A stretch of 64,000 nt of DNA from Psychrobacillus sp. NEAU-3TGS (GTDB taxonomy: Bacteria; Bacillota; Bacilli; Bacillales_A; Planococcaceae). The notes beneath the pieces are model-generated. The model ran no database searches and had not been told where the DNA came from. It saw nothing but the letters and a program-made list of their open reading frames with translations. A program made the position numbers and the translations under genes. Shown here in pieces: positions 1 through 64,000 of the stretch. The DNA lies in the NCBI RefSeq assembly GCF_029955155.1, contig NZ_JAPNOZ010000012.1, positions 1 to 64,000 on the forward strand. The letters are read 5' to 3'. The first letter of the stretch is position 1. Each line of letters opens with the position of its first letter.

Positions 1-2
1 TA

Positions 3-173
3 TCACTAAGTTCAATGTTGGCTAGTATAGCATTATTCATATACAGTCTTATATTTGAAGATAAAGTTATCGAAGCACTTTCTCTCCTAATAAGTGTATC
101 CATAATCATTCTACATCGACAAAATATAAAGAGAATTGTAAATGGAACAGAGAACAAAATAGTTAAAAATTAA
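3..173 (+). CDS. plsY: Glycerol-3-phosphate acyltransferase PlsY, C-terminal end (partial)
   Basis: The first 56 codons of an open frame run from the window edge to a TAA stop. The family is the integral-membrane acyl-phosphate:glycerol-3-phosphate acyltransferase that makes lysophosphatidate at the start of phospholipid synthesis. The visible part has two hydrophobic segments and then the basic tail HRQNIKRIVNGTENKIVKN, which closely matches the conserved PlsY C-terminus (RHxxNIxRLxxGTENK). The N-terminal two thirds lie outside the window. A dispersed repeat copy follows about 10 bases after the stop and could act as its terminator. Confidence 0.85.
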   Translation, partial: SLSSMLASIALFIYSLIFEDKVIEALSLLISVSIIILHRQNIKRIVNGTENKIVKN

Positions 174-182
174 TGTTACTTG

Positions 183-320
183 TCAAGCTAACGGGTGCTT
201 TAGCAAAATCTGGCCATCAATTCGATGGTCTATTTTTATGTTCAAAACATTAAGTTGATCGCAGATATGTATTGTGAAATGTTACACTTAAACTAAAGGT
301 GCAGGTTAGTTGAAGAGTGT
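183..320 (+). repeat. Dispersed palindromic repeat, type A, near full length
   Basis: This copy begins GCTAACGGGTGCTTTAGC and holds the hairpin GGCCATCAATTCGATGGTC followed by TATTTTT. It ends GCAGGTTAGTTGAAGAG. It lies directly downstream of plsY. The following stretch (321-628) shows no convincing gene, only the terminator-like hairpin at 550. Confidence 0.85.
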
Positions 321-549
321 TGTTTAACTTGTGTTAAACAATAGGGCCATATTGTTTAATAACAATTATTATACAAAGTAAGTATTGTGGAGGTTTACAC
401 CTTAACTATTTGGTAACGGTAAATGCAGATTTACAACAATATGCAATTTTGGTTAGAACTGTTGTAATTACATTTCCTTCTGAGAAATTAGGGATCATTA
501 GTCGAATAAGTAGTCTTAAAAGCGACCTGACCTACCTACAAAATTTTTT

Positions 550-580
550 GGAACAATCTGATAAGAGATTGTTCCTTTTT
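550..580 (+). terminator. Rho-independent terminator-like hairpin
   Basis: A perfect 10-bp stem (GGAACAATCT / AGATTGTTCC) with a 6-base loop is followed by TTTTT. No clear + strand gene precedes it, so it may insulate the sigma-factor operon from upstream transcription or end an unrecognised short RNA starting in 330-545. Confidence 0.6.
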
Positions 581-629
581 CTACGTATACTCTAGAATAC
601 AGACGGTCATAAAAAAATATATTTTTTTC

Positions 630-654
630 AAACCGAATGAAGGATAGCCTCGTC
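630..654 (+). promoter_or_regulatory. ECF-sigma-type promoter, probably autoregulatory
   Basis: An AAACC box at 630-634 and a CGTC box at 651-654 are separated by 16 bases. This is the AAC-N16-CGTC layout of Bacillus ECF sigma promoters. It lies about 30 bases before the ATG of an ECF sigma gene, the usual arrangement for positive autoregulation. The motif is seen directly; recognition by the downstream sigma factor is inferred. Confidence 0.6.
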
Positions 655-683
655 TAAGATATATGAGGGGGTGACACAACGAG

Positions 684-1235
684 ATGAATGAACTAAACCA
701 ATTGGCGGTGACAGATGAAATGATGCTGGATGAGCGTGAGCAGATCATTGATCAATTAATGCGTGAATATAGCGATGATATCCTGCATCTTGTATATACA
801 TATGTAAAAAACCGAACTATTGCAGAAGATTTAGCACAAGAGATATTTATAAAGTGTTTTGAAAAATTAAATCAATTTAATCAGCAGTCAACAATAAAAA
901 CTTGGCTATATCGCATTGCGAGCAATCATTGCAAGGACTATTTAAAAAGCTGGCATTATCGCAAAATAATGCTTAACAATAAAATATTTGACCATATCCC
1001 TTCTAAGTTGAAACAGGTGGAAGAGGAGGTTATCAAGCATAGTGAAGAAAATAGCTTAACGAATGCCGTCATGAATTTGCCTATAAAGTACAGAGAAGTC
1101 GTATTTCTCCATTATTATGAAGAACTGTCTTTAAAAGAGATAAGCAAAATTACTTCAGTAAATATAAATACATTAAAAACGAGATTAAAGCGTGCGAAGG
1201 AATTATTAAAAGACAAGATGATAGAGGAGGTATAG
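684..1235 (+). CDS. ECF-type RNA polymerase sigma factor
   Basis: This 183-residue protein has the two-domain ECF plan. Region 2 covers about residues 30-95, with YVKNRTIAEDLAQEIFIKCF in the core-binding helix. Region 4 covers about 125-180, with LPIKYREVVFLHYYEELSLK and the recognition helix TSVNINTLKTRLKRAKELL. A GGGGGTG ribosome site precedes the ATG by about 10 bases. It is the first gene of a tight three-gene operon, with a 3-base gap to the next gene. An ECF-like promoter lies just upstream. No classical transmembrane anti-sigma factor follows; the next protein may carry the anti-sigma role in its short N-terminal segment. The envelope-stress role is inferred from the FtsW-like third gene. 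Confidence 0.88.
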   Translation: MNELNQLAVTDEMMLDEREQIIDQLMREYSDDILHLVYTYVKNRTIAEDLAQEIFIKCFEKLNQFNQQSTIKTWLYRIASNHCKDYLKSWHYRKIMLNNKIFDHIPSKLKQVEEEVIKHSEENSLTNAVMNLPIKYREVVFLHYYEELSLKEISKITSVNINTLKTRLKRAKELLKDKMIEEV

Positions 1236-1238
1236 AAG

Positions 1239-1661
1239 ATGAATGATCCGTTAAAGAACCTGAAGAGTTCGATGGAAAAATCAATTTTCAAGGATTTTTC
1301 TTTTTCTAATGAAAGAAAAAATGCAGTGCGAGAAACCATTCGTACGAATCAGCAAGCACAATTTCATATAGAGACCATAATAGCTATATTAGAATCTGTT
1401 CAGTATGAATCAAAGGATGGCTACAATATTTCCGTTCAACTTTTTCAAAAAGATGAACGTACTTTCCAAAAAAATGAAGGGCAGCTTTATACACTGCTGC
1501 ATCTATTAGAAAATAAAGAAATACTTACTTCAAATTGGTTAAATAACAAGAAATATTATTCCCTAAACTCTAAAGGAAAAAAATACTTAGCTACTTATAA
1601 AAAAGATACCGATAAACAGGGGTTATCCCTTAATCCCTTCATAACGGAGGCGTCCTTATGA
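1239..1661 (+). CDS. PadR-like winged-helix protein with a sigma-associated N-terminal segment
   Basis: This 140-residue protein starts at an ATG preceded by GAGGAGGT. Residues 1-30 (MNDPLKNLKSSMEKSIFKDF...) look like the short N-terminal stretch of small regulators encoded next to ECF sigma genes. Residues about 40-125 match a PadR-type winged helix: an early helix, YNISVQLFQ, EGQLYTLLHLLENKEILTS, then a YYSLNSKGKKYL wing. It lies between the sigma gene and an FtsW-like gene, with its stop overlapping the next start. It may modulate the sigma factor or autoregulate the operon. The exact role is unknown and the assignment rests on overall pattern. Confidence 0.7.
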   Translation: MNDPLKNLKSSMEKSIFKDFSFSNERKNAVRETIRTNQQAQFHIETIIAILESVQYESKDGYNISVQLFQKDERTFQKNEGQLYTLLHLLENKEILTSNWLNNKKYYSLNSKGKKYLATYKKDTDKQGLSLNPFITEASL

Positions 1662-2991
1662 GCTCAATCAAATTTGAAGAATTTTTAAGTAAAGTCACTT
1701 CCAAAGTCAAATCTACGGAAGCCCACAACAGGATAAAAAAAGAGCTTACTCATCATCTGCGAGAGTTAAGTCAATCTTATAAAAAAAGAGGATGTTCTGA
1801 AGAAGATTCAGCTGAAAAGGCCATTCAAGAAATGGGAAATCCATTTATCATTGGAGAGAAATTAAATCAACTTCATAAACCAAAAATGGATTGGATGCTT
1901 ATTGTTTTATTTGTTATCTTTGCTAGTATCAGTTTTCTCCCGCTAGTTGGTGGAATTCCTGAGATTTCATCATCAATCACCCAAATTATGGGGCGACAGG
2001 CTATCTGGTACTCCTTAGCTGCACCTGTAATTATTGGGTTTCTTTTCTTTAATTATCAAAAATCAAAGAATTGGTGGATGTACTTTTATGCTATCGGCTT
2101 GTTCATTCACTTATATCTCTATTTATTTGGATATACGGTCAGCGGTGCTAAAAGATGGATTTCACTTCCAGGCCTAACGGTCGATGGCACTATATTAAGC
2201 TTATTCTTCTTTTTCCTGGCTTGGGCCGGTATTTTCAACAAAATAAATGAGTTTCATAGTTGGAAAAAACAAGGTTTTCTTCTTGTTTTATTTTGGATTC
2301 CCATCTTGCTCTACACGATGGTGCCAAACTTTATCGTTGGGGTCAGTTACTTTTTTTGTATACTAGGAATGTTTACATTTGCCCGAGTCCATAAGAAATT
2401 AGCAATCAACCTAGTCGTATCGAATCTAGTGGCTGGTATCGTCTTCATCATTATGATTATTACTACGACCTCACACCAAAGTTATTTTCTTTCAAGATTA
2501 TCTACTTTTTTAAACCCAGATGCCGATCCAAATGGAGCCGGATATATGTATATGGTCGTTAGGAATATCCTTGCAGAGGCCGGATGGTTCGGTAACGGAC
2601 TTAATAATGATTTGAAATTTCAATTGTTGCCAGAATCACATACAGATTTTGCTTTCCCCTTCCTCGTCTATTCTCTTGGTTGGACATTCGGGATCGGTCT
2701 TTGTTTGGTACTGCTGATATTTATTTCAAGAATCTCAAAAATGCATTTAAAACAAAAAATCTTTATGGGAGATTAATCGTAATCGGTGGTGCTGTATTAT
2801 TTGCCGTTCCTACAACTTGGAATATATTGATGGTCTTTGGAATCGTGCCCATCATGGAAGTTTCCCTGCCGTTTATTAGTTATGGAGGCAGTGCAATCCT
2901 CTTTTACGCTGCTGTTTTAGGGTTCATTTTAAATGTTTATCGAAGAAAGGATATTGTAGAATCCACGATAGCAGATGATATAAACATTTAA
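1658..2991 (+). pseudogene. FtsW/RodA/SpoVE-family membrane protein with N-terminal permease-prefix domain, frameshifted
   Basis: The first frame gives a soluble helical prefix (about residues 1-75, the HAAS/permease-prefix type with ELTHHLRELSQSYKKRGCSE) and then many membrane helices of the SEDS family. SEDS proteins are lipid II flippase or glycan polymerase relatives, and the PESHTDFAF motif is present. The frame stops at 2776. The conserved C-terminal part (YGRLIVIG, LPFISYGGSAILF) continues in the -1 frame to 2991. The break lies in the A6 run at 2754-2759, and a seventh A would restore one 444-residue protein. It is translationally coupled to the PadR-like gene (ATGA overlap). It is either a real frameshift or a sequencing undercall. 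Confidence 0.8.
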
Positions 2992-3021
2992 AGTCAAAAA
3001 TCTGAATGATGATAAAAAAAG

Positions 3022-3053
3022 GGCGACAGCTAAATAATAGTTGTCGCCTTTTT
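3022..3053 (+). terminator. Terminator of the sigma-factor operon
   Basis: The stem GGCGACAGCT / AGTTGTCGCC has a short A/T loop and is followed by TTTTTC. It lies about 30 bases after the last stop of the operon. Confidence 0.8.
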
Positions 3054-3226
3054 CTTAATCTCGAAGTACCGGTAAGTTTATGAAATAATTGGTTTTATTG
3101 AGAAGAAATTTAGTTATACCATAAAAGGGCACGATTGTGGAATAAAGTTTTTACAATATATTGTAAAAAATTCCAATAAACAAAATTCCAATAAATCTAT
3201 TGTTTATCCTAATTAGATAAGCTTCT

Positions 3227-4066
3227 TCAATAGTTAATTTTATTATCTATTAAAAATTCATTTAAAGCTTGTTGTAAAGTACCAAAAGTTTTTGTTTCTT
3301 TATCGAATTTAATACCTAAATTAATCGTTTGTCTAACAACATCGGGCCGCAAGCCTGTAATAATTGTGCGACATCCCATCATTGAAGTACCGTAAATAGT
3401 TTTCATTAGGTGTTCAATTACTTTGTTTTCCATTTCGGCTATACCCGATAAATCAATAATTAATGTTTGAATATGAAGTCTATTAATCTCTGTTAAAACC
3501 TTTTCCTCTAAAACAGTTGTTCTAAATGAGTCCATTGTTCCAATTAAGGGCAGTATACATATGGTTGGAGTTATAGGGATAATTGGAACTGATAACTTTT
3601 CAACCACTTCTCTTTGAGCTAGAATCAAAGAATCCTTAAAGGTAGAATAGTTTATAAAGAACGAATTTAAAAAGTCATCAATTTTATTATTTACGTGTTT
3701 TTCCAATAAGAATATCGCTTCTAAATTAAACTTTTGTGTTTGGTTGTTAAATTTCTGCAAGAAGTTCCAAAGGGTCCTGCGAATCGCTTGTACCCATTCC
3801 AGTTTAAAGGATAAAGTTAAAGAATGTGTAGCCCACGCTATTCCTTCTTGTTTAGCAAATAAACGAAGTTCTGTCTGTTTATCACCATCAATTATGAAAT
3901 TAATGAGTTTGTGTGCATTATTAATGAGGTCAATTTCTCCAACCCTTAGGATATCATCTATTTTATCTCTAACATTCACAGCTTGATTTAATAAATGATT
4001 TTCAAAATCTTGTTTATGACTCTTAAAATAATGTTGAAAATCCTCATCTAAAAATACCTTGTCCAA
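3227..4066 (-). CDS. RsbR-family stressosome co-antagonist (STAS domain)
   Basis: This 279-residue protein has a helical N-terminal sensor half (about 1-150) and a C-terminal STAS domain (about 160-275) with TICILPLIGTMDSFRT and TLIIDLSGIAEMENKVIEHL. The family builds the stressosome that controls sigma-B. In RsbR proteins the second phosphorylated threonine sits in the loop after the DxTG strand; here the segment reads GIAEMENK, so that threonine appears replaced. Start: ATG with AAGGGGGAA just upstream. It stands alone rather than in an rsb operon. A relic of a second sensor protein lies about 200 bases upstream on the other strand. Confidence 0.85.
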   Translation of the reverse strand: MDKVFLDEDFQHYFKSHKQDFENHLLNQAVNVRDKIDDILRVGEIDLINNAHKLINFIIDGDKQTELRLFAKQEGIAWATHSLTLSFKLEWVQAIRRTLWNFLQKFNNQTQKFNLEAIFLLEKHVNNKIDDFLNSFFINYSTFKDSLILAQREVVEKLSVPIIPITPTICILPLIGTMDSFRTTVLEEKVLTEINRLHIQTLIIDLSGIAEMENKVIEHLMKTIYGTSMMGCRTIITGLRPDVVRQTINLGIKFDKETKTFGTLQQALNEFLIDNKINY

Positions 4067-4272
4067 AATATTTCCCCCTTGAATTATTTATATCCTCAAC
4101 GATTCTTTATTCCCATTATAAATCTTCTTTAAACATAAATAAAAAAGCTCATTTAACAGGCGAGCCTCTCTTTGAATTATAATAATTTTGTTAAGTTTGA
4201 TTGAAGTCTGCCGTTTCCTTCTATAACTTCAAATTAACTTTATATCCCAAATACCCTTCATATGATTAAATA

Positions 4273-4500
4273 GACGCAAATGCTCAAAATAGTATTGATG
4301 AAAATATTATTATTGCAGATACAGACTATAATATTATTTGGTTAAATTCATACGCTAGACAATCACTTAATTAAATAGCTCCTTTATATGGCTTTTCCAA
4401 CTCAGATGACTTAAATGGCTTGAGCTAGGATTTCTTTCATAAAGAACCTTCTTACCAGCGCAATGAGATAATCCTAACTGCACTTTATTCTAGTATTTTT
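4273..4500 (+). pseudogene. Relic of a PAS-domain sensory protein
   Basis: One frame reads DENIIIADTDYNIIWLNSYA and later DFFHKEPSYQRNEIILTALY. This is the pattern of a PAS domain as found at the start of Bacillus STAS/PAS signalling proteins. It has two in-frame stops (after RQSLN and after NGLS) and no start, and it runs straight into the repeat copy at 4502, where the rest of the gene is missing. It is non-functional. The repeat marks the truncation point. Confidence 0.55.
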
Positions 4501-4501
4501 T

Positions 4502-4588
4502 ATTCAACTAACGGGTGCTTTAGCAAAACATGGCCATCATTTCGATGGTCTATTTTTTTGTTCAAAACATTAAGTTGATCTCTGATTT
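4502..4588 (+). repeat. Dispersed palindromic repeat, type A, right end missing
   Basis: The copy begins ATTCAACTAACGGGTGC and contains GGCCATCATTTCGATGGTC plus a T-run and AACATTAAGTTGATC. It then loses similarity. It abuts the PAS relic. Confidence 0.85.
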
Positions 4589-4700
4589 ACAAGTAGAGAC
4601 AGAACACTAAAAATGTTTAAATTATATCCTACAGGTATTCTTTATATCGTATGGGGAGAATATGAAGAATTAAAACTTAAAAGGAGAACTAATAGATAGT

Positions 4701-4769
4701 CTTCTTCAACTAACGGGTGATTTCTTCAAGAAGGGGTAAAGCCATAAAGGGGCAGGTTAGTGAAGAAGA
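4701..4769 (+). repeat. Dispersed palindromic repeat, short type B variant
   Basis: Both ends are present (CTTCTTCAACTAACGGGTG and GGCAGGTTAGTGAAGAAG). The inner hairpin is degenerate (TTCTTCAAGAAGGGG) and the usual U-rich linker is missing. Confidence 0.8.
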
Positions 4770-4823
4770 TATTATCTATTAACGAAATACTATCAGCAAG
4801 TAAACAAGGAGGTTATAAGTTTT

Positions 4824-4967
4824 ATGGCACATCCGTATGAAATATTTGAAGGAACACCTTTATGGGACATTATTCATAAAGGAATTAAAGACCTTGTAGA
4901 AAATAATGACATAGAAGAAACGACAAAGAGAATATATCGTTGGCTATCTTTGCAAGTTAATAAATGA
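4824..4967 (+). CDS. Small hypothetical protein, 47 residues
   Basis: A short frame starts at an ATG 11 bases after a perfect AAGGAGG. The product begins MAHPYEIFEGTPLWDIIHKG and continues with KDLVENNDIEETTKRIYRW. The family pattern (P-Y-E-x-F-x-x-T-x-L-W, then DLVENxDIxxTT) recalls short conserved proteins of unknown function in Bacillales. I see no membrane segment or signal peptide. It is enclosed by repeat copies on both sides. Confidence 0.6.
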   Translation: MAHPYEIFEGTPLWDIIHKGIKDLVENNDIEETTKRIYRWLSLQVNK

Positions 4968-4991
4968 ATTAGAAGCAGAAAAATGAGTGGT

Positions 4992-5136
4992 CCTTCTTCA
5001 ACTAACGGGTGCTTGAGCAAAACATGGCCATCATCTTGATGGTCTATTTTTATATCGAAAACATTAAGTTGATCACAGATATGCCTTGTGAAATGTTACA
5101 CTTAAACTAAAGCAGCAGTTTAGTTGAATAAGAAGG
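4992..5136 (+). repeat. Dispersed palindromic repeat, type A, complete
   Basis: This is one of the best full-length copies. The left end is CTTCTTCAACTAACGGGTG. The inner hairpin is GGCCATCATCTTGATGGTC with TATTTTT. The linker is AACATTAAGTTGATCACAG and then TTGTGAAATGTTACACTT. The right end is GCAGTTTAGTTGAATAAGAAG. Confidence 0.9.
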
Positions 5137-5228
5137 TTTTTTGGCGATTTTGTTGTAAAAGTTAATATATGCAAATTATTGTACAAAAGAGCTAGAAAAT
5201 GTTTGGATATATAATTGCCGATTAATAA

Positions 5229-5274
5229 AAAGAATGGTTGATCGTGAATATTTCACGATCAACCATTCTTTTTT
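5229..5274. terminator. Strong bidirectional terminator hairpin
   Basis: A perfect 20-bp inverted repeat (5229-5248 and 5252-5271; core GGTTGATCGTGAA) encloses a 3-base loop, with T-runs on both strands. It lies 3' of the tRNA-Asn on the minus strand and probably ends its transcript. Confidence 0.8.
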
Positions 5275-5282
5275 GTTAATAA

Positions 5283-5354
5283 CTCCGGAGGTAGGACTTG
5301 AACCTACGACCAACCGGTTAACAGCCGGTTGCTCTACCACTGAGCTACTTCGGA
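5283..5354 (-). tRNA. tRNA-Asn (GTT)
   Basis: The minus strand folds as a cloverleaf: TCCGAAG acceptor, GCTCAGTGGTAGAGC D-arm, anticodon loop CTGTTAA (anticodon GTT), and GTAGGTTCAAGTCCTAC T-arm. It differs from housekeeping tRNA-Asn in two ways. Acceptor position 5 is A opposite C68, a mismatch, and no CCA is encoded (the 3' flank is TTATTA). It is a lone gene rather than part of an rRNA-linked tRNA cluster. Confidence 0.9.
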
Positions 5355-5423
5355 ATAGAGATATCTTACAAAGCTTATTATGAACTGATAGTTTTTAAAA
5401 TATACAACACCTTAATAATGTAA

Positions 5424-5463
5424 AGGGAACAGTCATCCCTAAAGTAATAATTAGGAATGACTG
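5424..5463 (-). terminator. Weak terminator downstream of the Asn-rich gene
   Basis: An imperfect stem (CAGTCAT, CCTAA / TTAGG, ATGACTG) is followed on the minus strand by a mixed TTCCCTTT tract. It lies about 20 bases past the stop at 5484. Confidence 0.4.
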
Positions 5464-5483
5464 TATCAACCCATTAAGTATTA

Positions 5484-5678
5484 CTAGTTATTATTATTGT
5501 TGTTGTTGTTGCGTTTATTGTTTCGCTCATTATTATTTTTGTTGAGATTTTGCTCATTATTGATTTGTTCGTTTAAATTGTCAAAGTTGAAATCCTCACC
5601 GAATTCAGCTGAATTATTTTGGTTGTTGTTATTATTTCGATTTTTATCGTTATTGCGGTTGTTGTTGTTATGCACCAT
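5484..5678 (-). CDS. Asparagine-rich small protein, possibly spore-associated
   Basis: This 64-residue protein is more than 40 percent Asn with interspersed Arg and Lys, ending in a run of Asn. A short acidic core (EFGEDFNFDNLNEQINNEQNL) divides two Asn/Arg-rich arms. An AAGGAGGTGA ribosome site precedes the ATG, so it is probably expressed. Low-complexity Asn-rich proteins in spore formers are often coat or inter-coat components, but nothing here proves that. The repeated AAC/AAT codons make it a candidate for length variation. Confidence 0.6.
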   Translation of the reverse strand: MVHNNNNRNNDKNRNNNNNQNNSAEFGEDFNFDNLNEQINNEQNLNKNNNERNNKRNNNNNNNN

Positions 5679-5887
5679 TACTGTTCACCTCCTTGACCAT
5701 ATTAGTGTTGCCTAAAAGGCTAGAAAAATACTCGATAGTTATAAAAAACAACTAACACAAACGGATGGCGAACTGCAATTTTGAAATTGTATATCTAGAC
5801 AAAAAATAAATTGGATACTTCCACACTTTTATTATCAAGCTAATCAGTATAGAAGTCAGAGGCTTTTGGAATATGAGGAGTGTTCAC

Positions 5888-6151
5888 ATGACAACAAAAC
5901 CATACGGTAAATCAGCAAACAACCTAGTCCATATTAATCGAATGACGATTGCTGAGTTAGAGATAGCAATTGCTGATTTAGAAGCGAGAGGTTATGAGCT
6001 TGTAAAACGTGATGATATAGAAACGGTTAGCGATGTGAAGGATTATCATTACCGCGATAATATCGGTGCTAAATGGAAATTTAGTGGTAGCTCAGAAAGT
6101 TTGAAACGATGTAGTGCGACGATGAAACGGGCTGTACCTTATGTGAAGTAG
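5888..6151 (+). CDS. Conserved hypothetical protein, 87 residues
   Basis: The start at 5888 is chosen because GAGGAG lies 7 bases before it; an earlier in-frame ATG at 5873 overlaps this ribosome site. The product begins MTTKPYGKSANNLVHINRM, then has a predicted helix (TIAELEIAIADLEARGYELV) and a basic C-terminal part (KWKFSGSSESLKRCSATMKR). There are no membrane segments and I recognise no named domain. It is a soluble, monocistronic gene. Confidence 0.65.
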   Translation: MTTKPYGKSANNLVHINRMTIAELEIAIADLEARGYELVKRDDIETVSDVKDYHYRDNIGAKWKFSGSSESLKRCSATMKRAVPYVK

Positions 6152-6242
6152 TTTTATGAAGAATGCAAAACGAAAATTTGAAAGCCGCTGTTAAATTAAA
6201 AGTGGATGGAGTACAACAGAAACATATAAAGTGTAATAAGAA

Positions 6243-6275
6243 AATTAAAAAGGGCATTCAAATATAGAATGCCCA
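6243..6275 (-). terminator. Terminator of the DUF3231 gene
   Basis: GGGCATTC / GAATGCCC with a 7-base loop is followed on the minus strand by TTTTTAATTTTC. It begins 9 bases past the stop at 6284. Confidence 0.8.
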
Positions 6276-6283
6276 GTGAATTA

Positions 6284-6796
6284 TTACTCTTTATTTGGTG
6301 AATTTAAATGTAGTGGTGGTGGAACAAGCCAACCCTTCTCCTTGTTTAGTCGCAATAGTTTTGCACCTAATTGTGCTTTGTTCAAATGGAATTGACCGTA
6401 CATCAAAGCAATATCTTCTCTGATGCATTGTCCCATTGCCTGACTACATGCGACTAAACCAGCCGCGCTATCAATCGAGAGAGCAGCACTGATTTCAGGA
6501 TCGTTAAATCGTGCGCCAACAGGTATGTCTTCTAGATTTGCAAGTGGACGTTCTGGAGGTGAGGGTGGTAGTCCTATACCATCAGTTTTTAATATCCCTT
6601 CAATCTGTTTATTTTCGTCTTTCATACATTGAATCGATTCTTCAATAATCTTTTCTAGATCTTTATCTCCAGTGTGATTAGCGAAGGTTTGATATGCAGC
6701 TATTAACCCGTTGTTTGTAGCTAGATTAGTCCATAATGCAAATACTTCGCCGTAATGTAACGGATTGTCCTTTGGATTACCATTTAAAATTCCCAT
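6284..6796 (-). CDS. DUF3231 family protein
   Basis: This 170-residue protein starts at MGILNGNPKDNPLHYGEVF, with AAGGAGTT just upstream of the ATG at 6796; the open frame extends further but without another ribosome site. It is a helical, ferritin-like-looking protein with the family motifs PLHYGEVFALW, GLPPSPPERP and GIDSAAGLVACSQAMGQC-like spacing (here SIDSAAGLVACSQAMG). The family is widespread in Bacillales spore formers and its biochemical role is unknown. It is a single-gene unit with its own terminator. About 290 bases upstream lies a truncated IS110 transposase relic. Confidence 0.8.
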   Translation of the reverse strand: MGILNGNPKDNPLHYGEVFALWTNLATNNGLIAAYQTFANHTGDKDLEKIIEESIQCMKDENKQIEGILKTDGIGLPPSPPERPLANLEDIPVGARFNDPEISAALSIDSAAGLVACSQAMGQCIREDIALMYGQFHLNKAQLGAKLLRLNKEKGWLVPPPLHLNSPNKE

Positions 6797-6939
6797 AATT
6801 GAACTCCTTATCATCAATAATATTTTCTTAAACAAAACTATTATGCGTGAAAGTAAGAAAAGTATTCGTATTCGGGTGGCTGTAAACAATAATTAATGTA
6901 CCGCCATCGAAAAAGCGACGTTATCAAAAAAGACCTTTT

Positions 6940-7090
6940 TCAAGGTCTAGTTAGTCTTATTTCACTATTCACATATTCGCGTATGATAAGTAACTCAATT
7001 ATATCTTGAGATGAATTTGAATGAGGGGAATGATCAGGAAGAAGATCATTAAACTGCCTAACTAAGTCATTAGGGGTTTCCACATAAAAT
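6940..7090 (-). pseudogene. C-terminal fragment of an unidentified protein
   Basis: On the minus strand about 50 codons read FYVETPNDLVRQFNDLLPD, then SSQDIIELLIIREYVN and a stop at 6940. The composition looks protein-like (amphipathic helices). Upstream the frame runs into the IS110 relic, so the gene lost its 5' part there. I cannot name the family, and it may also be chance. Confidence 0.3.
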
Positions 7091-7450
7091 TGAATTAGAA
7101 GATTACAAGATTGTCCATTCGATTCCAGGAATCGGAGAAAAAATCGCTGCCACGATCATCTCTGAGATTGGTGAAATCGATCGGTTTAGTCATCCGAAAA
7201 AGCTAGTTGCTTTTGTCAGAGAGTGGATCCTAGTGTCATCCGGAAAGTTTACTGCAACAAGCAAACGTATTTACTAAAAAGAGGTTCAAATAGATTACGC
7301 CATGCTTTGTATCTTGCCGTATGGTTCGGTATCAGAAGTACATGAAACAAGAAACTGAAAGAATTCTATGATAAAAAGAAATCAGAAAGAAAGCCTGCAA
7401 AAGTGGCGATAGTAGCCTGCATTAACAAACTGCTTCATTGGATTTATGTA
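7090..7450 (+). pseudogene. IS110-family transposase relic (C-terminal part)
   Basis: Several frames together read IVHSIPGIGEKIAATIISEI, GEIDRFSHPKKLVAFV, then KRGSNRLRHALYLAV and AKVAIVACINKLLHWIYV. These are the C-terminal Transposase_20 motifs of IS110/IS1111 elements (PGIG helix-hairpin, SGK..KRG.R.LR..L). The N-terminal DEDD half and intact ends are absent, and stops and frameshifts interrupt it. It is a dead remnant. Confidence 0.75.
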
Positions 7451-7579
7451 ACATAGAATTAATTATAATTTTAAATAAAAAGACTGACATCCTATTAGCT
7501 AGTTTAGTAAGAGAAAAGCATCAAAATACATGGAGCTTGGAGAAACATTTCCTCGCTCATTTTTTATATGCTTTTTAAA

Positions 7580-8734
7580 TTAACCTTTACGTTCTAGTTT
7601 TCGATATACAAGCGCAATTAACATTGCTGGCAGGGTACAAACTATCATGCCGATAAAGGCATATCTTGGCTCAACTTCGTATAAATAGCCTCCTAAAATG
7701 GTAAACAGTGCTGTACTCCAGCTAAGTGCAAGCGTTGAATATATGCCTTGGGCTTTCGAAACTTGTGCTTGTGAGATGTTGTTGATAATGTATCTCATAA
7801 AGGCATAATGCGCCATAGCAAACGAGAATGCATGCAAAATTTGTGCGACACTGAAAACAATTACATTTGGAAAGGCAAACACTAATATCCAGCGAATGGA
7901 AGAACCAATAGCTGCTAATGTTAATAAAGTGCCAACTGAAAATTTGCTAAATCGTTTATCTGCTATTGAGAAGAATACAATTTCTGAAATCACAGCAATG
8001 TTAATAATGAGACCAATTAGGTATATTGGTGCGTGAATATCTTGTAGAAAAATATAGCCATAATTGTAATAAGTGGCATGTGCTGCTTGCAGTAAAACGA
8101 CAATCATGAGTACTAAACCAAAATGTTTGATACGGAATAAATGTAACATGCCGACTTCTTGTGTTTGGTCTACTTGCGGTTTTTCAGATAAAATACCAGG
8201 TGCACTCATAAAACCAAGATACACAAAACCAATTATCCCAAGAAATAGTGCCCAAAAAATAACTCCATCCCCAAACATCCCCGTAAAAATGGTTAAAATC
8301 AAGCCGACTGAGACAAAACCAATAGATCCCCATTGACGACTTCTTCCATAGTGTCTTAGTTGTTTACTTTGCAAAAGGACACTGGCAGCACTTTCTAAAG
8401 TAGGCATCAGAGCTGGATAAAATAAGTGTAAAAAGATGGTTACTATTAGTAGACCAGCAAAGGAGCTTGTCGGAATATAACAAAGAAGTGCAACCAGTGT
8501 GCCGATTCCAGCCATTATTAATAAGATTTTACTGCTAAATCTCCCCGATAAATAAGGAAATGCAAATAATGTGGACATGCCTCTTGCAATTAAACCGAAA
8601 CTCATAATCAAGCTAGCTTGTGACACGGTAATTCCTTTTGTATAAATCATCCACCCTGACCAAAAAGGTAGAAAAATGCCCCATGTCAGAAAAAAACTAA
8701 AAAAACGTATACTCATCCAGCGTTGTGCGTTCAT
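7580..8734 (-). CDS. MFS transporter, 3-phenylpropionate-transporter-like (PPP/YwbF type)
   Basis: This 384-residue, 12-helix major facilitator protein starts at MNAQRWMSIRFFSFFLTWG, with GAGGGGGAA upstream of the ATG at 8734. The N-terminal motif FLTWGIFLPFWSGWMIYTKG and the RQWGSIGF sequence after helix 4 are typical of the HcaT/YwbF group. The protein would be a plasma-membrane proton symporter; the substrate is unknown. It is divergent from a Crp-type regulator with 82 bases between the starts, and a 20-bp perfect palindrome lies in that gap. The regulator therefore probably controls it. Confidence 0.85.
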   Translation of the reverse strand: MNAQRWMSIRFFSFFLTWGIFLPFWSGWMIYTKGITVSQASLIMSFGLIARGMSTLFAFPYLSGRFSSKILLIMAGIGTLVALLCYIPTSSFAGLLIVTIFLHLFYPALMPTLESAASVLLQSKQLRHYGRSRQWGSIGFVSVGLILTIFTGMFGDGVIFWALFLGIIGFVYLGFMSAPGILSEKPQVDQTQEVGMLHLFRIKHFGLVLMIVVLLQAAHATYYNYGYIFLQDIHAPIYLIGLIINIAVISEIVFFSIADKRFSKFSVGTLLTLAAIGSSIRWILVFAFPNVIVFSVAQILHAFSFAMAHYAFMRYIINNISQAQVSKAQGIYSTLALSWSTALFTILGGYLYEVEPRYAFIGMIVCTLPAMLIALVYRKLERKG

Positions 8735-8783
8735 TTTTATTCCCCCTCGTTGAATACATGGTATCATGTAAAGAAATATGAAT

Positions 8784-8803
8784 AATATGAGATATCTCAT
8801 ATT
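8784..8803. promoter_or_regulatory. Perfect 20-bp palindrome between divergent transporter and regulator genes
   Basis: AATATGAGAT and its exact reverse complement lie back to back, 13 bases before the regulator ATG and 50 bases before the transporter ATG. Its size and symmetry suit a dimeric Crp/Fnr-type operator, although the half-site does not match the Crp TGTGA or Fnr TTGAT consensus. Function is inferred. Confidence 0.55.
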
Positions 8804-8816
8804 TTCGAGGTGGAAT

Positions 8817-9488
8817 ATGGAAGTTTACAAAGATGAAAAAAAAAGAATATATTTGGAAAATAACTCAATAGCATATTTATTTGGTTTTCAAGTTGATGAA
8901 TTTATAGAGGTACATGAATATCAACGAGGTGAATGGATTATTCAAGAGGGAATGAGACCGGATTTTTTATTTTATGTAATGGAAGGAGCAGCTAAAATAT
9001 ATATAACACATCAAAATGGGAAAGTATCCTTAATTAATTTTATCAGTGCCAATGATTACATTGGGGAAATGGAATTATTAAATGATGTGTATTATACAAA
9101 GGGGATTCAAGCATCAACGAAGACCATTTGTTTTGCACTTCCATTTTATCGATATCGCACACAATTAATGGAAGATGCAAAATTTTTACGTGAATTAACC
9201 AAATTTTTAAGTGTAAAAGCTACACTTAGGGCAGCAAAGTATTCGCAAAGCCTTGCTTTCCCGCTTGAAAATCGGCTTGCGGATTTTATATTGCAAACTG
9301 CAGATGAAGGGATATATAAGGAGAAACACATAACTGTTTGTGATTATTTAGGTGTATCCTATCGCCACTTATTGCATGTACTTAAGCAATTTTGCGATAA
9401 AAATTACTTGCAAAAGGAAGGGCGTAACTATCAAATTATACATTACGATTCCTTGTATAAACTTGCCGAGGTTTTGAAGCATAATTGA
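8817..9488 (+). CDS. Crp/Fnr-family transcriptional regulator, YeiL-like
   Basis: This 223-residue protein has a cyclic-nucleotide-binding-type beta barrel (about residues 20-120; RGEWIIQEGMRPDFLFYVME) and a C-terminal Crp-type helix-turn-helix (about 145-215; ENRLADFILQTADEG, HITVCDYLGVSYRHLLHVLK). The YVMEGAAKIY segment and overall layout resemble the YeiL/CarD-like Crp subgroup. The ATG at 8817 follows GAGGTGG closely. An upstream ATG at 8778 would place the palindrome inside the gene and has no ribosome site. It probably regulates the divergent MFS transporter and itself. Confidence 0.85.
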   Translation: MEVYKDEKKRIYLENNSIAYLFGFQVDEFIEVHEYQRGEWIIQEGMRPDFLFYVMEGAAKIYITHQNGKVSLINFISANDYIGEMELLNDVYYTKGIQASTKTICFALPFYRYRTQLMEDAKFLRELTKFLSVKATLRAAKYSQSLAFPLENRLADFILQTADEGIYKEKHITVCDYLGVSYRHLLHVLKQFCDKNYLQKEGRNYQIIHYDSLYKLAEVLKHN

Positions 9489-9511
9489 CTATTAAACATA
9501 ATTACTATAGG

Positions 9512-9596
9512 TTCTTCTTCAACAAACGCGTTGCATTGATTCAACAAGAGATTAATGCCCATTTTGTTGCAGTTATTGAACTAACGTCCTGCATAT
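9512..9596 (+). repeat. Possible degenerate repeat copy
   Basis: The segment begins CTTCTTCAACAAACGCG and, about 65 bases on, shows TTGAACTAACGTCCTGC. It therefore resembles the two ends of the short repeat type with a diverged middle. The match is weak. Confidence 0.4.
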
Positions 9597-9639
9597 CATA
9601 TTAGCGAGAGTATCTTAATGGAGAATCCATCATTCGAAT

Positions 9640-10105
9640 TGATAATGAAATTTCGAACAAGAAGACCGGATATATCACTTATAAAATATTCAATACAAAT
9701 CTTTTATCAAGTGCTGAATATTTATATGATGTAGCAGACTCAATTTCAGGTGACGAAGTATATATCATAGAGAAATTTCTAGAATGCTCGGAAAAAAATA
9801 AATTAAGTTTAAAAAACAAAAAGATTTTATCTTTGATACAATTAAGGTTCAAAGAAAGTACCGTGGCCAAGGGTATGGTCGTTCGGCAATGACCGACTTG
9901 ATTAAATTATGCATAGTATTAGAAGGATTATATTGTCTTAAAACCAGCACCTATTGAAGGGAAACTAGGATCTCGGAATAGGAAAGCAATGATTCGATGA
10001 CTAATAGGCTTTTATAGTTTGCTTGGCTTTCAAAATTACCAAATAGAAGATGAGGAGTCGATTATGTACCTCGCACTTGAAGAAATTGATTATCCTAATT
10101 ATTAA
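9640..10105 (+). pseudogene. GNAT acetyltransferase relic
   Basis: Fragments in different frames read VYIIEKF, KVQRKYRGQGYGRSAMTDLI (the acetyl-CoA-binding R/Q-x-x-G-x-G/A loop), YSLLGFQNYQIEDEES and MYLALEEIDYPNY. Together they cover the C-terminal half of a GNAT fold. Several frame changes and stops separate them and no start is visible. Homologues of this size usually run about 150-180 residues. The stretch from 10106 to 10370 holds nothing I can identify. Confidence 0.6.
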
Positions 10106-10371
10106 TGAGAATAAATTGAGATAGCTAAAGGCTTTCATTAGATTCAACTATTTGTAAAAGAATTAGAAAAGGACGGAATGAGTATACAAATTTATTGTTA
10201 CATTTAATTATATTCTTTATGTTTTAGTGTCCAACTTTATAGTAATTCCATAATTGACTTAAGCGTAATAATGCGTGTTATGGGCAACTGTAGTATACAT
10301 CTTTATTGTCATTTCACAAAATTTTGTACAGTTACATTAAAGTAGGTTACTGTAATTTATAAAAGAGTGTT

Positions 10372-10409
10372 AAAATCACCTCTCTAGTTTAAATGAGAGG
10401 TGATTTTTT
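10372..10409. terminator. Terminator-like hairpin
   Basis: AAAATCACCTCTC / GAGAGGTGATTTT encloses a 10-base loop and is followed by TT on the + strand. It is a strong symmetrical hairpin in a gene-poor gap. Confidence 0.65.
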
Positions 10410-10438
10410 GTTGGATGCCTATGTTAAAATAGCTATAG

Positions 10439-10490
10439 ATTGTGAAGGGTTACACTTAAACTAACGCGGCAGTTTAGCTGAATAAGAAAG
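10439..10490 (+). repeat. Dispersed palindromic repeat, right half only
   Basis: This is the right-hand module TTGTGAAGGGTTACACTT, AAACTAACGCGGCAG and TTTAGCTGAATAAGAAAG. The left half is absent. Confidence 0.8.
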
Positions 10491-10497
10491 TTTTTAG

Positions 10498-10531
10498 CTT
10501 CTTCCACAATCGGGTCAGATTGTGGAAGAAG
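10498..10531. repeat. 14-bp perfect inverted repeat
   Basis: CTTCTTCCACAATC and its exact complement flank GGGTCA. The arm starts with the same CTTCTTC as the dispersed repeat family and abuts the copy at 10439, but the rest differs. It may be a distinct small repeat or a hairpin that belongs to that copy. Confidence 0.6.
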
Positions 10532-10554
10532 GAATAACAAATTAAGTGAAAAAA

Positions 10555-10577
10555 AAACATCCTATAAAGGATGTTTT
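10555..10577. terminator. Terminator of the azoreductase gene
   Basis: AAAACATCC / GGATGTTTT with a 5-base loop and T-runs on both sides lies 30 bases past the minus-strand stop at 10607. Confidence 0.75.
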
Positions 10578-10606
10578 TAATTATAGTGTAATTTAATTTG
10601 ATGCTT

Positions 10607-11254
10607 TTATTTCTTCGCTAATTCAGAAGCAACCTTTTTAGCTTCTCCATATGCTTTTTGTAAAATCTTATCTCTATCAGCACCTAGTAAATCAGTTCCC
10701 TGCACTCGAATAATGTCGTAATCTTCAAGGCCCATAAAGTTGAACATTGATTTTAAGTATTTGTGTGAGTATTCAACTTCGGTATACCAGTCGTTATTGG
10801 TATAGATTGCGCCGCTTCCTTGTATCACAACAATACTTCTTCCGTCTTTGAGTAACCCAACTGATCCTGTGTCAGTATATTTAAATGTTTCCCTTGCAAT
10901 CAAAATATTGTCCATATAGTCTTTTAACTTTGATGAAACATTAAAGTTATGCAATGGGTAAGCAATAACATACTTATTTGCGCTTTTGAATTGTTTTAAT
11001 ATCTCATTCATACGCTCTGTTACTTCTTGCTCTTGGTTAGTAAGCTCTTGTCCATTTCTTAATTTTCCCCATGCGGTTAGAACACTTTCATCTATCATCG
11101 GTACTACTTCACTGTACAAGTTAATCTGTTCAATGATTTCATCATTAGAATGTAGCTCTTTGTAGCTTTTCATAAAGTGTTCCAGAACATTTAAACTTAC
11201 TGAAGAAGTTGAATCAACTATTGGATGTGCGTTTATTACAAGAATTTTACTCAT
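10607..11254 (-). CDS. azoR: FMN-dependent NADH:quinone/azo reductase AzoR
   Basis: This 215-residue flavodoxin-fold enzyme reduces azo bonds and quinones with NADH in the cytoplasm. The N-terminal MSKILVINAHPI phosphate-binding strand, PLHNFNVSSKLKDYMDN, TGSVGLLKDGRSIVVIQGSG and FMGLEDYDIIRVQG match the AzoR family along its whole length. An AGGAGG site precedes the ATG. It is divergent from an Rrf2-type regulator with 196 bases between the starts, the usual layout for redox or thiol-stress control of such enzymes. Confidence 0.93.
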   Translation of the reverse strand: MSKILVINAHPIVDSTSSVSLNVLEHFMKSYKELHSNDEIIEQINLYSEVVPMIDESVLTAWGKLRNGQELTNQEQEVTERMNEILKQFKSANKYVIAYPLHNFNVSSKLKDYMDNILIARETFKYTDTGSVGLLKDGRSIVVIQGSGAIYTNNDWYTEVEYSHKYLKSMFNFMGLEDYDIIRVQGTDLLGADRDKILQKAYGEAKKVASELAKK

Positions 11255-11450
11255 AGATGTATTCCTCCTAGATGAATTGTCAGTATAATTGATGACTATA
11301 TAAATCGTCGATTAACGCTGTCTGTAATTGGAGCTTTATTAATATACATCGAATAGTAGTTTGTGTCAAATTAAAAAATATATGTACCTTCTAGTTTGTG
11401 TTAATATACAAATACACTTACTATCTAGAATAATAAAGCAGGTGAACTAA

Positions 11451-11960
11451 ATGAAATATAGTGTAATGGTTGAATATGCTTTGCATAGTCTTGTTTATTT
11501 AATTGATGTTCCTTCAGATGAAAGCATAGGTATAAAAGATCTTTCAGAATTTCAGGGACTCTCAGAGACATATCTATCTAAAGTTTTCGGTAAATTATCT
11601 AAGGCTGGTATCGTAAGTTCTATACCTGGGGTAAATGGGGGGTATAAATTGGCAAGAGCCCCTGAAGAGATATCTTTTTGGGATGTAATACGAGCAGTAG
11701 AAGGAATTAAGCCTATTTTTCAGTGCCAGAATATTTTAAAGAATAGTCTTATGTATGTAGACAAAGAAAAGTGCTCTTCTTGCACTTCAGGTAATTCTGC
11801 TTGCACCATTAATTTAGTAATGCTAGAGGCAGAACAGCAAATGTATGCGTTTCTAAGTAGTAAGACTATTTCATGGTTAGATAAAGAACTCGAACAAGTG
11901 CTTCCAAAAGAAATAAGAGTAGGTTCCCGAGAATACTTTAAAAGAAATGACTCTATTTAG
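11451..11960 (+). CDS. Rrf2-family transcriptional regulator
   Basis: This 169-residue protein has the N-terminal Rrf2 winged helix (about 1-80; MKYSVMVEYALHSLVYL, ISDLS-like IKDLSEFQGLSETYLSKVF, GGYKLARAPEEISFWDVIRAVEG) and a later cysteine cluster (CQN..., KEKCSSCTSGNSAC). Rrf2 members sense Fe-S status, NO, cysteine or electrophiles. The spacing C-x(n)-C-x2-C-x6-C does not exactly match the IscR/NsrR pattern, so the ligand is open. Its position next to azoR suggests a redox- or quinone-responsive repressor of that gene. Confidence 0.9.
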   Translation: MKYSVMVEYALHSLVYLIDVPSDESIGIKDLSEFQGLSETYLSKVFGKLSKAGIVSSIPGVNGGYKLARAPEEISFWDVIRAVEGIKPIFQCQNILKNSLMYVDKEKCSSCTSGNSACTINLVMLEAEQQMYAFLSSKTISWLDKELEQVLPKEIRVGSREYFKRNDSI

Positions 11961-11993
11961 AACCTTTACTTTAAACTCATTTATGTTAATAGC

Positions 11994-12110
11994 ATCTTCA
12001 ACTAAAAGACCATCATTTAGATGGTCTATTTTTACGTTTTAATAATTAGGTAAATTTCAGCTATCCATCGTGAAATGTTACACTTAAACTAACGAAGCAG
12101 TTTAGTCTAA
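11994..12110 (+). repeat. Dispersed palindromic repeat, type A with shortened left end
   Basis: ATCTTCAACTAAAAGACC runs directly into the hairpin GACCATCATTTAGATGGTC plus a T-run. The ACGGGTGCTTTAGC module is missing. The right end reads TGAAATGTTACACTT and CGAAGCAGTTTAGTC. Confidence 0.85.
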
Positions 12111-12510
12111 TCAGGATTGACAGTAGGGCTGCGAGGTACAAAAGCGCTGGAGGCTTATTCAGCCACAGCATTGCATGGAAGAAGGAGTGATGCAGTATTG
12201 TAGAGTTGTAGTTGAAATAATGCCATAGGTGTACGAATCGGTGAATTATCCTCATAAAAGAGGAAGAATAAAAGAGTTAGTCCAGTGTGGAGACCACATG
12301 CCCAGGCACTAATCCTGCCCAGCGGAAACTTAATACCGAACAGTTAAAACAAGCTACGATGCATTGCTCCAGCACAACACGTAGGTGTACATCCGACTCT
12401 AATTGCGGGTCGGCTAAAGTAAGTTTATGTCAGTCTAGTAATAACACCCAGAACAGTGCATACCGGGTAGAAAAGTGAGTGTCCGAAGAATAGCAAATGA
12501 CCATATTCAA
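12111..12510. other. Unexplained segment of higher GC, no convincing reading frame
   Basis: This stretch is clearly richer in G and C than its flanks and has short pairing elements such as GTGTGGAGACCACA (12278-12300) and a CCGACTCTAATTGCGGGTCGG hairpin near 12390-12410. Short frames on both strands look like noise. It could be a decayed structured RNA (for example a group II intron domain) or an acquired non-coding block. I cannot identify it from sequence alone. Confidence 0.35.
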
Positions 12511-12517
12511 AAAGTTA

Positions 12518-12557
12518 CCTACATAAACCCTTACAATCTAGTTTATGTGGGCTGTTT
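12518..12557 (+). terminator. Terminator-like hairpin
   Basis: CCTACATAAAC / GTTTATGTGGG with a 12-base loop is followed by CTGTTTTG. It closes the unexplained GC-richer segment, which supports that segment being transcribed. Confidence 0.5.
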
Positions 12558-12590
12558 TGCATTGATCGCTTTTGCAAGGCTGTCATTAAA

Positions 12591-13439
12591 ATGCTCTTCC
12601 TTGAATACAATGGGGATGTTAACTATTACGTAGGGAGTGAATATCCGATTCCGACATTTGTAACGCAATCGTTAGAGGAGATTCGATTTTGGTCACGGAT
12701 AATGAAAGAACATGCTTTCTTTTTAAGTATCGGGTTTACAGCTGATCAAACAGAACTTGTTCAAGAAGCAAGGCATTTTATTCCAATATTTGAACAAATT
12801 CAAGAACAAGCAAACCTCTACAATGAACATACAGATCCTGGGGTCATTCAACAATTTAACATACAAGTGTATCAAGCGGTTGCTTCTATTTATGCTTTTA
12901 AACGGAAAGTACTGGGATTGATTTTGAGTTGTAAAATTGTTCAGAATAACATTCCATTATTAGTTGATCATACGAGTCGTGAAGCATATTATTTCGCAAA
13001 ACGATTAAAGGAACTAAATGAAGGTAAACTAATACCATTACCAGAAGCAATTATTAAAGAGAACGTGTTTTTCTTAAAAATAATGGCAGACCACTCAAAA
13101 TTTATTGGCCATTTGTTAGACCCTTCAGAACGAAAACTCGTTGATCAAGCGCGGGAGTTCAGTCATGATTTCGATCAACTTCTTTTTCAAGCGCAAGATT
13201 TAGATCATATGAGACCAGAATCAGAAACTCAACCACTTTTAGAACAATTTCTTGACCAAAATCGTGTTTCTGTCGTGTCGTTACGCGACTTCAAGAAAAC
13301 AGCAAGAGACTTAATTGAAGCATGCAAAATTAAGAGCAATATACCGGCTCTTCTTGCTGATCACGTTTTCCGTGAGGCGGATCACTTCCTTCATATTATT
13401 GATGCATTTGATGCGTACCTTATGGAACAAAAGCCTTAA
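12591..13439 (+). CDS. DUF2935 domain protein (tandem ferritin-like helical halves)
   Basis: About 282 residues form two similar halves. Half one has EEIRFWSRIMKEHAFFLS and later HTSREAYYFAKRL. Half two has ENVFFLKIMADHSKFI and later DHVFREADHFLH. The E...H and H..E pairs are placed like metal ligands in a helical bundle. The family is common in Bacillus and clostridial spore formers and its function is unknown. The start is uncertain: the ATG at 12591 has only a weak ribosome site, and family members usually begin close to the first EIRFW helix. The protein is soluble and monocistronic. Confidence 0.8.
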   Translation: MLFLEYNGDVNYYVGSEYPIPTFVTQSLEEIRFWSRIMKEHAFFLSIGFTADQTELVQEARHFIPIFEQIQEQANLYNEHTDPGVIQQFNIQVYQAVASIYAFKRKVLGLILSCKIVQNNIPLLVDHTSREAYYFAKRLKELNEGKLIPLPEAIIKENVFFLKIMADHSKFIGHLLDPSERKLVDQAREFSHDFDQLLFQAQDLDHMRPESETQPLLEQFLDQNRVSVVSLRDFKKTARDLIEACKIKSNIPALLADHVFREADHFLHIIDAFDAYLMEQKP

Positions 13440-13664
13440 TTCGTCTTTAGGCAGCAAAAAAGATCCGTCTCCCGATTTATCTCATTCCGAAGTCAGTTTT
13501 TTTACTTTGTAGGTAAATTCGAGGTGACAGAATAGCGTCCGATTTCAGTGTCTTTCAGAAAAGTTGAGTCCTTCTACAAGGAAAGTTGTATCACAACGAT
13601 TTGGAAAATTGCTACTAGTGTTCAATTATCCTTTTCTTCATTGATTATAGAAAAAAAATCTAAC

Positions 13665-13921
13665 CTATCGATTTTTCATAAAGGAAAAATTGAACTGATT
13701 GTGGAAGACAATAGAATGTATTGAGTTTTTCTTAAAGTGATTTTCACCCTTATCCATAAACTCTATTATTTTATCCAATTTCTTTTCAAGTTCATTAAGT
13801 TGATGCTCTTTTGCCTGTTGATTCAAGTGTAATCTTCTTATAAACAGGTGAGAGATACTACAAATAAAACGAAAAGCCCCGATACTATAACCTGATAAAT
13901 CATGTCTCCCACATTAAACAC
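13665..13921 (-). pseudogene. DUF4083-like small membrane protein, frameshifted
   Basis: A GTG start at 13921 follows AAGGAGATG. The product begins VFNVGDMIYQVIVSG with a single membrane helix (LFVLFVVSL). After SLT the coding continues one frame over as LFIRRLHLNQQ, then NELEKKLDKIIEFMDKG, a coiled-coil-like tail, with a stop at 13665. One missing base near the CACCTG at about 13845 explains the break. The membrane helix plus LxxLEKKLDKIIE tail is the DUF4083 layout. No other gene is apparent between 13440 and 14030. Confidence 0.55.
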
Positions 13922-14040
13922 TAAAACATCTCCTTGTATATCAAACACAACTGAACATTATCTCTCACAATCGTAATTTCCTTATTTTTTCATTTTTAAT
14001 TGATAATAGAGTCTTTTTAGACAATAGTTGAGAATCATTT

Positions 14041-14120
14041 CACTTAAACTACGGGTGCTTTACTTTTAAAAAAGTAAAGCCTTTTTTCTTCAACTAACGA
14101 AACAGGTTTGTTGAAGAAGG
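14041..14120 (+). repeat. Dispersed palindromic repeat, type B
   Basis: CACTTAAACTACGGGTGC is followed by the hairpin GCTTTACTTTTAAAAAAGTAAAGC, a CTTTTTTCTT tract and the right end ACAGGTTTGTTGAAGAAGG. The 14121-14272 gap holds nothing else. Confidence 0.85.
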
Positions 14121-14272
14121 ATGTTATCAATTAAATAATATACGATCTGACTTCCATAAAGCACAACGAGGAAATTGTTTGACAACTTTATAATCAATAA
14201 AATATTAATAGGCAGTTGGAAGTAAACAGTTTACTCCAACAGAATCTTTTAGTTTTCTGTATCTTATCAATT

Positions 14273-15221
14273 TCAAAAATGCTCAAATCCAAATGAGAGT
14301 AGCTTACGAGTCTCAAAGAAACGAGCGTCATCACTTTTTGTACCCATCACAACCGAAATAAGTCGTTTATCCCCCTTTTGTGCAGTTCCTGTAAAACAAT
14401 ACCTGCAGTTTCCGTAAAACCTGTTTTTAATCCATCTACAGGATTAAAATATAAATCCTGATTATCGGGGTCTAGCATAGCATTTGAATTCTTTAAGGTT
14501 GTCCCATCGTATGCTAATTTGTATTCAAGAAGTTTGGTTGTTTCGATTACATCAGGGAAATCACGTAATAATTGGTTGGCGAGTAATGCAACGTCTTTTG
14601 CTGTCATAATATTTTCTGAACCATCGGTATTATATAATCCAGTTGAGTTTACAAAGTTTGTTTTGGAAGAAAGGCCCATTTTTTAGCTTTATCATTCATT
14701 AGCTTAGCAAATTTTTTCTCTGATCCTGCTATGTGCTCTGCTAAAGCTATCGTAGCGTTATTAGCAGAATAAATGACCATCGCACTATATAAGTCCCGAA
14801 CTGTTAAAACATCATCGTCTTTAACATAAATTTTAACTGCTCGAGGATCCATATTGTTTGCACTGTGAGACATTACAACCGGGTCATCCCATTCTATATT
14901 TCCATTTTCAATTTCCTCCAGTACTAAATACTCTGTCATCATTTTGGACATGCTTGCGACTGGAAAAGGAATATCTGCATCTTGTTCCATTAATATTTCT
15001 TCTGTAGATGCATTCAATAAAATTGCTGAGTGACCTTTTATGGTAGCCTCTAAAGAGGAATCTATGTAGGTTGTTGAGGGTCCAGATACCTCAATTATCT
15101 CGTTTATAAAACCTTGAACCTGATGACTTTGGCTGAAATTGTATGCTCCTGTATAGCACCCTATCAAAATGATGAGAATAATTAGTAATTGACTTTTTCT
15201 TTTTAGCTTCCTGCGATTCAT
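14273..15221 (-). pseudogene. D-alanyl-D-alanine carboxypeptidase (DacA/DacF-type PBP), two frameshifts
   Basis: All three penicillin-binding catalytic motifs are visible: SMSK (S-x-x-K), YSANN (S-x-N) and LKTGFTETAG (K-T-G). A membrane anchor (LLIILIILIGCYTGAYNF) starts the protein. The reading frame breaks twice: near 14674, where A6 should be A7, and near 14397, where GGTATTG should have one more T. The third frame ends GDKRLISVVMGTKSDDARF and so on to a stop at 14273. With both bases restored, a single enzyme of about 316 residues results. It trims the terminal D-Ala of peptidoglycan stem peptides outside the cell. It is divergent from a VanRS-like system that may control it. Confidence 0.8.
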
Positions 15222-15404
15222 CTTCTTTCCTCCGTCTCTTTTTCTCCTAAATCCTTATTAACATATCCTTATTGTAGTTAGCGAATATTAAAAGAAAGGA
15301 AAGAAAAGTTAAAGAATTTCTTAAGATTTCGGTGTAGATAGTTTTTCGAAAGTATCTATGTTTATAATATAAGAAGAATTTAGAAAAATAGGTGGAGATG
15401 TCTG

Positions 15405-16100
15405 ATGAAAGCAGCTATTTTAATAATAGATGACGATAATGATATTACGAATTTATTACGGATTTATTTAGAGGCGGAACACTACGAGGTTCATTTAGCC
15501 CATGATGGGGAAGAAGGCTTAAAAATGTTAGCAATGCAATCAACCGACTTAATTATTCTAGATGTGATGATGCCTAAAAAAGATGGTATTCTTGTTTGTC
15601 GTGAAATTCGACAAGATAATCAAACTGTACCGATTTTAATGTTAAGCGCAAAAGCAGAAGATATGGATAAAATATATGGACTTACGACGGGGGCGGATGA
15701 TTACCTTATTAAACCCTTTAATCCATTAGAGCTTGTAGCACGAGTAAAAGCATTGTTAAGACGATCTGGGTATTTACAAAGAAATACAGAATCCTCTAAG
15801 GAAGGTTTAATCTGTGGTCCTTTAGAAATAAATAAACAGAATCATACTGTGCTTATTGGTGATATCCCATTGAAATTGACCGCAATTGAATTTGATATTT
15901 TATGCCTGCTTTGCAGTAAGCCTGGTCGTGTATTTAGTTCGGAAGATATCTTTCAATTGGTATGGAATGAGCAGGAAATCTATTCAAGCAAAACGGTTAT
16001 GGTTCATATAAGTAATTTAAGAGCAAAACTTGACCGCGCATTAAATGGTGATAAAATGATTGAGACTGTTTGGGGAGTTGGTTATAAAATTGGTTATTAG
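15405..16100 (+). CDS. OmpR-family response regulator, VanR-like
   Basis: This 231-residue regulator has a receiver domain (1-118: acidic DDD near residue 10, phosphoacceptor D in LIILDVMMPKKDG, conserved K in YLIKPFNP) and a C-terminal OmpR winged helix (about 135-231; LTAIEFDILCLLCSKPGRVF, VMVHISNLRAKLD). The receiver and linker resemble VanR of glycopeptide-resistance systems. A GGTGGAGATG site precedes the ATG. The histidine kinase gene overlaps its 3' end, so the two are co-transcribed. The divergent carboxypeptidase gene suggests cell-wall control. Confidence 0.9.
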   Translation: MKAAILIIDDDNDITNLLRIYLEAEHYEVHLAHDGEEGLKMLAMQSTDLIILDVMMPKKDGILVCREIRQDNQTVPILMLSAKAEDMDKIYGLTTGADDYLIKPFNPLELVARVKALLRRSGYLQRNTESSKEGLICGPLEINKQNHTVLIGDIPLKLTAIEFDILCLLCSKPGRVFSSEDIFQLVWNEQEIYSSKTVMVHISNLRAKLDRALNGDKMIETVWGVGYKIGY

Positions 16101-17250
16101 ATCCTTACTAATAGAAATTGGACTTTTCTCAAAGTGGCGTCTTGTCACTGGAATAATCCTGTCCGCTATTTTATCAGCAGTCTCTTTATTCTTTATTAAA
16201 AATGCGGTGGTAGGCTTTGTTAATACTTCAGTAGTTGGTAGTGGAATGGTTACTGAATTTATTACTTTATTCGGTAAGAGGAGAGTTTATAATATCCTGT
16301 ATTCTCCTTGGCCTTTCCTTCTTAAACAGTTAAGTTTTTTTATAGTCTTCATGTTTTATTTTTTCTTATTTTACCAACATGAAAAAAGAAGACAATTTTT
16401 AAAATCCCTCAATCAGCTGATTGCTGATACTAAAAAATATGTTAGCAATCCAGAGATAGTGTTTGAACCTGTTTATCAAAACAAGTATTTGTTGCAATTA
16501 ACAGAAAGTATTAATATGATCATTAGTAAAATGGATACCCTGATAGAGGAAGAACGAAATGCCCAGAGAACAAAAAACGAGCTAATTACGAATATCTCCC
16601 ATGACCTTCGAACTCCACTGACTTCTATACTTGGTTACTTGTCTCTTATTACGGAAGACAAATATAGAGACGAAGTAGAACTTAGGCATTACATTGATAT
16701 TGCTTATGAGAAATCAACCCTACTGCATAGGTTAATTCAGGATTTATTTGAATATACGAGAGTACAAAATCATCAGCTAAAAGTAAAAAAGGAACCGCTT
16801 AATATAAAGGAAATGCTTGGGCAGCTTGTTGAACACTATCGTATCGAGTTAGTGCAGAGGCAGTTCGTTTGTAATGAGACATATAGTTCTGAACCACTTA
16901 TTGCTGAAGGAGATGGGAATCTACTTATTCGTGTTTTTGAGAACCTGTTATCGAATGCTTTAAAATACGGAATAAAGAAAAAACAAATTGATATTTTCGC
17001 TACTTTAGACAATAAGTGCATTTTAGTAGAAGTTATAAGTTACGGGAATACGATCCCAGCTACGGATTTACCTCATATATTCGAAAGATTTTATCAGGTA
17101 GATAAATCACGTAGCATGTATTCTGAAAGTTCTGGATTGGGGCTTGCTATTGCTAAGAGCATTGTTGAAATACATAATGGCGAAATACATGTGGTAAGTG
17201 ACGAAGAAAAAACCGTTTTTTCAGTTTATCTTAAGCGCCTTAAAAGTTGA
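16090..17250 (+). CDS. Sensor histidine kinase, VanS-like
   Basis: A membrane kinase of about 386 residues has two N-terminal helices (about residues 17-40 and 77-97) enclosing a short external loop, then HisKA (ELITNISHDLRTPLTSILGY, phosphoacceptor H) and HATPase_c (ENLLSNALKYG N-box, GLGLAIAKSIVEIHNGE G-box). It overlaps the regulator gene. The TTG at 16090 (12 bases after GGGGAG) is my preferred start; TTG codons at 16060 and 16078 are alternatives. It pairs with the VanR-like regulator. The signal is unknown, but the short external loop resembles VanS more than large-sensor kinases. Confidence 0.87.
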   Translation: MVIRSLLIEIGLFSKWRLVTGIILSAILSAVSLFFIKNAVVGFVNTSVVGSGMVTEFITLFGKRRVYNILYSPWPFLLKQLSFFIVFMFYFFLFYQHEKRRQFLKSLNQLIADTKKYVSNPEIVFEPVYQNKYLLQLTESINMIISKMDTLIEEERNAQRTKNELITNISHDLRTPLTSILGYLSLITEDKYRDEVELRHYIDIAYEKSTLLHRLIQDLFEYTRVQNHQLKVKKEPLNIKEMLGQLVEHYRIELVQRQFVCNETYSSEPLIAEGDGNLLIRVFENLLSNALKYGIKKKQIDIFATLDNKCILVEVISYGNTIPATDLPHIFERFYQVDKSRSMYSESSGLGLAIAKSIVEIHNGEIHVVSDEEKTVFSVYLKRLKS

Positions 17251-17309
17251 AAAAGTTATTGAGTTTATGAGAGAAGCTTATAGAAAGAATACCGTGTTGA
17301 TTGAAGTTA

Positions 17310-17362
17310 AATATGACCATCATTTCGATGGTCTATTTCTACGTTCAAAACATTGAGGGGAT
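17310..17362 (+). repeat. Dispersed palindromic repeat, middle fragment of type A
   Basis: Only the hairpin TGACCATCATTTCGATGGTC, its T-run and CGTTCAAAACATTGAG remain. It follows the kinase gene by about 60 bases and could serve as its terminator. The rest of the 17251-17575 gap is unremarkable. Confidence 0.75.
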
Positions 17363-17575
17363 ATTTAATTGGAGTTGTATTACGAACAGGAAGGAAATCA
17401 CTATGACAAAAATTAGGAGAAGTTTAAAGATTAGCTCTATGCAAAGTTTTCACTATGAACAACGGCGGTTGTTTGTATAGAGCTAGAAATTGGTTTCCGC
17501 CGAATAGTAACCATTGTTTGTAGGAATGACTTTGCTGCCTTAAAAATTTAATCTATTTTAAGGAGCGTAGCTAAC

Positions 17576-17842
17576 ATGAAATATGTAAATGCAAAAAGCA
17601 TCTTCCCAGTAGAATTATTAAAGGAAATACAGAAGTATGTAAATGGAGAAATGGTTTACATTCCTATTTCTAAGGAATCACACAAGAAATGGGGGGAAAG
17701 CTCAGGGGGTAAAAATTATTTGAACAATAGGAACCGTGAAATCCGTCAACAATTTTCCGAAGGTATGACTATAGACCAACTTTCTGATCAATTTTACCTT
17801 TCCCGTGATAGTATTAAAAAAATTGTTTACTCAAAAAAATAG
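17576..17842 (+). CDS. CD3324-family Mor-like DNA-binding protein
   Basis: This 88-residue protein begins MKYVNAKSIFPVELLKEIQ and has YVNGEMVYIPI, an RNREIRQQFSEGMTIDQLSD helix and a YLSRDSIKKIVY recognition helix. These are the hallmarks of the CD3324/Mor transcription-activator-like family found singly in Firmicutes, often next to acetyltransferase genes, as here. AAGGAG precedes the ATG. The target is unknown. Confidence 0.8.
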   Translation: MKYVNAKSIFPVELLKEIQKYVNGEMVYIPISKESHKKWGESSGGKNYLNNRNREIRQQFSEGMTIDQLSDQFYLSRDSIKKIVYSKK

Positions 17843-17974
17843 ATTTTATATGTCACATTGGATTTTATCTTTTTTTTGTAAAAGATAGTTTATAGTCGTT
17901 TATTATATATATTTATTGGACTGCCTTTTATTACAATTACAGGTATAGAATTGATAGTTGGAAAGGTGTTATAC

Positions 17975-18465
17975 ATGATGTCTGTTATTCTAAAGGAAGT
18001 TTTAGAAATTGAAAAAACTATTTTAAGAAACCTTTACTCTTTGTATCTTCATGACCTTTCAAAGTTCACTTCAATGATTGACATTGGGGTAGACGGTTCT
18101 TTTGAATACGAGAGCCTGGATAAGTTTTGGGACATAGATGGACTTTCCCCATATTTTATTATATTGGATGGTAGTATTATAGGTTTTATATTACTATTGG
18201 AGCGTCCGTTTTTGACAAAGGAAAATGATTTAGGAATAAATGATTTTTTATACTTAATAAGTACAAAGGTAAAGGATTGGCCGCTAAAGCTGCGGTAAAA
18301 TTGTTTGAAGAGAAACAAGGGCTTTATTTTGTAATGCAGGTTATTGAAAACAAACGTGCTGTTTCTTTTTGGAAAAAGTTATATCAGGAATTAAATATTG
18401 AGATTAATGAAAGACAAGAGTTAATTGATGATGAGCAGTGTTTAATTCAAACATTTAAGATATGA
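17975..18465 (+). pseudogene. GNAT acetyltransferase, frameshifted
   Basis: The ATG at 17975 follows GGAAAGGTG. The N-terminal part contains DLSKFTSMIDIGVDGSFEYE and LSPYFIILDGSIIGFILLLE. The frame then stops at 18298, but the acetyl-CoA motif continues in the -1 frame as NKYKGKGLAAKAAVKLFEE, then AVSFWKKLYQEL. The T6 run at 18244-18249 needs one more T to join them (DFFILNKYKGKG). The result would be a normal GNAT of about 163 residues. It follows the CD3324 gene in the same direction. Confidence 0.75.
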
Positions 18466-18589
18466 TTCACTAAAAGCAATCCTCAAGAGGTAAGAATTGC
18501 TCATTTGTTAATTAAATTAAAGATTTGAGTTAGTGAAAGAAGGGTAAGTTGAAGTCCAGTCAATATTATAAGGTTTGTGGAAGGTTTGA

Positions 18590-18672
18590 CTTAAACTAGC
18601 GGGTGCTTTACTTCGAGAAGGAGTAAAGTCTTTTTTCTTCTTGAACTAAAGCGGCAGTTTAGTTCAATTAGG
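18590..18672 (+). repeat. Dispersed palindromic repeat, type B
   Basis: CTTAAACTAGCGGGTGC leads into the hairpin GCTTTACTTCGAGAAGGAGTAAAG with TCTTTTTTCTT. The right end is AAGCGGCAGTTTAGTTC. The rest of the 18466-18792 gap shows no gene. Confidence 0.85.
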
Positions 18673-18792
18673 AAAGCCGTTCTCTTATGTTGGATAATGG
18701 ATTTTGTAAAAAAAATTCATTTTTTGAAGGAATTCATTTATACAATAGAGAACTATAGTGTGAATGACAATACTAAAGTAGAGGTGAGTAAC

Positions 18793-19203
18793 ATGGGGTT
18801 TCAGGCTGATAAGATATTCGTAAATTTAGCAGTTAAAGATTTAAATAACACTAAGGCATTTTTCTCTAAATTGGGGTTTGAATTCAATGATCAGTTTACC
18901 AATGAATTTGCAGCAAGCATGATTATTAATGATAATATATTTGCTATGTTGTTAGTTGAAGAACATTTTAAGACTTTTACAAAAAAAGAAATCACCGATT
19001 CTACAAAAAGTAATGAAGCAATCTTGGCACTATCTGTTGAAAGTAAAGAAAAAGTCATTGATATTGTAAACAAAGCTTTAGACGCAGGCGGAAAACCTTC
19101 TAAGGAACCACAAGATCATGGTTTTATGTATGGGTGGAGTTTTGAAGATATTGACGGTCATCTTTGGGAGCTTTTTTACATGGATGAAAGTGCAATAAAA
19201 TAA
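18793..19203 (+). CDS. VOC-superfamily (glyoxalase/bleomycin-resistance-like) protein
   Basis: This 136-residue protein with the beta-alpha-beta-beta-beta VOC pattern begins MGFQADKIFVNLAVKDLNNT and ends DHGFMYGWSFEDIDGHLWEL, typical of the metal-binding end strands. The ATG at 18793 is chosen for the GAGGTGAGT site before it. Members bind metal and small hydrophobic or epoxide substrates; the substrate here is unknown. A terminator follows. Confidence 0.88.
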   Translation: MGFQADKIFVNLAVKDLNNTKAFFSKLGFEFNDQFTNEFAASMIINDNIFAMLLVEEHFKTFTKKEITDSTKSNEAILALSVESKEKVIDIVNKALDAGGKPSKEPQDHGFMYGWSFEDIDGHLWELFYMDESAIK

Positions 19204-19244
19204 TTTTTCCTAAATATAAGTAACCCACAATAAAACGATGGAGG

Positions 19245-19272
19245 AAGCTAGCACAAGGTGTTGGCTTTTTTT
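19245..19272 (+). terminator. Terminator of the VOC gene
   Basis: AAGCTAGCAC / GTGTTGGCTT (with G-U pairs) and TTTTTTT follow the stop by 42 bases. Confidence 0.65.
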
Positions 19273-19311
19273 GTACGTTATGAAGATTAGGTGGAACAGA
19301 GTGAAAGTTGC

Positions 19312-19397
19312 TTATTCAACTAGCAGGTCCTTTAGTTTGAGTTCATTGAGTTGCTAAGGCAGCTCTTTTTCTCATTGCGCTGACGGGACAGGTTAGT
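19312..19397 (+). repeat. Dispersed palindromic repeat, type C
   Basis: ATTCAACTAGCAGGTCC is followed by the inner hairpin GAGTTGCTAAGGCAGCTC with TTTTTCTC and the right end GACGGGACAGGTTAG. The hairpin sequence is unrelated to types A and B. Confidence 0.7.
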
Positions 19398-19462
19398 ATT
19401 ATGTGAAATATCCTTCTGTTCTTATGATAAATAGTATAAATGAATAGTGGCTTGGAGGTGGA

Positions 19463-19642
19463 TTGACGAAACGTACATTAGGAGAGTTTCATATTATTCA
19501 AGCCCTAATAACTTACTTAATTTTTGTTACTCTTGTAGATAGGGTTTATCTCCCTGTTGTAAATGAATTAACAAATCTTCATACTACAGTATCATATAAA
19601 TGGACGTATTCACTAAGGTACGCAACGAGAATTTTGAACTAA
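19463..19642 (+). CDS. Small hypothetical protein, possibly truncated
   Basis: A TTG start follows a near-perfect GGAGGTGG. The 59-residue product TKRTLGEFHIIQALITYLIF... has one hydrophobic segment and then a hydrophilic tail. Its last codons and stop lie inside a repeat fragment (ATTTTGAACTAAAGGGCAG), so the original C-terminus was probably lost when the repeat arrived or recombined. Function unknown. Confidence 0.4.
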   Translation: MTKRTLGEFHIIQALITYLIFVTLVDRVYLPVVNELTNLHTTVSYKWTYSLRYATRILN

Positions 19643-19661
19643 AGGGCAGTCTAGTTGAAGA
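19633..19661 (+). repeat. Dispersed palindromic repeat, right-end fragment
   Basis: TTTGAACTAAAGGGCAG and TCTAGTTGAAGAAAA remain. It supplies the stop codon of the preceding small frame. Confidence 0.7.
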
Positions 19662-19846
19662 AAAATGTATTTATGCTTATCTCTAATGGAAAATTTAATT
19701 AACTGGAACTTCTATTTGTTTCTAACGTATTAAAGTAAAGCAACAATATAGTGGAAGAAAGAATTTGATTTTCACCATAATAAATAGAGTTCAAAATGAT
19801 GTGATTTAACAAGAACTTGTACTGTGATTGAATGGAGGGAGAAAAA

Positions 19847-20071
19847 ATGCTGAAAATATTAAGAATTATCTCATCATTTATTACTTTCGCATTAGCAGGA
19901 TATAGCCTTATTACTAAGAACTTTGAATTTATGCCATATATGCTTTTGTTCTTATGTGTGTCTGTTTTCGTTACGGGGGTTTTGGAGCTAAAAGCAAAAC
20001 GGAAAACAAGGGCGATAATTTCTTTCCTTGCAGTAGCATTTGCATTTTTTGTCGTCATTTATGCTTATTAA
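19847..20071 (+). CDS. DUF3953-type small membrane protein (YczI-like)
   Basis: A 74-residue protein starts at the ATG after GGAGGGAGAAAAA. Three hydrophobic helices are evident (LRIISSFITFALAGYSLI, FMPYMLLFLCVSVFVTGVL, AIISFLAVAFAFFVVIYAY) with a short basic turn (ELKAKRKTR). This is the DUF3953/YczI layout of unknown function. A repeat copy begins at the last base of the stop codon. Confidence 0.75.
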   Translation: MLKILRIISSFITFALAGYSLITKNFEFMPYMLLFLCVSVFVTGVLELKAKRKTRAIISFLAVAFAFFVVIYAY

Positions 20072-20158
20072 GCTAACGAGTGCTTTAGCAAAACAAGTGG
20101 CTGCCTATAAGGGTAGCTTTTTCTTATTGAACTTACAGTGCAGTTTAGTGGAAGAAGG
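20071..20158 (+). repeat. Dispersed palindromic repeat, type D hairpin
   Basis: AGCTAACGAGTGCTTTAGC is followed by the inner hairpin GCTGCCTATAAGGGTAGC with TTTTTCTTATT and the right end GTGCAGTTTAGTGGAAGAAGG. It immediately follows the DUF3953 stop, so it would act as that gene's terminator. Confidence 0.85.
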
Positions 20159-20223
20159 AATTTTTGCCGATGGGAGAAAAATCATATGATAGGAATGTAA
20201 ATGAATCTAGGGGAATAAGTTTT

Positions 20224-20328
20224 ATGATTAAAGAAATTGTTAGACTATATGAACGGGATGATTCAATTCATAATTTATATAACAGGGGCGTTTTTCTAAA
20301 AAGGAATGCTTTTTTCGAATCCAATTAA
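20224..20328 (+). CDS. Possible short reading frame, 34 residues
   Basis: An ATG preceded by AGGGGAATAAG opens MIKEIVRLYERDDSIHNLYN... and stops after FFESN. I recognise no family. It may be the head of a lost gene. The rest of 20329-20515 holds nothing clear. Confidence 0.25.
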   Translation: MIKEIVRLYERDDSIHNLYNRGVFLKRNAFFESN

Positions 20329-20530
20329 AAGGAAGTAAATGTTAATATTATATTAAAGATGGTTGTTCTTCTATTATGGTGGAGAAGGCTTTAATACGAT
20401 ATATTACAATATTAAAAAGGTGAACTTTGGAGGCCCACCACTGCAATAAGGCTTTATCGATATTAAGTTCTTGATATATCCCATCAAGGACATATTATGA
20501 ATCAGTGCTTTAATAAAGGAGTTGTATCAA

Positions 20531-21199
20531 ATGAATGAAAATAAAGGTTCAGAAATAAAACGCTCTTCAAAAGCTGAAAACATTCTACCTCAGATCGATA
20601 GTAAAACTAAGCTAGGCGACTTACGAAAAATCGCGAAGGACATTAAAAAAGATCACGAACTAGCTATGGAACTTTGGTCAACCAAAGTGTTTTTGCCCAG
20701 ACTATTAGCAATCTTAATTATGGATAAAAAACTTCTTTCACAAGAAATGCTAAATAAGCTTGATAAGGATATGCAAACTCACACTTTTGATGAGCGAAAT
20801 AACTTAATGGATTGGTTGATGGCTAATCAGCTCACCAAAGACAAGAAGAGTATTGCATTGATGGAGTCATGGGAAAATAGCCCTTCTGCTCTTCAAAGGC
20901 GAGCCTTCTGGTATTATCAAGGGCGTTTGAGATGGACTGGACAAACACCGCTTGATAACACCGCAGTCTTACTATCTAAATTAGAAGCTAATATTACGCA
21001 GGAAGAACCCGAAGTTCAATGGGCTATGAATTTCACCGCAGGCTGGATAGGCGTTTATGATGAAAAGAATCGTGCACGTTGTATTAATCTTGGTGAGAAA
21101 ACGGGTCTTTACAAAGATGAAATAGTAGCAAAAGGATGTACACCCAGCTATTTACCGGAGTTCATTACGATTGAAGTTAACAAACGACATAACAATTAG
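20531..21199 (+). CDS. DNA alkylation repair protein, AlkD-like
   Basis: This 222-residue helical-repeat protein starts at MNENKGSEIKRSS, with AAGGAG 9 bases before the ATG. Segments LGDLRKIAKDIKKDHELAMELW, RLLAILIMDKKLLSQE, MDWLMANQL and SPSALQRRAFWYYQGRLRW follow the ALK/HEAT-repeat pattern of AlkC/AlkD DNA glycosylases, which excise N3- or N7-alkylated purines. The W...R and D positions of the active cleft cannot be confirmed by eye. It is a single-gene unit. Confidence 0.8.
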   Translation: MNENKGSEIKRSSKAENILPQIDSKTKLGDLRKIAKDIKKDHELAMELWSTKVFLPRLLAILIMDKKLLSQEMLNKLDKDMQTHTFDERNNLMDWLMANQLTKDKKSIALMESWENSPSALQRRAFWYYQGRLRWTGQTPLDNTAVLLSKLEANITQEEPEVQWAMNFTAGWIGVYDEKNRARCINLGEKTGLYKDEIVAKGCTPSYLPEFITIEVNKRHNN

Positions 21200-21322
21200 T
21201 TACCTTTGAAAAATTTATTAAAGTTTAATGCAAAAAATAGAGGAATTCAAAGCACCAATACGAAATTGTAATAAGCGATTGCTCTAATTCAAAAAATAAA
21301 CTAAACATTAGTGAAATCTGCT

Positions 21323-21388
21323 ACTCAACTAACAGGTGCTATACTTCAAGAAGGAGTAAAGCTTGTTTGCTTATTGAGTATAAGAAAG
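21323..21388 (+). repeat. Dispersed palindromic repeat, type B with short right end
   Basis: CTCAACTAACAGGTGC is followed by ACTTCAAGAAGGAGTAAAGC, TTGTTTGCTTATTGAG and then divergence. It lies in the 21200-21596 gap, which otherwise holds only the terminator at 21445. Confidence 0.8.
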
Positions 21389-21444
21389 GGTTTTACATTA
21401 GACGTCGAAATTTTCTCTATTAATTTTGCTGCTTATGTTAAACT

Positions 21445-21477
21445 AAAAAAAGTGCCCCCTTAAGGATTGAGGGGGGG
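21445..21477 (-). terminator. Terminator of the arr gene
   Basis: CCCCCT / AGGGGG with a 9-base loop is followed on the minus strand by CACTTTTTTT. It lies about 120 bases past the arr stop. Confidence 0.6.
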
Positions 21478-21596
21478 ATTTCGATATTAATTGTCCAGTT
21501 TTTTAAAAAATTGACGGGTTCGGAAAGCGTGCAAAAGTAAATTGATTTTTAATTTTATAAATCATTACCTTATAGATAGTATGAATCAATCGTATA

Positions 21597-22000
21597 TTAT
21601 ATTTTTCCTTGTTCACTTAACTTTTTTAAAGATGTAAGCATATGATTTACTTCATCGTCTGAATGTCTTTCCCAAGAACTTAATTCAGCTATTATTTTCA
21701 AAGGAGATTTAGACCGATAAGAACGTGTTGGGTTTCCAGGAAATCTCTTGTCAGTTAAGTTAGGATCATTTTCAAAAGTACCTAATGGTTCTACAACATA
21801 AATTCTTTCTTTTGATTTAGATTTTGCTAATTCAGCACCCCATTTAGCAGCATCTAATGTTGCAGTAAAATATATATAGTTAGATTTTTTATCTTGGTAA
21901 TTTGATAAGTGTTGGGCTTCTAATAAATCTCCAATTTTTAGTTCTGCTTTAGTACCATGAAAAAAGGACCATTATCTAGGACATCTGTTTTGTCATTCAT
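21597..22000 (-). pseudogene. arr: Rifampin ADP-ribosyltransferase Arr, frameshifted near the start
   Basis: From the ATG at 22000 the protein reads MNDKTDVLDNGPFF, then loses frame. In the next frame it continues HGTKAELKIGDLLEAQHL, NYIYFTATLDAAKWGAELA, ERIYVVEPLGTFENDPNLTD and KRFPGNPTRSYRSKSPL, which is Arr through its whole length. Arr inactivates rifamycins by ADP-ribosylating the ansa-chain hydroxyl with NAD. The A6 run (plus strand) near 21960-21966 should be A7 to keep GPFFHGTK in frame. It is either genuinely inactive or a base-call loss, and in the latter case the strain would carry an intact arr. Confidence 0.85.
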
Positions 22001-22175
22001 ACTGATACACTCCTTATATTTTTAGAATTGCGTATAACAATAACAGTATAGTAAGAAAATTGTAGAAAGTGTAGTCTATAAATAACCTGTAAGTAATGGT
22101 ATAATGTAATTAGAGAGAATGATATTGAACAACAACCACCTATTTTTCCGTTTTAATTAGCAATCCCTTTTTAGT

Positions 22176-22270
22176 GGGAAATTATACTTAAACTAACAAA
22201 TGAATTAGTTAAACAAGACCATCAAAATGATGGTCTTTTTTTATATACCATTTAAAGTGTTACATTAAAC
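22176..22270 (+). repeat. Dispersed palindromic repeat, rearranged type A
   Basis: AATTATACTTAAACTAAC precedes TGAATTAGTTAAACAAG, then the hairpin GACCATCAAAATGATGGTC with TTTTTTTAT and AAAGTGTTACATTAAAC. The right module appears before and after the hairpin. The remaining 22001-22550 gap has no recognisable gene. Confidence 0.75.
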
Positions 22271-22550
22271 TCATTATCTCCATGTTTGCATCAAGTTTTG
22301 CTGCTTGCTCGTGTGATTCCAGCCTTTTTTCATCCAATTTATTGTTTAATGGCTTTGATAATAGCGAATACGTCCGTTAGTAAGAAAGAAGCTCCAAAGT
22401 CTGTTTCTTAATGAATGACGGCTCAAAGGAGGTCACTCTACGTAAAATACTGCCCGCTATAGACTAAATTATTTTAATTAATTGACTAAGTCAACTAAAT
22501 GTCGTAATGTATTGTTGTTATTGAATATTCTGGATATAAGGGAGAAATAG

Positions 22551-23480
22551 ATGAAAAAGACTCTATATATAGAAAAAATACGGAAATTTAATCGGTATTA
22601 CGCAAATATCTTAGGAAAAATTGACCAAGATATCTATAATAAACCGTACCCATTAACAGAAGCTCGTATTATCGCAGAACTTTATTACAATAGTGGTTGT
22701 ACATCTAAAGAAATAATTGAAGTACTTGGTGTTGATCGAGGGTTTCTAAGTCGCATTCTTCAAAGGTTCGAAGAAGAACAAATTATTACTAAAAAACAAT
22801 CGGCAGAAGATAAAAGACAATTTAATCTGTATTTAACAACTATTGGTGAAGAAACGTTTCGCAAAATGGAGATAGATGCTAATAGCGAGTTAACAAAAAT
22901 ATTTCAGCATTTATCTGAACCCGAAATGGCTGCTCTTGTATCATCAATGGAAAGAGTTGAGTCCATTTATACAAAAAACGAAAAAGAAAAACCCACAGTA
23001 ATAATTCGACCATTTCAATTAGGTGATGTTGGGTATGTTGCTCAACTTCATGGTGAATTTTATGGGAATCATCATGGATTTTTTCAAATTTTTGAGTATT
23101 ACGTAATGAAGGGTCTAACGGAATTTGTGTATGATTCTTCTGGTGGGGAGTTATGGATTGCTGAAGTAAATGGTGAGCGAGCAGGTTCTATTGCAATCGT
23201 ACAAGATGACGCAAATGCTGCACAGATACGTTGGTTTATCCTAGATAATCACTATCAAGGTCTTGGCATTGGAACAAAATTATTTGAAACAGCCTTCAAC
23301 TTTTGTAAAGAACAAAATTATAAACACATTTATCTGTGGACAATTAGTATGTTAAATGCGGCACGTCATTTATATGCAAAATACGGATTTACGTTGAAAG
23401 AGGAAAAAGAAAACAGCGTCTGGTGTGGTGAAAGACTAATCGAAGAACGATGGGATATAGAATTATCCGATGAAAAGTAA
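22551..23480 (+). CDS. MarR-type regulator fused to a GNAT acetyltransferase
   Basis: This 309-residue protein has an N-terminal MarR winged helix (about 10-145; LTEARIIAELYYNSGCTSKE, VDRGFLSRILQRFEEEQII, DKRQFNLYLTTIGEE) and a C-terminal GNAT domain (about 155-305; QIRWFILDNHYQGLGIGTKL acetyl-CoA loop, HLYAKYGFTLKEEKE). Such fusions are common in Bacillales. They are thought to couple acetylation of a small molecule to regulation, although substrates are rarely known. GGGAGAAATAG precedes the ATG. Confidence 0.92.
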   Translation: MKKTLYIEKIRKFNRYYANILGKIDQDIYNKPYPLTEARIIAELYYNSGCTSKEIIEVLGVDRGFLSRILQRFEEEQIITKKQSAEDKRQFNLYLTTIGEETFRKMEIDANSELTKIFQHLSEPEMAALVSSMERVESIYTKNEKEKPTVIIRPFQLGDVGYVAQLHGEFYGNHHGFFQIFEYYVMKGLTEFVYDSSGGELWIAEVNGERAGSIAIVQDDANAAQIRWFILDNHYQGLGIGTKLFETAFNFCKEQNYKHIYLWTISMLNAARHLYAKYGFTLKEEKENSVWCGERLIEERWDIELSDEK

Positions 23481-23481
23481 A

Positions 23482-23606
23482 ATAACGGAATGCTTTAGTT
23501 AAATCAGACCATCATTTCGATGGTCTATTTTTGCGTCCAAATATTAGGTAGATTACAGCTATCTATTGAGGGTGGTACACTTAATTTAACGGGGCAGTTT
23601 AGGATA
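23482..23606 (+). repeat. Dispersed palindromic repeat, type A
   Basis: ATAACGGAATGCTTTAG is followed by the hairpin GACCATCATTTCGATGGTC with TATTTTTG and AATATTAGGTAGATTACAG, and the right end CGGGGCAGTTTAGG. It follows the MarR-GNAT stop directly. The rest of the gap to 23878 holds nothing obvious. Confidence 0.85.
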
Positions 23607-23878
23607 ATAATATATTTACATTTAGAGGTGTAGTTTATGCTATTAATGTGCTGATAACTCCATTAGTTCAACTATAATCTGGTTGTATTTGTCCTTCTAT
23701 AGCACTTTTATATGCGACATTATGTAGAGTAAACCGAAAGAGCAAGCACGCGAATAAATTCTAATGAATTAATTCTATCTATATTTGTGAGATAGACTGA
23801 TTCATAATAATTCTCCTTTTTAGTTTTATATTACATTTGAAGGTAAGTATCATTTCAGAAGCCTACATTATATTAATA

Positions 23879-23900
23879 GCAACCTTACAGCAACCTTAAG
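23879..23900. promoter_or_regulatory. Direct-repeat candidate binding site for an OmpR-family regulator (VanZ gene)
   Basis: Read on the minus strand, AAGGTTGCTGTAAGGTTGC contains AAGGTTGCT twice with an 11-base period, the spacing OmpR-type dimers use. A TATAAT lies at about 23945. The same TGTAAGGTTG word recurs before the transporter genes at 25188. Inferred. Confidence 0.4.
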
Positions 23901-23988
23901 TCCAACTTTTAGGTCGGGAATTATATTTCATAGAAAAGCACATGTTATAATGGATGGCATAAATTTTTCAAAAAGAGAGGGAGAGAAA

Positions 23989-25137
23989 TTGTCAGCTTAT
24001 TCACAGCCGATTTATGTGGCAGCGATCTTATTTGTAATATTAGCGTTGTTATTATTTGTTCCATGGCTCGTTTATACATATAGAAAATATAATTACTTAC
24101 CGCTTTCAATTACAGTAATTACATTTTCGTTTATTTTTTATTTTCTAGCAGCGCTTTTTCTAGTATTACTGCCACTGCCAGAAGTACGTGATACTTGTTC
24201 AATACAAAAACCTGATACACAGCATTTTTCTCTAATACCATTTCAATTTGTGGTGAATACTTTTAACAATAGTGGTATTGTCTTGTCACAACCAAGTACT
24301 TATATGCAGTTATTTAAACAGCCTTCATTTTTTCAAGCACTTTTCAATTTCTTACTATTGTTACCATTTGGAGTTTACCTGCGTTATTTCTTTCAAGAAA
24401 AAAAGTATTGGAAGAAAGCTTTGGTCTTTACCTTTCTTCTAACGCTATTTTACGAAGTCACTCAGGTAACTGGCATATATGGGATTTATAATTGTGCTTA
24501 TCGAATTTTTGATGTAGATGATTTACTGTTAAATACGACAGGAGGATTACTCGGATTCTTTATTGCTCCTGCTGTGTTATCATTATTTCCGTCTAAGCAG
24601 AAGGTTAATGAAAAAGCAGATGGACTATTAGCCCATGATGAGGTAAAAACGATGTCTGTGTTATTGGCATTTATTATTGATTTATTCATTACTAAAATAA
24701 TCAGCACGATAATTATTGGCTTGTCTTATAATAATGAAATTAGTGACTTTGTTGTAAATACAGTAGTATTGTTTGTGTTATTTTTTGTCGTACCATTGTT
24801 TTGGAGGGGAAATACTTTTGGTACGAAGGTTATGCGGTTTCGCTATGAAAGTAAATTTTCTAAAGCGGAAACAAACAAACGATTGTTTAAACGTTTTGGT
24901 GCAATTTACGTTACCTACTTTATAACAGGTACTGCAAGAATCCTGAATAATTTAGCAGTTCCCATGGACTTTCCTTATTATAAAGCATCTGTATTTTTGT
25001 CGCTTGGAGCATGGGTTATTTATTTTATTTTAACAACGGTCCTACTCTTTCACATTTTGTTAGTCCTATTTAGTAAAGGAAAACGTCGTTTTTATTTCGA
25101 TGAAGCATCTGATTTATATACAACTAGAAAAAACTAA
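23989..25137 (+). CDS. VanZ-like and RDD-domain membrane protein
   Basis: About 382 residues. The TTG at 23989 after GAGGGAGAG gives MSAYSQPIYVAAILF, the usual VanZ-family beginning. Residues about 1-200 are a VanZ-like domain (LPFGVYLRYFF, FYEVTQVTGIYGIYNCAYRIFDVDDLLLNTTGG). Residues about 215-375 are an RDD domain (AFIIDLFITKII, FGTKVMRFRY). VanZ lowers teicoplanin binding in enterococci; chromosomal homologues are envelope proteins of unknown role. It is upstream of, and in line with, a BceAB-like transporter. Confidence 0.88.
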   Translation: MSAYSQPIYVAAILFVILALLLFVPWLVYTYRKYNYLPLSITVITFSFIFYFLAALFLVLLPLPEVRDTCSIQKPDTQHFSLIPFQFVVNTFNNSGIVLSQPSTYMQLFKQPSFFQALFNFLLLLPFGVYLRYFFQEKKYWKKALVFTFLLTLFYEVTQVTGIYGIYNCAYRIFDVDDLLLNTTGGLLGFFIAPAVLSLFPSKQKVNEKADGLLAHDEVKTMSVLLAFIIDLFITKIISTIIIGLSYNNEISDFVVNTVVLFVLFFVVPLFWRGNTFGTKVMRFRYESKFSKAETNKRLFKRFGAIYVTYFITGTARILNNLAVPMDFPYYKASVFLSLGAWVIYFILTTVLLFHILLVLFSKGKRRFYFDEASDLYTTRKN

Positions 25138-25144
25138 TAAAACC

Positions 25145-25173
25145 CCGATTTCCTTAATGGAAATCGGTTTTTT
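25145..25173 (+). terminator. Terminator of the VanZ/RDD gene
   Basis: CCGATTTCC / GGAAATCGG with a 5-base loop and TTTTTT follow the stop closely. The transporter genes downstream therefore have their own promoter. Confidence 0.85.
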
Positions 25174-25187
25174 CGATTTAAGCTTAC

Positions 25188-25217
25188 TGTAAGGTTGGCA
25201 TAAAACTGTTGTAAGGA
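25188..25217. promoter_or_regulatory. Candidate regulator site and promoter of the transporter operon
   Basis: TGTAAGGTTGG and, 21 bases on, TGTAAGGA are two direct copies two helical turns apart. A TATAGTAT at 25226-25233 could be the -10 element. The word matches that in front of the VanZ gene. Control by the nearby two-component system is inferred. Confidence 0.4.
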
Positions 25218-25264
25218 TGAGCATTTATAGTATTCATATCGACAAAATTGAAGGGGTGGAACCA

Positions 25265-26032
25265 ATGGAACCGTTACTAAGAGTAGAAAATATAAGAAAA
25301 ACATATGGCAAATCCAATGCAGCATACACGGCATTAGAAAATATATCATTCGATATTCAGAAAGGAGAGTTTGTAGGGATTATGGGGCCTTCTGGAGCAG
25401 GTAAGTCTACTTTACTTAATTTGTTAGCAACAATTGACTCACCGACTGAAGGGAAAATATATATGAACAATACGAGTATCCACGATATGAAAGAAGACGC
25501 ATTAGCGGATTTCAGACGTGAAAATCTCGGTTTCATCTTCCAAGACTATAATTTGTTGGATTCACTCACTGTGAAAGAAAATATACTATTGCCCCTAGCA
25601 ATAGCGAAAACACCAGCTAAACAAATTAATAACTTGGTGACTCAAATTGCTAGCGTATTTGGTATCGGAGATTTACTAGGTAAATATCCATATCAATTAT
25701 CGGGAGGTCAAAAGCAAAGGACAGCGGCAGCTAGAGCACTTGTGACGGAGCCTATGATGATTCTGGCAGACGAGCCTACGGGTGCACTTGATTCCAAGTC
25801 AGCGACAGATTTACTGGTAAGCTTAAGTAATTTAAATGAAAACAATAATTCAACCATACTGATGGTGACACATGATGCATATGCAGCCAGCTTCTGTCGT
25901 CGTATTATTTTCATCAAGGATGGTACACTTTCTACAGAAATTTATCGAGGAGATAAGACACGTAAAGCTTTCTTTCAAGAGATTTTGGAAGTCCTTGCAA
26001 CAATTGGAGGTGAGGTAGATGACGTTATTTAG
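25265..26032 (+). CDS. ABC transporter ATP-binding protein, BceA/YxdL-like
   Basis: This 255-residue ATPase has Walker A GPSGAGKST, Q-loop FIFQDYNLLDSL, signature LSGGQKQR, Walker B MMILADEPTGALD and the H-loop THD. The start at MEPLLRVENIRKTYG follows GGGGTGG. The long loop and D-loop features match the BceA/YxdL group that powers antimicrobial-peptide detoxification and sensing permeases. The permease gene overlaps its end by 14 bases. Confidence 0.93.
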   Translation: MEPLLRVENIRKTYGKSNAAYTALENISFDIQKGEFVGIMGPSGAGKSTLLNLLATIDSPTEGKIYMNNTSIHDMKEDALADFRRENLGFIFQDYNLLDSLTVKENILLPLAIAKTPAKQINNLVTQIASVFGIGDLLGKYPYQLSGGQKQRTAAARALVTEPMMILADEPTGALDSKSATDLLVSLSNLNENNNSTILMVTHDAYAASFCRRIIFIKDGTLSTEIYRGDKTRKAFFQEILEVLATIGGEVDDVI

Positions 26033-27932
26033 TCTAGCGAGAAAAAACATAGCACGAAACTTTTCCAAATACTTTTTATACATCGCATCGATGGTTTTTA
26101 GTATCGTTATCTATTTTACATTTGTGACATTAAAATATAGCGATACGATTGCAAAAAAAACGTCTTCCTCTCAAAAATTAGATTCTCTAATGAGTGGTGC
26201 TGCTGTCATTCTACTACTTTTTGTTGCCATATTTATTGCTTATTCAAACTCGTTCTTTATGAAGAAACGAAAAAAAGAAGTTGCGTTATATGCATTACTA
26301 GGTGTACGTAACCGACAAATTGGTCTCATGCTCTTCTTTGAAAATTTATTATTAGGATTGTTTTCACTAGTAATTGGGGTTATTCTTGGATTTCTTTGTT
26401 CAAAAGGATTTATGACGATTTTGATCCATTTGATGGGCTATGATATCATCGCGCCATTTACATTTTCAAGTTCGGCAGCCTTAAATACTGCAATTGTGTT
26501 TTTAGCGATTTTCTTAGTGACATCATTCCAGGGATATCGCTTAATTTATCAGTTTAAACTAATTGATTTATTCCATGCTTCGAAAAAAGGGGAAGTGGTT
26601 CCAAAGCCTTCTATGGTGGTAGCTATTCTTGGAGTGTTACTAATATCGATTGGTTATTGGTTGGCACTTCAAGATATTTTTACTTCAAAAGTGTGGTTAG
26701 CAGTCGGTTTTTTAATAATAGCATTGATTATTTTAACCACAGTTATTGTAGGTACGTTTTTATTGTTCCATAGTGTTACTGGTTTTGTTTTAGTTGTGAT
26801 GAAGAGAAATGAAAAATGGCTGTGGAGAGGTCTTCATTTAATGACAATTTCCCAACTGGTATATCGTATCCGAGGGAATGCACGTACATTGACCGTCATT
26901 GCAATATTAAGTGCTACAACCGTAACAGCAGGAGGAGCAGTGTATGGTCTTTATTACAACATCAAGGATCAGGTCATAACAGCTGATCCGAATACTTTCA
27001 TGTACGAGCAAACCGATTCAAAATTCGATCAACAAGTCAGCAGTGTGTTGCCGAATGTAAAGTACGATGAAAATATCGAAGCATTGTCTGTCACCTTTCA
27101 TACGGAACAATTAAACTCAGCATTCAATAACTCTGATAAAAGAATTTATACGATTATTGATGAAAAAACATATAATCAATTAGCAACAATTCAAAAAAAG
27201 GAAAAAATAGATGTTAATAACGCAAATGCTGTGATTTTAGATATTGGGTATGACGAAAGGTTTTCACCGAAATACAAAGGTAAAACTATCTTAACTGAGG
27301 ATAATACTATACTCACATTCCAAAGCTTTCAAACTCAAAGTGTATTAAATACTGGCACAGCAGGTATTACAGTAGTAGTTTCAAATGAATATTATAAAGT
27401 GCTCAAAGAAGATGGGGAGGTATTGAACTACCGGGTCATTGGTGTAGATAAAGCTTCTGCGGAATTGTCCGAAAAAGTTGCAAAATATTTACCGGAAAAA
27501 GTTCAATTTTCAAGCGCTCCACAAGACTTGCAAACAGGTATCGAAAGTGTAGGATCTCTGCTGTTTATTGGGGGTTTCCTTGGCTTAGTGTTTTTAGCGG
27601 CAACTGGCAGTATCATATACTTTAAAGTTTTAACAGAAGTAGAGGAAGATAAGTACCAATATAATATGCTTCATAAAATGGGTGTTAGTGCAAAAGAAAT
27701 GCGTAAAACCATTGCATCTCAAGTTTTTGTCATCTTCTTTGTGCCACTAGCAGTAGGATTATTACACAGTGCAATCGCTTTAAAAGCTTTCTCTAGTTTA
27801 CTAATGATGGATTTAGTAAAACCAGTCTTAATCTGGATGATTGCTTATACAGTTATCTACGGACTGTATTATATCTTAACAGTATTTTCTTACGGTCGAA
27901 TTATCACACAAAATAATAGAACAGAAGGATGA
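26019..27932 (+). CDS. ABC transporter permease, BceB/YxdM-like (FtsX domains)
   Basis: This 637-residue permease has the BceB plan of ten helices: two FtsX-type blocks (about 55-170 and 540-630) and a large external domain between helices 7 and 8 (about 310-520). Motifs include ARKNIARNFSKYFLYI at the start, KKRKKEVALYALLGVRNRQIG and EDKYQYNMLHKMGVSAKEM. Such permeases remove lipid-II-binding peptides and can signal flux to a partner kinase. It is translationally coupled to the ATPase and to the YxeA gene. Confidence 0.93.
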   Translation: MTLFSLARKNIARNFSKYFLYIASMVFSIVIYFTFVTLKYSDTIAKKTSSSQKLDSLMSGAAVILLLFVAIFIAYSNSFFMKKRKKEVALYALLGVRNRQIGLMLFFENLLLGLFSLVIGVILGFLCSKGFMTILIHLMGYDIIAPFTFSSSAALNTAIVFLAIFLVTSFQGYRLIYQFKLIDLFHASKKGEVVPKPSMVVAILGVLLISIGYWLALQDIFTSKVWLAVGFLIIALIILTTVIVGTFLLFHSVTGFVLVVMKRNEKWLWRGLHLMTISQLVYRIRGNARTLTVIAILSATTVTAGGAVYGLYYNIKDQVITADPNTFMYEQTDSKFDQQVSSVLPNVKYDENIEALSVTFHTEQLNSAFNNSDKRIYTIIDEKTYNQLATIQKKEKIDVNNANAVILDIGYDERFSPKYKGKTILTEDNTILTFQSFQTQSVLNTGTAGITVVVSNEYYKVLKEDGEVLNYRVIGVDKASAELSEKVAKYLPEKVQFSSAPQDLQTGIESVGSLLFIGGFLGLVFLAATGSIIYFKVLTEVEEDKYQYNMLHKMGVSAKEMRKTIASQVFVIFFVPLAVGLLHSAIALKAFSSLLMMDLVKPVLIWMIAYTVIYGLYYILTVFSYGRIITQNNRTEG

Positions 27933-27937
27933 GAGAA

Positions 27938-28297
27938 ATGAAGAAATTTCTAATAGTAGTGGGTATTTTGTTTGCACTAGGAGTGGTAGGGGTCTTTGCA
28001 ATCACCAAAATAGACTTTAACCGCATGAATGCGGACAATTATTATTTGCAAATCACAGAGGATGGCATACCACATGACTATAAACTGGATGATGGTTCTG
28101 TAATGACTACCTATTCTTATCAACTAGATGCTACAAATGCGGATGGTAAAACAATTCCACTTAAATTCACAGCACAAAAAAATCTTCGTAAAGACGCTTA
28201 CTTGAAAATGTACGTAAAAAAGGACGATCAAGTATCGTCATATGATGAAGTAGAACTAGAAGACATACCAAATAAAGCACAAAAACAATTAAAATAG
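27938..28297 (+). CDS. yxeA: YxeA-family secreted or membrane-anchored protein
   Basis: About 119 residues: MKKFLIVVGILFALGVVGVF is a signal anchor, followed by YYLQITEDG, YSYQLDATNADGKT, LKFTAQKNLRKDAYLKMYVK and YDEVELEDIP, the YxeA (OB-fold-like, DUF1093) pattern. In B. subtilis yxeA sits right behind yxdLM, exactly as here. Its role in peptide resistance is unclear. An ATG at 27929 that overlaps the permease stop is an alternative start. Confidence 0.88.
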   Translation: MKKFLIVVGILFALGVVGVFAITKIDFNRMNADNYYLQITEDGIPHDYKLDDGSVMTTYSYQLDATNADGKTIPLKFTAQKNLRKDAYLKMYVKKDDQVSSYDEVELEDIPNKAQKQLK

Positions 28298-28301
28298 TAG
28301 A

Positions 28302-28336
28302 AAGGCTGTCTCCAATATAGGGAGTACAGCCTTATT
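28302..28336. terminator. Shared terminator between convergent operons
   Basis: AAGGCTGTCTCC / GGAGTACAGCCTT encloses a short loop, with ATTTT on the + strand and an A/T-rich 3' side on the minus strand. It sits in the 41-base gap between the yxeA-like gene and the kinase gene. Confidence 0.75.
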
Positions 28337-28338
28337 TT

Positions 28339-29787
28339 CTAAAGAAGTATTGTGATGGTTGTTCCTTTGTTTTCAGAGCTCGTCAAGTCTACTGTTCCGT
28401 TATGGGCTATAATAATATCTCGTGCAATCGCCATTCCTAAGCCTGTCCCATGTGCACTAGTAGTATTTGTACCTCGATAGTAACGTTCGAAAACTTGATC
28501 TAAATCTTTTGAAGGAATGCCACGACCATTGTCGGAAATTGTAATTTTTGTATGATATCCTGTAATGGAGGATATATTGTTTGATTTTTTTAGTTGTATA
28601 AAATGTTGATTAACACTATCAATTTGTATTTTTACAGCAACTTGTTTATCGTTATGCACAAGTGCATTGTAGATAAAGTTAACAATTGCCCGTTTCCATA
28701 ATCTTTTATCGACTTTATGAACCGCTTTGTCGACATTAGCCACAAATTCAATATCTCTATCGCAAAATTGTTGATCATTTAATAGTTCAATCGTCATTTC
28801 ACGTATAAATGCGGTAATATTCACGTCTTCTAAGTGCATAGGAAGTTTTTGATTACGCAAACGCATCGTTAAATTTAAATCATCTAATAGATCACTCATG
28901 TACTTGGATTGTCTATTGATAATAGAAATATATTCATACAACTCTTCTTCTGATAAATCTTTGGCACTATCTTTCATTAATTCTGCGTATCCATGAATAG
29001 AAGCGAGTGGTGTCTTCATATCATGCGAAACATTGCTAATCCATTCCTCACGGAGTTGGTCAAGTTGATTACGTTGTTTCTCATATTGATCTAGCTTTAA
29101 CGAAAGTACATTCATATTGCGAAATACATCTTCGTAAACACCGTGTGGTATCGACATCTTTATAAATCGTCTTTCGCGTAGTTGTTGGATTCCATTTATT
29201 AAAATGTGAAGGGGACCTGTTAATCTTTTTCCAAATATAGAACCCACTATTAATGCGATGATAATATCGACGATTAAAATTAGTAAAAGCAAGATATTAA
29301 TGGTTTTAAACATTTTTTCATAATCATAAGTTAATACATAACGTCCTATTTGCTTATTCTTCACCCCAATTAAATAACTAAAGTTATGTGCCTCTCCAAC
29401 AAAAACGGTCGTCCCGGCCTCTACTTCTTGATATTTATACGTTTGAACAATTTCAATAGGAGAATACTCTTTTTGGAGATTTTCAGGTGTATAAAAAACT
29501 GCTATTTGTTTCCCCTTATTATCTAATAATTGTATCCACGCATTCATTTCTCTTAATTTTTCTAATCCAACTTCATTGACCACTGGTTTGTCATTTTGTA
29601 GTTCTATATATTGTGAAAAAGTTCGGCTAAAGGTTTCTGCTGATACTTCTTCTGTTTCGATATTATTAATTGATCGATAGACGAGCAAGGATAACAGTAG
29701 AACCGTATTTACAATTCCTACAATTACCACAATAATCACAACAGATCCTAAGAAGCGCAGTGTCAATTTCCACTTCATGTTCCTCAC
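28339..29787 (-). CDS. Sensor histidine kinase with extracellular domain and HAMP
   Basis: This 482-residue kinase has helix 1 (about 10-33), a folded external domain of about 125 residues, helix 2 (about 160-184), HAMP, HisKA (EEWISNVSHDMKTPLASIHG) and HATPase_c (NFIYNALVHN, DNGRGIP, GTGLGMAIARDI). BceS/YxdK kinases lack an external sensor domain and read the permease instead, so this kinase belongs to a different class and probably senses something directly. It overlaps the regulator gene by 4 bases (ATGA). It is convergent with the transporter operon. Confidence 0.88.
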   Translation of the reverse strand: MRNMKWKLTLRFLGSVVIIVVIVGIVNTVLLLSLLVYRSINNIETEEVSAETFSRTFSQYIELQNDKPVVNEVGLEKLREMNAWIQLLDNKGKQIAVFYTPENLQKEYSPIEIVQTYKYQEVEAGTTVFVGEAHNFSYLIGVKNKQIGRYVLTYDYEKMFKTINILLLLILIVDIIIALIVGSIFGKRLTGPLHILINGIQQLRERRFIKMSIPHGVYEDVFRNMNVLSLKLDQYEKQRNQLDQLREEWISNVSHDMKTPLASIHGYAELMKDSAKDLSEEELYEYISIINRQSKYMSDLLDDLNLTMRLRNQKLPMHLEDVNITAFIREMTIELLNDQQFCDRDIEFVANVDKAVHKVDKRLWKRAIVNFIYNALVHNDKQVAVKIQIDSVNQHFIQLKKSNNISSITGYHTKITISDNGRGIPSKDLDQVFERYYRGTNTTSAHGTGLGMAIARDIIIAHNGTVDLTSSENKGTTITILL

Positions 29788-30485
29788 CCTTTGGAATGTA
29801 GTTTATACCCAAGTCCTTTAACAGTTAATATAAACGAAGGGTTGGAAGGCTCGGCCTCAATCTTTTCACGTAATCGACGGATATGTACCATCACTGTATT
29901 ATCAGAGCCAAAAAAGTCATCACCCCATACATGTTCAAACAATGTTTCTTTGCTTAGAATCTGATCCGGATGATGCATAAAACAGCTCATAAGTCCGATT
30001 TCTTTCGCTGTGAGTTCAAGCATTTTTCCATCCTTCTTCAATTCTGTTTCATTCGGACTAAGCTCAAAAGGCCCGACCTGTAAAATTTTTGGAGCCTCTT
30101 TTTCCTCTGCAAAACCTGCCCGTCTTAACTGTGCCTTTACTCGGTAAGCCACTTCTTTCGGGCTAAATGGTTTGGTGATATAATCATCTCCGCCTATTGC
30201 TAGCCCCAAAAGCTTATCAATCTCCTCATCTTTAGCCGATAGGAATAATATCGGAACTTTCGAAACCTCGCGAATTTTTTTGCATAAATCATAGCCTTCT
30301 CCATCTGGCAGCATAATATCTAACAATAGAAGTGAGGGATTATAATACTGAAATTTTGTCCAACCATCTGCCACAGTCCCAGCTGTTACAACATTGGTAA
30401 TACCTTCTTTATGTAAAACTTTCTCTAGGAGACGTGCTAAGTCTTCCTCATCGTCAATGATTAAAATCCACTGCTCACTAGCCAT
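29784..30485 (-). CDS. OmpR-family response regulator
   Basis: This 233-residue regulator starts at MASEQWILIIDDEEDL (GGGGGTAG upstream of the ATG at 30485). The receiver has phosphoacceptor D in SLLLLDIMLPDGEG and K in YITKPFSP. The C-terminal winged helix has ELTAKEIGLMSCFMHHPDQI and DNTVMVHIRRLREKIE. It is co-transcribed with the kinase. Candidate targets are the VanZ and BceAB-like genes just beyond, which share a direct-repeat motif. Confidence 0.9.
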   Translation of the reverse strand: MASEQWILIIDDEEDLARLLEKVLHKEGITNVVTAGTVADGWTKFQYYNPSLLLLDIMLPDGEGYDLCKKIREVSKVPILFLSAKDEEIDKLLGLAIGGDDYITKPFSPKEVAYRVKAQLRRAGFAEEKEAPKILQVGPFELSPNETELKKDGKMLELTAKEIGLMSCFMHHPDQILSKETLFEHVWGDDFFGSDNTVMVHIRRLREKIEAEPSNPSFILTVKGLGYKLHSKG

Positions 30486-31045
30486 TTTTCTACCCCCGTA
30501 ACGATATTCCTTCTCTACAGTATAGATTATAGTCTGATCCTGAAGCAAAAGGTAAGGTGAGACTGCCAATCGCTAAAAATAGATAAAATTAAAAAGGAAA
30601 CGTTGAATTCGACTTGTTCGCTTTTATTACATCATAGCTAAAGACGGCACATTCCTAAAGGTTTTTTTGTTAGATTTAAGATGGGAAGGGTGGAATGAAT
30701 ATCTTTTAGTAAAGAATTACATTTTTGCAGAGACCGTTGTCAAAGAATAGTTTCAAAGTTGGATCTATGAAAAGAACGAATCGAAAGAGGCATATAAGTT
30801 CAAAAATACTTTAAGTATGATTTTGCTCTTTCAGTAACTAAATCCCATCTCAGCATAACCTTCTTGGCACATACACATTGTTAGTTGTAACGAATGATTG
30901 AAAGTTTGAGATGATAAGCTCGTGTGTTGACAATGTGTTTAACGAACTATAAACCTATTGCCGCCCAGTTCCATACTTTTCATTTCTTCGTTATACTTAA
31001 TTTATCTTAAGATTATTATGAAAATATTCAACAAGGAATGATTTA
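30486..31045. other. Intergenic stretch without a recognisable gene
   Basis: Short frames near 30660-30830 (for example LDLRWEGWNEYLLVKNYIF) look protein-like but lack starts and are interrupted by stops. They may be the worn remnant of a gene. No repeat-family copy is present here. Confidence 0.4.
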
Positions 31046-32443
31046 ATGAAAAAAATCTGTTTTATCCTCTTAGCTGCAACTGCTATCATGATTATTTTTA
31101 TATTAAACAATATATATAATAAGCAGGATCAAGCTATTTACGTAGCTATAAATGGAAATGATCAAAATGCTGGTACAAAAGCAAAACCATTTCGCACACT
31201 AAAAAAAGCGGCGTCAGAGGCAAATGCTGGTACTACCGTCCTCATACGAAAAGGAACTTATAATGAAAAGCTTGTCATTAAACATAGCGGCACAAAATCA
31301 AAACCAATAACTTTTAAAGCTTACAACAAGGAGATGGTAGTTCTTAGTGGAAAGGGCCTAAATGAGGCTGAAGGGGATACCTCCTTAGTTACGATAAATA
31401 ATAAAAACTACGTGACAATTAGTGGGCTAATTATACAGGATTTGTCTACTGATCTAGCAGATGAAACTGTAATGGGGATTTATATAACAGGCTCTAGCAA
31501 CCACATTACATTAGAAAATAATAATGTGCGGCGGATTGAAACCCATGCAGTTGAGGGGAATGGCCATGGGATTGCTATATACGGTACTGGCACAATGAAA
31601 GATATAAATATTTTAAATAATACGTTGGAAGATTTAAAACTCGGTTCAAGTGAATCTCTAGCTCTAAATGGAAATATTGACGGTTTTAAAGTGGAAAATA
31701 ATATAGTTCGTCGAAATGATAATATCGGAATTGATTTGATTGGTTATGAAGGCACCTCCAATGATAAAAAAGTGGATTATGTACGAAATGGTATAGTAAA
31801 AAATAATCAAGTTTATGAAATTTCCTCTTATGCAAACCCGGCTTATGGAGAAGATTATTCTGCTGGCGGAATTTATATAGATGGTGGAAAGAATATAACC
31901 ATTGAAAAGAATACCATTTATAAAAGTGATATTGGAATTGAAGCAACCTCTGAGCATGCTAATAAATACGCTGATAACATTAAGATAATAAACAATATAA
32001 TTTATGACAACTATTACACAGGAATATCGATTGGTGGGTATGATGGGGATAGGGGAGGTACGATCAATTCTACTATCGCTCAAAATATTCTTTATCGAAA
32101 TGACACGAAGGGTCTAGATGGGGGACAGCTATTATTACAACATGATACAAAAAACAATGTGATAGAAGGAAATATCTTAACCGCTGGACCATCGCGAATT
32201 TTTATCTCCAACTATTTTTCAACCAATCAAGAAAATAAACTACAAAAGAATGTATTTCATAAAGAAAGAGGAGAAATGGGTATTTGGATATGGAAAGAGG
32301 AAGAATATACATCTTTTAATAATTTTAAGAAAGCTTCAAAAAGTGATGAGAAATCCAGTTATTTAGATCCAAAATACCAAAATGCAAACAAATATGATTT
32401 TAGGCTAAAAAAGGATTCGCTTGCTAAAAAAATTGTAGACTAA
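31046..32443 (+). CDS. Secreted right-handed parallel beta-helix protein
   Basis: This 465-residue protein has an N-terminal signal or anchor (MKKICFILLAATAIMIIFIL) and a DUF1565-type cap (YVAINGNDQNAGTKAKPFRT, TVLIRKGTYNEKLVIKH). About ten beta-helix rungs follow, rich in N/I ladders (ITLENNNVRRIE, INILNNTLED, FKVENNIVRRND, IKIINNIIYDN). The fold is shared with family 9 pectate lyases, alginate lyases and epimerases. The catalytic residues are not identifiable by eye, so a polysaccharide-modifying role is only likely. AAGGAATG precedes the ATG. It is a single-gene unit. Confidence 0.85.
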   Translation: MKKICFILLAATAIMIIFILNNIYNKQDQAIYVAINGNDQNAGTKAKPFRTLKKAASEANAGTTVLIRKGTYNEKLVIKHSGTKSKPITFKAYNKEMVVLSGKGLNEAEGDTSLVTINNKNYVTISGLIIQDLSTDLADETVMGIYITGSSNHITLENNNVRRIETHAVEGNGHGIAIYGTGTMKDINILNNTLEDLKLGSSESLALNGNIDGFKVENNIVRRNDNIGIDLIGYEGTSNDKKVDYVRNGIVKNNQVYEISSYANPAYGEDYSAGGIYIDGGKNITIEKNTIYKSDIGIEATSEHANKYADNIKIINNIIYDNYYTGISIGGYDGDRGGTINSTIAQNILYRNDTKGLDGGQLLLQHDTKNNVIEGNILTAGPSRIFISNYFSTNQENKLQKNVFHKERGEMGIWIWKEEEYTSFNNFKKASKSDEKSSYLDPKYQNANKYDFRLKKDSLAKKIVD

Positions 32444-32673
32444 CTTTGTATCCTAGTAATTTAGATCTTTTGATAGATCTAAACATCAACAAGTTATTGG
32501 ACTCGTTTTGTCCTTATTTATAGCATGGTGACTAGGACAGGTCATTCCATAATAGGTCTAGCTCAATTAACCATTGCTGTTGGTGATGGTGGTTAAGCTG
32601 ATTTAGTAATAAGAATTTCTCTAACATCGGAAAGTAAGAGAAAGAAAATGAGGAAATAGGAAATCTAAAATAT

Positions 32674-32721
32674 TGTTGTGAAATGTAACACTTAAATTAA
32701 CGGGGCTGGTTAGCTCAATAT
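32674..32721 (+). repeat. Dispersed palindromic repeat, right half
   Basis: TTGTTGTGAAATGTAACACTT, then AATTAACGGGGCTGG and TTAGCTCAATA. The gap 32444-32673 also holds a 9-bp hairpin (TTTAGATCT / AGATCTAAA, 32459-32482). Confidence 0.75.
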
Positions 32722-32765
32722 AGTTCAGATTTTAAACTCTAATTAATTTATTTGGATATGAATTA

Positions 32766-32796
32766 AAATAAAAAAGCAGGGAATTTACCCTGCTTA
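32766..32796 (-). terminator. Terminator of the DUF1272 / isochorismatase unit
   Basis: GCAGGG / CCCTGC with a 6-base loop is followed on the minus strand by TTTTTTATTTT, just past the stop at 32812. Confidence 0.85.
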
Positions 32797-32811
32797 TTCT
32801 GAAACTAAAGT

Positions 32812-32994
32812 TCATGTATTTAATTGTTTTCTTGGTCTTCTAACAAGTTCGCCGCCACAGTTGGGGCATACTTCTTTCATATCCTCTGTACATGGTTTGC
32901 AAAATGTACATTCATGAACACAAATAAAAGCAATTGCATTCTCACTTAAAAGAGAATTACAACGTTCACATTTATCTCTCACATCTAATGTCAT
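32812..32994 (-). CDS. DUF1272 zinc-ribbon-like protein
   Basis: A 60-residue protein with cysteine pairs CERCNSLL, CVHECTFCKPC and CPNCGGELVRRPR, the DUF1272 signature. It probably binds one or two zinc ions structurally; the partner is unknown. It lies 33 bases after the isochorismatase-family gene on the same strand and shares its terminator, so the two are probably co-transcribed. Confidence 0.85.
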   Translation of the reverse strand: MTLDVRDKCERCNSLLSENAIAFICVHECTFCKPCTEDMKEVCPNCGGELVRRPRKQLNT

Positions 32995-33027
32995 CTAATG
33001 CAACTTCCAATTGTCCTACTTTTATTA

Positions 33028-33585
33028 TTACCTGTATGAGTCATGAGTTGGACGAAACAAGTCTTCCTCTGAATTCCTGACAATTGAAAAGTTTTCAACA
33101 TTGTAATGACCGTGAAGAGTTTCATTATGGTGCTTTATTATTTGTTCTGCACTTAAAAAATCACTAGCTGTTGTTGAATGGGCATCACCGACTAATGTTA
33201 CATCAAACCCACTAATAGTAGCTGTTCTGACTGCACTATCTATACAATGTTGTGTTTTGCAACCCGCAATAACGATATGTTCAATTTCTTGTGTTCTTAG
33301 ATGGTTTAGAAGTCCTGTTCCATGAAAGGAATTGGTTGCCTTTTTATCAAATAGTTTTATATCAGTAGGCACTTTAATTTCATCGTGAATTTGAAACCCT
33401 TTTCCTATCCCTTCAGCAACATCTAAATCCCTTACAAATACAACTGGAACATTTGTTCCCCTTGCTTTTTCGATGAGTAAATTAATATTGGTGATTAGTT
33501 GAGCTTTATTAAAAACTGCACTTTCTTCTTGATTCCCATCAATTAATTCTTGTTGAGCATCAATGACTAATAATGTTTGATTCAA
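33028..33585 (-). CDS. Isochorismatase-family cysteine hydrolase
   Basis: A 185-residue protein starts at a TTG (33585) after AAAGGGGAAA, giving MNQTLLVIDAQQELIDGN. The catalytic triad of the family is visible: D in LVIDAQ, K in DKKATNSFHGT, and C in VIAGCKTQHCIDSAVR. Members hydrolyse isochorismate, nicotinamide or other amides in the cytoplasm; the substrate is unknown here. It is followed by the DUF1272 gene. Confidence 0.88.
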   Translation of the reverse strand: MNQTLLVIDAQQELIDGNQEESAVFNKAQLITNINLLIEKARGTNVPVVFVRDLDVAEGIGKGFQIHDEIKVPTDIKLFDKKATNSFHGTGLLNHLRTQEIEHIVIAGCKTQHCIDSAVRTATISGFDVTLVGDAHSTTASDFLSAEQIIKHHNETLHGHYNVENFSIVRNSEEDLFRPTHDSYR

Positions 33586-33802
33586 ATAATTTTCCCCTTT
33601 CAAAATGTGGGGAACCACTAAACTATTTAAATAGTTAGTAGGAATCCCCTTAAAATTTTAAAGCTAACATTTCTATTGTTTGTCATAATATCTACCTCCA
33701 AAATAAAGATTGTCTAAAATAATGAAAATAATTAGACTATTGAATCATAACATATTTTATTTGGTGTCTGTCAATAGCAGTTGAGATATTGTGGCATTTA
33801 TA

Positions 33803-33894
33803 TTTTCACTAACGGAGTACTTTAGTGAATATCGTTGAGCTGTTCAAACAGCTCTGTTTCTTATTGAGCTATGCAGCAGGTTAGTTGAAGAAGA
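33803..33894 (+). repeat. Dispersed palindromic repeat, type C, complete
   Basis: TTCACTAACGGAGTACTTTAG, the inner hairpin GAGCTGTTCAAACAGCTC with TGTTTCTTATT and the right end GCAGCAGGTTAGTTGAAGAAG are all present. It is a clear type C hairpin. The 33586-33988 gap is otherwise empty. Confidence 0.85.
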
Positions 33895-33988
33895 AAGCGG
33901 GAGTTTTTATGTCGCATTATACTCATTATGTGTAATGGAATAAAAGGCGAAAAAATTACGCCTGTATCTTAAATAGTAAAAAATGTTT

Positions 33989-34380
33989 TTATTGTTCTGG
34001 GTGAAGGATATTGCAGGCACTTAACCAATTTCCAGAAGGATCTTTAAATCCAAAACCACCAAATTCTCCTTGTAAATTTAAAGGACCTACTTTAACTTGT
34101 TTTCCTTCAAGCCAGTCATATAATTCTTTTAGGGAAGGAGTATAAAAGTCAATAATGCTATGAACGATATCAGTATTTGTATTTCTGAATGATAATCCAT
34201 TTATCTCTTCAGTCTCAACCAAGAAAATCGTTGGAACTCCTTTTGATTTCATAGTAAGCATTGCATTTTTTTTTGAAAGTGGACTTCGGCCCCAAGGATA
34301 TCGATATAAAACCTTAAAGATTCTTCTAAATTAGTAACTGGTATTTCCAGTGTAGCGATATGTGAAATTAAATTAGTCAT
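33989..34380 (-). pseudogene. VOC-family protein, frameshifted
   Basis: The ATG at 34380 follows AGGAGGCTACT and gives TNLISHIATLEIPVTNLEES, then LRFYIDILGAEVHFQKK. In the next frame the protein continues NAMLTMKSKGVPTIFLVETE, NTDIVHSIIDFYTPSLKELY and FGGFGFKDPSGNWLS. The T9 run (plus strand, 34266-34274) needs a tenth base. Restored, it is a 130-residue glyoxalase-like protein. The end motif DPSGNWLS is the typical VOC metal-strand end. Confidence 0.8.
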
Positions 34381-34561
34381 AGTAGCCTCCTATTTTTTGT
34401 TTGCACATATATTTTTTCTATGCTCAATTAAGAAATCCTCTTAAGTTTTATTAAAAAAGGAAAATAATTTATCACTAATTTCATGAAGTATGTCATATGG
34501 GTGGACAAAATACGATTAATATCTTAATATAACATCTCTTTGTTTAATGAAAATAGATCAT

Positions 34562-35353
34562 TTACTTGATAATCTCTTTTTCTTTTAAAGCTTCAATCGC
34601 AATATTTTTAGCTTCACTGCCACTTCCTTTTAAGTTTACTGCAAATAGCCACACATTTTTTTCCGTTTTAACAAAACCCACAAACCATCCAAGTCCCATA
34701 TCTGAAAGCCTCGTGCCTGTTTTCCCATGAAGGACATAATCATCTTGTTCGTCTAGTATCATCATTCTTTTAACAGTTTTTTGAAGATTTTCTTTGAATG
34801 GAAGGTCTTCTTTTACAAGCTGTTCCATAAAATCTACTTGTTCAATTGCAGATATTTTTAAGCTGCTGTCGAGCCAAAATTGATCAATTCCTCCACTCAA
34901 GTCTTTATTGCCATAGTTTAATTTAGAAAATTTCTCTTGCATCCTCGAAAAGCCAATTTCTCTTACCATATCCTGATAAAACCAAATAGCTGATTCTCTC
35001 ATAGCTGAACCTAAAGTATGGTCTCTGTTCCAAGTCTCAAACTGCCTAACTGTACCATCCCATCTTTTGACTTCATATTCATCCCGGACAGCTTCAGCTT
35101 CCAAACCAATCAACGCATTAAGTACTTTGAATGTAGATTCTGGTGTCATTCTTTCTAAACTTCTTGCTTTATTAAATACGTATGTTTGCTCATTTCTCAT
35201 GTTCTTCAATACCATTGTTCCTTCTTTCCCATCAAATAAATGAGCAATTTCTAAGTCTTTTACAGGGGCTTCAGCTGCTGACATTGGAGAAAACCATCCT
35301 ATCAATAGAACCATAGAAAGTAAGGTAATTAACATATTCTTGTAAATCGTCAT
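34562..35353 (-). CDS. Class D beta-lactamase
   Basis: This 263-residue secreted enzyme has a signal peptide (LLSMVLLIGWFSPMSAAEA). The class D active-site set is present: PESTFK (S-x-x-K with the carboxylatable lysine), SAIWFYQ (S-x-V position), YGN, QFWLDSSLKIS (omega-loop W and L) and LHGKTGT (K-T-G). This resembles the BPU/BAD-type class D enzymes of Bacillaceae. It hydrolyses penicillins via an acyl-serine intermediate outside the membrane. AAGGAGG precedes the ATG. It is divergent from a MocR-type regulator with a 128-base gap. Confidence 0.92.
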   Translation of the reverse strand: MTIYKNMLITLLSMVLLIGWFSPMSAAEAPVKDLEIAHLFDGKEGTMVLKNMRNEQTYVFNKARSLERMTPESTFKVLNALIGLEAEAVRDEYEVKRWDGTVRQFETWNRDHTLGSAMRESAIWFYQDMVREIGFSRMQEKFSKLNYGNKDLSGGIDQFWLDSSLKISAIEQVDFMEQLVKEDLPFKENLQKTVKRMMILDEQDDYVLHGKTGTRLSDMGLGWFVGFVKTEKNVWLFAVNLKGSGSEAKNIAIEALKEKEIIK

Positions 35354-35481
35354 TTTTATTCCTCCTTTTTCCTTTAATGTTTTTAGAAAATTTGTTATTT
35401 TTACTATACGGGATACATGAAATAATAGAAGTACATAAAAATCCCTTGTGTACCCATACAGAGTGATGGAGTGGAGAGAAA

Positions 35482-36831
35482 ATGGATACTAAATACGAAG
35501 AAATTATCAAAGAAATTCAGCGAAGGATAGCCGAAGGTCGATTACGACCGGGAGGGAAACTTCCCTCCATCCGAGCTTTTTCCAAAGAGTTCTCTTGTAG
35601 TATTAATACTGTAGTACGCGCCTATAGTGAGTTGGAAAAGGAACATAAGGTGTACTCAGTCCCTAAGAGTGGATATTTTCTTCTAGAAAATCGTCCCGCT
35701 GAAATGACGAAAAATAATGATGTGATAGACTTTGTAACAGCAGGACCAGATATACATAATATGCCGTATAGGGATTTCCAACACTGTATCAACCAAGCAA
35801 TCGAGTATTATAAAGAAGATATGTTCCAATATTCAGATCCAATGGGGTTACCAACGCTACGCACTCAGCTTTCGAAACAACTTCAAAATTTGCAAGTTTT
35901 CGCACCACCTGATAGGATAGGGGTCGTTTCGGGGTCTCAACAGGCATTGGATCTCTTAGTATCTCTTCCTTTTCCCAATGGAAAAACAGAAATCTGTGTT
36001 GACCAACCCACTCATTTCAGTTTTATAGATTCCTTAACAACAAGGGAAATTAATGCAATTGGAATAGAAATGACAAGGGATGGAATCGATTTAAAATATC
36101 TTGAAAAGATCTTTCGGGATAAACCCATTAAGTTTTTTTATACAGTATCAAGATTCCAGAATCCGACGGGCTATAGCTATTCCAATAAGGAGAAGAAAAA
36201 AATTGTAGAATTAGCTCAAAAGTATGATGTTTTTATTGTCGAGGATGATTATATGGGTGATTTAGATTCAAAGAAAAAAGCAGATCCTATGTTTTCTTTT
36301 GATCCATCTGGAAGAATAATCTATACGAAAAGTTTTTCTAAAGTGTTGTTACCCGGTTTAAGGTTAGGGTTAGTGGTATTACCTAGTGAGTTGGTTCGTT
36401 CTTTTACAAAGGTGAAATTTGCTGCAGATGTACATACACCTGTGCTGACACAAGGAGCATTGGAGATTTACTTACAAAGCGGGATGTATAATGCGCATAT
36501 TGAGAGATTAAGGAAAAAGTATAATGAAAAAGCAAGAACTCTAAAGCAGGCTTTTCTAGATTACTTGCCGTCCGAAGTGACTTTCTCAGGTGCCGAATCT
36601 GGTTTTTACTCGACTATTATATTGCCAGCCCATGTAAAGGCAGAGTACCTAGTTAATAATCTAAAGAAAAAGAATATTCTTGTACAAAATGCTACAGAAA
36701 TGTTCCTTCCTCAATATCGTAAAGAAAATATCATTAGACTTAGCATTTCTCAGATTGAAGAATGTAAGATTCGAATTGGGATAAAAAGAATTGCTGAGGA
36801 AATTTGTTTGTTGTTAAAAGTTGTATCTTAA
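35482..36831 (+). CDS. MocR-type regulator (GntR wHTH fused to aminotransferase domain)
   Basis: This 449-residue protein has an N-terminal GntR winged helix (about 1-70; GRLRPGGKLPSIRAFSKEF, TVVRAYSELEKEHKVYSV) and a fold-type I PLP domain (about 85-445). The PLP lysine lies in IIYTKSFSKVLLPGLRLG, and SRFQNPTGYSY and VEDDYMGDLD are also present. MocR proteins bind PLP and regulate vitamin B6, amino-acid or wall genes. GTGGAGAG precedes the ATG. The divergent beta-lactamase is a possible target. Confidence 0.92.
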   Translation: MDTKYEEIIKEIQRRIAEGRLRPGGKLPSIRAFSKEFSCSINTVVRAYSELEKEHKVYSVPKSGYFLLENRPAEMTKNNDVIDFVTAGPDIHNMPYRDFQHCINQAIEYYKEDMFQYSDPMGLPTLRTQLSKQLQNLQVFAPPDRIGVVSGSQQALDLLVSLPFPNGKTEICVDQPTHFSFIDSLTTREINAIGIEMTRDGIDLKYLEKIFRDKPIKFFYTVSRFQNPTGYSYSNKEKKKIVELAQKYDVFIVEDDYMGDLDSKKKADPMFSFDPSGRIIYTKSFSKVLLPGLRLGLVVLPSELVRSFTKVKFAADVHTPVLTQGALEIYLQSGMYNAHIERLRKKYNEKARTLKQAFLDYLPSEVTFSGAESGFYSTIILPAHVKAEYLVNNLKKKNILVQNATEMFLPQYRKENIIRLSISQIEECKIRIGIKRIAEEICLLLKVVS

Positions 36832-37032
36832 ATCCGAAATGGAATGTTGCAATACCTTTCCTTTCCGTTTTGCCACCTGTTATGATAAAAAACTCTGTAG
36901 ATATGCCATACAGTAAAAAGAATTTATTTACTATTGTTGCTCTAATATTTGGATAGAGACAGCAATTCCTTATTTAACTATTGTTGCTTTAGTTCAAGTA
37001 GGAAAAAATATGAATGGAAAGTGGGAAGCTAG

Positions 37033-37689
37033 ATGTTAAGGAGTGAACTTATTTCAGATATAGCATATAGAATAATATGTCTAAAAAGACTACATCCAAT
37101 TAGAGTAGGGGTTAGTGGAATAACTTCATCTGGCAAGACAACGTTTGCTAATGAGCTTATGGAAGAACTTCGAAGTAGAAAGATGGATGTAATCAGGACT
37201 AGCATAGACAATTTTCATAATCCAAGAGTTATTCGATACAGACAAGGTAAGGAATCAGCTATTGGTTATTATGAAGATGCTCATGATTATAATTCTTTTA
37301 AGCATAAACTTTTAATACCTTTAGGTCCTGAGGGAAACCTCCAATATCAGACAAATTCATTCGATTTAACAAAGGACGTGTATGTGAACCCAGAATTAAA
37401 AATAGAAAATATAGATACGATTTTCATTATTGATGGAACTTTCTTATTTAAAAAGGACTTATGTGACCTATTCGATTTTAAAATATTTGTTGAAACGGAC
37501 TTTGAGTTAGCCAGGAAAAGAGGGGCAAAACGAGAAGAACTGGCATTTGGAAGTTTTGAAAAAGCAGAAGAAATGTTCCTTAAGAGGTATCATGTTGCTT
37601 CGAAACTCTATTTAGCCCAACACTCCCCGCACCTTATTGCAGATGTAGTCATTAATAATAATGAATTAGATAATCCGTTTTTTGTTTAA
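37033..37689 (+). CDS. Uridine-kinase-like P-loop NTPase
   Basis: This 218-residue protein has Walker A VGVSGITSSGKTTFANEL, a base- or sugar-binding stretch SIDNFHNPRVIRYRQGKES and YYEDAHDYNSFKH, a Walker B-like FIIDGTFLF and a lid region KRGAKREEL. The pattern is that of uridine kinase-like proteins common in Bacillus, distinct from housekeeping Udk. The substrate is unknown. AGTGGGAAG precedes the ATG. A type B repeat copy begins within 10 bases of its stop. Confidence 0.85.
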   Translation: MLRSELISDIAYRIICLKRLHPIRVGVSGITSSGKTTFANELMEELRSRKMDVIRTSIDNFHNPRVIRYRQGKESAIGYYEDAHDYNSFKHKLLIPLGPEGNLQYQTNSFDLTKDVYVNPELKIENIDTIFIIDGTFLFKKDLCDLFDFKIFVETDFELARKRGAKREELAFGSFEKAEEMFLKRYHVASKLYLAQHSPHLIADVVINNNELDNPFFV

Positions 37690-37698
37690 AAAAATTTA

Positions 37699-37782
37699 TT
37701 CTTCAACTAAATGGCGCTTTACTTCAAGAAGGAGTAAAGTCTTTTACCTTATTAAACTTACGCCGCAGTTTAGTTCGATAAG
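37699..37782 (+). repeat. Dispersed palindromic repeat, type B, complete
   Basis: TTCTTCAACTAAATGGCGC is followed by the hairpin GCTTTACTTCAAGAAGGAGTAAAG with TCTTTTACCTTATT and the right end CGCCGCAGTTTAGTTCG. Confidence 0.88.
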
Positions 37783-37910
37783 TACTGTGTTATAGTATGT
37801 ATACTTAATTTTAATGAGGTGAAAGAAATGATTAGAAGGAGATAGGTAGCCTCCTGAATTAGATTTTGTTTTAATTTTGGAGGCAATCTTAATATTTAGG
37901 AGTTGTATAA

Positions 37911-38645
37911 ATGATGAAGCAAAATAAATATGATGATGTTAATTTCTTTAATGCATATAAAAAAATGGCACGGTCAGTCAAAGGACTTGAAGGTGCAGGA
38001 GAATGGCACGTATTAAAAGAACTTTTACCCGACCTCCAAAATAAAAGCGTACTTGATTTGGGATGCGGTTTCGGCTGGCATTGTCGTTATGCTAGTGATC
38101 AGCAAGCGAGGTCTGTTATTGGAGTAGATATATCTGAAAAAATGCTTCAACAAGCTCGTGAAATGACAAATGATTCCTTAATTTCATACATTAATATGCC
38201 AATTGAGGACATTGATTTTTCAGACTCTCAATTTGATGTTGTCATCAGTTCATTGGCAATTCATTATATTAAATCTTTTGAAGCATTCTGTAAAAAGGTC
38301 TATGATTGTTTAAAGCCTGGTGGCTCTTTTGTATTTTCGGTTGAACATCCAATTTTCACTTCTCGGAACGAACAAGATTGGTATTATGATGATAAAGGGA
38401 ATCGACTGCATTGGGCAGTTGACAATTACCAATCGGAAGGATTACGTGAAACATCATTCCTAACTGAATATGTAATAAAATATCATCGTACATTTTCAAC
38501 TTATATCAATGACTTAATTACTGAAGGTTTTAATATAAGAACAGTCAAGGAACCAATTCCCTCTGAGGAAATGTTAAACAGTATTCCTGAAATGAAAGAT
38601 GAACTACGTAGACCTATGTTCTTAATAATTTCAGCAGAAAAGTAA
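37911..38645 (+). CDS. Class I SAM-dependent methyltransferase
   Basis: This 244-residue protein has motif I VLDLGCGFGWHCRYA, the acidic strand-2 end VIGVDISEKMLQQA, MPIEDIDFSDSQFDVV and CLKPGGSFVFSVEHPIF. It is a Methyltransf_11/UbiE-like small-molecule methyltransferase of a type seen in many Bacillus genomes; the acceptor is unknown. TAGGAGTTG precedes the ATG. It is flanked by repeat copies on both sides. Confidence 0.9.
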   Translation: MMKQNKYDDVNFFNAYKKMARSVKGLEGAGEWHVLKELLPDLQNKSVLDLGCGFGWHCRYASDQQARSVIGVDISEKMLQQAREMTNDSLISYINMPIEDIDFSDSQFDVVISSLAIHYIKSFEAFCKKVYDCLKPGGSFVFSVEHPIFTSRNEQDWYYDDKGNRLHWAVDNYQSEGLRETSFLTEYVIKYHRTFSTYINDLITEGFNIRTVKEPIPSEEMLNSIPEMKDELRRPMFLIISAEK

Positions 38646-38659
38646 ATGTTTATAATACG

Positions 38660-38727
38660 TTCCTACAATAAGTAGGGGCGTTTTTCTTATTCTACTTGAA
38701 CTAATGCGGCAGGTTAGTTGAATAAGG
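38660..38727 (+). repeat. Dispersed palindromic repeat, type F hairpin
   Basis: The hairpin CGTTCCTACAATAAGTAGG, closing with GGCG, is followed by TTTTTCTTATT and the right end TGCGGCAGGTTAGTTGAATAAGG. The left ACTAACGGGTGC module is missing. It lies 15 bases after the methyltransferase stop and probably ends its transcript. Confidence 0.75.
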
Positions 38728-38777
38728 TCAGTTAGGAAATTATGCTGAGAATAGAAAGAAAACTGGGGGGATTTCTA

Positions 38778-39650
38778 TTGCATATAGATAATGAAATAGC
38801 ATTAGAATTAATGGAGTTTGGTAAATATGATCTTTTGGGTTTGGCGGAACTTTCCAGCTCAGTTGGCTGGGACTATGATGAATATGAAATCAGAACTGTT
38901 ATGTCATCTGGTAAAATATTCGGACATAAAAATGCTGTGGGGAAAATTATTTCAAGTGCTGCAATAATACCTTATGATACTGATTTAGCTTCAATTGGTA
39001 TGGTAATTGTTAATGACGAATATAGAGGTTTAGGTTTAGGAAAAAAAGCTACCCAGAAATGTATAGACAGTGTTTCTCAAAATACCACTATAATGTTAAT
39101 TTCAACTGAGGATGGAAAACCCTTATATGAAAAATTGGGCTTTATTACAGTCGACTCTGTACATAAGTATTTAACTGATAACTATATTCCATCTAAAATG
39201 TTTAATAATCAACTAGCAATTACCATAGAGACATACCGTGAGAATGATATTAATGAAATTATTGAATTAGATTCGGCTGCATTTGGTAATAAGAGAAGAA
39301 AATTACTAATTAACAGAATAAATCAATCTAAAAAATGCTTAGTTGTTAGAAATTTAAAGGGGAAGATTATTGGATTTGGATTATCCATATTAGGTCCAGT
39401 AAATTTATTGATAGGACCTATTATAGCACCAGATGCACAAACAGCTTTTTTAATAATTAATGAGTTAGTTCTTAATCATCAAGGAAAACTAAGGATTGAT
39501 GTGCCATCCAGTAATGATGAGTTAATGTTGTTCTTGGAGGAAAGTGGATTTGTAAACGTTAGTAATCCTCCAGTAATGATAAAAAACGCTAATAATATAC
39601 CAAATAGGAATAAAGAGTTGTTTGCTATAACTGCACAAATCTTTGGTTAG
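38778..39650 (+). CDS. Tandem-domain GNAT acetyltransferase
   Basis: About 290 residues. A TTG at 38778 follows GGGGGG; an ATG at 38742 is in frame but lies next to the repeat and lacks a ribosome site. The N-terminal GNAT domain has IGMVIVNDEYRGLGLGKKAT and PLYEKLGFI. The C-terminal part (about 155-285) is the second, Acetyltransf_18-like domain (GPIIAPDAQTAFLIINELV, FVNVSNPPVMIK). The substrate is unknown. Confidence 0.88.
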   Translation: MHIDNEIALELMEFGKYDLLGLAELSSSVGWDYDEYEIRTVMSSGKIFGHKNAVGKIISSAAIIPYDTDLASIGMVIVNDEYRGLGLGKKATQKCIDSVSQNTTIMLISTEDGKPLYEKLGFITVDSVHKYLTDNYIPSKMFNNQLAITIETYRENDINEIIELDSAAFGNKRRKLLINRINQSKKCLVVRNLKGKIIGFGLSILGPVNLLIGPIIAPDAQTAFLIINELVLNHQGKLRIDVPSSNDELMLFLEESGFVNVSNPPVMIKNANNIPNRNKELFAITAQIFG

Positions 39651-39701
39651 GGATAGCAATATCCTTATTCGGCTGCTTTAGTGTAAGAAAAATAAATAAG
39701 A

Positions 39702-39735
39702 AAGGTCGATTTTTATAGGAAAAATCGATCTTTTT
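39702..39735. terminator. Terminator of the GNAT gene
   Basis: AGGTCGATTTTT / AAAAATCGATCT with a short loop and TTTTT lies about 50 bases past the stop. Confidence 0.75.
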
Positions 39736-39861
39736 AAGTTAAATTTAGTTTAATACGCCTCAAGACCTAGCTCAATATAATTCTTAGGTTCATTACTAGG
39801 AATTCCTCTACGCACTAAGATGGAATCAAGAAGTATAAAGGTTATAGGAGGGGTGAAAATA

Positions 39862-40845
39862 ATGAAAATAAAAAAGAGGTTTAGATTTTGGATTGTTTTA
39901 AGGAATATTTTATTAGCCATAGTCGCAGCACTCGTTATTTGGTTCATTTTCAATAACGTTATGACTACATATGAACAAAAAAAGTATCCAGCAATAGGGA
40001 AATTAGTAGAAGTAGATGGTAACAATATGCACATCTATACAAAGGGGGATGGGGATAATACTATCGTTTTATTAAGTGGTCTTGGAACTGCAGCACCAGC
40101 ACTAGATTTTGAACCTTTGATAAATGAAATGGCAAAGAATTATAAAGTAGTAGTGGTAGAGCCGTTTGGATATGGATGGAGCGAAACAACCAATAAGGAA
40201 CGAACAGTGGAAAACATAGTAGAGGAAATAAGAACTGCTCTCAAAAAATTAAACATAAAAGGTCCATACATATTAATGCCACATTCAATTTCTGGAATCT
40301 ATAGTATGTATTATGCCAATACGTACCCAGAGGAAGTTAAAGCCATCATAGGAATAGACCCTACTTTACCAAAAGCGTTGGAATATTTTGATGAAACAGC
40401 TCCTATTATGCCTAATTATTTGAGTTATGTGGCACCAATTGGAATTGCAAGATTGGCAATGTATTTGATTCCAGATAATTTCCTTCCTATAGCTGAGGAA
40501 GGTGTTTATACAGAAGAAAATCTAAAGATGACTAAAGTTATCACTGCTTGGAAAGGCAACAACAAAAATGTGGTTGATGAAGCAAACGAAATAAATAGTA
40601 ATATCGACAAAACAATTAATATGGAATTCTCCTCTAATATGCCAGTCTTGTTATTCACTACGGTAGAAGATAAGGTAACAGAAGGTGGTAAAAACAATGT
40701 AACTTTTTATGAAACGCAGGTAACTAATTCTCATGCTAGTAAAATTGTTACTTTACAAGGACATCATTATCTTCATTGGACTCTTTATAAGGAAATGAGC
40801 AAAGAAGTTAATGAATTCACAAAATCAATTGCAAATGATTTATAA
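39862..40845 (+). CDS. Membrane-anchored alpha/beta hydrolase
   Basis: About 327 residues, starting at MKIKKRFRFWIVLRNILLAI after GGAGGGGTGAAAA. An N-terminal anchor helix is followed by an alpha/beta hydrolase domain: oxyanion region LLSGLGTAAPALDFEPL, nucleophile elbow ILMPHSISGIYSMYY (serine in HSxSG), a late acid (TTVEDKVTEGG) and the catalytic histidine (QGHHYLHW). It belongs to the proline-iminopeptidase-like hydrolases of unknown substrate in Bacillus. A repeat copy follows within 25 bases. Confidence 0.88.
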   Translation: MKIKKRFRFWIVLRNILLAIVAALVIWFIFNNVMTTYEQKKYPAIGKLVEVDGNNMHIYTKGDGDNTIVLLSGLGTAAPALDFEPLINEMAKNYKVVVVEPFGYGWSETTNKERTVENIVEEIRTALKKLNIKGPYILMPHSISGIYSMYYANTYPEEVKAIIGIDPTLPKALEYFDETAPIMPNYLSYVAPIGIARLAMYLIPDNFLPIAEEGVYTEENLKMTKVITAWKGNNKNVVDEANEINSNIDKTINMEFSSNMPVLLFTTVEDKVTEGGKNNVTFYETQVTNSHASKIVTLQGHHYLHWTLYKEMSKEVNEFTKSIANDL

Positions 40846-40866
40846 AACCCAATAGTAATATCTTTT

Positions 40867-41004
40867 TTCTTCAATATAGGATACTTTCGTAAAACGAGAT
40901 CATCATTCCGATGGTCTTTTTTTATTTGAAACATCAAGTAGAACTCAGAAATCCATTGAGAATTATTACACTTAAAACTAACGCAGCAGATTAGTTGAAG
41001 AGAA
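40867..41004 (+). repeat. Dispersed palindromic repeat, type A, complete
   Basis: TTCTTCAATATAGGATAC (a diverged left end) is followed by the hairpin GATCATCATTCCGATGGTC with TTTTTTTAT, CATCAAGTAGAACTCAG and the right end CGCAGCAGATTAGTTGAAG. Confidence 0.85.
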
Positions 41005-41220
41005 ATGTAAAATTGCTCCTATAAAAAAAAGCGACCGCTGTATTTAATTGGAAGGAGTAAAGAAATGTTTGGAACTCAACAATTAGTTATAAATAATCTT
41101 GAAGAATAGATAAGAATATTCACTTATGCGGTTAATGGAAAGCTTAGCCAAGAAGAAGACTTCATTTTTGCGAATACAGAAATACCCACTGATACATTTA
41201 ATGTACTTTTGCCGAAATCT

Positions 41221-41560
41221 TCACATATAATAAATGCTTTTATTATTAGAAGTAGCATCGAAAATATCCATTTTGTAAGTTGGATTCTTACTCAGGTATC
41301 CTTCTTCATGTGACCAACAAAAAAATGATCTCAAAAAGCGAATATGATGTGCAAGACTTGCTGCTTTTAAATGCTTGCAGGATTTTGCAAGATACTTCTT
41401 TAGTTGATTTGAATCCAGCAATTCTATCTCTACATCCTAAAAATAACCAATTAGTAGTAAAGACTGTAACTGATAGGCCATCAACGTTTGCGGCGAAAAG
41501 CCTTCTATTCGTTTATCCGCTTCAAACGAAGCCCATGTTTTTGACAGTAGCAATTTCATT
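41221..41560 (-). pseudogene. Tyrosine recombinase relic (N-terminal SAM-like domain)
   Basis: On the minus strand LLSKTWASFEADKRIEGFSP, QTLMAYQLQSLLLIGYF, a stop, then LDSNQLKKYLAKSCKHLKAA and RFLRSFFCWSHEEGYLSKNP follow the core-DNA-binding domain of phage-type integrases. The catalytic domain (R-H-R-Y) is absent. It is non-functional. Fragments on the + strand on either side (41064-41220) are unassignable. Confidence 0.6.
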
Positions 41561-41621
41561 CCCCTTTAAATTAGTAATACTAAAAGGATTATGGCCAACT
41601 TAATAGAATTATAGACATAGG

Positions 41622-41828
41622 ATGTCTGGGGAAGTAAAGGAAATTGGCTTGGTAAAGGAAAAAGTATGGATTGCTAATGAAAATGACTTGCCATATATTA
41701 TCCTTCCACTTGGAAACCTTTCTGAGGCCAAGGATGTCAAAAAGGTGCTGAGTCTTGAAATCCAATTAATTGGGGTTCATGATGTCGGGGAAGCCGTTCA
41801 AATCATTGAAGAGTTGAATAATAAATAG
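41622..41828 (+). pseudogene. Fragment resembling a Lon-type (S16) protease C-terminus
   Basis: About 68 codons read MSGEVKEIGLVKEKVWIANE, NDLPYIILPLGNLSEAKDV and VHDVGEAVQIIEELNN. This parallels the end of S16 protease domains (TGEV...IGGLKEK...AGI..VILP..N......V...L....V....EAL). The catalytic Ser/Lys region is not present as an intact domain. It is more likely a gene fragment than a complete small protein. Confidence 0.45.
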
Positions 41829-41886
41829 TGCAGGACGAAAACAATTAAGAACGCAACTGAGTATTTTATCATTTAAGGAGAAAATT

Positions 41887-42005
41887 CTTCTTCTTCAACT
41901 AACAGGTGCTTTAGTTAAACAAAAGCATTAAAAAAATGATGGTTTGTTTTATATACCTTGTGAAAGGTTACACTTAAACTAGGGTGCAATTTAGTTGAAG
42001 AAGAA
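41887..42005 (+). repeat. Dispersed palindromic repeat, type A variant
   Basis: CTTCTTCTTCAACTAACAGG and TGCTTTAGTTAAACAAAAGC, then a weakened hairpin (AGCATTAAAAAAATGATGG), CTTGTGAAAGGTTACACTT and the right end GTGCAATTTAGTTGAAGAAG. Confidence 0.85.
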
Positions 42006-42150
42006 ATTATGTAAAATCCTTTAAAGAAAATTGAATATCTATGTTAGTAAAACCTCTTTCTACAATAATGTATGTTTAACTCATTTTGTGCTGACATACT
42101 AAACATAGCGAAAAAATACTTTCAAGGAGCGTTTCAGTAAAGGAGCTATA

Positions 42151-42654
42151 ATGGGCTTTCTTGTAGCGATTGCCGGAAGTATTGTCATTGGATGGCAAGA
42201 TTTTCAAATTAGTGGACTAGCATTATTTGGCGATATACTTGCTCTTATTGCTGCAGGTATCATAACAGCTTACTTCTTCATTGGGCAGCATGTTCGTAAA
42301 AGGCTATCTCTTATCCCATATTCAGTTATTAGTTACGGGAGTAGTACATTACTTTTAGGTTTGTTTGCTCTCTATCAGCAAACACCCTTCTTTAATTATT
42401 CTGTACAAACATGGTGGTCCTTTATTGGATTAGCTGTTATTGCAACAATTTTAGGGCAAACAATTTTCAATTGGTTGTTGAAATGGCTAAGTACTTCCAT
42501 TATTTCAATGAGTATATTAGGAGAGACAATTGGAACATGTATACTAGCGTATTTGATTTTGGATGAAGTCATCTCTTTACAACAAGGTATGGGTATCGTA
42601 CTCATCTTAATCGGTCTAGCATTATTTTTACTACAGAATAGAAATAAAGAATAA
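42151..42654 (+). pseudogene. DMT/EamA-family transporter, N-terminal half missing
   Basis: The frame gives FLVAIAGSIVIGWQDFQISG, then five hydrophobic helices with IGLAVIATILGQTIFNWLLKW and SILGETIGTCILAYLILDEV, the second EamA repeat. The normal protein has ten helices in about 290-300 residues. Upstream codons TFKERFSKGAI are still readable in frame and belong to the lost first half, ending in stops near 42100. An AAAGGAGC sits before the ATG by chance. The stretch 42006-42110 holds no further part. Confidence 0.7.
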
Positions 42655-43019
42655 ATAATAGAGTTTAATTGGCGGTAGGAGAATAGATTTAATTGAAACA
42701 CATTTATTAGAATAATATCTTTTAAAATGATTTCCTTGTTTAACTATCGAGAACTATTTTGGAATATAACTTAGATTCTAATGCATTTATTCTTAAACTG
42801 ATTGATATTAGCTTTAAATAGTAAAGAGATCCTTATAATATGAAAAAGAAGCGTTCTATTGTCTTCGACTACTATTTCTATAAATAGAATTTATACCTTC
42901 CCTTTATAAGAGTAAATGTATTTAGATTTCTTGGTTTTTTTGTGGTATATATGTATGTAGTTACTATTCCATTTAAGCCAGCCACTATTATGCACTAGAT
43001 ACCGAAAGGAAGAAAAGAT

Positions 43020-44015
43020 ATGGAAGTTGGACAGCAAAGTACAAAAATTAGATTTGATAATCATGAACATTTCCACAAAATACAAGCATGGGTACAAGAT
43101 AGCAGACCTTATGCGAACTTAGGGAAATGTGCAAACTATATACCAGCTTTAGAAAGAGCAAATCCTTCACAGCTAGGTATTTGTATCATTGGTTCAAATG
43201 GTTCGATGGTAAAGACAGGTGATTTTGATGCCGCTTTTACCTTACAAAGTATATCGAAGGTAATTGGCTTTATAGCTGCATGTATAGATTATGGTATATC
43301 TTATGTGTTAGAAAGGGTGGACGTCGAACCAACCGGGGATGCTTTTAACTCGATTATTCGTCTAGAAGTTCATAAACCTGGAAGACCTTTCAATCCGATG
43401 ATAAATGCTGGAGCAATCACTGTTGCATCATTACTAGGTGGACGAAATCCTGTTGAAAAAGTCGAATCTATATGCCTATTAATAGAAAGAATCGTAGGGA
43501 GACGTCCAACTATTAATGAGGAAGTGTTTCATTCTGAGTGGCAAACGGCTCATCGAAATCGAGCTTTAGCTTACTATCTAAAAGAGATGGGATTCTTAGA
43601 TTGTTCTGTAGAAGAAGCTATAGAGGTATACCTAAAGCAATGTTCAATTGAAGTAACTACAGAAGATGTAGCAATGATTGGCCTAGTCCTTGCAAATGAC
43701 GGATATCACCCTATCCGTAAGGAGCAAATCTTCTCTAAGGAAGTGGCTAGATTAACAAAAGCGTTGATGGTAACATGTGGTATGTACAATGCTTCTGGTA
43801 AATTTGCTGCATCTGTAGGTATTCCTGCAAAAAGTGGAGTATCGGGAGGTATATTGGCAGCAATTCCTCCGCGAGGTAGATCTAATGTTTCCCCATTTAT
43901 GGATGGCTTTGGAATAGGGATTTATGGTCCTGCCATTGACGAATTTGGAAATAGTGTTGCAGGAGTTATGCTTTTACAGCAAATATCTAAAGAATGGGAT
44001 TTTAATATTTTTTAA
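43020..44015 (+). CDS. glsA: Glutaminase A
   Basis: This 331-residue cytoplasmic enzyme hydrolyses L-glutamine to glutamate and ammonia. It matches the serine-dependent beta-lactamase-like glutaminase family along its length: GDFDAAFTLQSISKV (nucleophile S-x-x-K), VEPTGDAFNSI, RPFNPMINAGAI, TTEDVAMIGLVLANDG, MVTCGMYNASGKFAASVGIP and AKSGVSGGI. AAAGGAAG precedes the ATG. The usual neighbour in some Bacillus, a glutamine transporter, is absent; it stands alone. The 42655-43019 gap shows no gene. Confidence 0.95.
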   Translation: MEVGQQSTKIRFDNHEHFHKIQAWVQDSRPYANLGKCANYIPALERANPSQLGICIIGSNGSMVKTGDFDAAFTLQSISKVIGFIAACIDYGISYVLERVDVEPTGDAFNSIIRLEVHKPGRPFNPMINAGAITVASLLGGRNPVEKVESICLLIERIVGRRPTINEEVFHSEWQTAHRNRALAYYLKEMGFLDCSVEEAIEVYLKQCSIEVTTEDVAMIGLVLANDGYHPIRKEQIFSKEVARLTKALMVTCGMYNASGKFAASVGIPAKSGVSGGILAAIPPRGRSNVSPFMDGFGIGIYGPAIDEFGNSVAGVMLLQQISKEWDFNIF

Positions 44016-44071
44016 ATGTGGTGGCTATCACAACAATGGAATAATAAATCCAAAAGAAAAAATTGTTAACT

Positions 44072-44168
44072 TATTCTTCAACTAACGGGTGCTTTAGCAA
44101 AACATGGCCATCATTTTGATGGTCTATTTTTATTACCATAACATCAAGTAGATCTCAGAAATCCATTG
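44072..44168 (+). repeat. Dispersed palindromic repeat, type A, right end missing
   Basis: ATTCTTCAACTAACGGGTGC is followed by GGCCATCATTTTGATGGTC with TATTTTTAT and CATCAAGTAGATCTCAG, ending at TCCATTG. Confidence 0.88.
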
Positions 44169-44401
44169 TTTTTCCTCCGTTTTTCATAGTTATCTATGTC
44201 CTTAACGTAGAAAGTTCTTATACCGTTAAGAAAGAAGAATTGTTGGTACATCATGTTCAAATAATGGAGAAAACATCATATTAATCATCGCCTTTCCAAT
44301 TACATTTTTTTACTATATATTAAATTTAATAGTTTTAATATCAGTGATTTATTATGTTTAACTGCTAAAGAATACAGAATATGCAATGAAAGGGAAGTTT
44401 A

Positions 44402-44486
44402 TTATTCAACTAGCGGGTGCTTTACTTCAAGAAGGAGTAAAGCCTATTTCTAATTTAACTAAAGCGGCAGTTTGCTTGAAGAAGGA
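44402..44486 (+). repeat. Dispersed palindromic repeat, type B, complete
   Basis: TTATTCAACTAGCGGGTGC is followed by GCTTTACTTCAAGAAGGAG closing with TAAAGC, a CTATTTCTAATT linker and the right end AGCGGCAGTTTGCTTGAAG. Between this and the previous copy lies only a short hydrophobic fragment (44270-44360, ENIILIIAFPITFFYYIL...). Confidence 0.88.
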
Positions 44487-44699
44487 ATAATTAAATCATT
44501 ATTGAATATGCATAGGAGGATTCAATATAAGGAAGGGTGATAATTGAATGTTTGTTGAAAAAAGGCAGAGTTTAATTTTTTAGGGACAGTTATAGCGGTT
44601 AGCTAATGATGATTAAACATAATCTTTTTCAGGGGAGGTGGGAAGAATATCAAAAAGGAAAGTTACAAAATATCTGGAAGAATCGAGGAGATTAATTAA

Positions 44700-45575
44700 A
44701 TGAGTATACCCATAATTCGAACTTATAAAGATTCAAATGATTTAAAACGGATGCAGAAACTCACACAAGCTATATGGTCACTGGAACCTAATTACCATAT
44801 TGGCGATCTAGCTTGGCAACGCTACCGACACGCTGGACGCGAGGATGATTGGGATACTGCAATTTGGGAAATGGATGGGAATCCCGTTGCTTGGGGATGG
44901 ATTCAAAAACCTGGTGAGTTAATATGTCAAGTTAATCCCGACTTTCCTGTGGTGGCCAAGGATGTCATTGACTGGTTTGATAAAATAACTAAAACCAATG
45001 AGCAAAAAGTGAATGTCCTAGAAACGGAGTCGCATCTTATTTCAGCCTTAGAAGATTTTTTATTCAACCCATTAGCAGAAAATCCAGAAATCCTCACAAA
45101 AATTTCATTGGATAGTTGTTCATTCCCTGTTAAATTGCCAGATAAGTTTAAAGGCCGACATATCAAAGGTTTTGAGGATATAACAAATCGTGTGGCAGTA
45201 CATAAGGCTGCATTTCATAAATCCAGAGTCACAGAAGAAAGTTACTTGAACGTTATGAATACCTATCCTTATGATTCTTCTCTTGATTGGATAATAGAAT
45301 CCCCAAACGGTGAGTTCGTAGCATCTTGTTTAATTTGGTTTGATGAAGTTAACAAGGTGGGGTTACTGGAACCTGTTGGAACGGATGCGAGATTTAGGAG
45401 AATGGGGTTAGCCAGTTCAGTCTGTAAGCTTGCTCTTAATGCGTTGAGTGAAAAGGGAGCAAAAACGGCAGTTGTTGTTTGTACTTCCCCAGATGCATTT
45501 GAGCTTTACAAATCGATTGGTTTTGAAAAATTCGCTCAAACAAAATCATTCCATCGTCTTAAAAATACCAAATAA
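44700..45575 (+). CDS. GNAT-family acetyltransferase (two-domain type)
   Basis: This 291-residue protein has an N-terminal degenerate GNAT-like half (about 1-140; DLAWQRYRHAGREDDWDTAI) and a C-terminal GNAT domain with EPVGTDARFRRMGLASSVCK and FELYKSIGFEKFAQT. GAGGAGATTAATTAA precedes the ATG. This two-domain layout is common in Bacillus GNATs of unknown substrate. Confidence 0.88.
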   Translation: MSIPIIRTYKDSNDLKRMQKLTQAIWSLEPNYHIGDLAWQRYRHAGREDDWDTAIWEMDGNPVAWGWIQKPGELICQVNPDFPVVAKDVIDWFDKITKTNEQKVNVLETESHLISALEDFLFNPLAENPEILTKISLDSCSFPVKLPDKFKGRHIKGFEDITNRVAVHKAAFHKSRVTEESYLNVMNTYPYDSSLDWIIESPNGEFVASCLIWFDEVNKVGLLEPVGTDARFRRMGLASSVCKLALNALSEKGAKTAVVVCTSPDAFELYKSIGFEKFAQTKSFHRLKNTK

Positions 45576-45587
45576 ACTTCGCTTTTG

Positions 45588-45618
45588 TTCTTCAACTAAC
45601 GAGGTGCTTTAGTTGAAT
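45588..45618 (+). repeat. Dispersed palindromic repeat, left-end fragment
   Basis: GTTCTTCAACTAACGAGGTGC and TTTAGTTGAA only. It follows the GNAT stop. Confidence 0.75.
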
Positions 45619-45667
45619 TTTCGACTTCCGAAATAATTAATCTTTAATAATAGCAACAAACAGGTAA

Positions 45668-45716
45668 AACCTCGTATTTTGAACAAACTTTGTTCAAAAT
45701 ACGAGGTTATTATTTT
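45668..45716 (+). terminator. Strong terminator hairpin
   Basis: A near-perfect stem of about 19 bp (AACCTCGTATTTTGAAC and its complement) with a small loop is followed by ATTATTTT. It ends transcripts coming from the GNAT gene. Confidence 0.8.
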
Positions 45717-45798
45717 ATCCCAATTTCAACACCGTCCAAATGAATGGTGTTGCACCGGTGAGAATAGTGTAGAAAAATACTAAAATGATAATTATTTC

Positions 45799-45824
45799 AC
45801 TGTAAAGAGCCTAACTTAAGGCTC
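45799..45824 (-). terminator. Terminator downstream of the CNNM/CorC gene
   Basis: GAGCCT / AGGCTC with a 6-base loop is followed on the minus strand by TTTACAG. It lies 25 bases past the stop. Confidence 0.5.
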
Positions 45825-45848
45825 CTAGGAGGTTTACTTTACTTCAAT

Positions 45849-47156
45849 TCATGCAAAAGTAGTAGTTTTTTTCACTTCAATAAAACTTAATTGATTATCT
45901 TCTTTTTCATAAATCGAAAATAGATAGCCATCTTTTTCAATATGGTTATCTACTGCTAATTCAATATCTTGCGAGTAATACCAGCCGCCAATTGTATCTA
46001 CATCAGAATTCTCTAGGTCAATCCTTAACAATTTTGCTACATCGTTAAGCAATACATTTGTATGGATAAGATAATGGTCTTCCTTTAATTTACGAATGTC
46101 TGCGATCTCATCATAATCGTATTCGTCACGAATTTCTCCAACAATTTCTTCTAAAATATCCTCTACTGTGACAAGTCCTGAGGTACCACCATACTCATCT
46201 AAAAGAATAGCTATGTGTGTGCGTTCTTTTTGCATCTTCAATAATAACTCATTAATTGGAGTTGACTCAATTATGTTAATTACAGGATTCATAAATTTTT
46301 CAATGTCAAAGGATTCTGCAGTAATTCGATTGTTAATACCTTGCGTTAAAAAGTCTTTAATATTTATAAAACCAACTATATTGTCGCGATCCTCTTTATA
46401 GACAGGATAGCGTGTATAGCGTTCTTCTGAAATAGTTGTTAAAATATCATTGAAAGTGGCTTTTATTTCAAATCCAATGATTTTAGTACGTGGCACCATT
46501 ATTTCACGAGCTATACGATCATCGAATTCAAAGACATTGTTAACATATTTTAGTTCGTTCTGATTTATTTCGCCACTTCTATAACTGTCTGCTAGCAAGA
46601 GACGAAGCTCTTCCTCAGTATGCGATAACTCATGTTCCGAAGCTGGTTTCATACCAAATAGACCAACTAATACCCGTGCGGATCCATTTAGGAACCAAAT
46701 AAATGGATACAAAATTTTGTAGAATATCATAATAGGCTTTGCAAATACGAGTGTCACTGCTTCGGCCTTTTGAATCGCCACCGTTTTAGGAGCCAATTCT
46801 CCGACAACTACGTGAAGAAAAGTTGCAATTGCAAATGCTCCGCCAATTGTAAAGTAGTGAATATAATCTGTACTAATACCAATGGTTTCAAATAAAGGAT
46901 GTAAAATAAACTCGAATGTTGATTCACCTACCATACCGATACCAAGAGCTGTTACCGTAATCCCTAACTGACAAGCCGATAAATATTCATCTAAATGTGT
47001 GGTTACATGTTTTGCGGCAAGTGATCCCTTTCGACCTTCCGCGACAATTTGGTCAATTCTTGATTGTCGTACTTTTACAATCGCAAATTCTGTTGCTACG
47101 AAGAAAGCTGTTAGTGCTAATAAAATGACGAATATGGTTAAGTTCAATGCGGTCAA
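45849..47156 (-). CDS. CNNM/CorC-type membrane protein (hemolysin family, MpfA/YhdP-like)
   Basis: This 435-residue protein has a DUF21 membrane domain (about 1-190; FFVATEFAIVKVRQSRIDQI, LGITVTALGIGMVGE, VVVGELAPKTVAIQKAE), a CBS pair (about 205-325; REIMVPRTKIIGFE, DEYGGTSGLVTVEDILEEIVGE) and a C-terminal CorC_HlyC domain (about 345-430). The family acts in magnesium export or homeostasis. An in-frame stop lies just upstream, so the start must be the TTG at 47156 or a later codon. The only good ribosome site (AGGAGGTGAAG) is about 30 bases away, separated by a 21-base palindrome. Confidence 0.9.
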   Translation of the reverse strand: MTALNLTIFVILLALTAFFVATEFAIVKVRQSRIDQIVAEGRKGSLAAKHVTTHLDEYLSACQLGITVTALGIGMVGESTFEFILHPLFETIGISTDYIHYFTIGGAFAIATFLHVVVGELAPKTVAIQKAEAVTLVFAKPIMIFYKILYPFIWFLNGSARVLVGLFGMKPASEHELSHTEEELRLLLADSYRSGEINQNELKYVNNVFEFDDRIAREIMVPRTKIIGFEIKATFNDILTTISEERYTRYPVYKEDRDNIVGFINIKDFLTQGINNRITAESFDIEKFMNPVINIIESTPINELLLKMQKERTHIAILLDEYGGTSGLVTVEDILEEIVGEIRDEYDYDEIADIRKLKEDHYLIHTNVLLNDVAKLLRIDLENSDVDTIGGWYYSQDIELAVDNHIEKDGYLFSIYEKEDNQLSFIEVKKTTTFA

Positions 47157-47161
47157 TAAGT

Positions 47162-47195
47162 TGTCTTACTATATTAGTAAGACTTCACCTCCTAA
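47162..47195 (-). promoter_or_regulatory. Ribosome site separated from its start codon by a hairpin
   Basis: On the minus strand AGGAGGTGAA (47187-47195) is followed by GTCTTACTAATATAGTAAGAC, a palindrome (GTCTTACTA / TAGTAAGAC, 47162-47182), then AACTTATTG. Folding of this stem would bring the ribosome site close to the TTG start. The sequence is seen; the effect is inferred. Confidence 0.45.
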
Positions 47196-47253
47196 GTGAT
47201 GAGTAATAGTAATGATTGCATTAAGGCAACACTATCTGAAGAAATATTTTGCT

Positions 47254-47590
47254 TTATAGTATGCTGGGTAGTTTCCTCTTTGTTATTAATTTGTTCAAGC
47301 AAGGTAGATACTTCTTTTCTAAATATTGCATGTGTAATCGAATTTCTTGGATATCAATCTCTTCTACATTTTCTTTTTCTAACTCGTGTTTAATTTTTTC
47401 TAAAGACATGCCTTGTTCTTTTTTCTCTTCAATTTTTTGCAATCGGACAATAGCTTCCTGAGGATAGTAACGATAATTTGAAGTAGAACGTTCGGCTTTT
47501 AGTAATCCAAGATTTGTATAATAGTCAATTGTACGTTTTGTAATGCCGGTTATTTCAGCTAACTCACCAATTTTTAATTTCTCTTTCCCA
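47254..47590 (-). pseudogene. MerR-family regulator, no start in frame
   Basis: The minus strand encodes GKEKLKIGELAEITGITKRT, IDYYTNLGLLKAERSTSNYR and YYPQEAIVRLQKIEEKKEQG, a MerR winged helix plus dimer coiled coil, ending at 47254. The HTH part has no ATG/GTG/TTG in its frame. A TTG 9 bases after AGGAG (47591) is out of frame by one, and one extra A in GGGAAAGAG would give MGKEKLKIGEL. It lies just upstream of, and in line with, the CNNM/CorC gene. Confidence 0.7.
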
Positions 47591-47936
47591 ACTAAATCGC
47601 TCCTAACCGTAACGTTATAGTTTTTAGTATATAGGTTAATAAATTTATAAGCAACTATTACTTATATAAATATCATATGTTTCTATATTGATTCCGTAAT
47701 AAATCGAAGGTGCTGCTTTAATCGGAAGGATATAAATAAAGGATTAAGACTTAATGTGTCGAAAAGGTACCCGTTTAGAGAATATTAGAATGGTAGGGAA
47801 TTAAATTGAAATTAAAGATGCTTACTATTAGAAAATATAAAGGAATCAAGAGGCTTAGCTTAAACATTGAAAACATATTTATATCATTACAGTTAATCAA
47901 TAATAGAATAATTCATTCTTTTATATTATCCAATGA

Positions 47937-47967
47937 AAAAGGACCCTTTCTAGAGGTCCTATTTTGA
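47937..47967 (+). terminator. Terminator-like hairpin in a gene-free gap
   Basis: AGGACC / GGTCCT with a 9-base loop is followed by ATTTTG. The 47600-48170 stretch around it has no recognisable gene. Confidence 0.45.
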
Positions 47968-48169
47968 ATGCCTCATAACTAAAGTACAGTTTTTCAACTT
48001 CTCTGATGATTTTTAATAAAATATTTGAAAGCTCAAATCCTCTATCCATTTTCATTCGGTGCTGCATGAATGGCTACCGGGTGCCGACACATAATGTGTA
48101 TTAAAAGAGAAGGTGCTTCTTAAACTCCCATGAAAATTAAAATCTTTAATTTAGAATAAAAGACAATAC

Positions 48170-48520
48170 GAAATCAGACTCGGCTAATTTTTATAAAAAA
48201 ATTCACATACATTTCTTGCGTGTTAGGAGGTAATAGGTGATTCTTAAAATGGCATGTGTGATTGATAGCCCTGCACGCTTTTAAACCTTTCTTGATGCAG
48301 TATGCCTGGGCTCCCAAATAGGTTTTGGATTTTTTTACAGAGCTAGCTACTTCAATTAATGCCGATTTCAAGTACTTGTTTCCTTTTTTCTTAGAATTGC
48401 ACAAGCAATTGGACAAGAAACTGCGGAGAAAAACAAAGTTGTTGGAAGCTTGCAAGCGAGTGAATTTTAGGACAACAGCAAAATTGCGACATAAAAAACC
48501 AGTCGATTTAGAGCAACTGG
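48170..48520 (-). pseudogene. IS110-family transposase relic, C-terminal part
   Basis: On the minus strand KKKGNKYLKSALIEVASSVK, KSKTYLGAQ and later KKGLKACRAINHTCHFKNHL, NTQEMYVNFFIKIS follow the end of IS110 transposases (RGNKYLRRALVEAA...YLGAQY.R...GK.RA..AVAH). Frames change and the N-terminal DEDD domain is missing. It is a second IS110 remnant in the window. Confidence 0.6.
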
Positions 48521-48533
48521 TTCAATAAAGGCT

Positions 48534-48911
48534 TTATATTGGATTTTCATTCAACCAAATTAATGCTTGTTCATAATTATCGAAAAATTTTACGGATTCT
48601 TTTGTATTAGACTGCTGTAAATAATTTATTATCTCTCCTTCCTCAAGGAGAAACGCAATTGCCATACTATGATTCAAAATGGTTTTATTGAAAAACTTAT
48701 CTTTCCATGCTTTTTGAACTAAAAAGTGATCTGGGGTGTACCCTTTTCTATCCACCAACAATTTATAGTGCCTACCTTCGGAAATGAATTGCTGACAAAC
48801 CTGCTCAAAGCCATTAAACCATTCGTTAACATCATCTATTTTAATCTTACCAATCAGACGGGTAACAATTAAATCTCCTGAAACTGTTGTGCTGATATTC
48901 TCTTTACTCAA
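48534..48911 (-). CDS. SpoIIAA/STAS-like hypothetical protein
   Basis: A 125-residue protein starts at a TTG (48911) after AAGGGAGAT. The pattern GDLIVTRLIGKIKIDDVNEW, YKLLVDRKGYTPDHF, AIAFLLEEGEIINYL and FFDNYEQALIWLNEN alternates strands and helices like a STAS/SpoIIAA-like fold. No serine phosphorylation site can be assigned. It is cytosolic, monocistronic, function unknown. Confidence 0.65.
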   Translation of the reverse strand: MSKENISTTVSGDLIVTRLIGKIKIDDVNEWFNGFEQVCQQFISEGRHYKLLVDRKGYTPDHFLVQKAWKDKFFNKTILNHSMAIAFLLEEGEIINYLQQSNTKESVKFFDNYEQALIWLNENPI

Positions 48912-49010
48912 CTTGGAATCATCTCCCTTCGTTACAATTATGCTTAATAAAATTTATAAATTTATAAAATCAATTTAGAATGAAATTTTCACGCAATAAA
49001 GCAACATTAT

Positions 49011-49328
49011 TTACGAAAAGAGCCTAACCGAAAGATTGATATGTATGTAAGTCAATAACTTAAATAATTGTTGTCCTATTTTGAAATCATAATGGGCAAA
49101 CCAAGAGCTAAAATCAAGAAGTATATGTACAAACAAAGCAATAAAACAGCAGTAAATTTTATCTTTGTTGTTTCTTTTTTTGTAAAAAGTACAAACTAGG
49201 CCAACGAACATGAGAACAATTAAGTGAAAGAAAATAACTATACCTTCAGGTAGAGTATTTAACTTTACAGATAGCGAAAAAATTTTTTTTATGATTAATA
49301 TGCAAGGGCGATGCTTGAATAAAGGCAC
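49011..49328 (-). CDS. Possible small membrane protein
   Basis: A frame of 105 codons has three hydrophobic segments (IVIFFHLIVLMFVGLVCTFY, YCCFIALFVHILLDFSSWF and a weaker one) and a basic loop. I recognise no family and see no strong ribosome site before the start, so this may be a decayed or chance frame. Confidence 0.3.
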   Translation of the reverse strand: MPLFKHRPCILIIKKIFSLSVKLNTLPEGIVIFFHLIVLMFVGLVCTFYKKRNNKDKIYCCFIALFVHILLDFSSWFAHYDFKIGQQLFKLLTYIHINLSVRLFS

Positions 49329-49399
49329 CGCTTTTTTGCTTGGCCAAGCTGTGGTAGAAGCTAATTACTAATCATTATTCTAGTAGCTACATAAATATT

Positions 49400-49846
49400 T
49401 GATTGTCATACTGGCAGGGATGTTTGGAATTCTGGGAATTGTATCTGGGATTATTTTTAACTGTGCTTATTTTGCAAGTATAAACACGTTTGAAAACATA
49501 AGAGGAATGATTAATACTGAATAATAGTTTGTATGTAATCCTAATATATATTTTAACCCATTTGGGACTCGTGTTCTTCCTTTATCCAGGTGATATTATT
49601 GCAAGTACAGATCAAGGTCACTGGCTTCCTATCTTATTAGGTATTATCATACATTTTGGATTGATTTTATTATATATGAAATGGTTAAGCTTTTTTCCGA
49701 AAAAAGATATTGTCAGAATTTATTCAGGAATAGGAAAGTGGACAGGGACTTTTGTTTTAATCCCTTTATTGTTTTATTTGTTTATGATTCTATTGGTGAA
49801 TCTAAAGGGAATACATATCTCCAATCGAAATTTTGAAATGAAATAA
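49400..49846 (+). pseudogene. Relic of a gerA-type spore germinant receptor operon
   Basis: A first fragment (VILAGMFGILGIVSGIIFNC, then AYFASINTFEN, ending at about 49520) fits the last membrane helices of a GerAA-type subunit. From 49529 a second frame reads LTHLGLVFFLYPGDIIASTD, QGHWLPILLGIIIHFGLILL and LSFFPKKDIVRIYSGIGKWT, the first three helices of a GerAB-type permease, stopping after 105 residues instead of about 360. The gene order AA then AB is preserved. The remainder and GerAC are missing. Confidence 0.6.
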
Positions 49847-50247
49847 AAAGGTCATTATTACTACGTGGAGAAAAAGAATAGCTATAATAATAACACTTCC
49901 ATGAGGCAATAAAGGTGGATAGAGACAATAATAACATTGTAATCCCCCATATAGGAGTTTCTGTTAGAAAAACGATGCTAATGATTTCTGAATAACCTCG
50001 ATCCCATCTCTTTAAAACAAAGGGAAAAGCTTGAAAATATTTATCATTATTTAAAAAATTATACCGTTAGATACCGTGCAATCTTTAACTTAAATTCTCC
50101 TAATGGAATAAAAAGAAAAATTCCTTCTTTCAATATAAAAGTAGGAATTTTTGTCGTTTTAATATACTTAGGGTTGCTCAAAAGACTAGTTCAGCATAGT
50201 GAACTTAAAAAGAGAGACCCCCAATATAAATTCCCGTTTACTATGCG
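49847..50247. other. Gene-free stretch with one terminator-like hairpin
   Basis: Apart from an imperfect hairpin with AAAAATTCCT / AGGAATTTTT arms at 50115-50151 I see no feature. Confidence 0.4.
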
Positions 50248-50646
50248 TTAGACAGACATTTTTGATTGATTGCTTAAAGGATTCGAACGCAGAACCAATG
50301 TAAACCAGACGGCAAATCCAAGATAAACTACTGTTAAAATAACGAATATGAAATGAAACTGCTCCGCCAACTGCCGGAATAGGGCAAAAAAGACAACGAT
50401 GCAATGTATTAGATTTCCCAATACGACAGGTTTGTTATAGATGCCGCCGAACAGGGCAGAACGTGTAAACCAGTTCAACATCGCGAACCCTAAATATAGT
50501 CCTCCGATGATTTGCAGAAGAATCAGAATAACAGGTGAAGGGTCAATCCCTAATATCTTTGAAATTTCTTCGGGAATAAAGGTTCCTGCCAACCCCAACA
50601 AACCCATCATCACGGCACTACTACTCAAAAGCCATTTAGTTTTCAT
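50248..50646 (-). CDS. Four-helix hypothetical membrane protein
   Basis: A 132-residue protein with four predicted helices (WLLSSSAVMMGLLGLAGTFI, VILILLQIIGGLYLGFAMLN, VVLGNLIHCIVVFFALF, FHFIFVILTVVYLGFAVWF) and short polar loops. The layout resembles DUF4345-like small membrane proteins. GGGAAAAA precedes the ATG. Function unknown; monocistronic. Confidence 0.7.
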   Translation of the reverse strand: MKTKWLLSSSAVMMGLLGLAGTFIPEEISKILGIDPSPVILILLQIIGGLYLGFAMLNWFTRSALFGGIYNKPVVLGNLIHCIVVFFALFRQLAEQFHFIFVILTVVYLGFAVWFTLVLRSNPLSNQSKMSV

Positions 50647-51076
50647 TTTTTCCCTCTTTTCATCTAATCTTGGAATTTTATAAACAGCAACCAGAGAATT
50701 CTAGACAAGGCATATGTTAGCTTCAAACCGCAATAAACCACGAGTACAGTCCTAAGAAATTTAACAGGCTTTCGTTAAACGGCATCCTAGAAACATAAAA
50801 TTTCCACCCTTTAGGAGATCGATGAAAGTTTTAGACTTTTGGACGAGGGGGTGTGACATCTAGTATTCATTTCCAGTTCTTTCTTTTATCCATAAGAGTA
50901 TTTCTCCACCAAACACAACAATCGTTACATTAACCTTTATGTAACATCTGGATAGGTTATTTATTATATTCGACGAAACTCCACTTATTACCTTTAAGCA
51001 AGAGCTATCTTCAACAAAATTTGATGTTCCCTAATTTAGAGCATTTCAGCAGCAAGAATGACCTATTTTTTTCATG

Positions 51077-51103
51077 TTATAGGCCAATTGTTAGGCCTAT
51101 AAA
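51077..51103. terminator. Hairpin, possible terminator
   Basis: TTATAGGCC / GGCCTATAA with an 8-base loop is followed by AAATC. The 50647-51156 gap has nothing else that I can name. Confidence 0.35.
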
Positions 51104-51156
51104 ATCAATAAGTAATAACCCAAAATCAGATATATAACTATCCAACTACAATATTT

Positions 51157-51241
51157 GTTCTTCAACTAGCGGGTGCTTTACTTCAAGAAGAGTAAAGCAT
51201 TTTTGCTTATTGAACTAACGGGGCATTTTAGTTTAAGAAGG
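51157..51241 (+). repeat. Dispersed palindromic repeat, type B, complete
   Basis: GTTCTTCAACTAGCGGGTGC is followed by GCTTTACTTCAAGAAGAG closing with TAAAGC, ATTTTTGCTTATTG and the right end CGGGGCATTTTAGTTTAAG. A further left-end scrap (ATTCAACTAAAGGGGG) lies at 51326. Confidence 0.88.
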
Positions 51242-51398
51242 ATATTTCTGAAACCATATAGAATTATATACTAGATACAAACCTGAATTCTGAAAGAGTA
51301 TATAAAAGTAGTTTCTATATATTTTATTCAACTAAAGGGGGGGAGTTAATAAATTTTCTACGATATAGAGATTATTTTATAGGACAGGAGAGTTAAAG

Positions 51399-52046
51399 CT
51401 GACTAATATAAAAAAAGTATGTTTATTAGCAATGTTAGTTATGACTGCTGTTTCATTTACAAATCTTTTAGGATTTAATATTGCTGGGATAACTATTATT
51501 ATTGGTATTGCATTTTTTTTTATTAATAGTAAATTGGAAAAAAATATCTCTGCTGATAATGGACTAAATGCAAAAGCAATTGGAACGAGTCTGAAAACCA
51601 AAACAATTTATTTTTGGATTGTTTTACCACTGATTTTGAATGTTGTTTGTATTGTGTTGGCAAAATTAATTTTGCCCGAATACATAGAACATCTTTATGG
51701 AAGAACAGAGTTTGTTGTTTCGTTAGATAAAATAATGTTTCTCTTTCTTCAACTTGCTATTTTAGCATTGGGTGAAGAAATTGCGTGGAGGGCTTTTTTT
51801 CAAAAGCAATTGAGTAAAGCACTGCCAATAATACCTACCTTAATTGTTACATCCATAATATTTGCATTTGGTCACATTGTGGAGGGGAGTCTTATTGTAG
51901 TCGCTTATGATATTTTTTTTATCTTTATAAATAGTGTTTTATATGGAGTGATATTTTATAAAACAAACAATGCGTGGATAAGTGCTACTTCGCATTTTAT
52001 TGCTAATTTATTTAGCATTATTTTAATATCATGTTTGTTGGGATAG
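51399..52046 (+). CDS. CPBP-family intramembrane metalloprotease
   Basis: This protein of about 215 residues has several membrane helices and the CPBP/Abi motifs LALGEEIAWRAFFQ (EExxxR), FAFGHIVEG (F/H motif) and SHFIANL (third histidine). The first in-frame ATG (51432) has no ribosome site. A CTG at 51399 lies 6 bases after AGGAGAG and gives MTNIKKVCLLAMLVMTA, so I place the start there, with doubt. Members process prenylated or other membrane proteins and can confer bacteriocin self-immunity; the target is unknown here. Confidence 0.82.
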   Translation: MTNIKKVCLLAMLVMTAVSFTNLLGFNIAGITIIIGIAFFFINSKLEKNISADNGLNAKAIGTSLKTKTIYFWIVLPLILNVVCIVLAKLILPEYIEHLYGRTEFVVSLDKIMFLFLQLAILALGEEIAWRAFFQKQLSKALPIIPTLIVTSIIFAFGHIVEGSLIVVAYDIFFIFINSVLYGVIFYKTNNAWISATSHFIANLFSIILISCLLG

Positions 52047-52107
52047 TGACTTTGAGATAAAGTATAAACCTATTTTGATTTCATTCTATCAAGAGAAGTT
52101 AGACAGT

Positions 52108-52152
52108 TTCTTATTAAGCTAACGGTTGCTTTAGTTAGAAAAAGACTATCAT
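52108..52152 (+). repeat. Dispersed palindromic repeat, left half, split by an IS
   Basis: TTATTAAGCTAACGGTTGC, TTTAGTTAGAAAAAG and ACTATCAT stop at the left end of the IS3-type element. The matching right half resumes at 53274. Confidence 0.8.
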
Positions 52153-52205
52153 GGTGCTGCACCCCAAAAGTAGAGTAATAAATCTAACTTTTGGGGTGTT
52201 TTTAT

Positions 52206-52678
52206 ATGGCGAAATATAGCCAAGGTTTTAAATTAAAGATTGTTCAAGAGTATTTAAAAGGGCACCTGGGATACTTATTATTAGCACAAAAATATGGTAT
52301 TCCATCTTCAACGCCAATCAAACATTGGGTCAGGGCTTATAAAGCTTTCGGAGAAGAAGGGTTACGCCGGAAAACAAAGAATGAAGAATATCCTGTTCAA
52401 TTCAAATTAGATGCATTAAACTTTATGAAACAAACAGGTGCTTCTTACCTATAACAGCGATTCGATTTAACATGAATCATCCTAGTTTAATCGCCACTTG
52501 GAACAATAAGTTTTTAAAAGAAGGAGTAAAGGGCCTGAAACATGCGAAGGGAGGGCCATCTATGTCTAAAAAAACAAAAGATACAGCGATTAAAGTAGAA
52601 AAAACAATGTCTCGTGAGGAACAGTTAGAACGTGAAAATGAACTGCTTTGTCTGGAGGTTGCGTATTTAAAAAAGTAG
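52206..52678 (+). pseudogene. IS3-family OrfA (helix-turn-helix protein), frameshifted
   Basis: MAKYSQGFKLKIVQEYLKGH, IKHWVRAYKAFGEEGLRRKT and KLDALNFMKQTGAS are followed, in a new frame, by ITAIRFNMNHPSLIATWNNK, GVKGLKHAKGGPSMSKK and the leucine-zipper end EEQLERENELLCLEVAYLKK. Two HTH modules and the coiled coil are all recognisable. The break lies near 52450. Confidence 0.8.
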
Positions 52679-53245
52679 AAGGCTTTTCGAGAGAACCCGG
52701 ATGCCTTCCTCGAAAAGCACAAGCAGAGATCGCCTTTGAACTTAAAGAAGAAGAATTCCGATTAAAAGATATTTTTAAACAAGTTGATATTCCGGAAGCA
52801 ACTTATCATTATCATATCAAGCAAATGAAGCAGGTGGATCCAGATCAAGCTTGGAAAAAGTAGATTTTAGAGACATTTGAGCAACATGAAGGTCATATGG
52901 CTATCGTCGAATTCATGCGGAATTAAAAGTACAAGGATATAAAATCAATCATAAAAAAGTACAGCGAATCATGAATGAATTGAATTTAAAGTGTGTAAAA
53001 TTCGTACGTAAATCTCGCTATAAATCCCTCGCAAAGCAACCTGTGCAGACAATGCGGCAATGGAGAACTTCTTTGGCTTACTCAAACAAGAAATGTATTA
53101 TGGAGAAGTATTCGTTCCCTATAAAGCATTAAGGGAAAAAATAGAGAAGTATATCGATTACTATAATAACGATCGAATCAAACAAAAATTGGCCGGCATA
53201 AGCCCCGTAAAATACCGAACTCACGCCAGCCAATTGGCTGCATAA
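52679..53245 (+). pseudogene. IS3-family OrfB transposase, deleted and frameshifted
   Basis: Readable pieces in several frames are HKQRSPLNLK-type start, DIFKQVDIPEATYHYHIKQM, an HTH-like YGYRRIHAELKVQGYKINHK, VQRIMNELNLKCVKFVRKSR and, after a jump near 53055, DNAAMENFFGLLKQEMYYGE and KIEKYIDYYNNDRIKQKLAG. The stretch with the first catalytic Asp is missing, so the enzyme is dead. Confidence 0.8.
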
Positions 53246-53273
53246 ATAAAACTCTAACTTTAAGGGGTCACTA

Positions 53274-53326
53274 CCTCGATGGTCTATTTTTTTATCCGAA
53301 ACATCAATTAGTACTCAGTAATGTTT
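53274..53326 (+). repeat. Dispersed palindromic repeat, right part of the IS-split copy
   Basis: TCGATGGTCTATTTTTTTATC and ACATCAATTAGTACTCAG complete the hairpin whose left arm is at 52141-52150. The far right end is missing. Confidence 0.8.
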
Positions 53327-53378
53327 CTCCAAATGGTCTGAGTTACAAGTTATAATTATGTATAGGGGAATCTAAAAG

Positions 53379-53744
53379 TTAAATTCCCCAGTTATTATTA
53401 TATCTAATATTTTGCTTGTTTTGCTTGTTTTGCTTATATTCATCTAATATTTTTACATTATATACATTATTTTTTTCTAATCTTTTTGAATTTCGATTAG
53501 TTAATTCTTCCATTTTTCGAATTGCAGTTTCAAACTCGTCATTTGTCATCTTTTTAGTAGCTAACATTGAACATAAGTATGCATATGCTATTGAAGTTGT
53601 GTCAATATTCACATTTACATTTACATCAACGTCAGAATTACCACTTTGACCAATTGAGGATTTGTTTGTATCTATATCAGAAATGAAGGAATTAGTTTTA
53701 GATAATTTTGATCTAGATAATATTTTCCTTGGATAGTAGTCCAT
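53379..53744 (-). CDS. Spore-coat-like protein with Asp/Val/Asn repeats
   Basis: This 121-residue protein starts after GAGAGGAG. It has a polar N-terminus, a SDVDVNVNVNIDTTSIAYAY tract, then a helical segment (LCSMLATKKMTNDEFETAIR, KMEELTNRNSKRL) and an Asn/Gln/Lys-rich tail (YKQNKQNKQN). It is tandem with another protein containing similar D-V-N strings. Such alternating D-V-N strings recall CotX-type coat proteins. The assignment is by composition and the spore-former context. Confidence 0.6.
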   Translation of the reverse strand: MDYYPRKILSRSKLSKTNSFISDIDTNKSSIGQSGNSDVDVNVNVNIDTTSIAYAYLCSMLATKKMTNDEFETAIRKMEELTNRNSKRLEKNNVYNVKILDEYKQNKQNKQNIRYNNNWGI

Positions 53745-53775
53745 TAATTTGTTACTCCTCTCTTCTTAACAATGA

Positions 53776-53805
53776 GTGGGATAGCTATTAAGTCTACTAT
53801 CCCAC
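53776..53805. repeat. Hairpin between the two spore-coat-like genes
   Basis: GTGGGATAG / CTATCCCAC with a 12-base loop has no T-run. It may be a processing site or a weak attenuator between the genes. Confidence 0.45.
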
Positions 53806-53829
53806 CAATCCAAAGATTTTAGTCTACGC

Positions 53830-54117
53830 CTAGCTTTTTTCTTGGTCATAATCAGCATCGGATTCTGCTCTAACTTTTGAACGGGAATCAGAATTTACAT
53901 TAATATCTACCCATATTTTAGCATTTCCACTATTAATAACTTTTGCTACGTTTATATTCTTATCTTCATTTCTTAAGTCAGTGTCTACATCTGTATCATT
54001 GTTATTTCGTAATTTTTTGTCGTTTTCTATGTCATTATTAGAATTAGTACGACAGTGAGATTTTGAGTGGTTATTTCTATTTGAACAACATCTATTTTTT
54101 CTCCATACACTACTCAT
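53830..54117 (-). CDS. Spore-coat-like protein, Asn/Asp/Arg-rich
   Basis: A 95-residue protein starts at MSSVWRKNRCCSNRNNHSKS, with AGAGGTGATAAAA before the ATG at 54117. A Cys/His/Asn/Ser-rich head (CCSNRNNHSKSHCRTN) is followed by an acidic D/N tract (NDTDVDTDLRNEDKN) and AKIWVDINVNSDSRSKVRAES. It is upstream of, and in line with, the D-V-N protein. Low complexity and cysteine pairs fit a cross-linked coat protein. I see no enzyme motif. Confidence 0.6.
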   Translation of the reverse strand: MSSVWRKNRCCSNRNNHSKSHCRTNSNNDIENDKKLRNNNDTDVDTDLRNEDKNINVAKVINSGNAKIWVDINVNSDSRSKVRAESDADYDQEKS

Positions 54118-54435
54118 TTTTATCACCTCTCTTCTATTATTAGTTTATTCACTAGAAAATAAATAAATAGACATATAACTAGAAACTAAAATTTGATTGG
54201 TTTATAACACTTATTACTATCTCTGTTTTCTATTTTTAAAAACTCATGTAATCAATTTGATGTTAAGTCAAAAAGATAAGCGCTTGTGAGTACCGCTCAG
54301 AAGGCGAGTGTAATACTGTTATATGAGTATGACTAACAGACATAGATATAAGAACCAAATTAGCTCTTATAGTCTATGTAGATAGAAATAATTGATATAG
54401 GATTTAGGACCCGCTAGATGAAAATAAATTGGTAA

Positions 54436-54581
54436 ATTCTTCTTCAACTAAAGGGTTCTTTAGCAAAATATGGCCATCATTTTGATGGTCAATTTTTTAT
54501 GTTCAAAACATTAAACTGATCTCAGATATGCGTTGTGAAATGTTATACTTCAACTAAAGATGCAGTTTAGTTGAATAAGAG
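54436..54581 (+). repeat. Dispersed palindromic repeat, type A, complete
   Basis: TTCTTCTTCAACTAAAGGG, the hairpin GGCCATCATTTTGATGGTC with AATTTTTTAT, AACATTAAACTGATCTCAG, GTTGTGAAATGTTATACTT and the right end ATGCAGTTTAGTTGAATAAG. The 54118-54435 gap is otherwise empty apart from a modestly GC-richer patch at 54280-54320. Confidence 0.9.
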
Positions 54582-54656
54582 GAATTTTAAAACTAATAAC
54601 GAATTATTAAATTACAAGGATATTCAACTAATTCGTTATCTCATGGGAGTTGTAAA

Positions 54657-54842
54657 ATGAAATTAATAGGTACTTTACTTGGTTTTCTCATAATTTTTGT
54701 TGGTTTATTGTTTTTAAGTACCACCATTTTGAATGAACCTGATAAAAACGTAATGGTTAAAATAGTAGGAATAATAGTGCTTTTTTGTGGGATTTTTGTT
54801 TTGAAAAAAATTGCTGATTTTGGAAAACAAAAGCCATCTTAA
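54657..54842 (+). CDS. Small two-helix membrane protein, 61 residues
   Basis: MKLIGTLLGFLIIFVGLLFL forms helix one, VMVKIVGIIVLFCGIFVL forms helix two, and a basic tail follows (KKIADFGKQKPS). GGGAGTTG precedes the ATG. No named family. Confidence 0.6.
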   Translation: MKLIGTLLGFLIIFVGLLFLSTTILNEPDKNVMVKIVGIIVLFCGIFVLKKIADFGKQKPS

Positions 54843-54907
54843 ACTTAAAAAAACATAGGGAAACTGCATTTGACTTAACCATAGAAGAATGGAATGCAAC
54901 CTATACA

Positions 54908-54953
54908 CTTCTTCAAGATGTAAAAAATTTCTTGTATGTTAGTTGAAGAAGAA
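54908..54953 (+). repeat. Dispersed palindromic repeat, worn copy
   Basis: CTTCTTCAAGATG at the left and TATGTTAGTTGAAGAAG at the right, with an unrelated 16-base middle. Confidence 0.6.
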
Positions 54954-54971
54954 AATGGGAGTGAAAAATAG

Positions 54972-55079
54972 ATGATCAATAGTATTTTTAGATTTATTGG
55001 TTTACTTTTAATGGATAGTCCAGTTCTCCTGTACGGACAAATTATAGTTGGCGAAAACAACCAAAAAGTAATGTGTTAG
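54972..55079 (+). CDS. Possible short reading frame, 35 residues
   Basis: MINSIFRFIGLLLMDSPVLL... starts after GGGAGTG and stops after VGENNQKVMC. It may be the head of a lost gene. Evidence is weak. Confidence 0.25.
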   Translation: MINSIFRFIGLLLMDSPVLLYGQIIVGENNQKVMC

Positions 55080-55092
55080 TAGGAGGAAAACT

Positions 55093-55257
55093 ATGTTTTA
55101 CTATGAAATAGTTTGTTGTAGTTGTAGATAAAAATTCAGAGTATATGAAGGTTCACTAAAATTAAACTATACAAAGAAGAACGAATAAGGTCTTTCATTG
55201 TGAAGACTGCAATTCCAAAATACGCATGGATGCAATTAAAAACTTCTTTAGATACTT
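55093..55257 (+). pseudogene. Relic of a small zinc-ribbon protein
   Basis: After AGGAGG the frames give MFYYEIVCCSCR, a stop, KFRVYEGSLKLNYTKKN, a stop or frame change, then SFHCEDCNSKIRMDAIKNFF. Two C-x-x-C pairs frame a DUF2197-like layout. It runs into the repeat copy at 55254. Confidence 0.5.
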
Positions 55258-55344
55258 AAACTAACGGGTGCTTTAGCAGAACAAGGCTGGCAGCATACAG
55301 CATTTATTCTTATTCAACTAAAGGGGCAGGTTAGTTGAATAAGA
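55254..55344 (+). repeat. Dispersed palindromic repeat, type E hairpin, complete
   Basis: CTTAAACTAACGGGTGC and TTTAGCAGAACAAG, the inner hairpin GCTGGCAGCATACAGC with ATTTATTCTTATT and the right end GGGGCAGGTTAGTTGAATAAG. Confidence 0.85.
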
Positions 55345-55364
55345 TAACAAAAGGGGTGTTTTTT

Positions 55365-56117
55365 TTGGAAAACCAATATACATGTCGTTTTGATATAGAT
55401 TATAGAAACGGAGATGCTGAAATTAAATTAAATGGAAATGGTCAAGATATCTATTTTAAATTTATGATTGCATTCGTTTCAATACCTTCGTTTTTCTCTG
55501 TACTTTTACAGCTATGGAATGGAAAAACGAACAAAACTGAAATAGACGGGTTCGGTTTTGCGGTGAGATATTATTTAACTGTAGAGGAGAAAAATCTATG
55601 TATTGATCGTCTTACTTTTAAAAATGGGCAACCCATTTTTTACAATTATAAATTTGATTTTGAGAGATTTGCTAAAGCATTAGATAAAGGATTTTCTGAG
55701 TATCTTCAAGAACAAAGGAATAAAGGAATACTTCCTCTTAAAGTTGAAGAACATACTCACCCCTTATCGAAGCAAGTAATTAAAGAATATGAAGAATTCT
55801 CGACCATCTTCAATGAGGGTAAATTAAATACTATTAGGATATTGGGATTAGAGGAGGCGGAAGGTAATATTTTGCTAGGTGATTCTCATGCAAGTTTCTT
55901 TCTAAACTCTGAAAAGGAAGGTATGCAATTTATCATAAAAAGCGATTACAAAAGAGATTATAAACTGGGTATGTTTGTTATATGCTACCGTGGAGAAGGA
56001 ATAGAAGAAACAGTAGTACAAACAGTATTTGAAGATATGGTAGATGCGATTAATTGTGTAGAGTTACTGGTTCACAGCTTAGAAAATGGTTATGGTAAAG
56101 ATACATTAGGTCTTTAA
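55365..56117 (+). CDS. Hypothetical protein, about 250 residues
   Basis: A TTG at 55365 follows AAGGGGTG and gives MENQYTCRFDIDYRNGDAEI. The in-frame ATG at 55335 lies inside the repeat and lacks a ribosome site. The protein is soluble with mixed strands and helices: an N-terminal beta-rich half, a central FDFERFAKALDKGFSEYLQE helix, and a C-terminal QFIIKSDYKRDYKLGMFVIC with VFEDMVDAINCVELLVHSLE. I do not recognise the family. It sits between two repeat copies like the other single-gene units here. Confidence 0.65.
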   Translation: MENQYTCRFDIDYRNGDAEIKLNGNGQDIYFKFMIAFVSIPSFFSVLLQLWNGKTNKTEIDGFGFAVRYYLTVEEKNLCIDRLTFKNGQPIFYNYKFDFERFAKALDKGFSEYLQEQRNKGILPLKVEEHTHPLSKQVIKEYEEFSTIFNEGKLNTIRILGLEEAEGNILLGDSHASFFLNSEKEGMQFIIKSDYKRDYKLGMFVICYRGEGIEETVVQTVFEDMVDAINCVELLVHSLENGYGKDTLGL

Positions 56118-56249
56118 AAGAGGAGTAAATTTCAGTTTACGTGCGGATAGGTAGGATGAAATTATTGTTAAAACTAGTCCAAATAGAAAAGAATAGTGAA
56201 AGATTAAGAAGACATAGTTCGATTATTATGTGTAATAAAAGAGAAGTTG

Positions 56250-56338
56250 CTTATCAAATAACGGGTGCTGAACTTCCAGAAGGAGTAGAGCATGCATTTT
56301 TTCTTATTGAACTAAAGCAGCAGGTTAGTTGAACAAGG
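56250..56338 (+). repeat. Dispersed palindromic repeat, type B variant, complete
   Basis: TTATCAAATAACGGGTGC, a diverged hairpin (GCTGAACTTCCAGAAGGAG, TAGAGC), ATTTTTTCTTATTG and the right end AGCAGCAGGTTAGTTGAAC. Confidence 0.85.
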
Positions 56339-56386
56339 TCAATTCAATATAATAAAGAAATATAACATAAAGGTAGGGGGATTAGA

Positions 56387-56851
56387 ATGGATATTGATTT
56401 TTTATTAAACCATCCTGATAAGATAAAAGAAGTTTCTGAAATGATTTATAAGGAATTTGTAGTAAAAACGGGAAGTGGTATGAGTTTTGAAGATGTTGTT
56501 AAACACTTTTCAAATACGAGGGACAATACATTTCCAATTACACTCGTAGCTTTAGAATACGGGGAATGTTTAGGAACTGTATCAATATTTGAAAACGATT
56601 TAAAGATAAGAGATATGTATAAACCTTGGCTAGCATCTCTATACACGAAGCCTGAGTACCGCAGTAGAGGTATTGGGCAAGAGTTAGTAGCCAAAACAAT
56701 AGATGTAGTCAAAGAATTGGGGTTTAATGAACTTTATTTAAGAACAGAAGATACGTCTGATTATTATAGAAATAGAGGATGGACTTATGTTGAAACTGTT
56801 TCTGATGATAAATACGAAAAAATTGATGTATTTAAAATGAAGTTTATTTGA
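56387..56851 (+). CDS. GNAT-family acetyltransferase
   Basis: A 154-residue single-domain GNAT: TLVALEYGECLGTVSIFEND, WLASLYTKPEYRSRGIGQEL (acetyl-CoA loop R-x-x-G-I-G) and LYLRTEDTSDYYRNRGWTYV. GTAGGGGGATT precedes the ATG. It is flanked by repeat copies at both ends. The substrate is unknown. Confidence 0.9.
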   Translation: MDIDFLLNHPDKIKEVSEMIYKEFVVKTGSGMSFEDVVKHFSNTRDNTFPITLVALEYGECLGTVSIFENDLKIRDMYKPWLASLYTKPEYRSRGIGQELVAKTIDVVKELGFNELYLRTEDTSDYYRNRGWTYVETVSDDKYEKIDVFKMKFI

Positions 56852-56887
56852 TTTTATGAAAGATACTCCTTTATCCTTAACAAACTA

Positions 56888-56937
56888 CATTGTGAAGGAT
56901 TGCACTTAAACTAACGGGTGCTTTAGTAAAAAACAAT
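56888..56937 (+). repeat. Dispersed palindromic repeat, fused right/left fragment
   Basis: TTGTGAAGGATTGCACTT (normally in the right half) runs straight into AAACTAACGGGTGCTTTAG (left half). This looks like recombination across the shared AACTAACGGG word. Confidence 0.8.
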
Positions 56938-57079
56938 ATCAAAGTAAAATGAGCCAGGAGAAAATATCCTAGCTCATTTATTATGTGTATTTAAAATTAT
57001 CCTTTACCTTTAACATAGCTTTTTATTAATAGAATTCCAGAAAAATATTTCTCGTTCTTATATAAGTTGTTGTTTATAG

Positions 57080-57103
57080 AAAAAAGACCATAAGGTCTTT
57101 TTT
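57080..57103. terminator. Terminator of the lipoprotein gene
   Basis: AAAAAGACC / GGTCTTTTT with a 4-base loop is symmetrical and lies 6 bases past the minus-strand stop. Confidence 0.85.
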
Positions 57104-57108
57104 AGTAC

Positions 57109-57687
57109 TTAAGGTAAATATTTTTCTTCTATCATAAACAGTTTATTAGCATCGTCATAAAGAAACGCAAAAAGCGTTCCTTTTTTATTTGCTATATTTT
57201 CAATTGAAGCAACTGATAGCTCAGTTCCGTTCAACACATACAACTGAACATTATCATCCACAATGACTTTATCTTTCCCTACTTCTTTATTAGCAACATA
57301 AAAACCAACATCATGTGAGTTATCCATAACAAATTCAGCAAAGTCCACTGTTAATTGGTTTCCAGCATTCGTTTTTTCGATGTTGGTAACGTACCCCACT
57401 TTTTCTGCTGAATCATAATAAGATTTAAGGTAGTCCTCTTCTGAAATGTCATCCATCGGTTCACCATCTTCTACGCTACCTGTAGCTGGCGTCACTTCTT
57501 TTGGTTCATCTTTTGCTACTTCCTTCGTCGCACCAGATTCAACAGGTGTTGTTTCTTTTGGAGTTTCTTTTTCTACCACCACTGCGTCCTCTTTTTTATT
57601 GCTTTGTTCTACCACTTCTACCGTTTCGTCACTACAACCTGCAGCAATTAGTAAAACCATGGGTATAACCAGTAAACCTTTTTTCAT
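57109..57687 (-). CDS. Lipoprotein of unknown function
   Basis: A 192-residue protein has the lipobox LIAAGC after MKKGLLVIPMVL, so it is lipidated and tethered outside the membrane. A low-complexity Glu/Lys/Thr/Val linker (about 25-75) is followed by a globular domain (LKSYYDSAEKVGYVTNIEK, LTVDFAEFVMDNSHDVGFYV, GTLFAFLYDDANKLFMIEEK). GGAGAT precedes the ATG. Family unknown. Confidence 0.78.
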   Translation of the reverse strand: MKKGLLVIPMVLLIAAGCSDETVEVVEQSNKKEDAVVVEKETPKETTPVESGATKEVAKDEPKEVTPATGSVEDGEPMDDISEEDYLKSYYDSAEKVGYVTNIEKTNAGNQLTVDFAEFVMDNSHDVGFYVANKEVGKDKVIVDDNVQLYVLNGTELSVASIENIANKKGTLFAFLYDDANKLFMIEEKYLP

Positions 57688-57808
57688 ATTATCTCCTACT
57701 TTCTAAAATAATTATTCTCACTTATAATTAAATTCATCCAAACCTGATATTTTCTTTTTAAAATAGCTATGTTAAAGGCTAGGGTTGATTTTTCGTGAGA
57801 TTGTTTTT

Positions 57809-57853
57809 TTGTGAAATAATAAACTAACGTTAGCAGTTTAGTTGAAGAGTGTT
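57809..57853 (+). repeat. Dispersed palindromic repeat, right-end fragment
   Basis: TTGTGAAATAATAAACTAAC, then GTTAGCAGTTTAGTTGAAGAG. The middle is deleted. The 57860-58130 stretch shows no gene. Confidence 0.75.
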
Positions 57854-58137
57854 GTTTAAGATTAATTGGAGTGAACGTACAAATAGTGGTAAAACAAACG
57901 AACAAAGTGCACAACCTGTGGCTGTCGAAGATTAATTAAATTTAATCAATTTATTTTCTAAGTAATATCTTCTAATGAATTTAGCGAGAAGCGAAAACTT
58001 TCTTGCCAAGTTCTTTTTTTATTTCTCAACTATAAAAATTTACGTTAAAGAAAAATAAGTAATCTAAATTTGTAATTTTTTTGTTAACCTTTTTATTATT
58101 GAAACGTTTTAAGGGTGGAGGTTTGAAATGAACGATT

Positions 58138-58373
58138 CCATGATGTAAAAAAACTAAATAAGATACTAAAATTTGTTTACTCTTACCTAATAAAGATGGG
58201 TGCATCATAGGAAGATGCAGAAGATATTATTCAAGATACTGCTTATATATTTTTACAATACATAGACCCAGTCCAGTTTAATAATACCAAAGCTTGGCTT
58301 TTTAGAGTAGCTGTAAATCAATATTATGATATGTCTCGTAAGAAATCTAGGCGAATAGCGGTATTATTTTAAT
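58138..58373 (+). pseudogene. ECF sigma factor relic (N-terminal half)
   Basis: One frame reads VKKLNKILKFVYSYLIKMGA, S, a TAG stop, then EDAEDIIQDTAYIFLQYIDP and TKAWLFRVAVNQYYDMSRKK. This is sigma region 2 (A-E-D-I-I-Q-D-T). Region 4 is missing and the frame stops at 58373. It is a second, dead ECF-type sigma gene in the window. Confidence 0.65.
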
Positions 58374-58498
58374 TCTGCAACAATAGGCGGAAGGATTTTT
58401 TTCTGGATTACTTTAGTAAATGGACTTATTAGTATAGCTGTTGCAGTCTTCGCGTTCTTAATAAATTTCAAGCACAAGGTGACTGCTAACTCAAATTA
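58374..58498 (+). pseudogene. Membrane-protein C-terminal fragment
   Basis: ATIGGRIFFWITLVNGLISI and AVAVFAFLINFKHKVTANSN end at a TAA just before the repeat copy at 58507. It is probably the last helix of a transporter whose rest is gone. Confidence 0.35.
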
Positions 58499-58506
58499 AA
58501 TTATAA

Positions 58507-58661
58507 CATTGTGAAGATTTTCACTTAAACTAACTGGTGCTTTAGTTAAACAAGAGCATCATTTCGATGTTCTATTTTTTTATCCAAAATATTGAGTAGA
58601 CATCAGAAATCCATTGTGAAATGTTACACTTAAACTAACGGGGCAGTTTAGTTTAAGACGG
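58507..58661 (+). repeat. Dispersed palindromic repeat, type A, complete with extra right module
   Basis: TTGTGAAGATTTTCACTT and AAACTAACTGGTGC, TTTAGTTAAACAAG, the hairpin GAGCATCATTTCGATGTTC with TATTTTTTTAT, then CATTGTGAAATGTTACACTT and the right end CGGGGCAGTTTAGTTTAAG. In the stem the usual GACCATC / GATGGTC has become GAGCATC / GATGTTC, which keeps most pairs. Confidence 0.88.
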
Positions 58662-58717
58662 AATTATCCGAAATAGTAAAATATAATTAGGGAAAGAAAA
58701 TTAATAGGGGTTTACTG

Positions 58718-58816
58718 ATGGATATAAAATTAAGTGCAGAGATATACAGAATAAGTGTTTCAATAGGACTTCTAACCATCCAAGATATTATGCTAAGAAA
58801 AAATAAAGTCGTTTAA
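58718..58816 (+). CDS. Possible short reading frame, 32 residues
   Basis: MDIKLSAEIYRISVSIGLLT... starts after AGGGGTTTACTG and stops after RKNKVV. Only the ribosome site supports it. Confidence 0.25.
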   Translation: MDIKLSAEIYRISVSIGLLTIQDIMLRKNKVV

Positions 58817-58853
58817 TTTTGAAGTGTTAAACATGCATAAATACCTTCTAAAT

Positions 58854-58893
58854 AAAAAAACAAGCTCCCAATAAAATTGTTCGCTTGTTTTTT
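58854..58893 (-). terminator. Terminator of the following minus-strand gene
   Basis: AAACAAGC / GCTTGTTT with an interior loop has a T7 run on the minus strand. It lies 30 bases past the stop at 58924. Confidence 0.75.
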
Positions 58894-58923
58894 GTACCCT
58901 TACATTTAAAAGGGAGATAACAT

Positions 58924-59313
58924 TTAGTTAATGAAATTTTGAGGAATACATTCACGAACACCAGAATTTCTCAATGAGTTAAATAAAGCTGCACTGATTC
59001 TTAAAAGAACAAAGTTATCAGTGCCATTTTCTAATTCATAGATTACAAAGTATGAATTATCGACTGTAAAAATACATTTTCGTTCTAATTCAAATCCAGG
59101 TGGTACAGTAGGAAGATTAAAACGTGGTACAACTACAGGTGTATCTCCTTCATCTCTGATAAAATTGAAAGTTTGTTGGTCAATCTCATAGATATTAACT
59201 GGATCAATCTCCACGCCTTTTTCTGGAATTGTAATTTCATCTTCAACTAATAGGAAAAAGCGTTCGTTTCGAAAATTGAAAATACCTCTCGCCCCAATTT
59301 CAAATGATGCCAT
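58924..59313 (-). CDS. Hypothetical protein, 129 residues, strong ribosome site
   Basis: AAAGGAGGTGAAAATAAA precedes the ATG. The product MASFEIGARGIFNFRNERFF, LLVEDEITIPEKGVEIDPVN, VVVPRFNLPTVPPGFELERK and YFVIYELENGTDNFVLLRIS is beta-rich and soluble without cysteine pairs. I do not recognise the family. The sigma-K-style strong ribosome site and context would fit a spore protein, but that is a guess. Confidence 0.65.
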   Translation of the reverse strand: MASFEIGARGIFNFRNERFFLLVEDEITIPEKGVEIDPVNIYEIDQQTFNFIRDEGDTPVVVPRFNLPTVPPGFELERKCIFTVDNSYFVIYELENGTDNFVLLRISAALFNSLRNSGVRECIPQNFIN

Positions 59314-59508
59314 TTTATTTTCACCTCCTTTCTTATATATAAGTTATTCGTATCGAATACAATTGCTTGGACAATAAGGAAGGTAGAGTGAAGAAGAGAA
59401 AAAAAACATTCATAGTAGTTGTTACAGCATGACTGCTAAAGAAGCAAACGTTGAATACATGGAAGTTCTTTAGTTTCGATCGTAAGAAGATAATCCTCAA
59501 AATAGATA

Positions 59509-59582
59509 TTAATAAAGTTGTTTAAAATTGGACTATATAGCCCTTATAATTTAGGGTTCACCCTTTTAAACAACTTTATTAA
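59509..59582. repeat. 74-bp element with 19-bp perfect inverted ends
   Basis: TTAATAAAGTTGTTTAAAA at 59509-59527 is exactly complementary to 59564-59582. The 36-base centre contains a smaller stem (AGGGT / ACCCT). It could be a hairpin terminator, a very small MITE or a binding site. It does not share the dispersed-family ends. No gene is visible between 59314 and 59764. Confidence 0.7.
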
Positions 59583-59764
59583 GATGGAACAGATGTATGA
59601 TGAGTGGATGTAAAAAAAGATACAGGAGTGATTACACTAAATTTGAATTAACGCAAAACGACTGAAAATCGGTTGTTTTCGATCGAGTTGAACTTGAATA
59701 AAGTGTAGTTTTGTAAAAAAGCTAGATTTTATATTGGAAATTTATGTTACGATTACTATAAAGA

Positions 59765-59916
59765 TTGTGAAGGAATGTACTTAAACTAACTGGTGCTTTA
59801 GCAAAATATGGCCATCATTTCGATGGTCTATTTTTATGTCCACAACATTAAGTAGATCTAAGATATGCATTGTGAAATTGTTACACTTAAACTAACAAAG
59901 CAGTTTTGTAAGTAGG
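59765..59916 (+). repeat. Dispersed palindromic repeat, type A, with extra right module at its left
   Basis: TTGTGAAGGAATGTACTT and AAACTAACTGGTGC, the hairpin GGCCATCATTTCGATGGTC with TATTTTTAT, AACATTAAGTAGATCTAAG, TTGTGAAATTGTTACACTT and the right end AAAGCAGTTTTGTAAG. Confidence 0.88.
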
Positions 59917-59974
59917 AGTTTGCTTTAAATTGTAGAATTATTATCAAGATAGGCAAATATAAGGATGCATAAAA

Positions 59975-60079
59975 ATGGAAAATAGAAATACCGAAGTATC
60001 CCTTAGAAAAGGAAATATAAATGTTGCAGATGCGGTTTTAGAACTTCAAAAGGAAGTTCTTTCGGAAAGTGAATTATGA
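59975..60079 (+). CDS. Possible short reading frame, 34 residues
   Basis: MENRNTEVSLRKGNINVADA, then VLELQKEVLSESEL and a stop that overlaps the end of the minus-strand SMR fragment. AAGGATG lies upstream. No family recognised. Confidence 0.25.
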   Translation: MENRNTEVSLRKGNINVADAVLELQKEVLSESEL

Positions 60080-60358
60080 TTTCGGTAATAGAAGAGTATG
60101 AGGAAACATCGGAGCAAATTTACTTGCAACGATTGTGGATTCACTTGCTTTTTCATTATTACTTGCTTCGCCTTGTTCTGGACCAAATAGATTCAAAATT
60201 AAAACATCTATAAGAATTAATGCGATTCCTGTAATACTGGCAACATTGATTTTCTCTTTCCAAATTAATACGGAAATAATGGTTATAGCAACGTTACCTA
60301 TTCCAGACCAAAGGGCATAGGCGGTATTATTTAATACAAATATACTGGTTGAAAGCAA
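60074..60358 (-). pseudogene. SMR-family multidrug efflux protein, N-terminal half missing
   Basis: STSIFVLNNTAYALWSGIGN and VAITIISVLIWKEKINVASI, TGIALILIDVLILNLFG match the last two helices of EmrE/YkkC/YvdR-type transporters (TAYAxWxGIG signature). A non-standard polar tail follows. The first two helices, including the essential Glu, are absent upstream, where unrelated sequence begins. Confidence 0.7.
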
Positions 60359-60644
60359 TAGGACGGCAGAAGAAATAGAGGAATGGACAATTTGTTTTTT
60401 AAAGAGGAATAACTTTTTGTAGCAATATCAATTTATTCACTTACATAATTTTATACAAACGATTTTAAACGCTGTCCTTTTCACTTAGGATTAGCGTTTT
60501 CTTGATTCTTCCTATGACATTGAACTGTTCCTTTCTTTTTCCTCGATTGTATTTCTCCCATTCCCCCTCCACTAGACGTTGTCTCAACCACAGTCGAGAG
60601 TTCGCTTTTTTGTATTACGATAATGAAAAATTCTGAATTTTGTG

Positions 60645-60719
60645 TTGACTTATACAGTTCGAACTATTAATCTAATATCATATTACTGTATATAACATAT
60701 CCGTTTTTTATTTGTTATA
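60645..60719 (+). promoter_or_regulatory. Promoter and possible operator of the paa locus
   Basis: TTGACT (60645-60650) and TAATCT (60668-60673) are 17 bases apart. Downstream, TATAACA (60691-60697) and TGTTATA (60713-60719) are inverted. TATAAC / GTTATA words recur before paaA (63453-63472). Promoter confidence is moderate; the shared operator is inferred. Confidence 0.45.
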
Positions 60720-60776
60720 TTAAACAGATATTGATAACTCCATTCCATAAAGAAAGAAAACTAGGGGGAATGATAT

Positions 60777-62104
60777 TTGTATAATCCATTAATTGAAACG
60801 ATGCAGCGTAAAGAAATGGAAAGCCTACAGCTAGATCGACTCCGTAGTACAGTTAAGAACGTTTATGAGAATGTTCCATTTTATCGAAAGAAATTTGAGG
60901 AGCTTGGGATTAAGCCAGAAGATATTCAAAGTTTAGAAGATTTAACGAAGCTGCCATTTACAATAAAAAAAAATTTGCGAGATCATTATCCTTTTGGATT
61001 ATTTGCAGTATCACAAGAAGAGGTTGTTCGGATTCATGGATCTTCCGGAACGAGTGGGAAACCAACAATTGTTGGATACACAGCAGAGGATATAGAAATG
61101 TGGGCTGAAGTTGTAGCACGTTCTATTGTGGCGGCAGGTGGTAAAAAGGAAGATATTTTCCATAACGCATATGGCTATGGTTTATTTACAGGGGGAATAG
61201 GGCTCCATTATGGTGCGGAAGTTCTCGGAGCAACCGTTGTGCCAATGTCAGGCGGAAACACGGAAAGACAGATTACATTAATAGAAGATTTTAAACCTAG
61301 AGGCATTTGCGGGACGCCTTCATACATGTTGAACATAGCGGAGAAAATGAAAGAGAAGGGTATAGATCCGAGGCAATCATCGATGGAATATGGAATTTTC
61401 GGAGCGGAGCCATGGTCGGAAGAAATGAGAAAAAGGCTAGAGCAAACTTTCCATTTGAAAGCAGTTGATATTTACGGATTGAGCGAGATTATTGGACCAG
61501 GTGTCTCCGTTGAATGTTATGAAGCTCAAAATGGTCTACATGTACAAGAAGATCATTTTACATCGAGGTAATTAATCCTAAAACACTTGAACCAGTTGCT
61601 GAAGGGGAAGAAGGAGAGTTAGTTTTTACAAGTTTAACGAAGAGAGCGCTTCCAATCATTCGATATCGCACTGGTGACATTTCGTCCATAACACGCGTGA
61701 AGTGTACATGCGGCAGGACTTTGACAAGAATGTCGAGGGTGAAAGGTCGTACGGATGATATGTTGATAATACGTGGAGTGAATGTCTTTCCAACGGAAGT
61801 AGAACGGGTTCTTTTACAAGTGGAAAATCTTGTACCTCATTATCAAATTCATTTAATTAGAAAAGACGCGATGGACATCGCCGAACTACATGTAGAAATA
61901 GATAATAATCTCTATGAAAAAATCAATGGTGATTTAAGCGATTCTCAAGTAACTCAACTGAAATTAGAAATTCAAAGTTCATTGAAATCGAGCTGTTTAG
62001 TGTCTATGGATATTGTTTTTAATAGTCCTAAAACGATACCAAGATCTGAAGGAAAAGCGATTCGAGTTATAGATTCTCGAGATAAAAATGTAATAGGTGT
62101 GTAA
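60777..62104 (+). pseudogene. paaK: Phenylacetate-CoA ligase PaaK, frameshifted
   Basis: A TTG start follows AGGGGGAATG. The protein opens [20 protein letters not shown] and carries the adenylation P-loop [34 protein letters not shown] and [12 protein letters not shown]. At 61557 the frame stops (HFTSR), but the C-terminal domain continues in the -1 frame: [52 protein letters not shown]. One T is missing in CATTTTAC (expected CATTTTTAC). Restored, it is a normal 442-residue ligase that activates phenylacetate to phenylacetyl-CoA. Confidence 0.9.
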
Positions 62105-62130
62105 TTCATACTCAGAAGGAGGAAGTATGT

Positions 62131-63412
<1,282 letters not shown>

Positions 63413-63452
63413 AGTGAGCTAAATTTTATAAACTAGCATAATTTTTAAGTGA

Positions 63453-63492
63453 TATAACATTATATAGTTATAACGTCATTAAATCGTTATAT
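63453..63492 (+). promoter_or_regulatory. Inverted-repeat cluster before paaA
   Basis: TATAAC-N8-GTTATA (63453-63472) overlaps TATAACG-N9-CGTTATA (63469-63491). Such nested palindromes suit a TetR-type (PaaR-like) repressor. Similar words precede paaK. Inferred. Confidence 0.45.
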
Positions 63493-63533
63493 ACAATCAT
63501 ATAAAGGCATAACTTTATTAAGGGGGGTTAGAT

Positions 63534-64000
63534 ATGACCAATTTGCATAATGCGGCAGAAGAAGAACAATTGGCTCATTTCATGCAGCGAATTGAACGTG
63601 GCGACAAGATTGAAGCAGATGATTGGATGCCAGAAGAATACAGACTGACATTAATTAGATTGATTTCTATGCATGGCATTAGTGAAATAATGGGGGCACT
63701 CCCTGAGAAAGAATGGGTGCCTAAAGCTCCTTCGTTAAATAGAAAGCTAGGCATTATGGCAAAAGTGCAAGATGAAATGGGTCACGGCCAGTTGCTTTTG
63801 CGAGTAACTGAAGACTTACTTTTACCTTATGGAAAAAACAGAGGAGATATAATGCAAGACTTATTTAATGGAAATTTAAAATTCCATAATGTTTTCCATA
63901 TGGAAACGAAAACATGGGCGGATGCCGGAATTATAGGTTGGCTCGTTGATGGAGCGGCTATTATTACACAAACAAATATGCTAAATGCTTCGTACGGGCC
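63534..64000 (+). CDS. paaA: Phenylacetyl-CoA epoxidase subunit PaaA (partial)
   Basis: The first 155 codons run off the window. AAGGGGGG precedes the ATG. EEEQLAHFMQRIERGDKIEA, DDWMPEEYRLTLIRLISMHG, KLGIMAKVQDEMGHGQLLLR (the di-iron E-x-x-H helix) and KTWADAGIIGWLVDGAAIIT identify PaaA, the catalytic di-iron subunit of the ring-1,2-phenylacetyl-CoA epoxidase. PaaB, PaaC and others would be expected just past the window. Confidence 0.95.
   Translation, partial: MTNLHNAAEEEQLAHFMQRIERGDKIEADDWMPEEYRLTLIRLISMHGISEIMGALPEKEWVPKAPSLNRKLGIMAKVQDEMGHGQLLLRVTEDLLLPYGKNRGDIMQDLFNGNLKFHNVFHMETKTWADAGIIGWLVDGAAIITQTNMLNASYG

Follow-up and report, generated by a model that had tools for sequence, protein, structure and literature searches.

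The 64,000-nucleotide stretch of the Psychrobacillus sp. NEAU-3TGS genome considered here (the window) carries a dense family of short, structured repeats between its genes, and the question that it raises is what these repeats are for. A first-pass annotation took them to be MITE- or REP-like. Going by the architecture, strand, gene shuffling, junctions, and recombinase linkage seen in the sequences, we find it highly probable that they are instead the recombination sites of large gene-cassette arrays, in which an Xer-type recombinase would join like ends, R to another R or L to another L, these being the two ends of a full copy.

The repeat family in the window

The repeats are real. The ends originally noted are present: CTTCTTCAACTAA has 51 matches with at most two mismatches, compared to 3.7 expected, and none of 100 shuffles reached 51. 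A position-weight scan of the window gave 49 modules (L or R) that score over 10 bits: 47 on the plus strand and 2 on the minus strand, with 2 in a reversed control. Fourteen copies are complete L-middle-R sites, and the original figure of about 35 copies is a fair estimate once single and decayed modules are counted with them. The type A copies first reported are found at 4993-5132, 54439-54579, and 59777-59915 and the type B copies at 18587-18671, 37698-37782, 44401-44484, and 51157-51240, all offset by at most about 12 bases. Nine strands folded as RNA gave z values of -1.4 to -7.4 against shuffles. The window has no intact partner gene as far as searched, although a broken recombinase piece lies at 41269-41559 (-). 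The first-pass annotation had overlooked that the copies lie on one strand and that their middles come in separate length classes (about 34, 43, and 88 nt), which are mostly terminator-like hairpins. One of the two minus-strand modules, at 45587, is a near-symmetric site. The sites and related features are as follows.

179..318, +, L-middle-R site, type A (about 88-nt middle); module scan
4499..4587, +, L with type A middle, no R found; module scan
4701..4769, +, short L-middle-R site (18-nt middle); module scan
4993..5132, +, L-middle-R site, type A; module scan
10461..10486, +, single R module; module scan
11993..12114, +, type A site, L shortened
14040..14119, +, type B site, L damaged
18587..18671, +, L-middle-R site, type B (34-nt middle); module scan
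19311..19405, +, L-middle-R site, 44-nt middle
20064..20157, +, L-middle-R site, 43-nt middle
23475..23611, +, type A site, decayed
33812..33895, +, site, L damaged
37698..37782, +, L-middle-R site, type B
38692..38726, +, isolated simple R site (two arms around a 9-bp spacer)
39742..39747, +, point where L051 (P. lasiicapitis) has an additional 2.5 kb with one site; right-hand break in R-like core
40864..41003, +, type A site, L decayed
41269..41559, -, broken array-linked recombinase remnant (residues 1-97, 80% identity, one stop), on the strand opposite to the sites
41890..42003, +, L-middle-R site, 63-nt middle
44073..44169, +, L with type A middle, no R found; module scan
44401..44484, +, L-middle-R site, type B
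45587..45621, +, isolated site, both arms strong, without hairpin middle
51157..51240, +, L-middle-R site, type B; G005 (P. lasiicapitis) has an additional 1.3 kb here with an R-R junction
52110..52134, +, L module, downstream R not found; module scan
54439..54579, +, L-middle-R site, type A
55252..55343, +, L-middle-R site, 41-nt middle
55335..56114, +, interval between two sites that holds one ORF, as an example; the listed start overlaps R and the true start may be further in
56249..56337, +, L-middle-R site, 38-nt middle
56902..56926, +, single L module; module scan
58521..58660, +, L-middle-R site, type A
59777..59915, +, type A site, R damaged

At the Rfam gathering score the window matched tRNA only, so the copies match no Rfam family at that score, and phage records searched with a type A copy gave no match. 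An earlier description was not found among the best matches in the open-access literature; subscription papers or preprints could hold one.

Sites and arrays

A full copy is built of two simple sites, L with an 8-bp spacer and R with a 9-bp spacer, flanking a terminator-like hairpin. Among arm-spacer-arm sites of complete copies, the spacer is 9 bp in 256 of 262 R sites and 8 bp in 77 of 83 L sites; over all 589 sites it is 8 or 9 bp in 566 and 6 bp in 3. By inspection, the L and R spacers are alike in direct, not inverse, orientation. A hairpin followed by a T-run is present in 417 of 466 copies, compared to 75 in shuffled sequences. In complete copies, R-gene-L alternates with L-hairpin-R, and single modules occur too.

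The sites are clustered into arrays with about one gene per copy: exactly one ORF is present in 175 of 263 intervals between copies, and the largest ORF of the interval is in the sense direction in 214 of 233, an array of single genes in one orientation as in integrons. In the four arrays of this genome, the majority strand carries 207 modules and the other strand 5, each place being assigned to its higher-scoring strand. R is close to a palindrome, and without overlap resolution a scan matched it on both strands (27 and 22 times in C16, for example). The less symmetric L is one-sided even in that scan, 98 versus 2 over the four arrays. Elsewhere, one genome has 95 complete copies on a single strand over 220 kb, including one 51-kb gap, and a Sporosarcina psychrophila plasmid carries nine modules that share one strand, the recombinase being encoded on the other. 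Three of the loci compared, L051, L071, and L080, are from the same genome as G005; they were left out of the homologous-flank, middle-identity, hairpin, and spacer counts and included in the covariation, filled/empty, exchange-point, and one-ORF counts and in two earlier tests of the unit of movement. Loci L067 and L085 to L087 were excluded from later site sets.

Gene shuffling and the linked recombinase

Homologs of the genes next to sites turn up at sites elsewhere, but just 7 of 80 and 7 of 75 pairs also retain the gene on the far side of the site, and single genes bounded by R and L recur in other species beside different neighbors. Comparisons of filled and empty loci revealed cassette gain or loss with R-R junctions (E2, E4, E5, and E6) or an L-L junction (E1). 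These five events are clean and a further one, E7, is half-clean, with breakpoints that are windows of several bases; most of the 56 filled/empty rows were not counted, as they showed one internal recombinase deletion in L076 or breaks off the sites. In E4, E5, and E6 the junction is at the R of a recombinase element, where a possible attI-like entry point for cassettes would lie, and gain and loss are indistinguishable; in E2 neither an L nor a hairpin precedes the right-hand R of the filled copy. The exchange points map within R (about -14 to -7 from the R end) and within L (+10 to +23). Three indels were also examined: two, both in this array, are deletions at chance microhomology, and the third is E7.

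What moves as a unit is less sharply defined. Middles at least 95% identical accompany the gene in 12 of 18 downstream pairs and 9 of 23 upstream pairs (Fisher p 0.12), so that the gene is tied just slightly more closely to its downstream middle than to its upstream one, and a fixed unit of movement is not established. A strict integron-like unit, consisting of the gene and its downstream site only, was favored by the first 356 sites (7/9 versus 1/5 at ≥96% identity), but the contrast was lost in larger sets, and for this reason both L × L and R × R are now claimed. One 7.5-kb piece of the backbone is collinear in G005; array DNA is also largely collinear there, and so the backbone comparison decides nothing on shuffling.

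A gene flanked by the same ends as the repeats does exist, at other places in this genome as well as in related bacteria. It encodes a PF00589 / Xer-type tyrosine recombinase, not the Y1 REP-type transposase suggested as a possible partner, and sits antisense between an R and an L. Over 54 recombinase loci, R ends 72-81 bp ahead of the recombinase start in 30, L begins 851-894 bp after that start in 19, both are present in 18, and 5 are without any module; 614 modules are on the strand opposite to the recombinase and 18 on its own strand. Sites flank the recombinase on both sides in most loci, and it is thus not the head of one array. Because the same two ends bound the recombinase, the short copies look like versions of this element without the gene.

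The recombinase P0001 resembles XerA, XerC, and XerD in passing NCBIfam NF040815 (225 versus 220 bits) and in matching PDB 4a8e and 1a0p along most of its length; it differs from them in its place between R and L and in having several, mostly broken, copies in the genomes examined. Its presumed catalytic tyrosine, residue 265, is invariant among the sequences compared. Against the IntI model (TIGR02249) it scores 90 bits, well under the cut-off of 265, and the 14 matches to that model in its own genome include none above the cut-off; model positions 182-233 are unmatched. An AlphaFold2 model built with 11 sequences was poor (mean pLDDT 68.5) and was set aside. This genome has one full-length array-linked recombinase and five broken pieces, and the array may therefore now be static here. 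Two presumed host Xer recombinases, at 31-32% identity, are also candidate catalysts.

The proposed cassette arrays and the alternatives

L and R appear to be tyrosine-recombinase sites of the usual kind, with inverted arms around a short spacer. We suggest that the linked recombinase, antisense between its own L and R, acts on R × R and on L × L. Recombination of R with R would gain or lose [gene-L-hairpin-R]; recombination of L with L would gain or lose [hairpin-R-gene-L] and would also exchange hairpins between genes. The spacers would set compatibility: those of L and R differ in sequence and length, and L × R is presumably rare, while their asymmetry would impose a single orientation. Each gene would then move as an insulated unit, with the hairpins as putative terminators of transcription.

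The MITE reading would make L-recombinase-R a small autonomous transposon and the short copies its non-autonomous relatives, with a uniform strand arising from replication-coupled insertion. The part of it that stands is that the recombinase element and the short copies have common ends. Of 13 stretches, 12 have a positive GC skew on the strand of the array, and on contig 1 of G003 the plus matches lie at 0.59-2.02 Mb and the minus matches at 2.3-4.3 Mb with one exception, both as this reading would have it. However, the copies crowd in arrays, the genes that they enclose have matches in other species that break off at R and L, and the filled/empty comparison of orthologous gaps, of low power because it covers small inserts at limited loci, contains zero insertions of a bare L-middle-R. 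MITEs and REP/REPIN elements are likewise short palindromic intergenic repeats with ends common to a recombinase-bearing element, but those described here are strand-uniform, have about one gene each and a partner that is not Y1, and show no bare insertions in the loci compared. The one-strand arrays, recurring R/L-bounded genes, R-R and L-L junctions, lack of bare insertions there, and Xer-type partner lead us to read the repeats as cassette-array sites; they are probably not MITEs or REPs, and a MITE family with its autonomous element is an improbable explanation.

A divergent true integron, in which L-hairpin-R is an attC folded as a single strand with one right-end crossover and the recombinase is an unusual IntI, seems unlikely to us despite the many likenesses. 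The anatomy is attC-like, with two simple sites, inverted outer arms, and a variable middle. Integrons, chiefly sedentary chromosomal ones, have one-strand arrays of single genes with a composite two-part site after each, a recombinase opposite to the cassettes, and gain or loss nearby (in part PMC5371416), and the arrays here share all of these. The IntI score argues against it, and so does the pairing of the arms, which is no better than shuffled whether they come from one copy or from opposite ends of a cassette (z -0.1, n=475, and -0.1, n=293; inner arms against shuffled partners, 1.7), although arm exchange at each reaction could mask some covariation. A maintained foldable attC was thus not found, and the folded-strand part of a first single-hairpin model, attC-like or REP-like, was dropped. 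Crossover is also not single and right-ended, since L-L junctions occur besides R-R ones with exchange points in both, the clean L-L event being one. Further differences are the Xer-type recombinase with several, mostly broken, copies within arrays, the terminator-like hairpin in 417/466 sites, and a host in Bacillota, a phylum in which IntegronFinder 2.0 found one complete integron, in Limnochorda pilosa, and a few CALIN, integrons being described as extremely rare in Firmicutes (PMC9024848). The system appears to work like an integron, but without an IntI-type enzyme by the cut-off and without arm covariation.

The nearest known system in layout is that of dif modules, which in Acinetobacter have two alternating module types with arm-spacer-arm sites between them, 6-bp spacers, inversely oriented sites, a plasmid setting, and assumed host XerC/XerD (PMC13141974). 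It is quite improbable that host XerC/XerD likewise move these cassettes at dif-like sites with the linked recombinase as a passenger: the alternation is shared, but the spacers are of 8 and 9 bp, L and R spacers look alike in direct orientation, and the mostly chromosomal, one-orientation arrays have their own recombinase between an R and an L. General homologous recombination between passively spread repeats, which are dense, similar, and direct and could have given the single L-L event, is very improbable as the source of the rearrangements. Homology of about 25-35 bp, often mismatched, is short for general recombination; furthermore, the exchange points lie in the site cores, although conserved cores alone would draw some there, and the linked recombinase would be left unexplained.

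With somewhat better than even confidence, we regard the cassette arrays as a separately evolved platform of superintegron scale in Bacillales, with incompatible L and R sites and a built-in terminator, in which genes and terminators are shuffled as separate modules. If the arrays work as proposed, some Bacillales own a gene-capture platform of many tens of cassettes per genome that tools seeking IntI and attC may miss. It would be an independent case of the origin of cassette arrays, a test of whether large arrays need single-stranded folded sites, and a sorted store of small accessory genes for mining, and it would explain some of these genomes' variable gene content.

Modules, strand, and distribution

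The repeat ends described in the first-pass annotation are present where it placed them and well over chance: CTTCTTCAACTAA, with up to two mismatches, has 51 matches in the window, against 3.7 expected. Alignment of the copies gave a left module (L), with the consensus CTTCTTCAACTAACGGGTGCTTTAG, and a right module (R), with the consensus CTAA[AC]GNNGCAG[GT]TTAGTTGAAGAAG; the window holds 49 L or R modules, compared to 2 in a reversed control. The order within aligned copies is L, middle, R. The middles group into distinct sizes, near 34, 43, and 88 nt, and a hairpin and then a T-run are present on the array strand in 417 of 466 copies, compared to 75 after shuffling. When one 20-kb stretch of array was scanned with a terminator consensus, 14 terminator-like sites turned up where 7.4 were expected, and the hairpins at 9 of these belong to the middle classes. 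Promoter-like sites showed no excess in a scan of one array stretch (84 against 95.8 expected).

When up to one mismatch is allowed, a 17-base core has 71 matches in the 4.4-Mb genome to which the window belongs, clustered and on a single strand within each cluster, and the pattern read backwards has none. In the four main arrays, the majority strand carries 207 modules and the other 5 (L, 97 and 2; R, 110 and 3). Since R is nearly palindromic, its strand was assigned by whichever orientation scored higher; R otherwise matched both strands, and L is one-sided in both scans. Modules at the 54 recombinase loci of named genomes divide 614 to 18 by strand. With one mismatch allowed, the core occurs in all 19 genomes of the genus that were scanned (3 to 198 matches each, against one match in one genome for the reversed core), and the exact core is found in 64 of a wider 261 genomes and in 8 of 19 genera, with none for the reversed control.

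One genome (G009) has 95 complete copies on a single strand over 220 kb, with one 51-kb gap; on its contig 1, small clusters at 3.44 to 3.47 Mb represent both strands. A 7.5-kb piece of the window matches genome G005, probably P. lasiicapitis NEAU-3TGS17, at 96 to 98%. On contig 1 of another genome (G003), the matches, all but one, divide into plus-strand ones at 0.59 to 2.02 Mb and minus-strand ones between 2.3 and 4.3 Mb, and GC skew on the array strand is positive in 12 of 13 array stretches. Judged from match positions and GC skew, the array strand tends to follow replication. Most sedentary integrons are described as oriented with replication (PMC5371416).

Within the window, at 52110-52200, a putative insertion sequence end (TGCACCCC... 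with a small ORF) lies no more than about 25 bases after an L module and seems to have interrupted the site. A 94-bp direct repeat (36873-36966 and 39567-39660, 71%) lies where two neighboring and perhaps paralogous genes end, and a tRNA gene (5283-5354, minus strand) lies shortly past the site at 4993-5132.

Core sites and the array-linked recombinase

A search of the oriented arrays for an arm, a spacer, and an inverted arm, the usual core-site form for tyrosine recombinases, returned 589 sites, with a 9-bp spacer in 433 and an 8-bp spacer in 133. Of the spacers located at the R of a complete copy, 256 of 262 are 9 bp long (typically CGGGGCAGT); of those at the L, 77 of 83 are 8 bp long (typically CGGGTGCT). 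Each complete copy is two simple sites. A folded single-stranded site would require complementary arms, and arm pairing showed no excess over shuffled partners, whether between L and R within a copy (z = -0.1, 475 copies) or between the two ends of one cassette (z = -0.1, 293 cases); pairing of the inner arms gave z = 1.7. The hairpin of single copies may thus be incidental to the likeness of the two inverted arms, rather than the form that recombines. The covariation result is evidence against a folded site rather than proof, as frequent arm exchange could mask some of the signal.

The window's genome has an intact recombinase and five broken pieces, always on the strand opposite to their own array; a run of N, standing for masked or withheld letters, lies within one broken copy at about 492 kb of contig C11.

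C11, 507123-507968, opposite to the array: intact tyrosine recombinase, 281 aa, within an array
Window, 41269-41559, opposite to the array: broken recombinase piece

In 30 of the 54 loci, 72 to 81 bp separate the recombinase start from the end of an R; an L begins 851 to 894 bp past that start in 19, and both hold in 18; 5 loci are module-free, and many of the remainder are partial or at contig ends. These distances place the recombinase typically antisense between L and R, with sites beyond both sides. Bacillales account for 51 of the 54 (Psychrobacillus, Sporosarcina, Lysinibacillus, Paenisporosarcina, Solibacillus, Viridibacillus, Neobacillus, Bacillus, Gracilibacillus, and Salipaludibacillus). 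Three Bacteroidetes MAG loci (L085, L086, and L087) have no L or R module, and their recombinases, at 26 to 33% to the array-linked enzyme P0001, are possibly unrelated Xer-type enzymes. P0001 passes NCBIfam NF040815 (225 to 220 bits), labeled XerA with a mention of integron integrase, and falls below the cut-off of the IntI model (90 to 265 bits); the solved structures nearest by sequence are 4a8e (XerC-like) and 1a0p (XerD).

Cassette content and movement

Among 263 intervals of 200 to 2000 bp between complete copies, mechanical calling of ORFs of at least 70 aa gave one ORF in 175, none in 30, and more than one in 58. The largest is sense in 214 of 233, starting at a median of 75 bp past R and stopping 35 bp ahead of L. 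We scanned 120 proteins from the 147 listed sense ORFs of this genome and its relatives; among the best 25 of 82 families, GNAT Acetyltransf_1 accounts for 15 proteins, and SnoaL, DinB, glyoxalase, NUDIX, and APH-type kinase have two or three each. Fourteen defence families were matched, with one or two members each.

Among copies with homologous flanks (300 bp compared), homology past the site went undetected in 73 of 80 pairs that share the preceding gene, and homology ahead of it in 68 of 75 that share the following one. In five clean filled/empty comparisons, which show gain or loss, both junctions fall in the same module. E2 is an R-R event of 1.3 kb, empty at window 51215-51232 and filled in P. 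lasiicapitis, whose right-hand R is without L and hairpin; E4, E5, and E6 (1.9, 2.5, and 0.5 kb) are R-R, each located at a recombinase element's R; and E1 (2.4 kb) is L-L, the preceding gene retaining L with a different hairpin. A half-clean event (E7, window 39742-39747) has one break within an R-like core. Position-by-position comparison of four sets of pairs (20, 37, 34, and 15, some from the same genome twice) put the exchange point about 14 to 7 bases ahead of the R end and about 10 to 23 bases past the L start. The first-pass annotation had likened the repeats to MITEs; the filled/empty search, of limited power, found no site-bearing insert of 40 to 170 bp, which argues against MITE behavior.

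The repeats are probably recombination sites of gene-cassette arrays, at which the recombinase would most likely join like with like, R to R and L to L. An R × R exchange would move gene-L-hairpin-R and an L × L exchange hairpin-R-gene-L; the difference between their spacers would keep L from reacting with R, and spacer asymmetry would set the strand. We infer catalysis by the recombinase, these spacer rules, and termination at the hairpins. Where genes are at least 95% identical, 12 of 18 pairs share the downstream middle and 9 of 23 the upstream one (p = 0.12); at 85 to 95% the counts are 7 of 35 and 5 of 32, nearer to the 10% seen for random pairs. Hairpins thus turn over, which L × L exchange would simply explain. 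As most sites have a terminator-like hairpin, each cassette should form its own transcription unit.

Related systems and plasmid arrays

The likeness to integrons lies in overall array form; the system departs from them in a recombinase that does not qualify as IntI, in arms that show no maintained pairing, and in crossover at more than one point per site. Closest in layout are the Acinetobacter dif modules, which, according to PMC13141974, have 6-bp spacers and an assumed use of XerC/XerD. For Firmicutes, PMC9024848 gives one complete integron and a few CALIN by IntegronFinder 2.0; other literature considered includes PMC8618304, PMC8138268, and PMC5371416. No earlier description of this cassette system was found among the best-ranked open-access papers on integrons, Bacillales, repeats, and cassettes.

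A Peribacillus simplex plasmid (NZ_CP011009.1, 5873-8840) has two adjacent recombinases, one 62% identical to P0001; close to the latter are a single high-scoring R module (34.5 bits) and other, weak L/R-like sites, here on the recombinase's own strand. This may be a sister system that uses different sites. A Sporosarcina psychrophila plasmid has nine modules, with a recombinase, annotated just as tyrosine-type recombinase/integrase, on the opposite strand.

NZ_CP146247.1 (pSP10-266k, 266-kb plasmid), 9116-17606, recombinase opposite to the modules: array with recombinase

Genes for a mercury reductase, a NUDIX protein, and a GNAT protein lie beside the array. Given an array with its recombinase on a 266-kb plasmid, plasmids may act as carriers by which cassettes travel.
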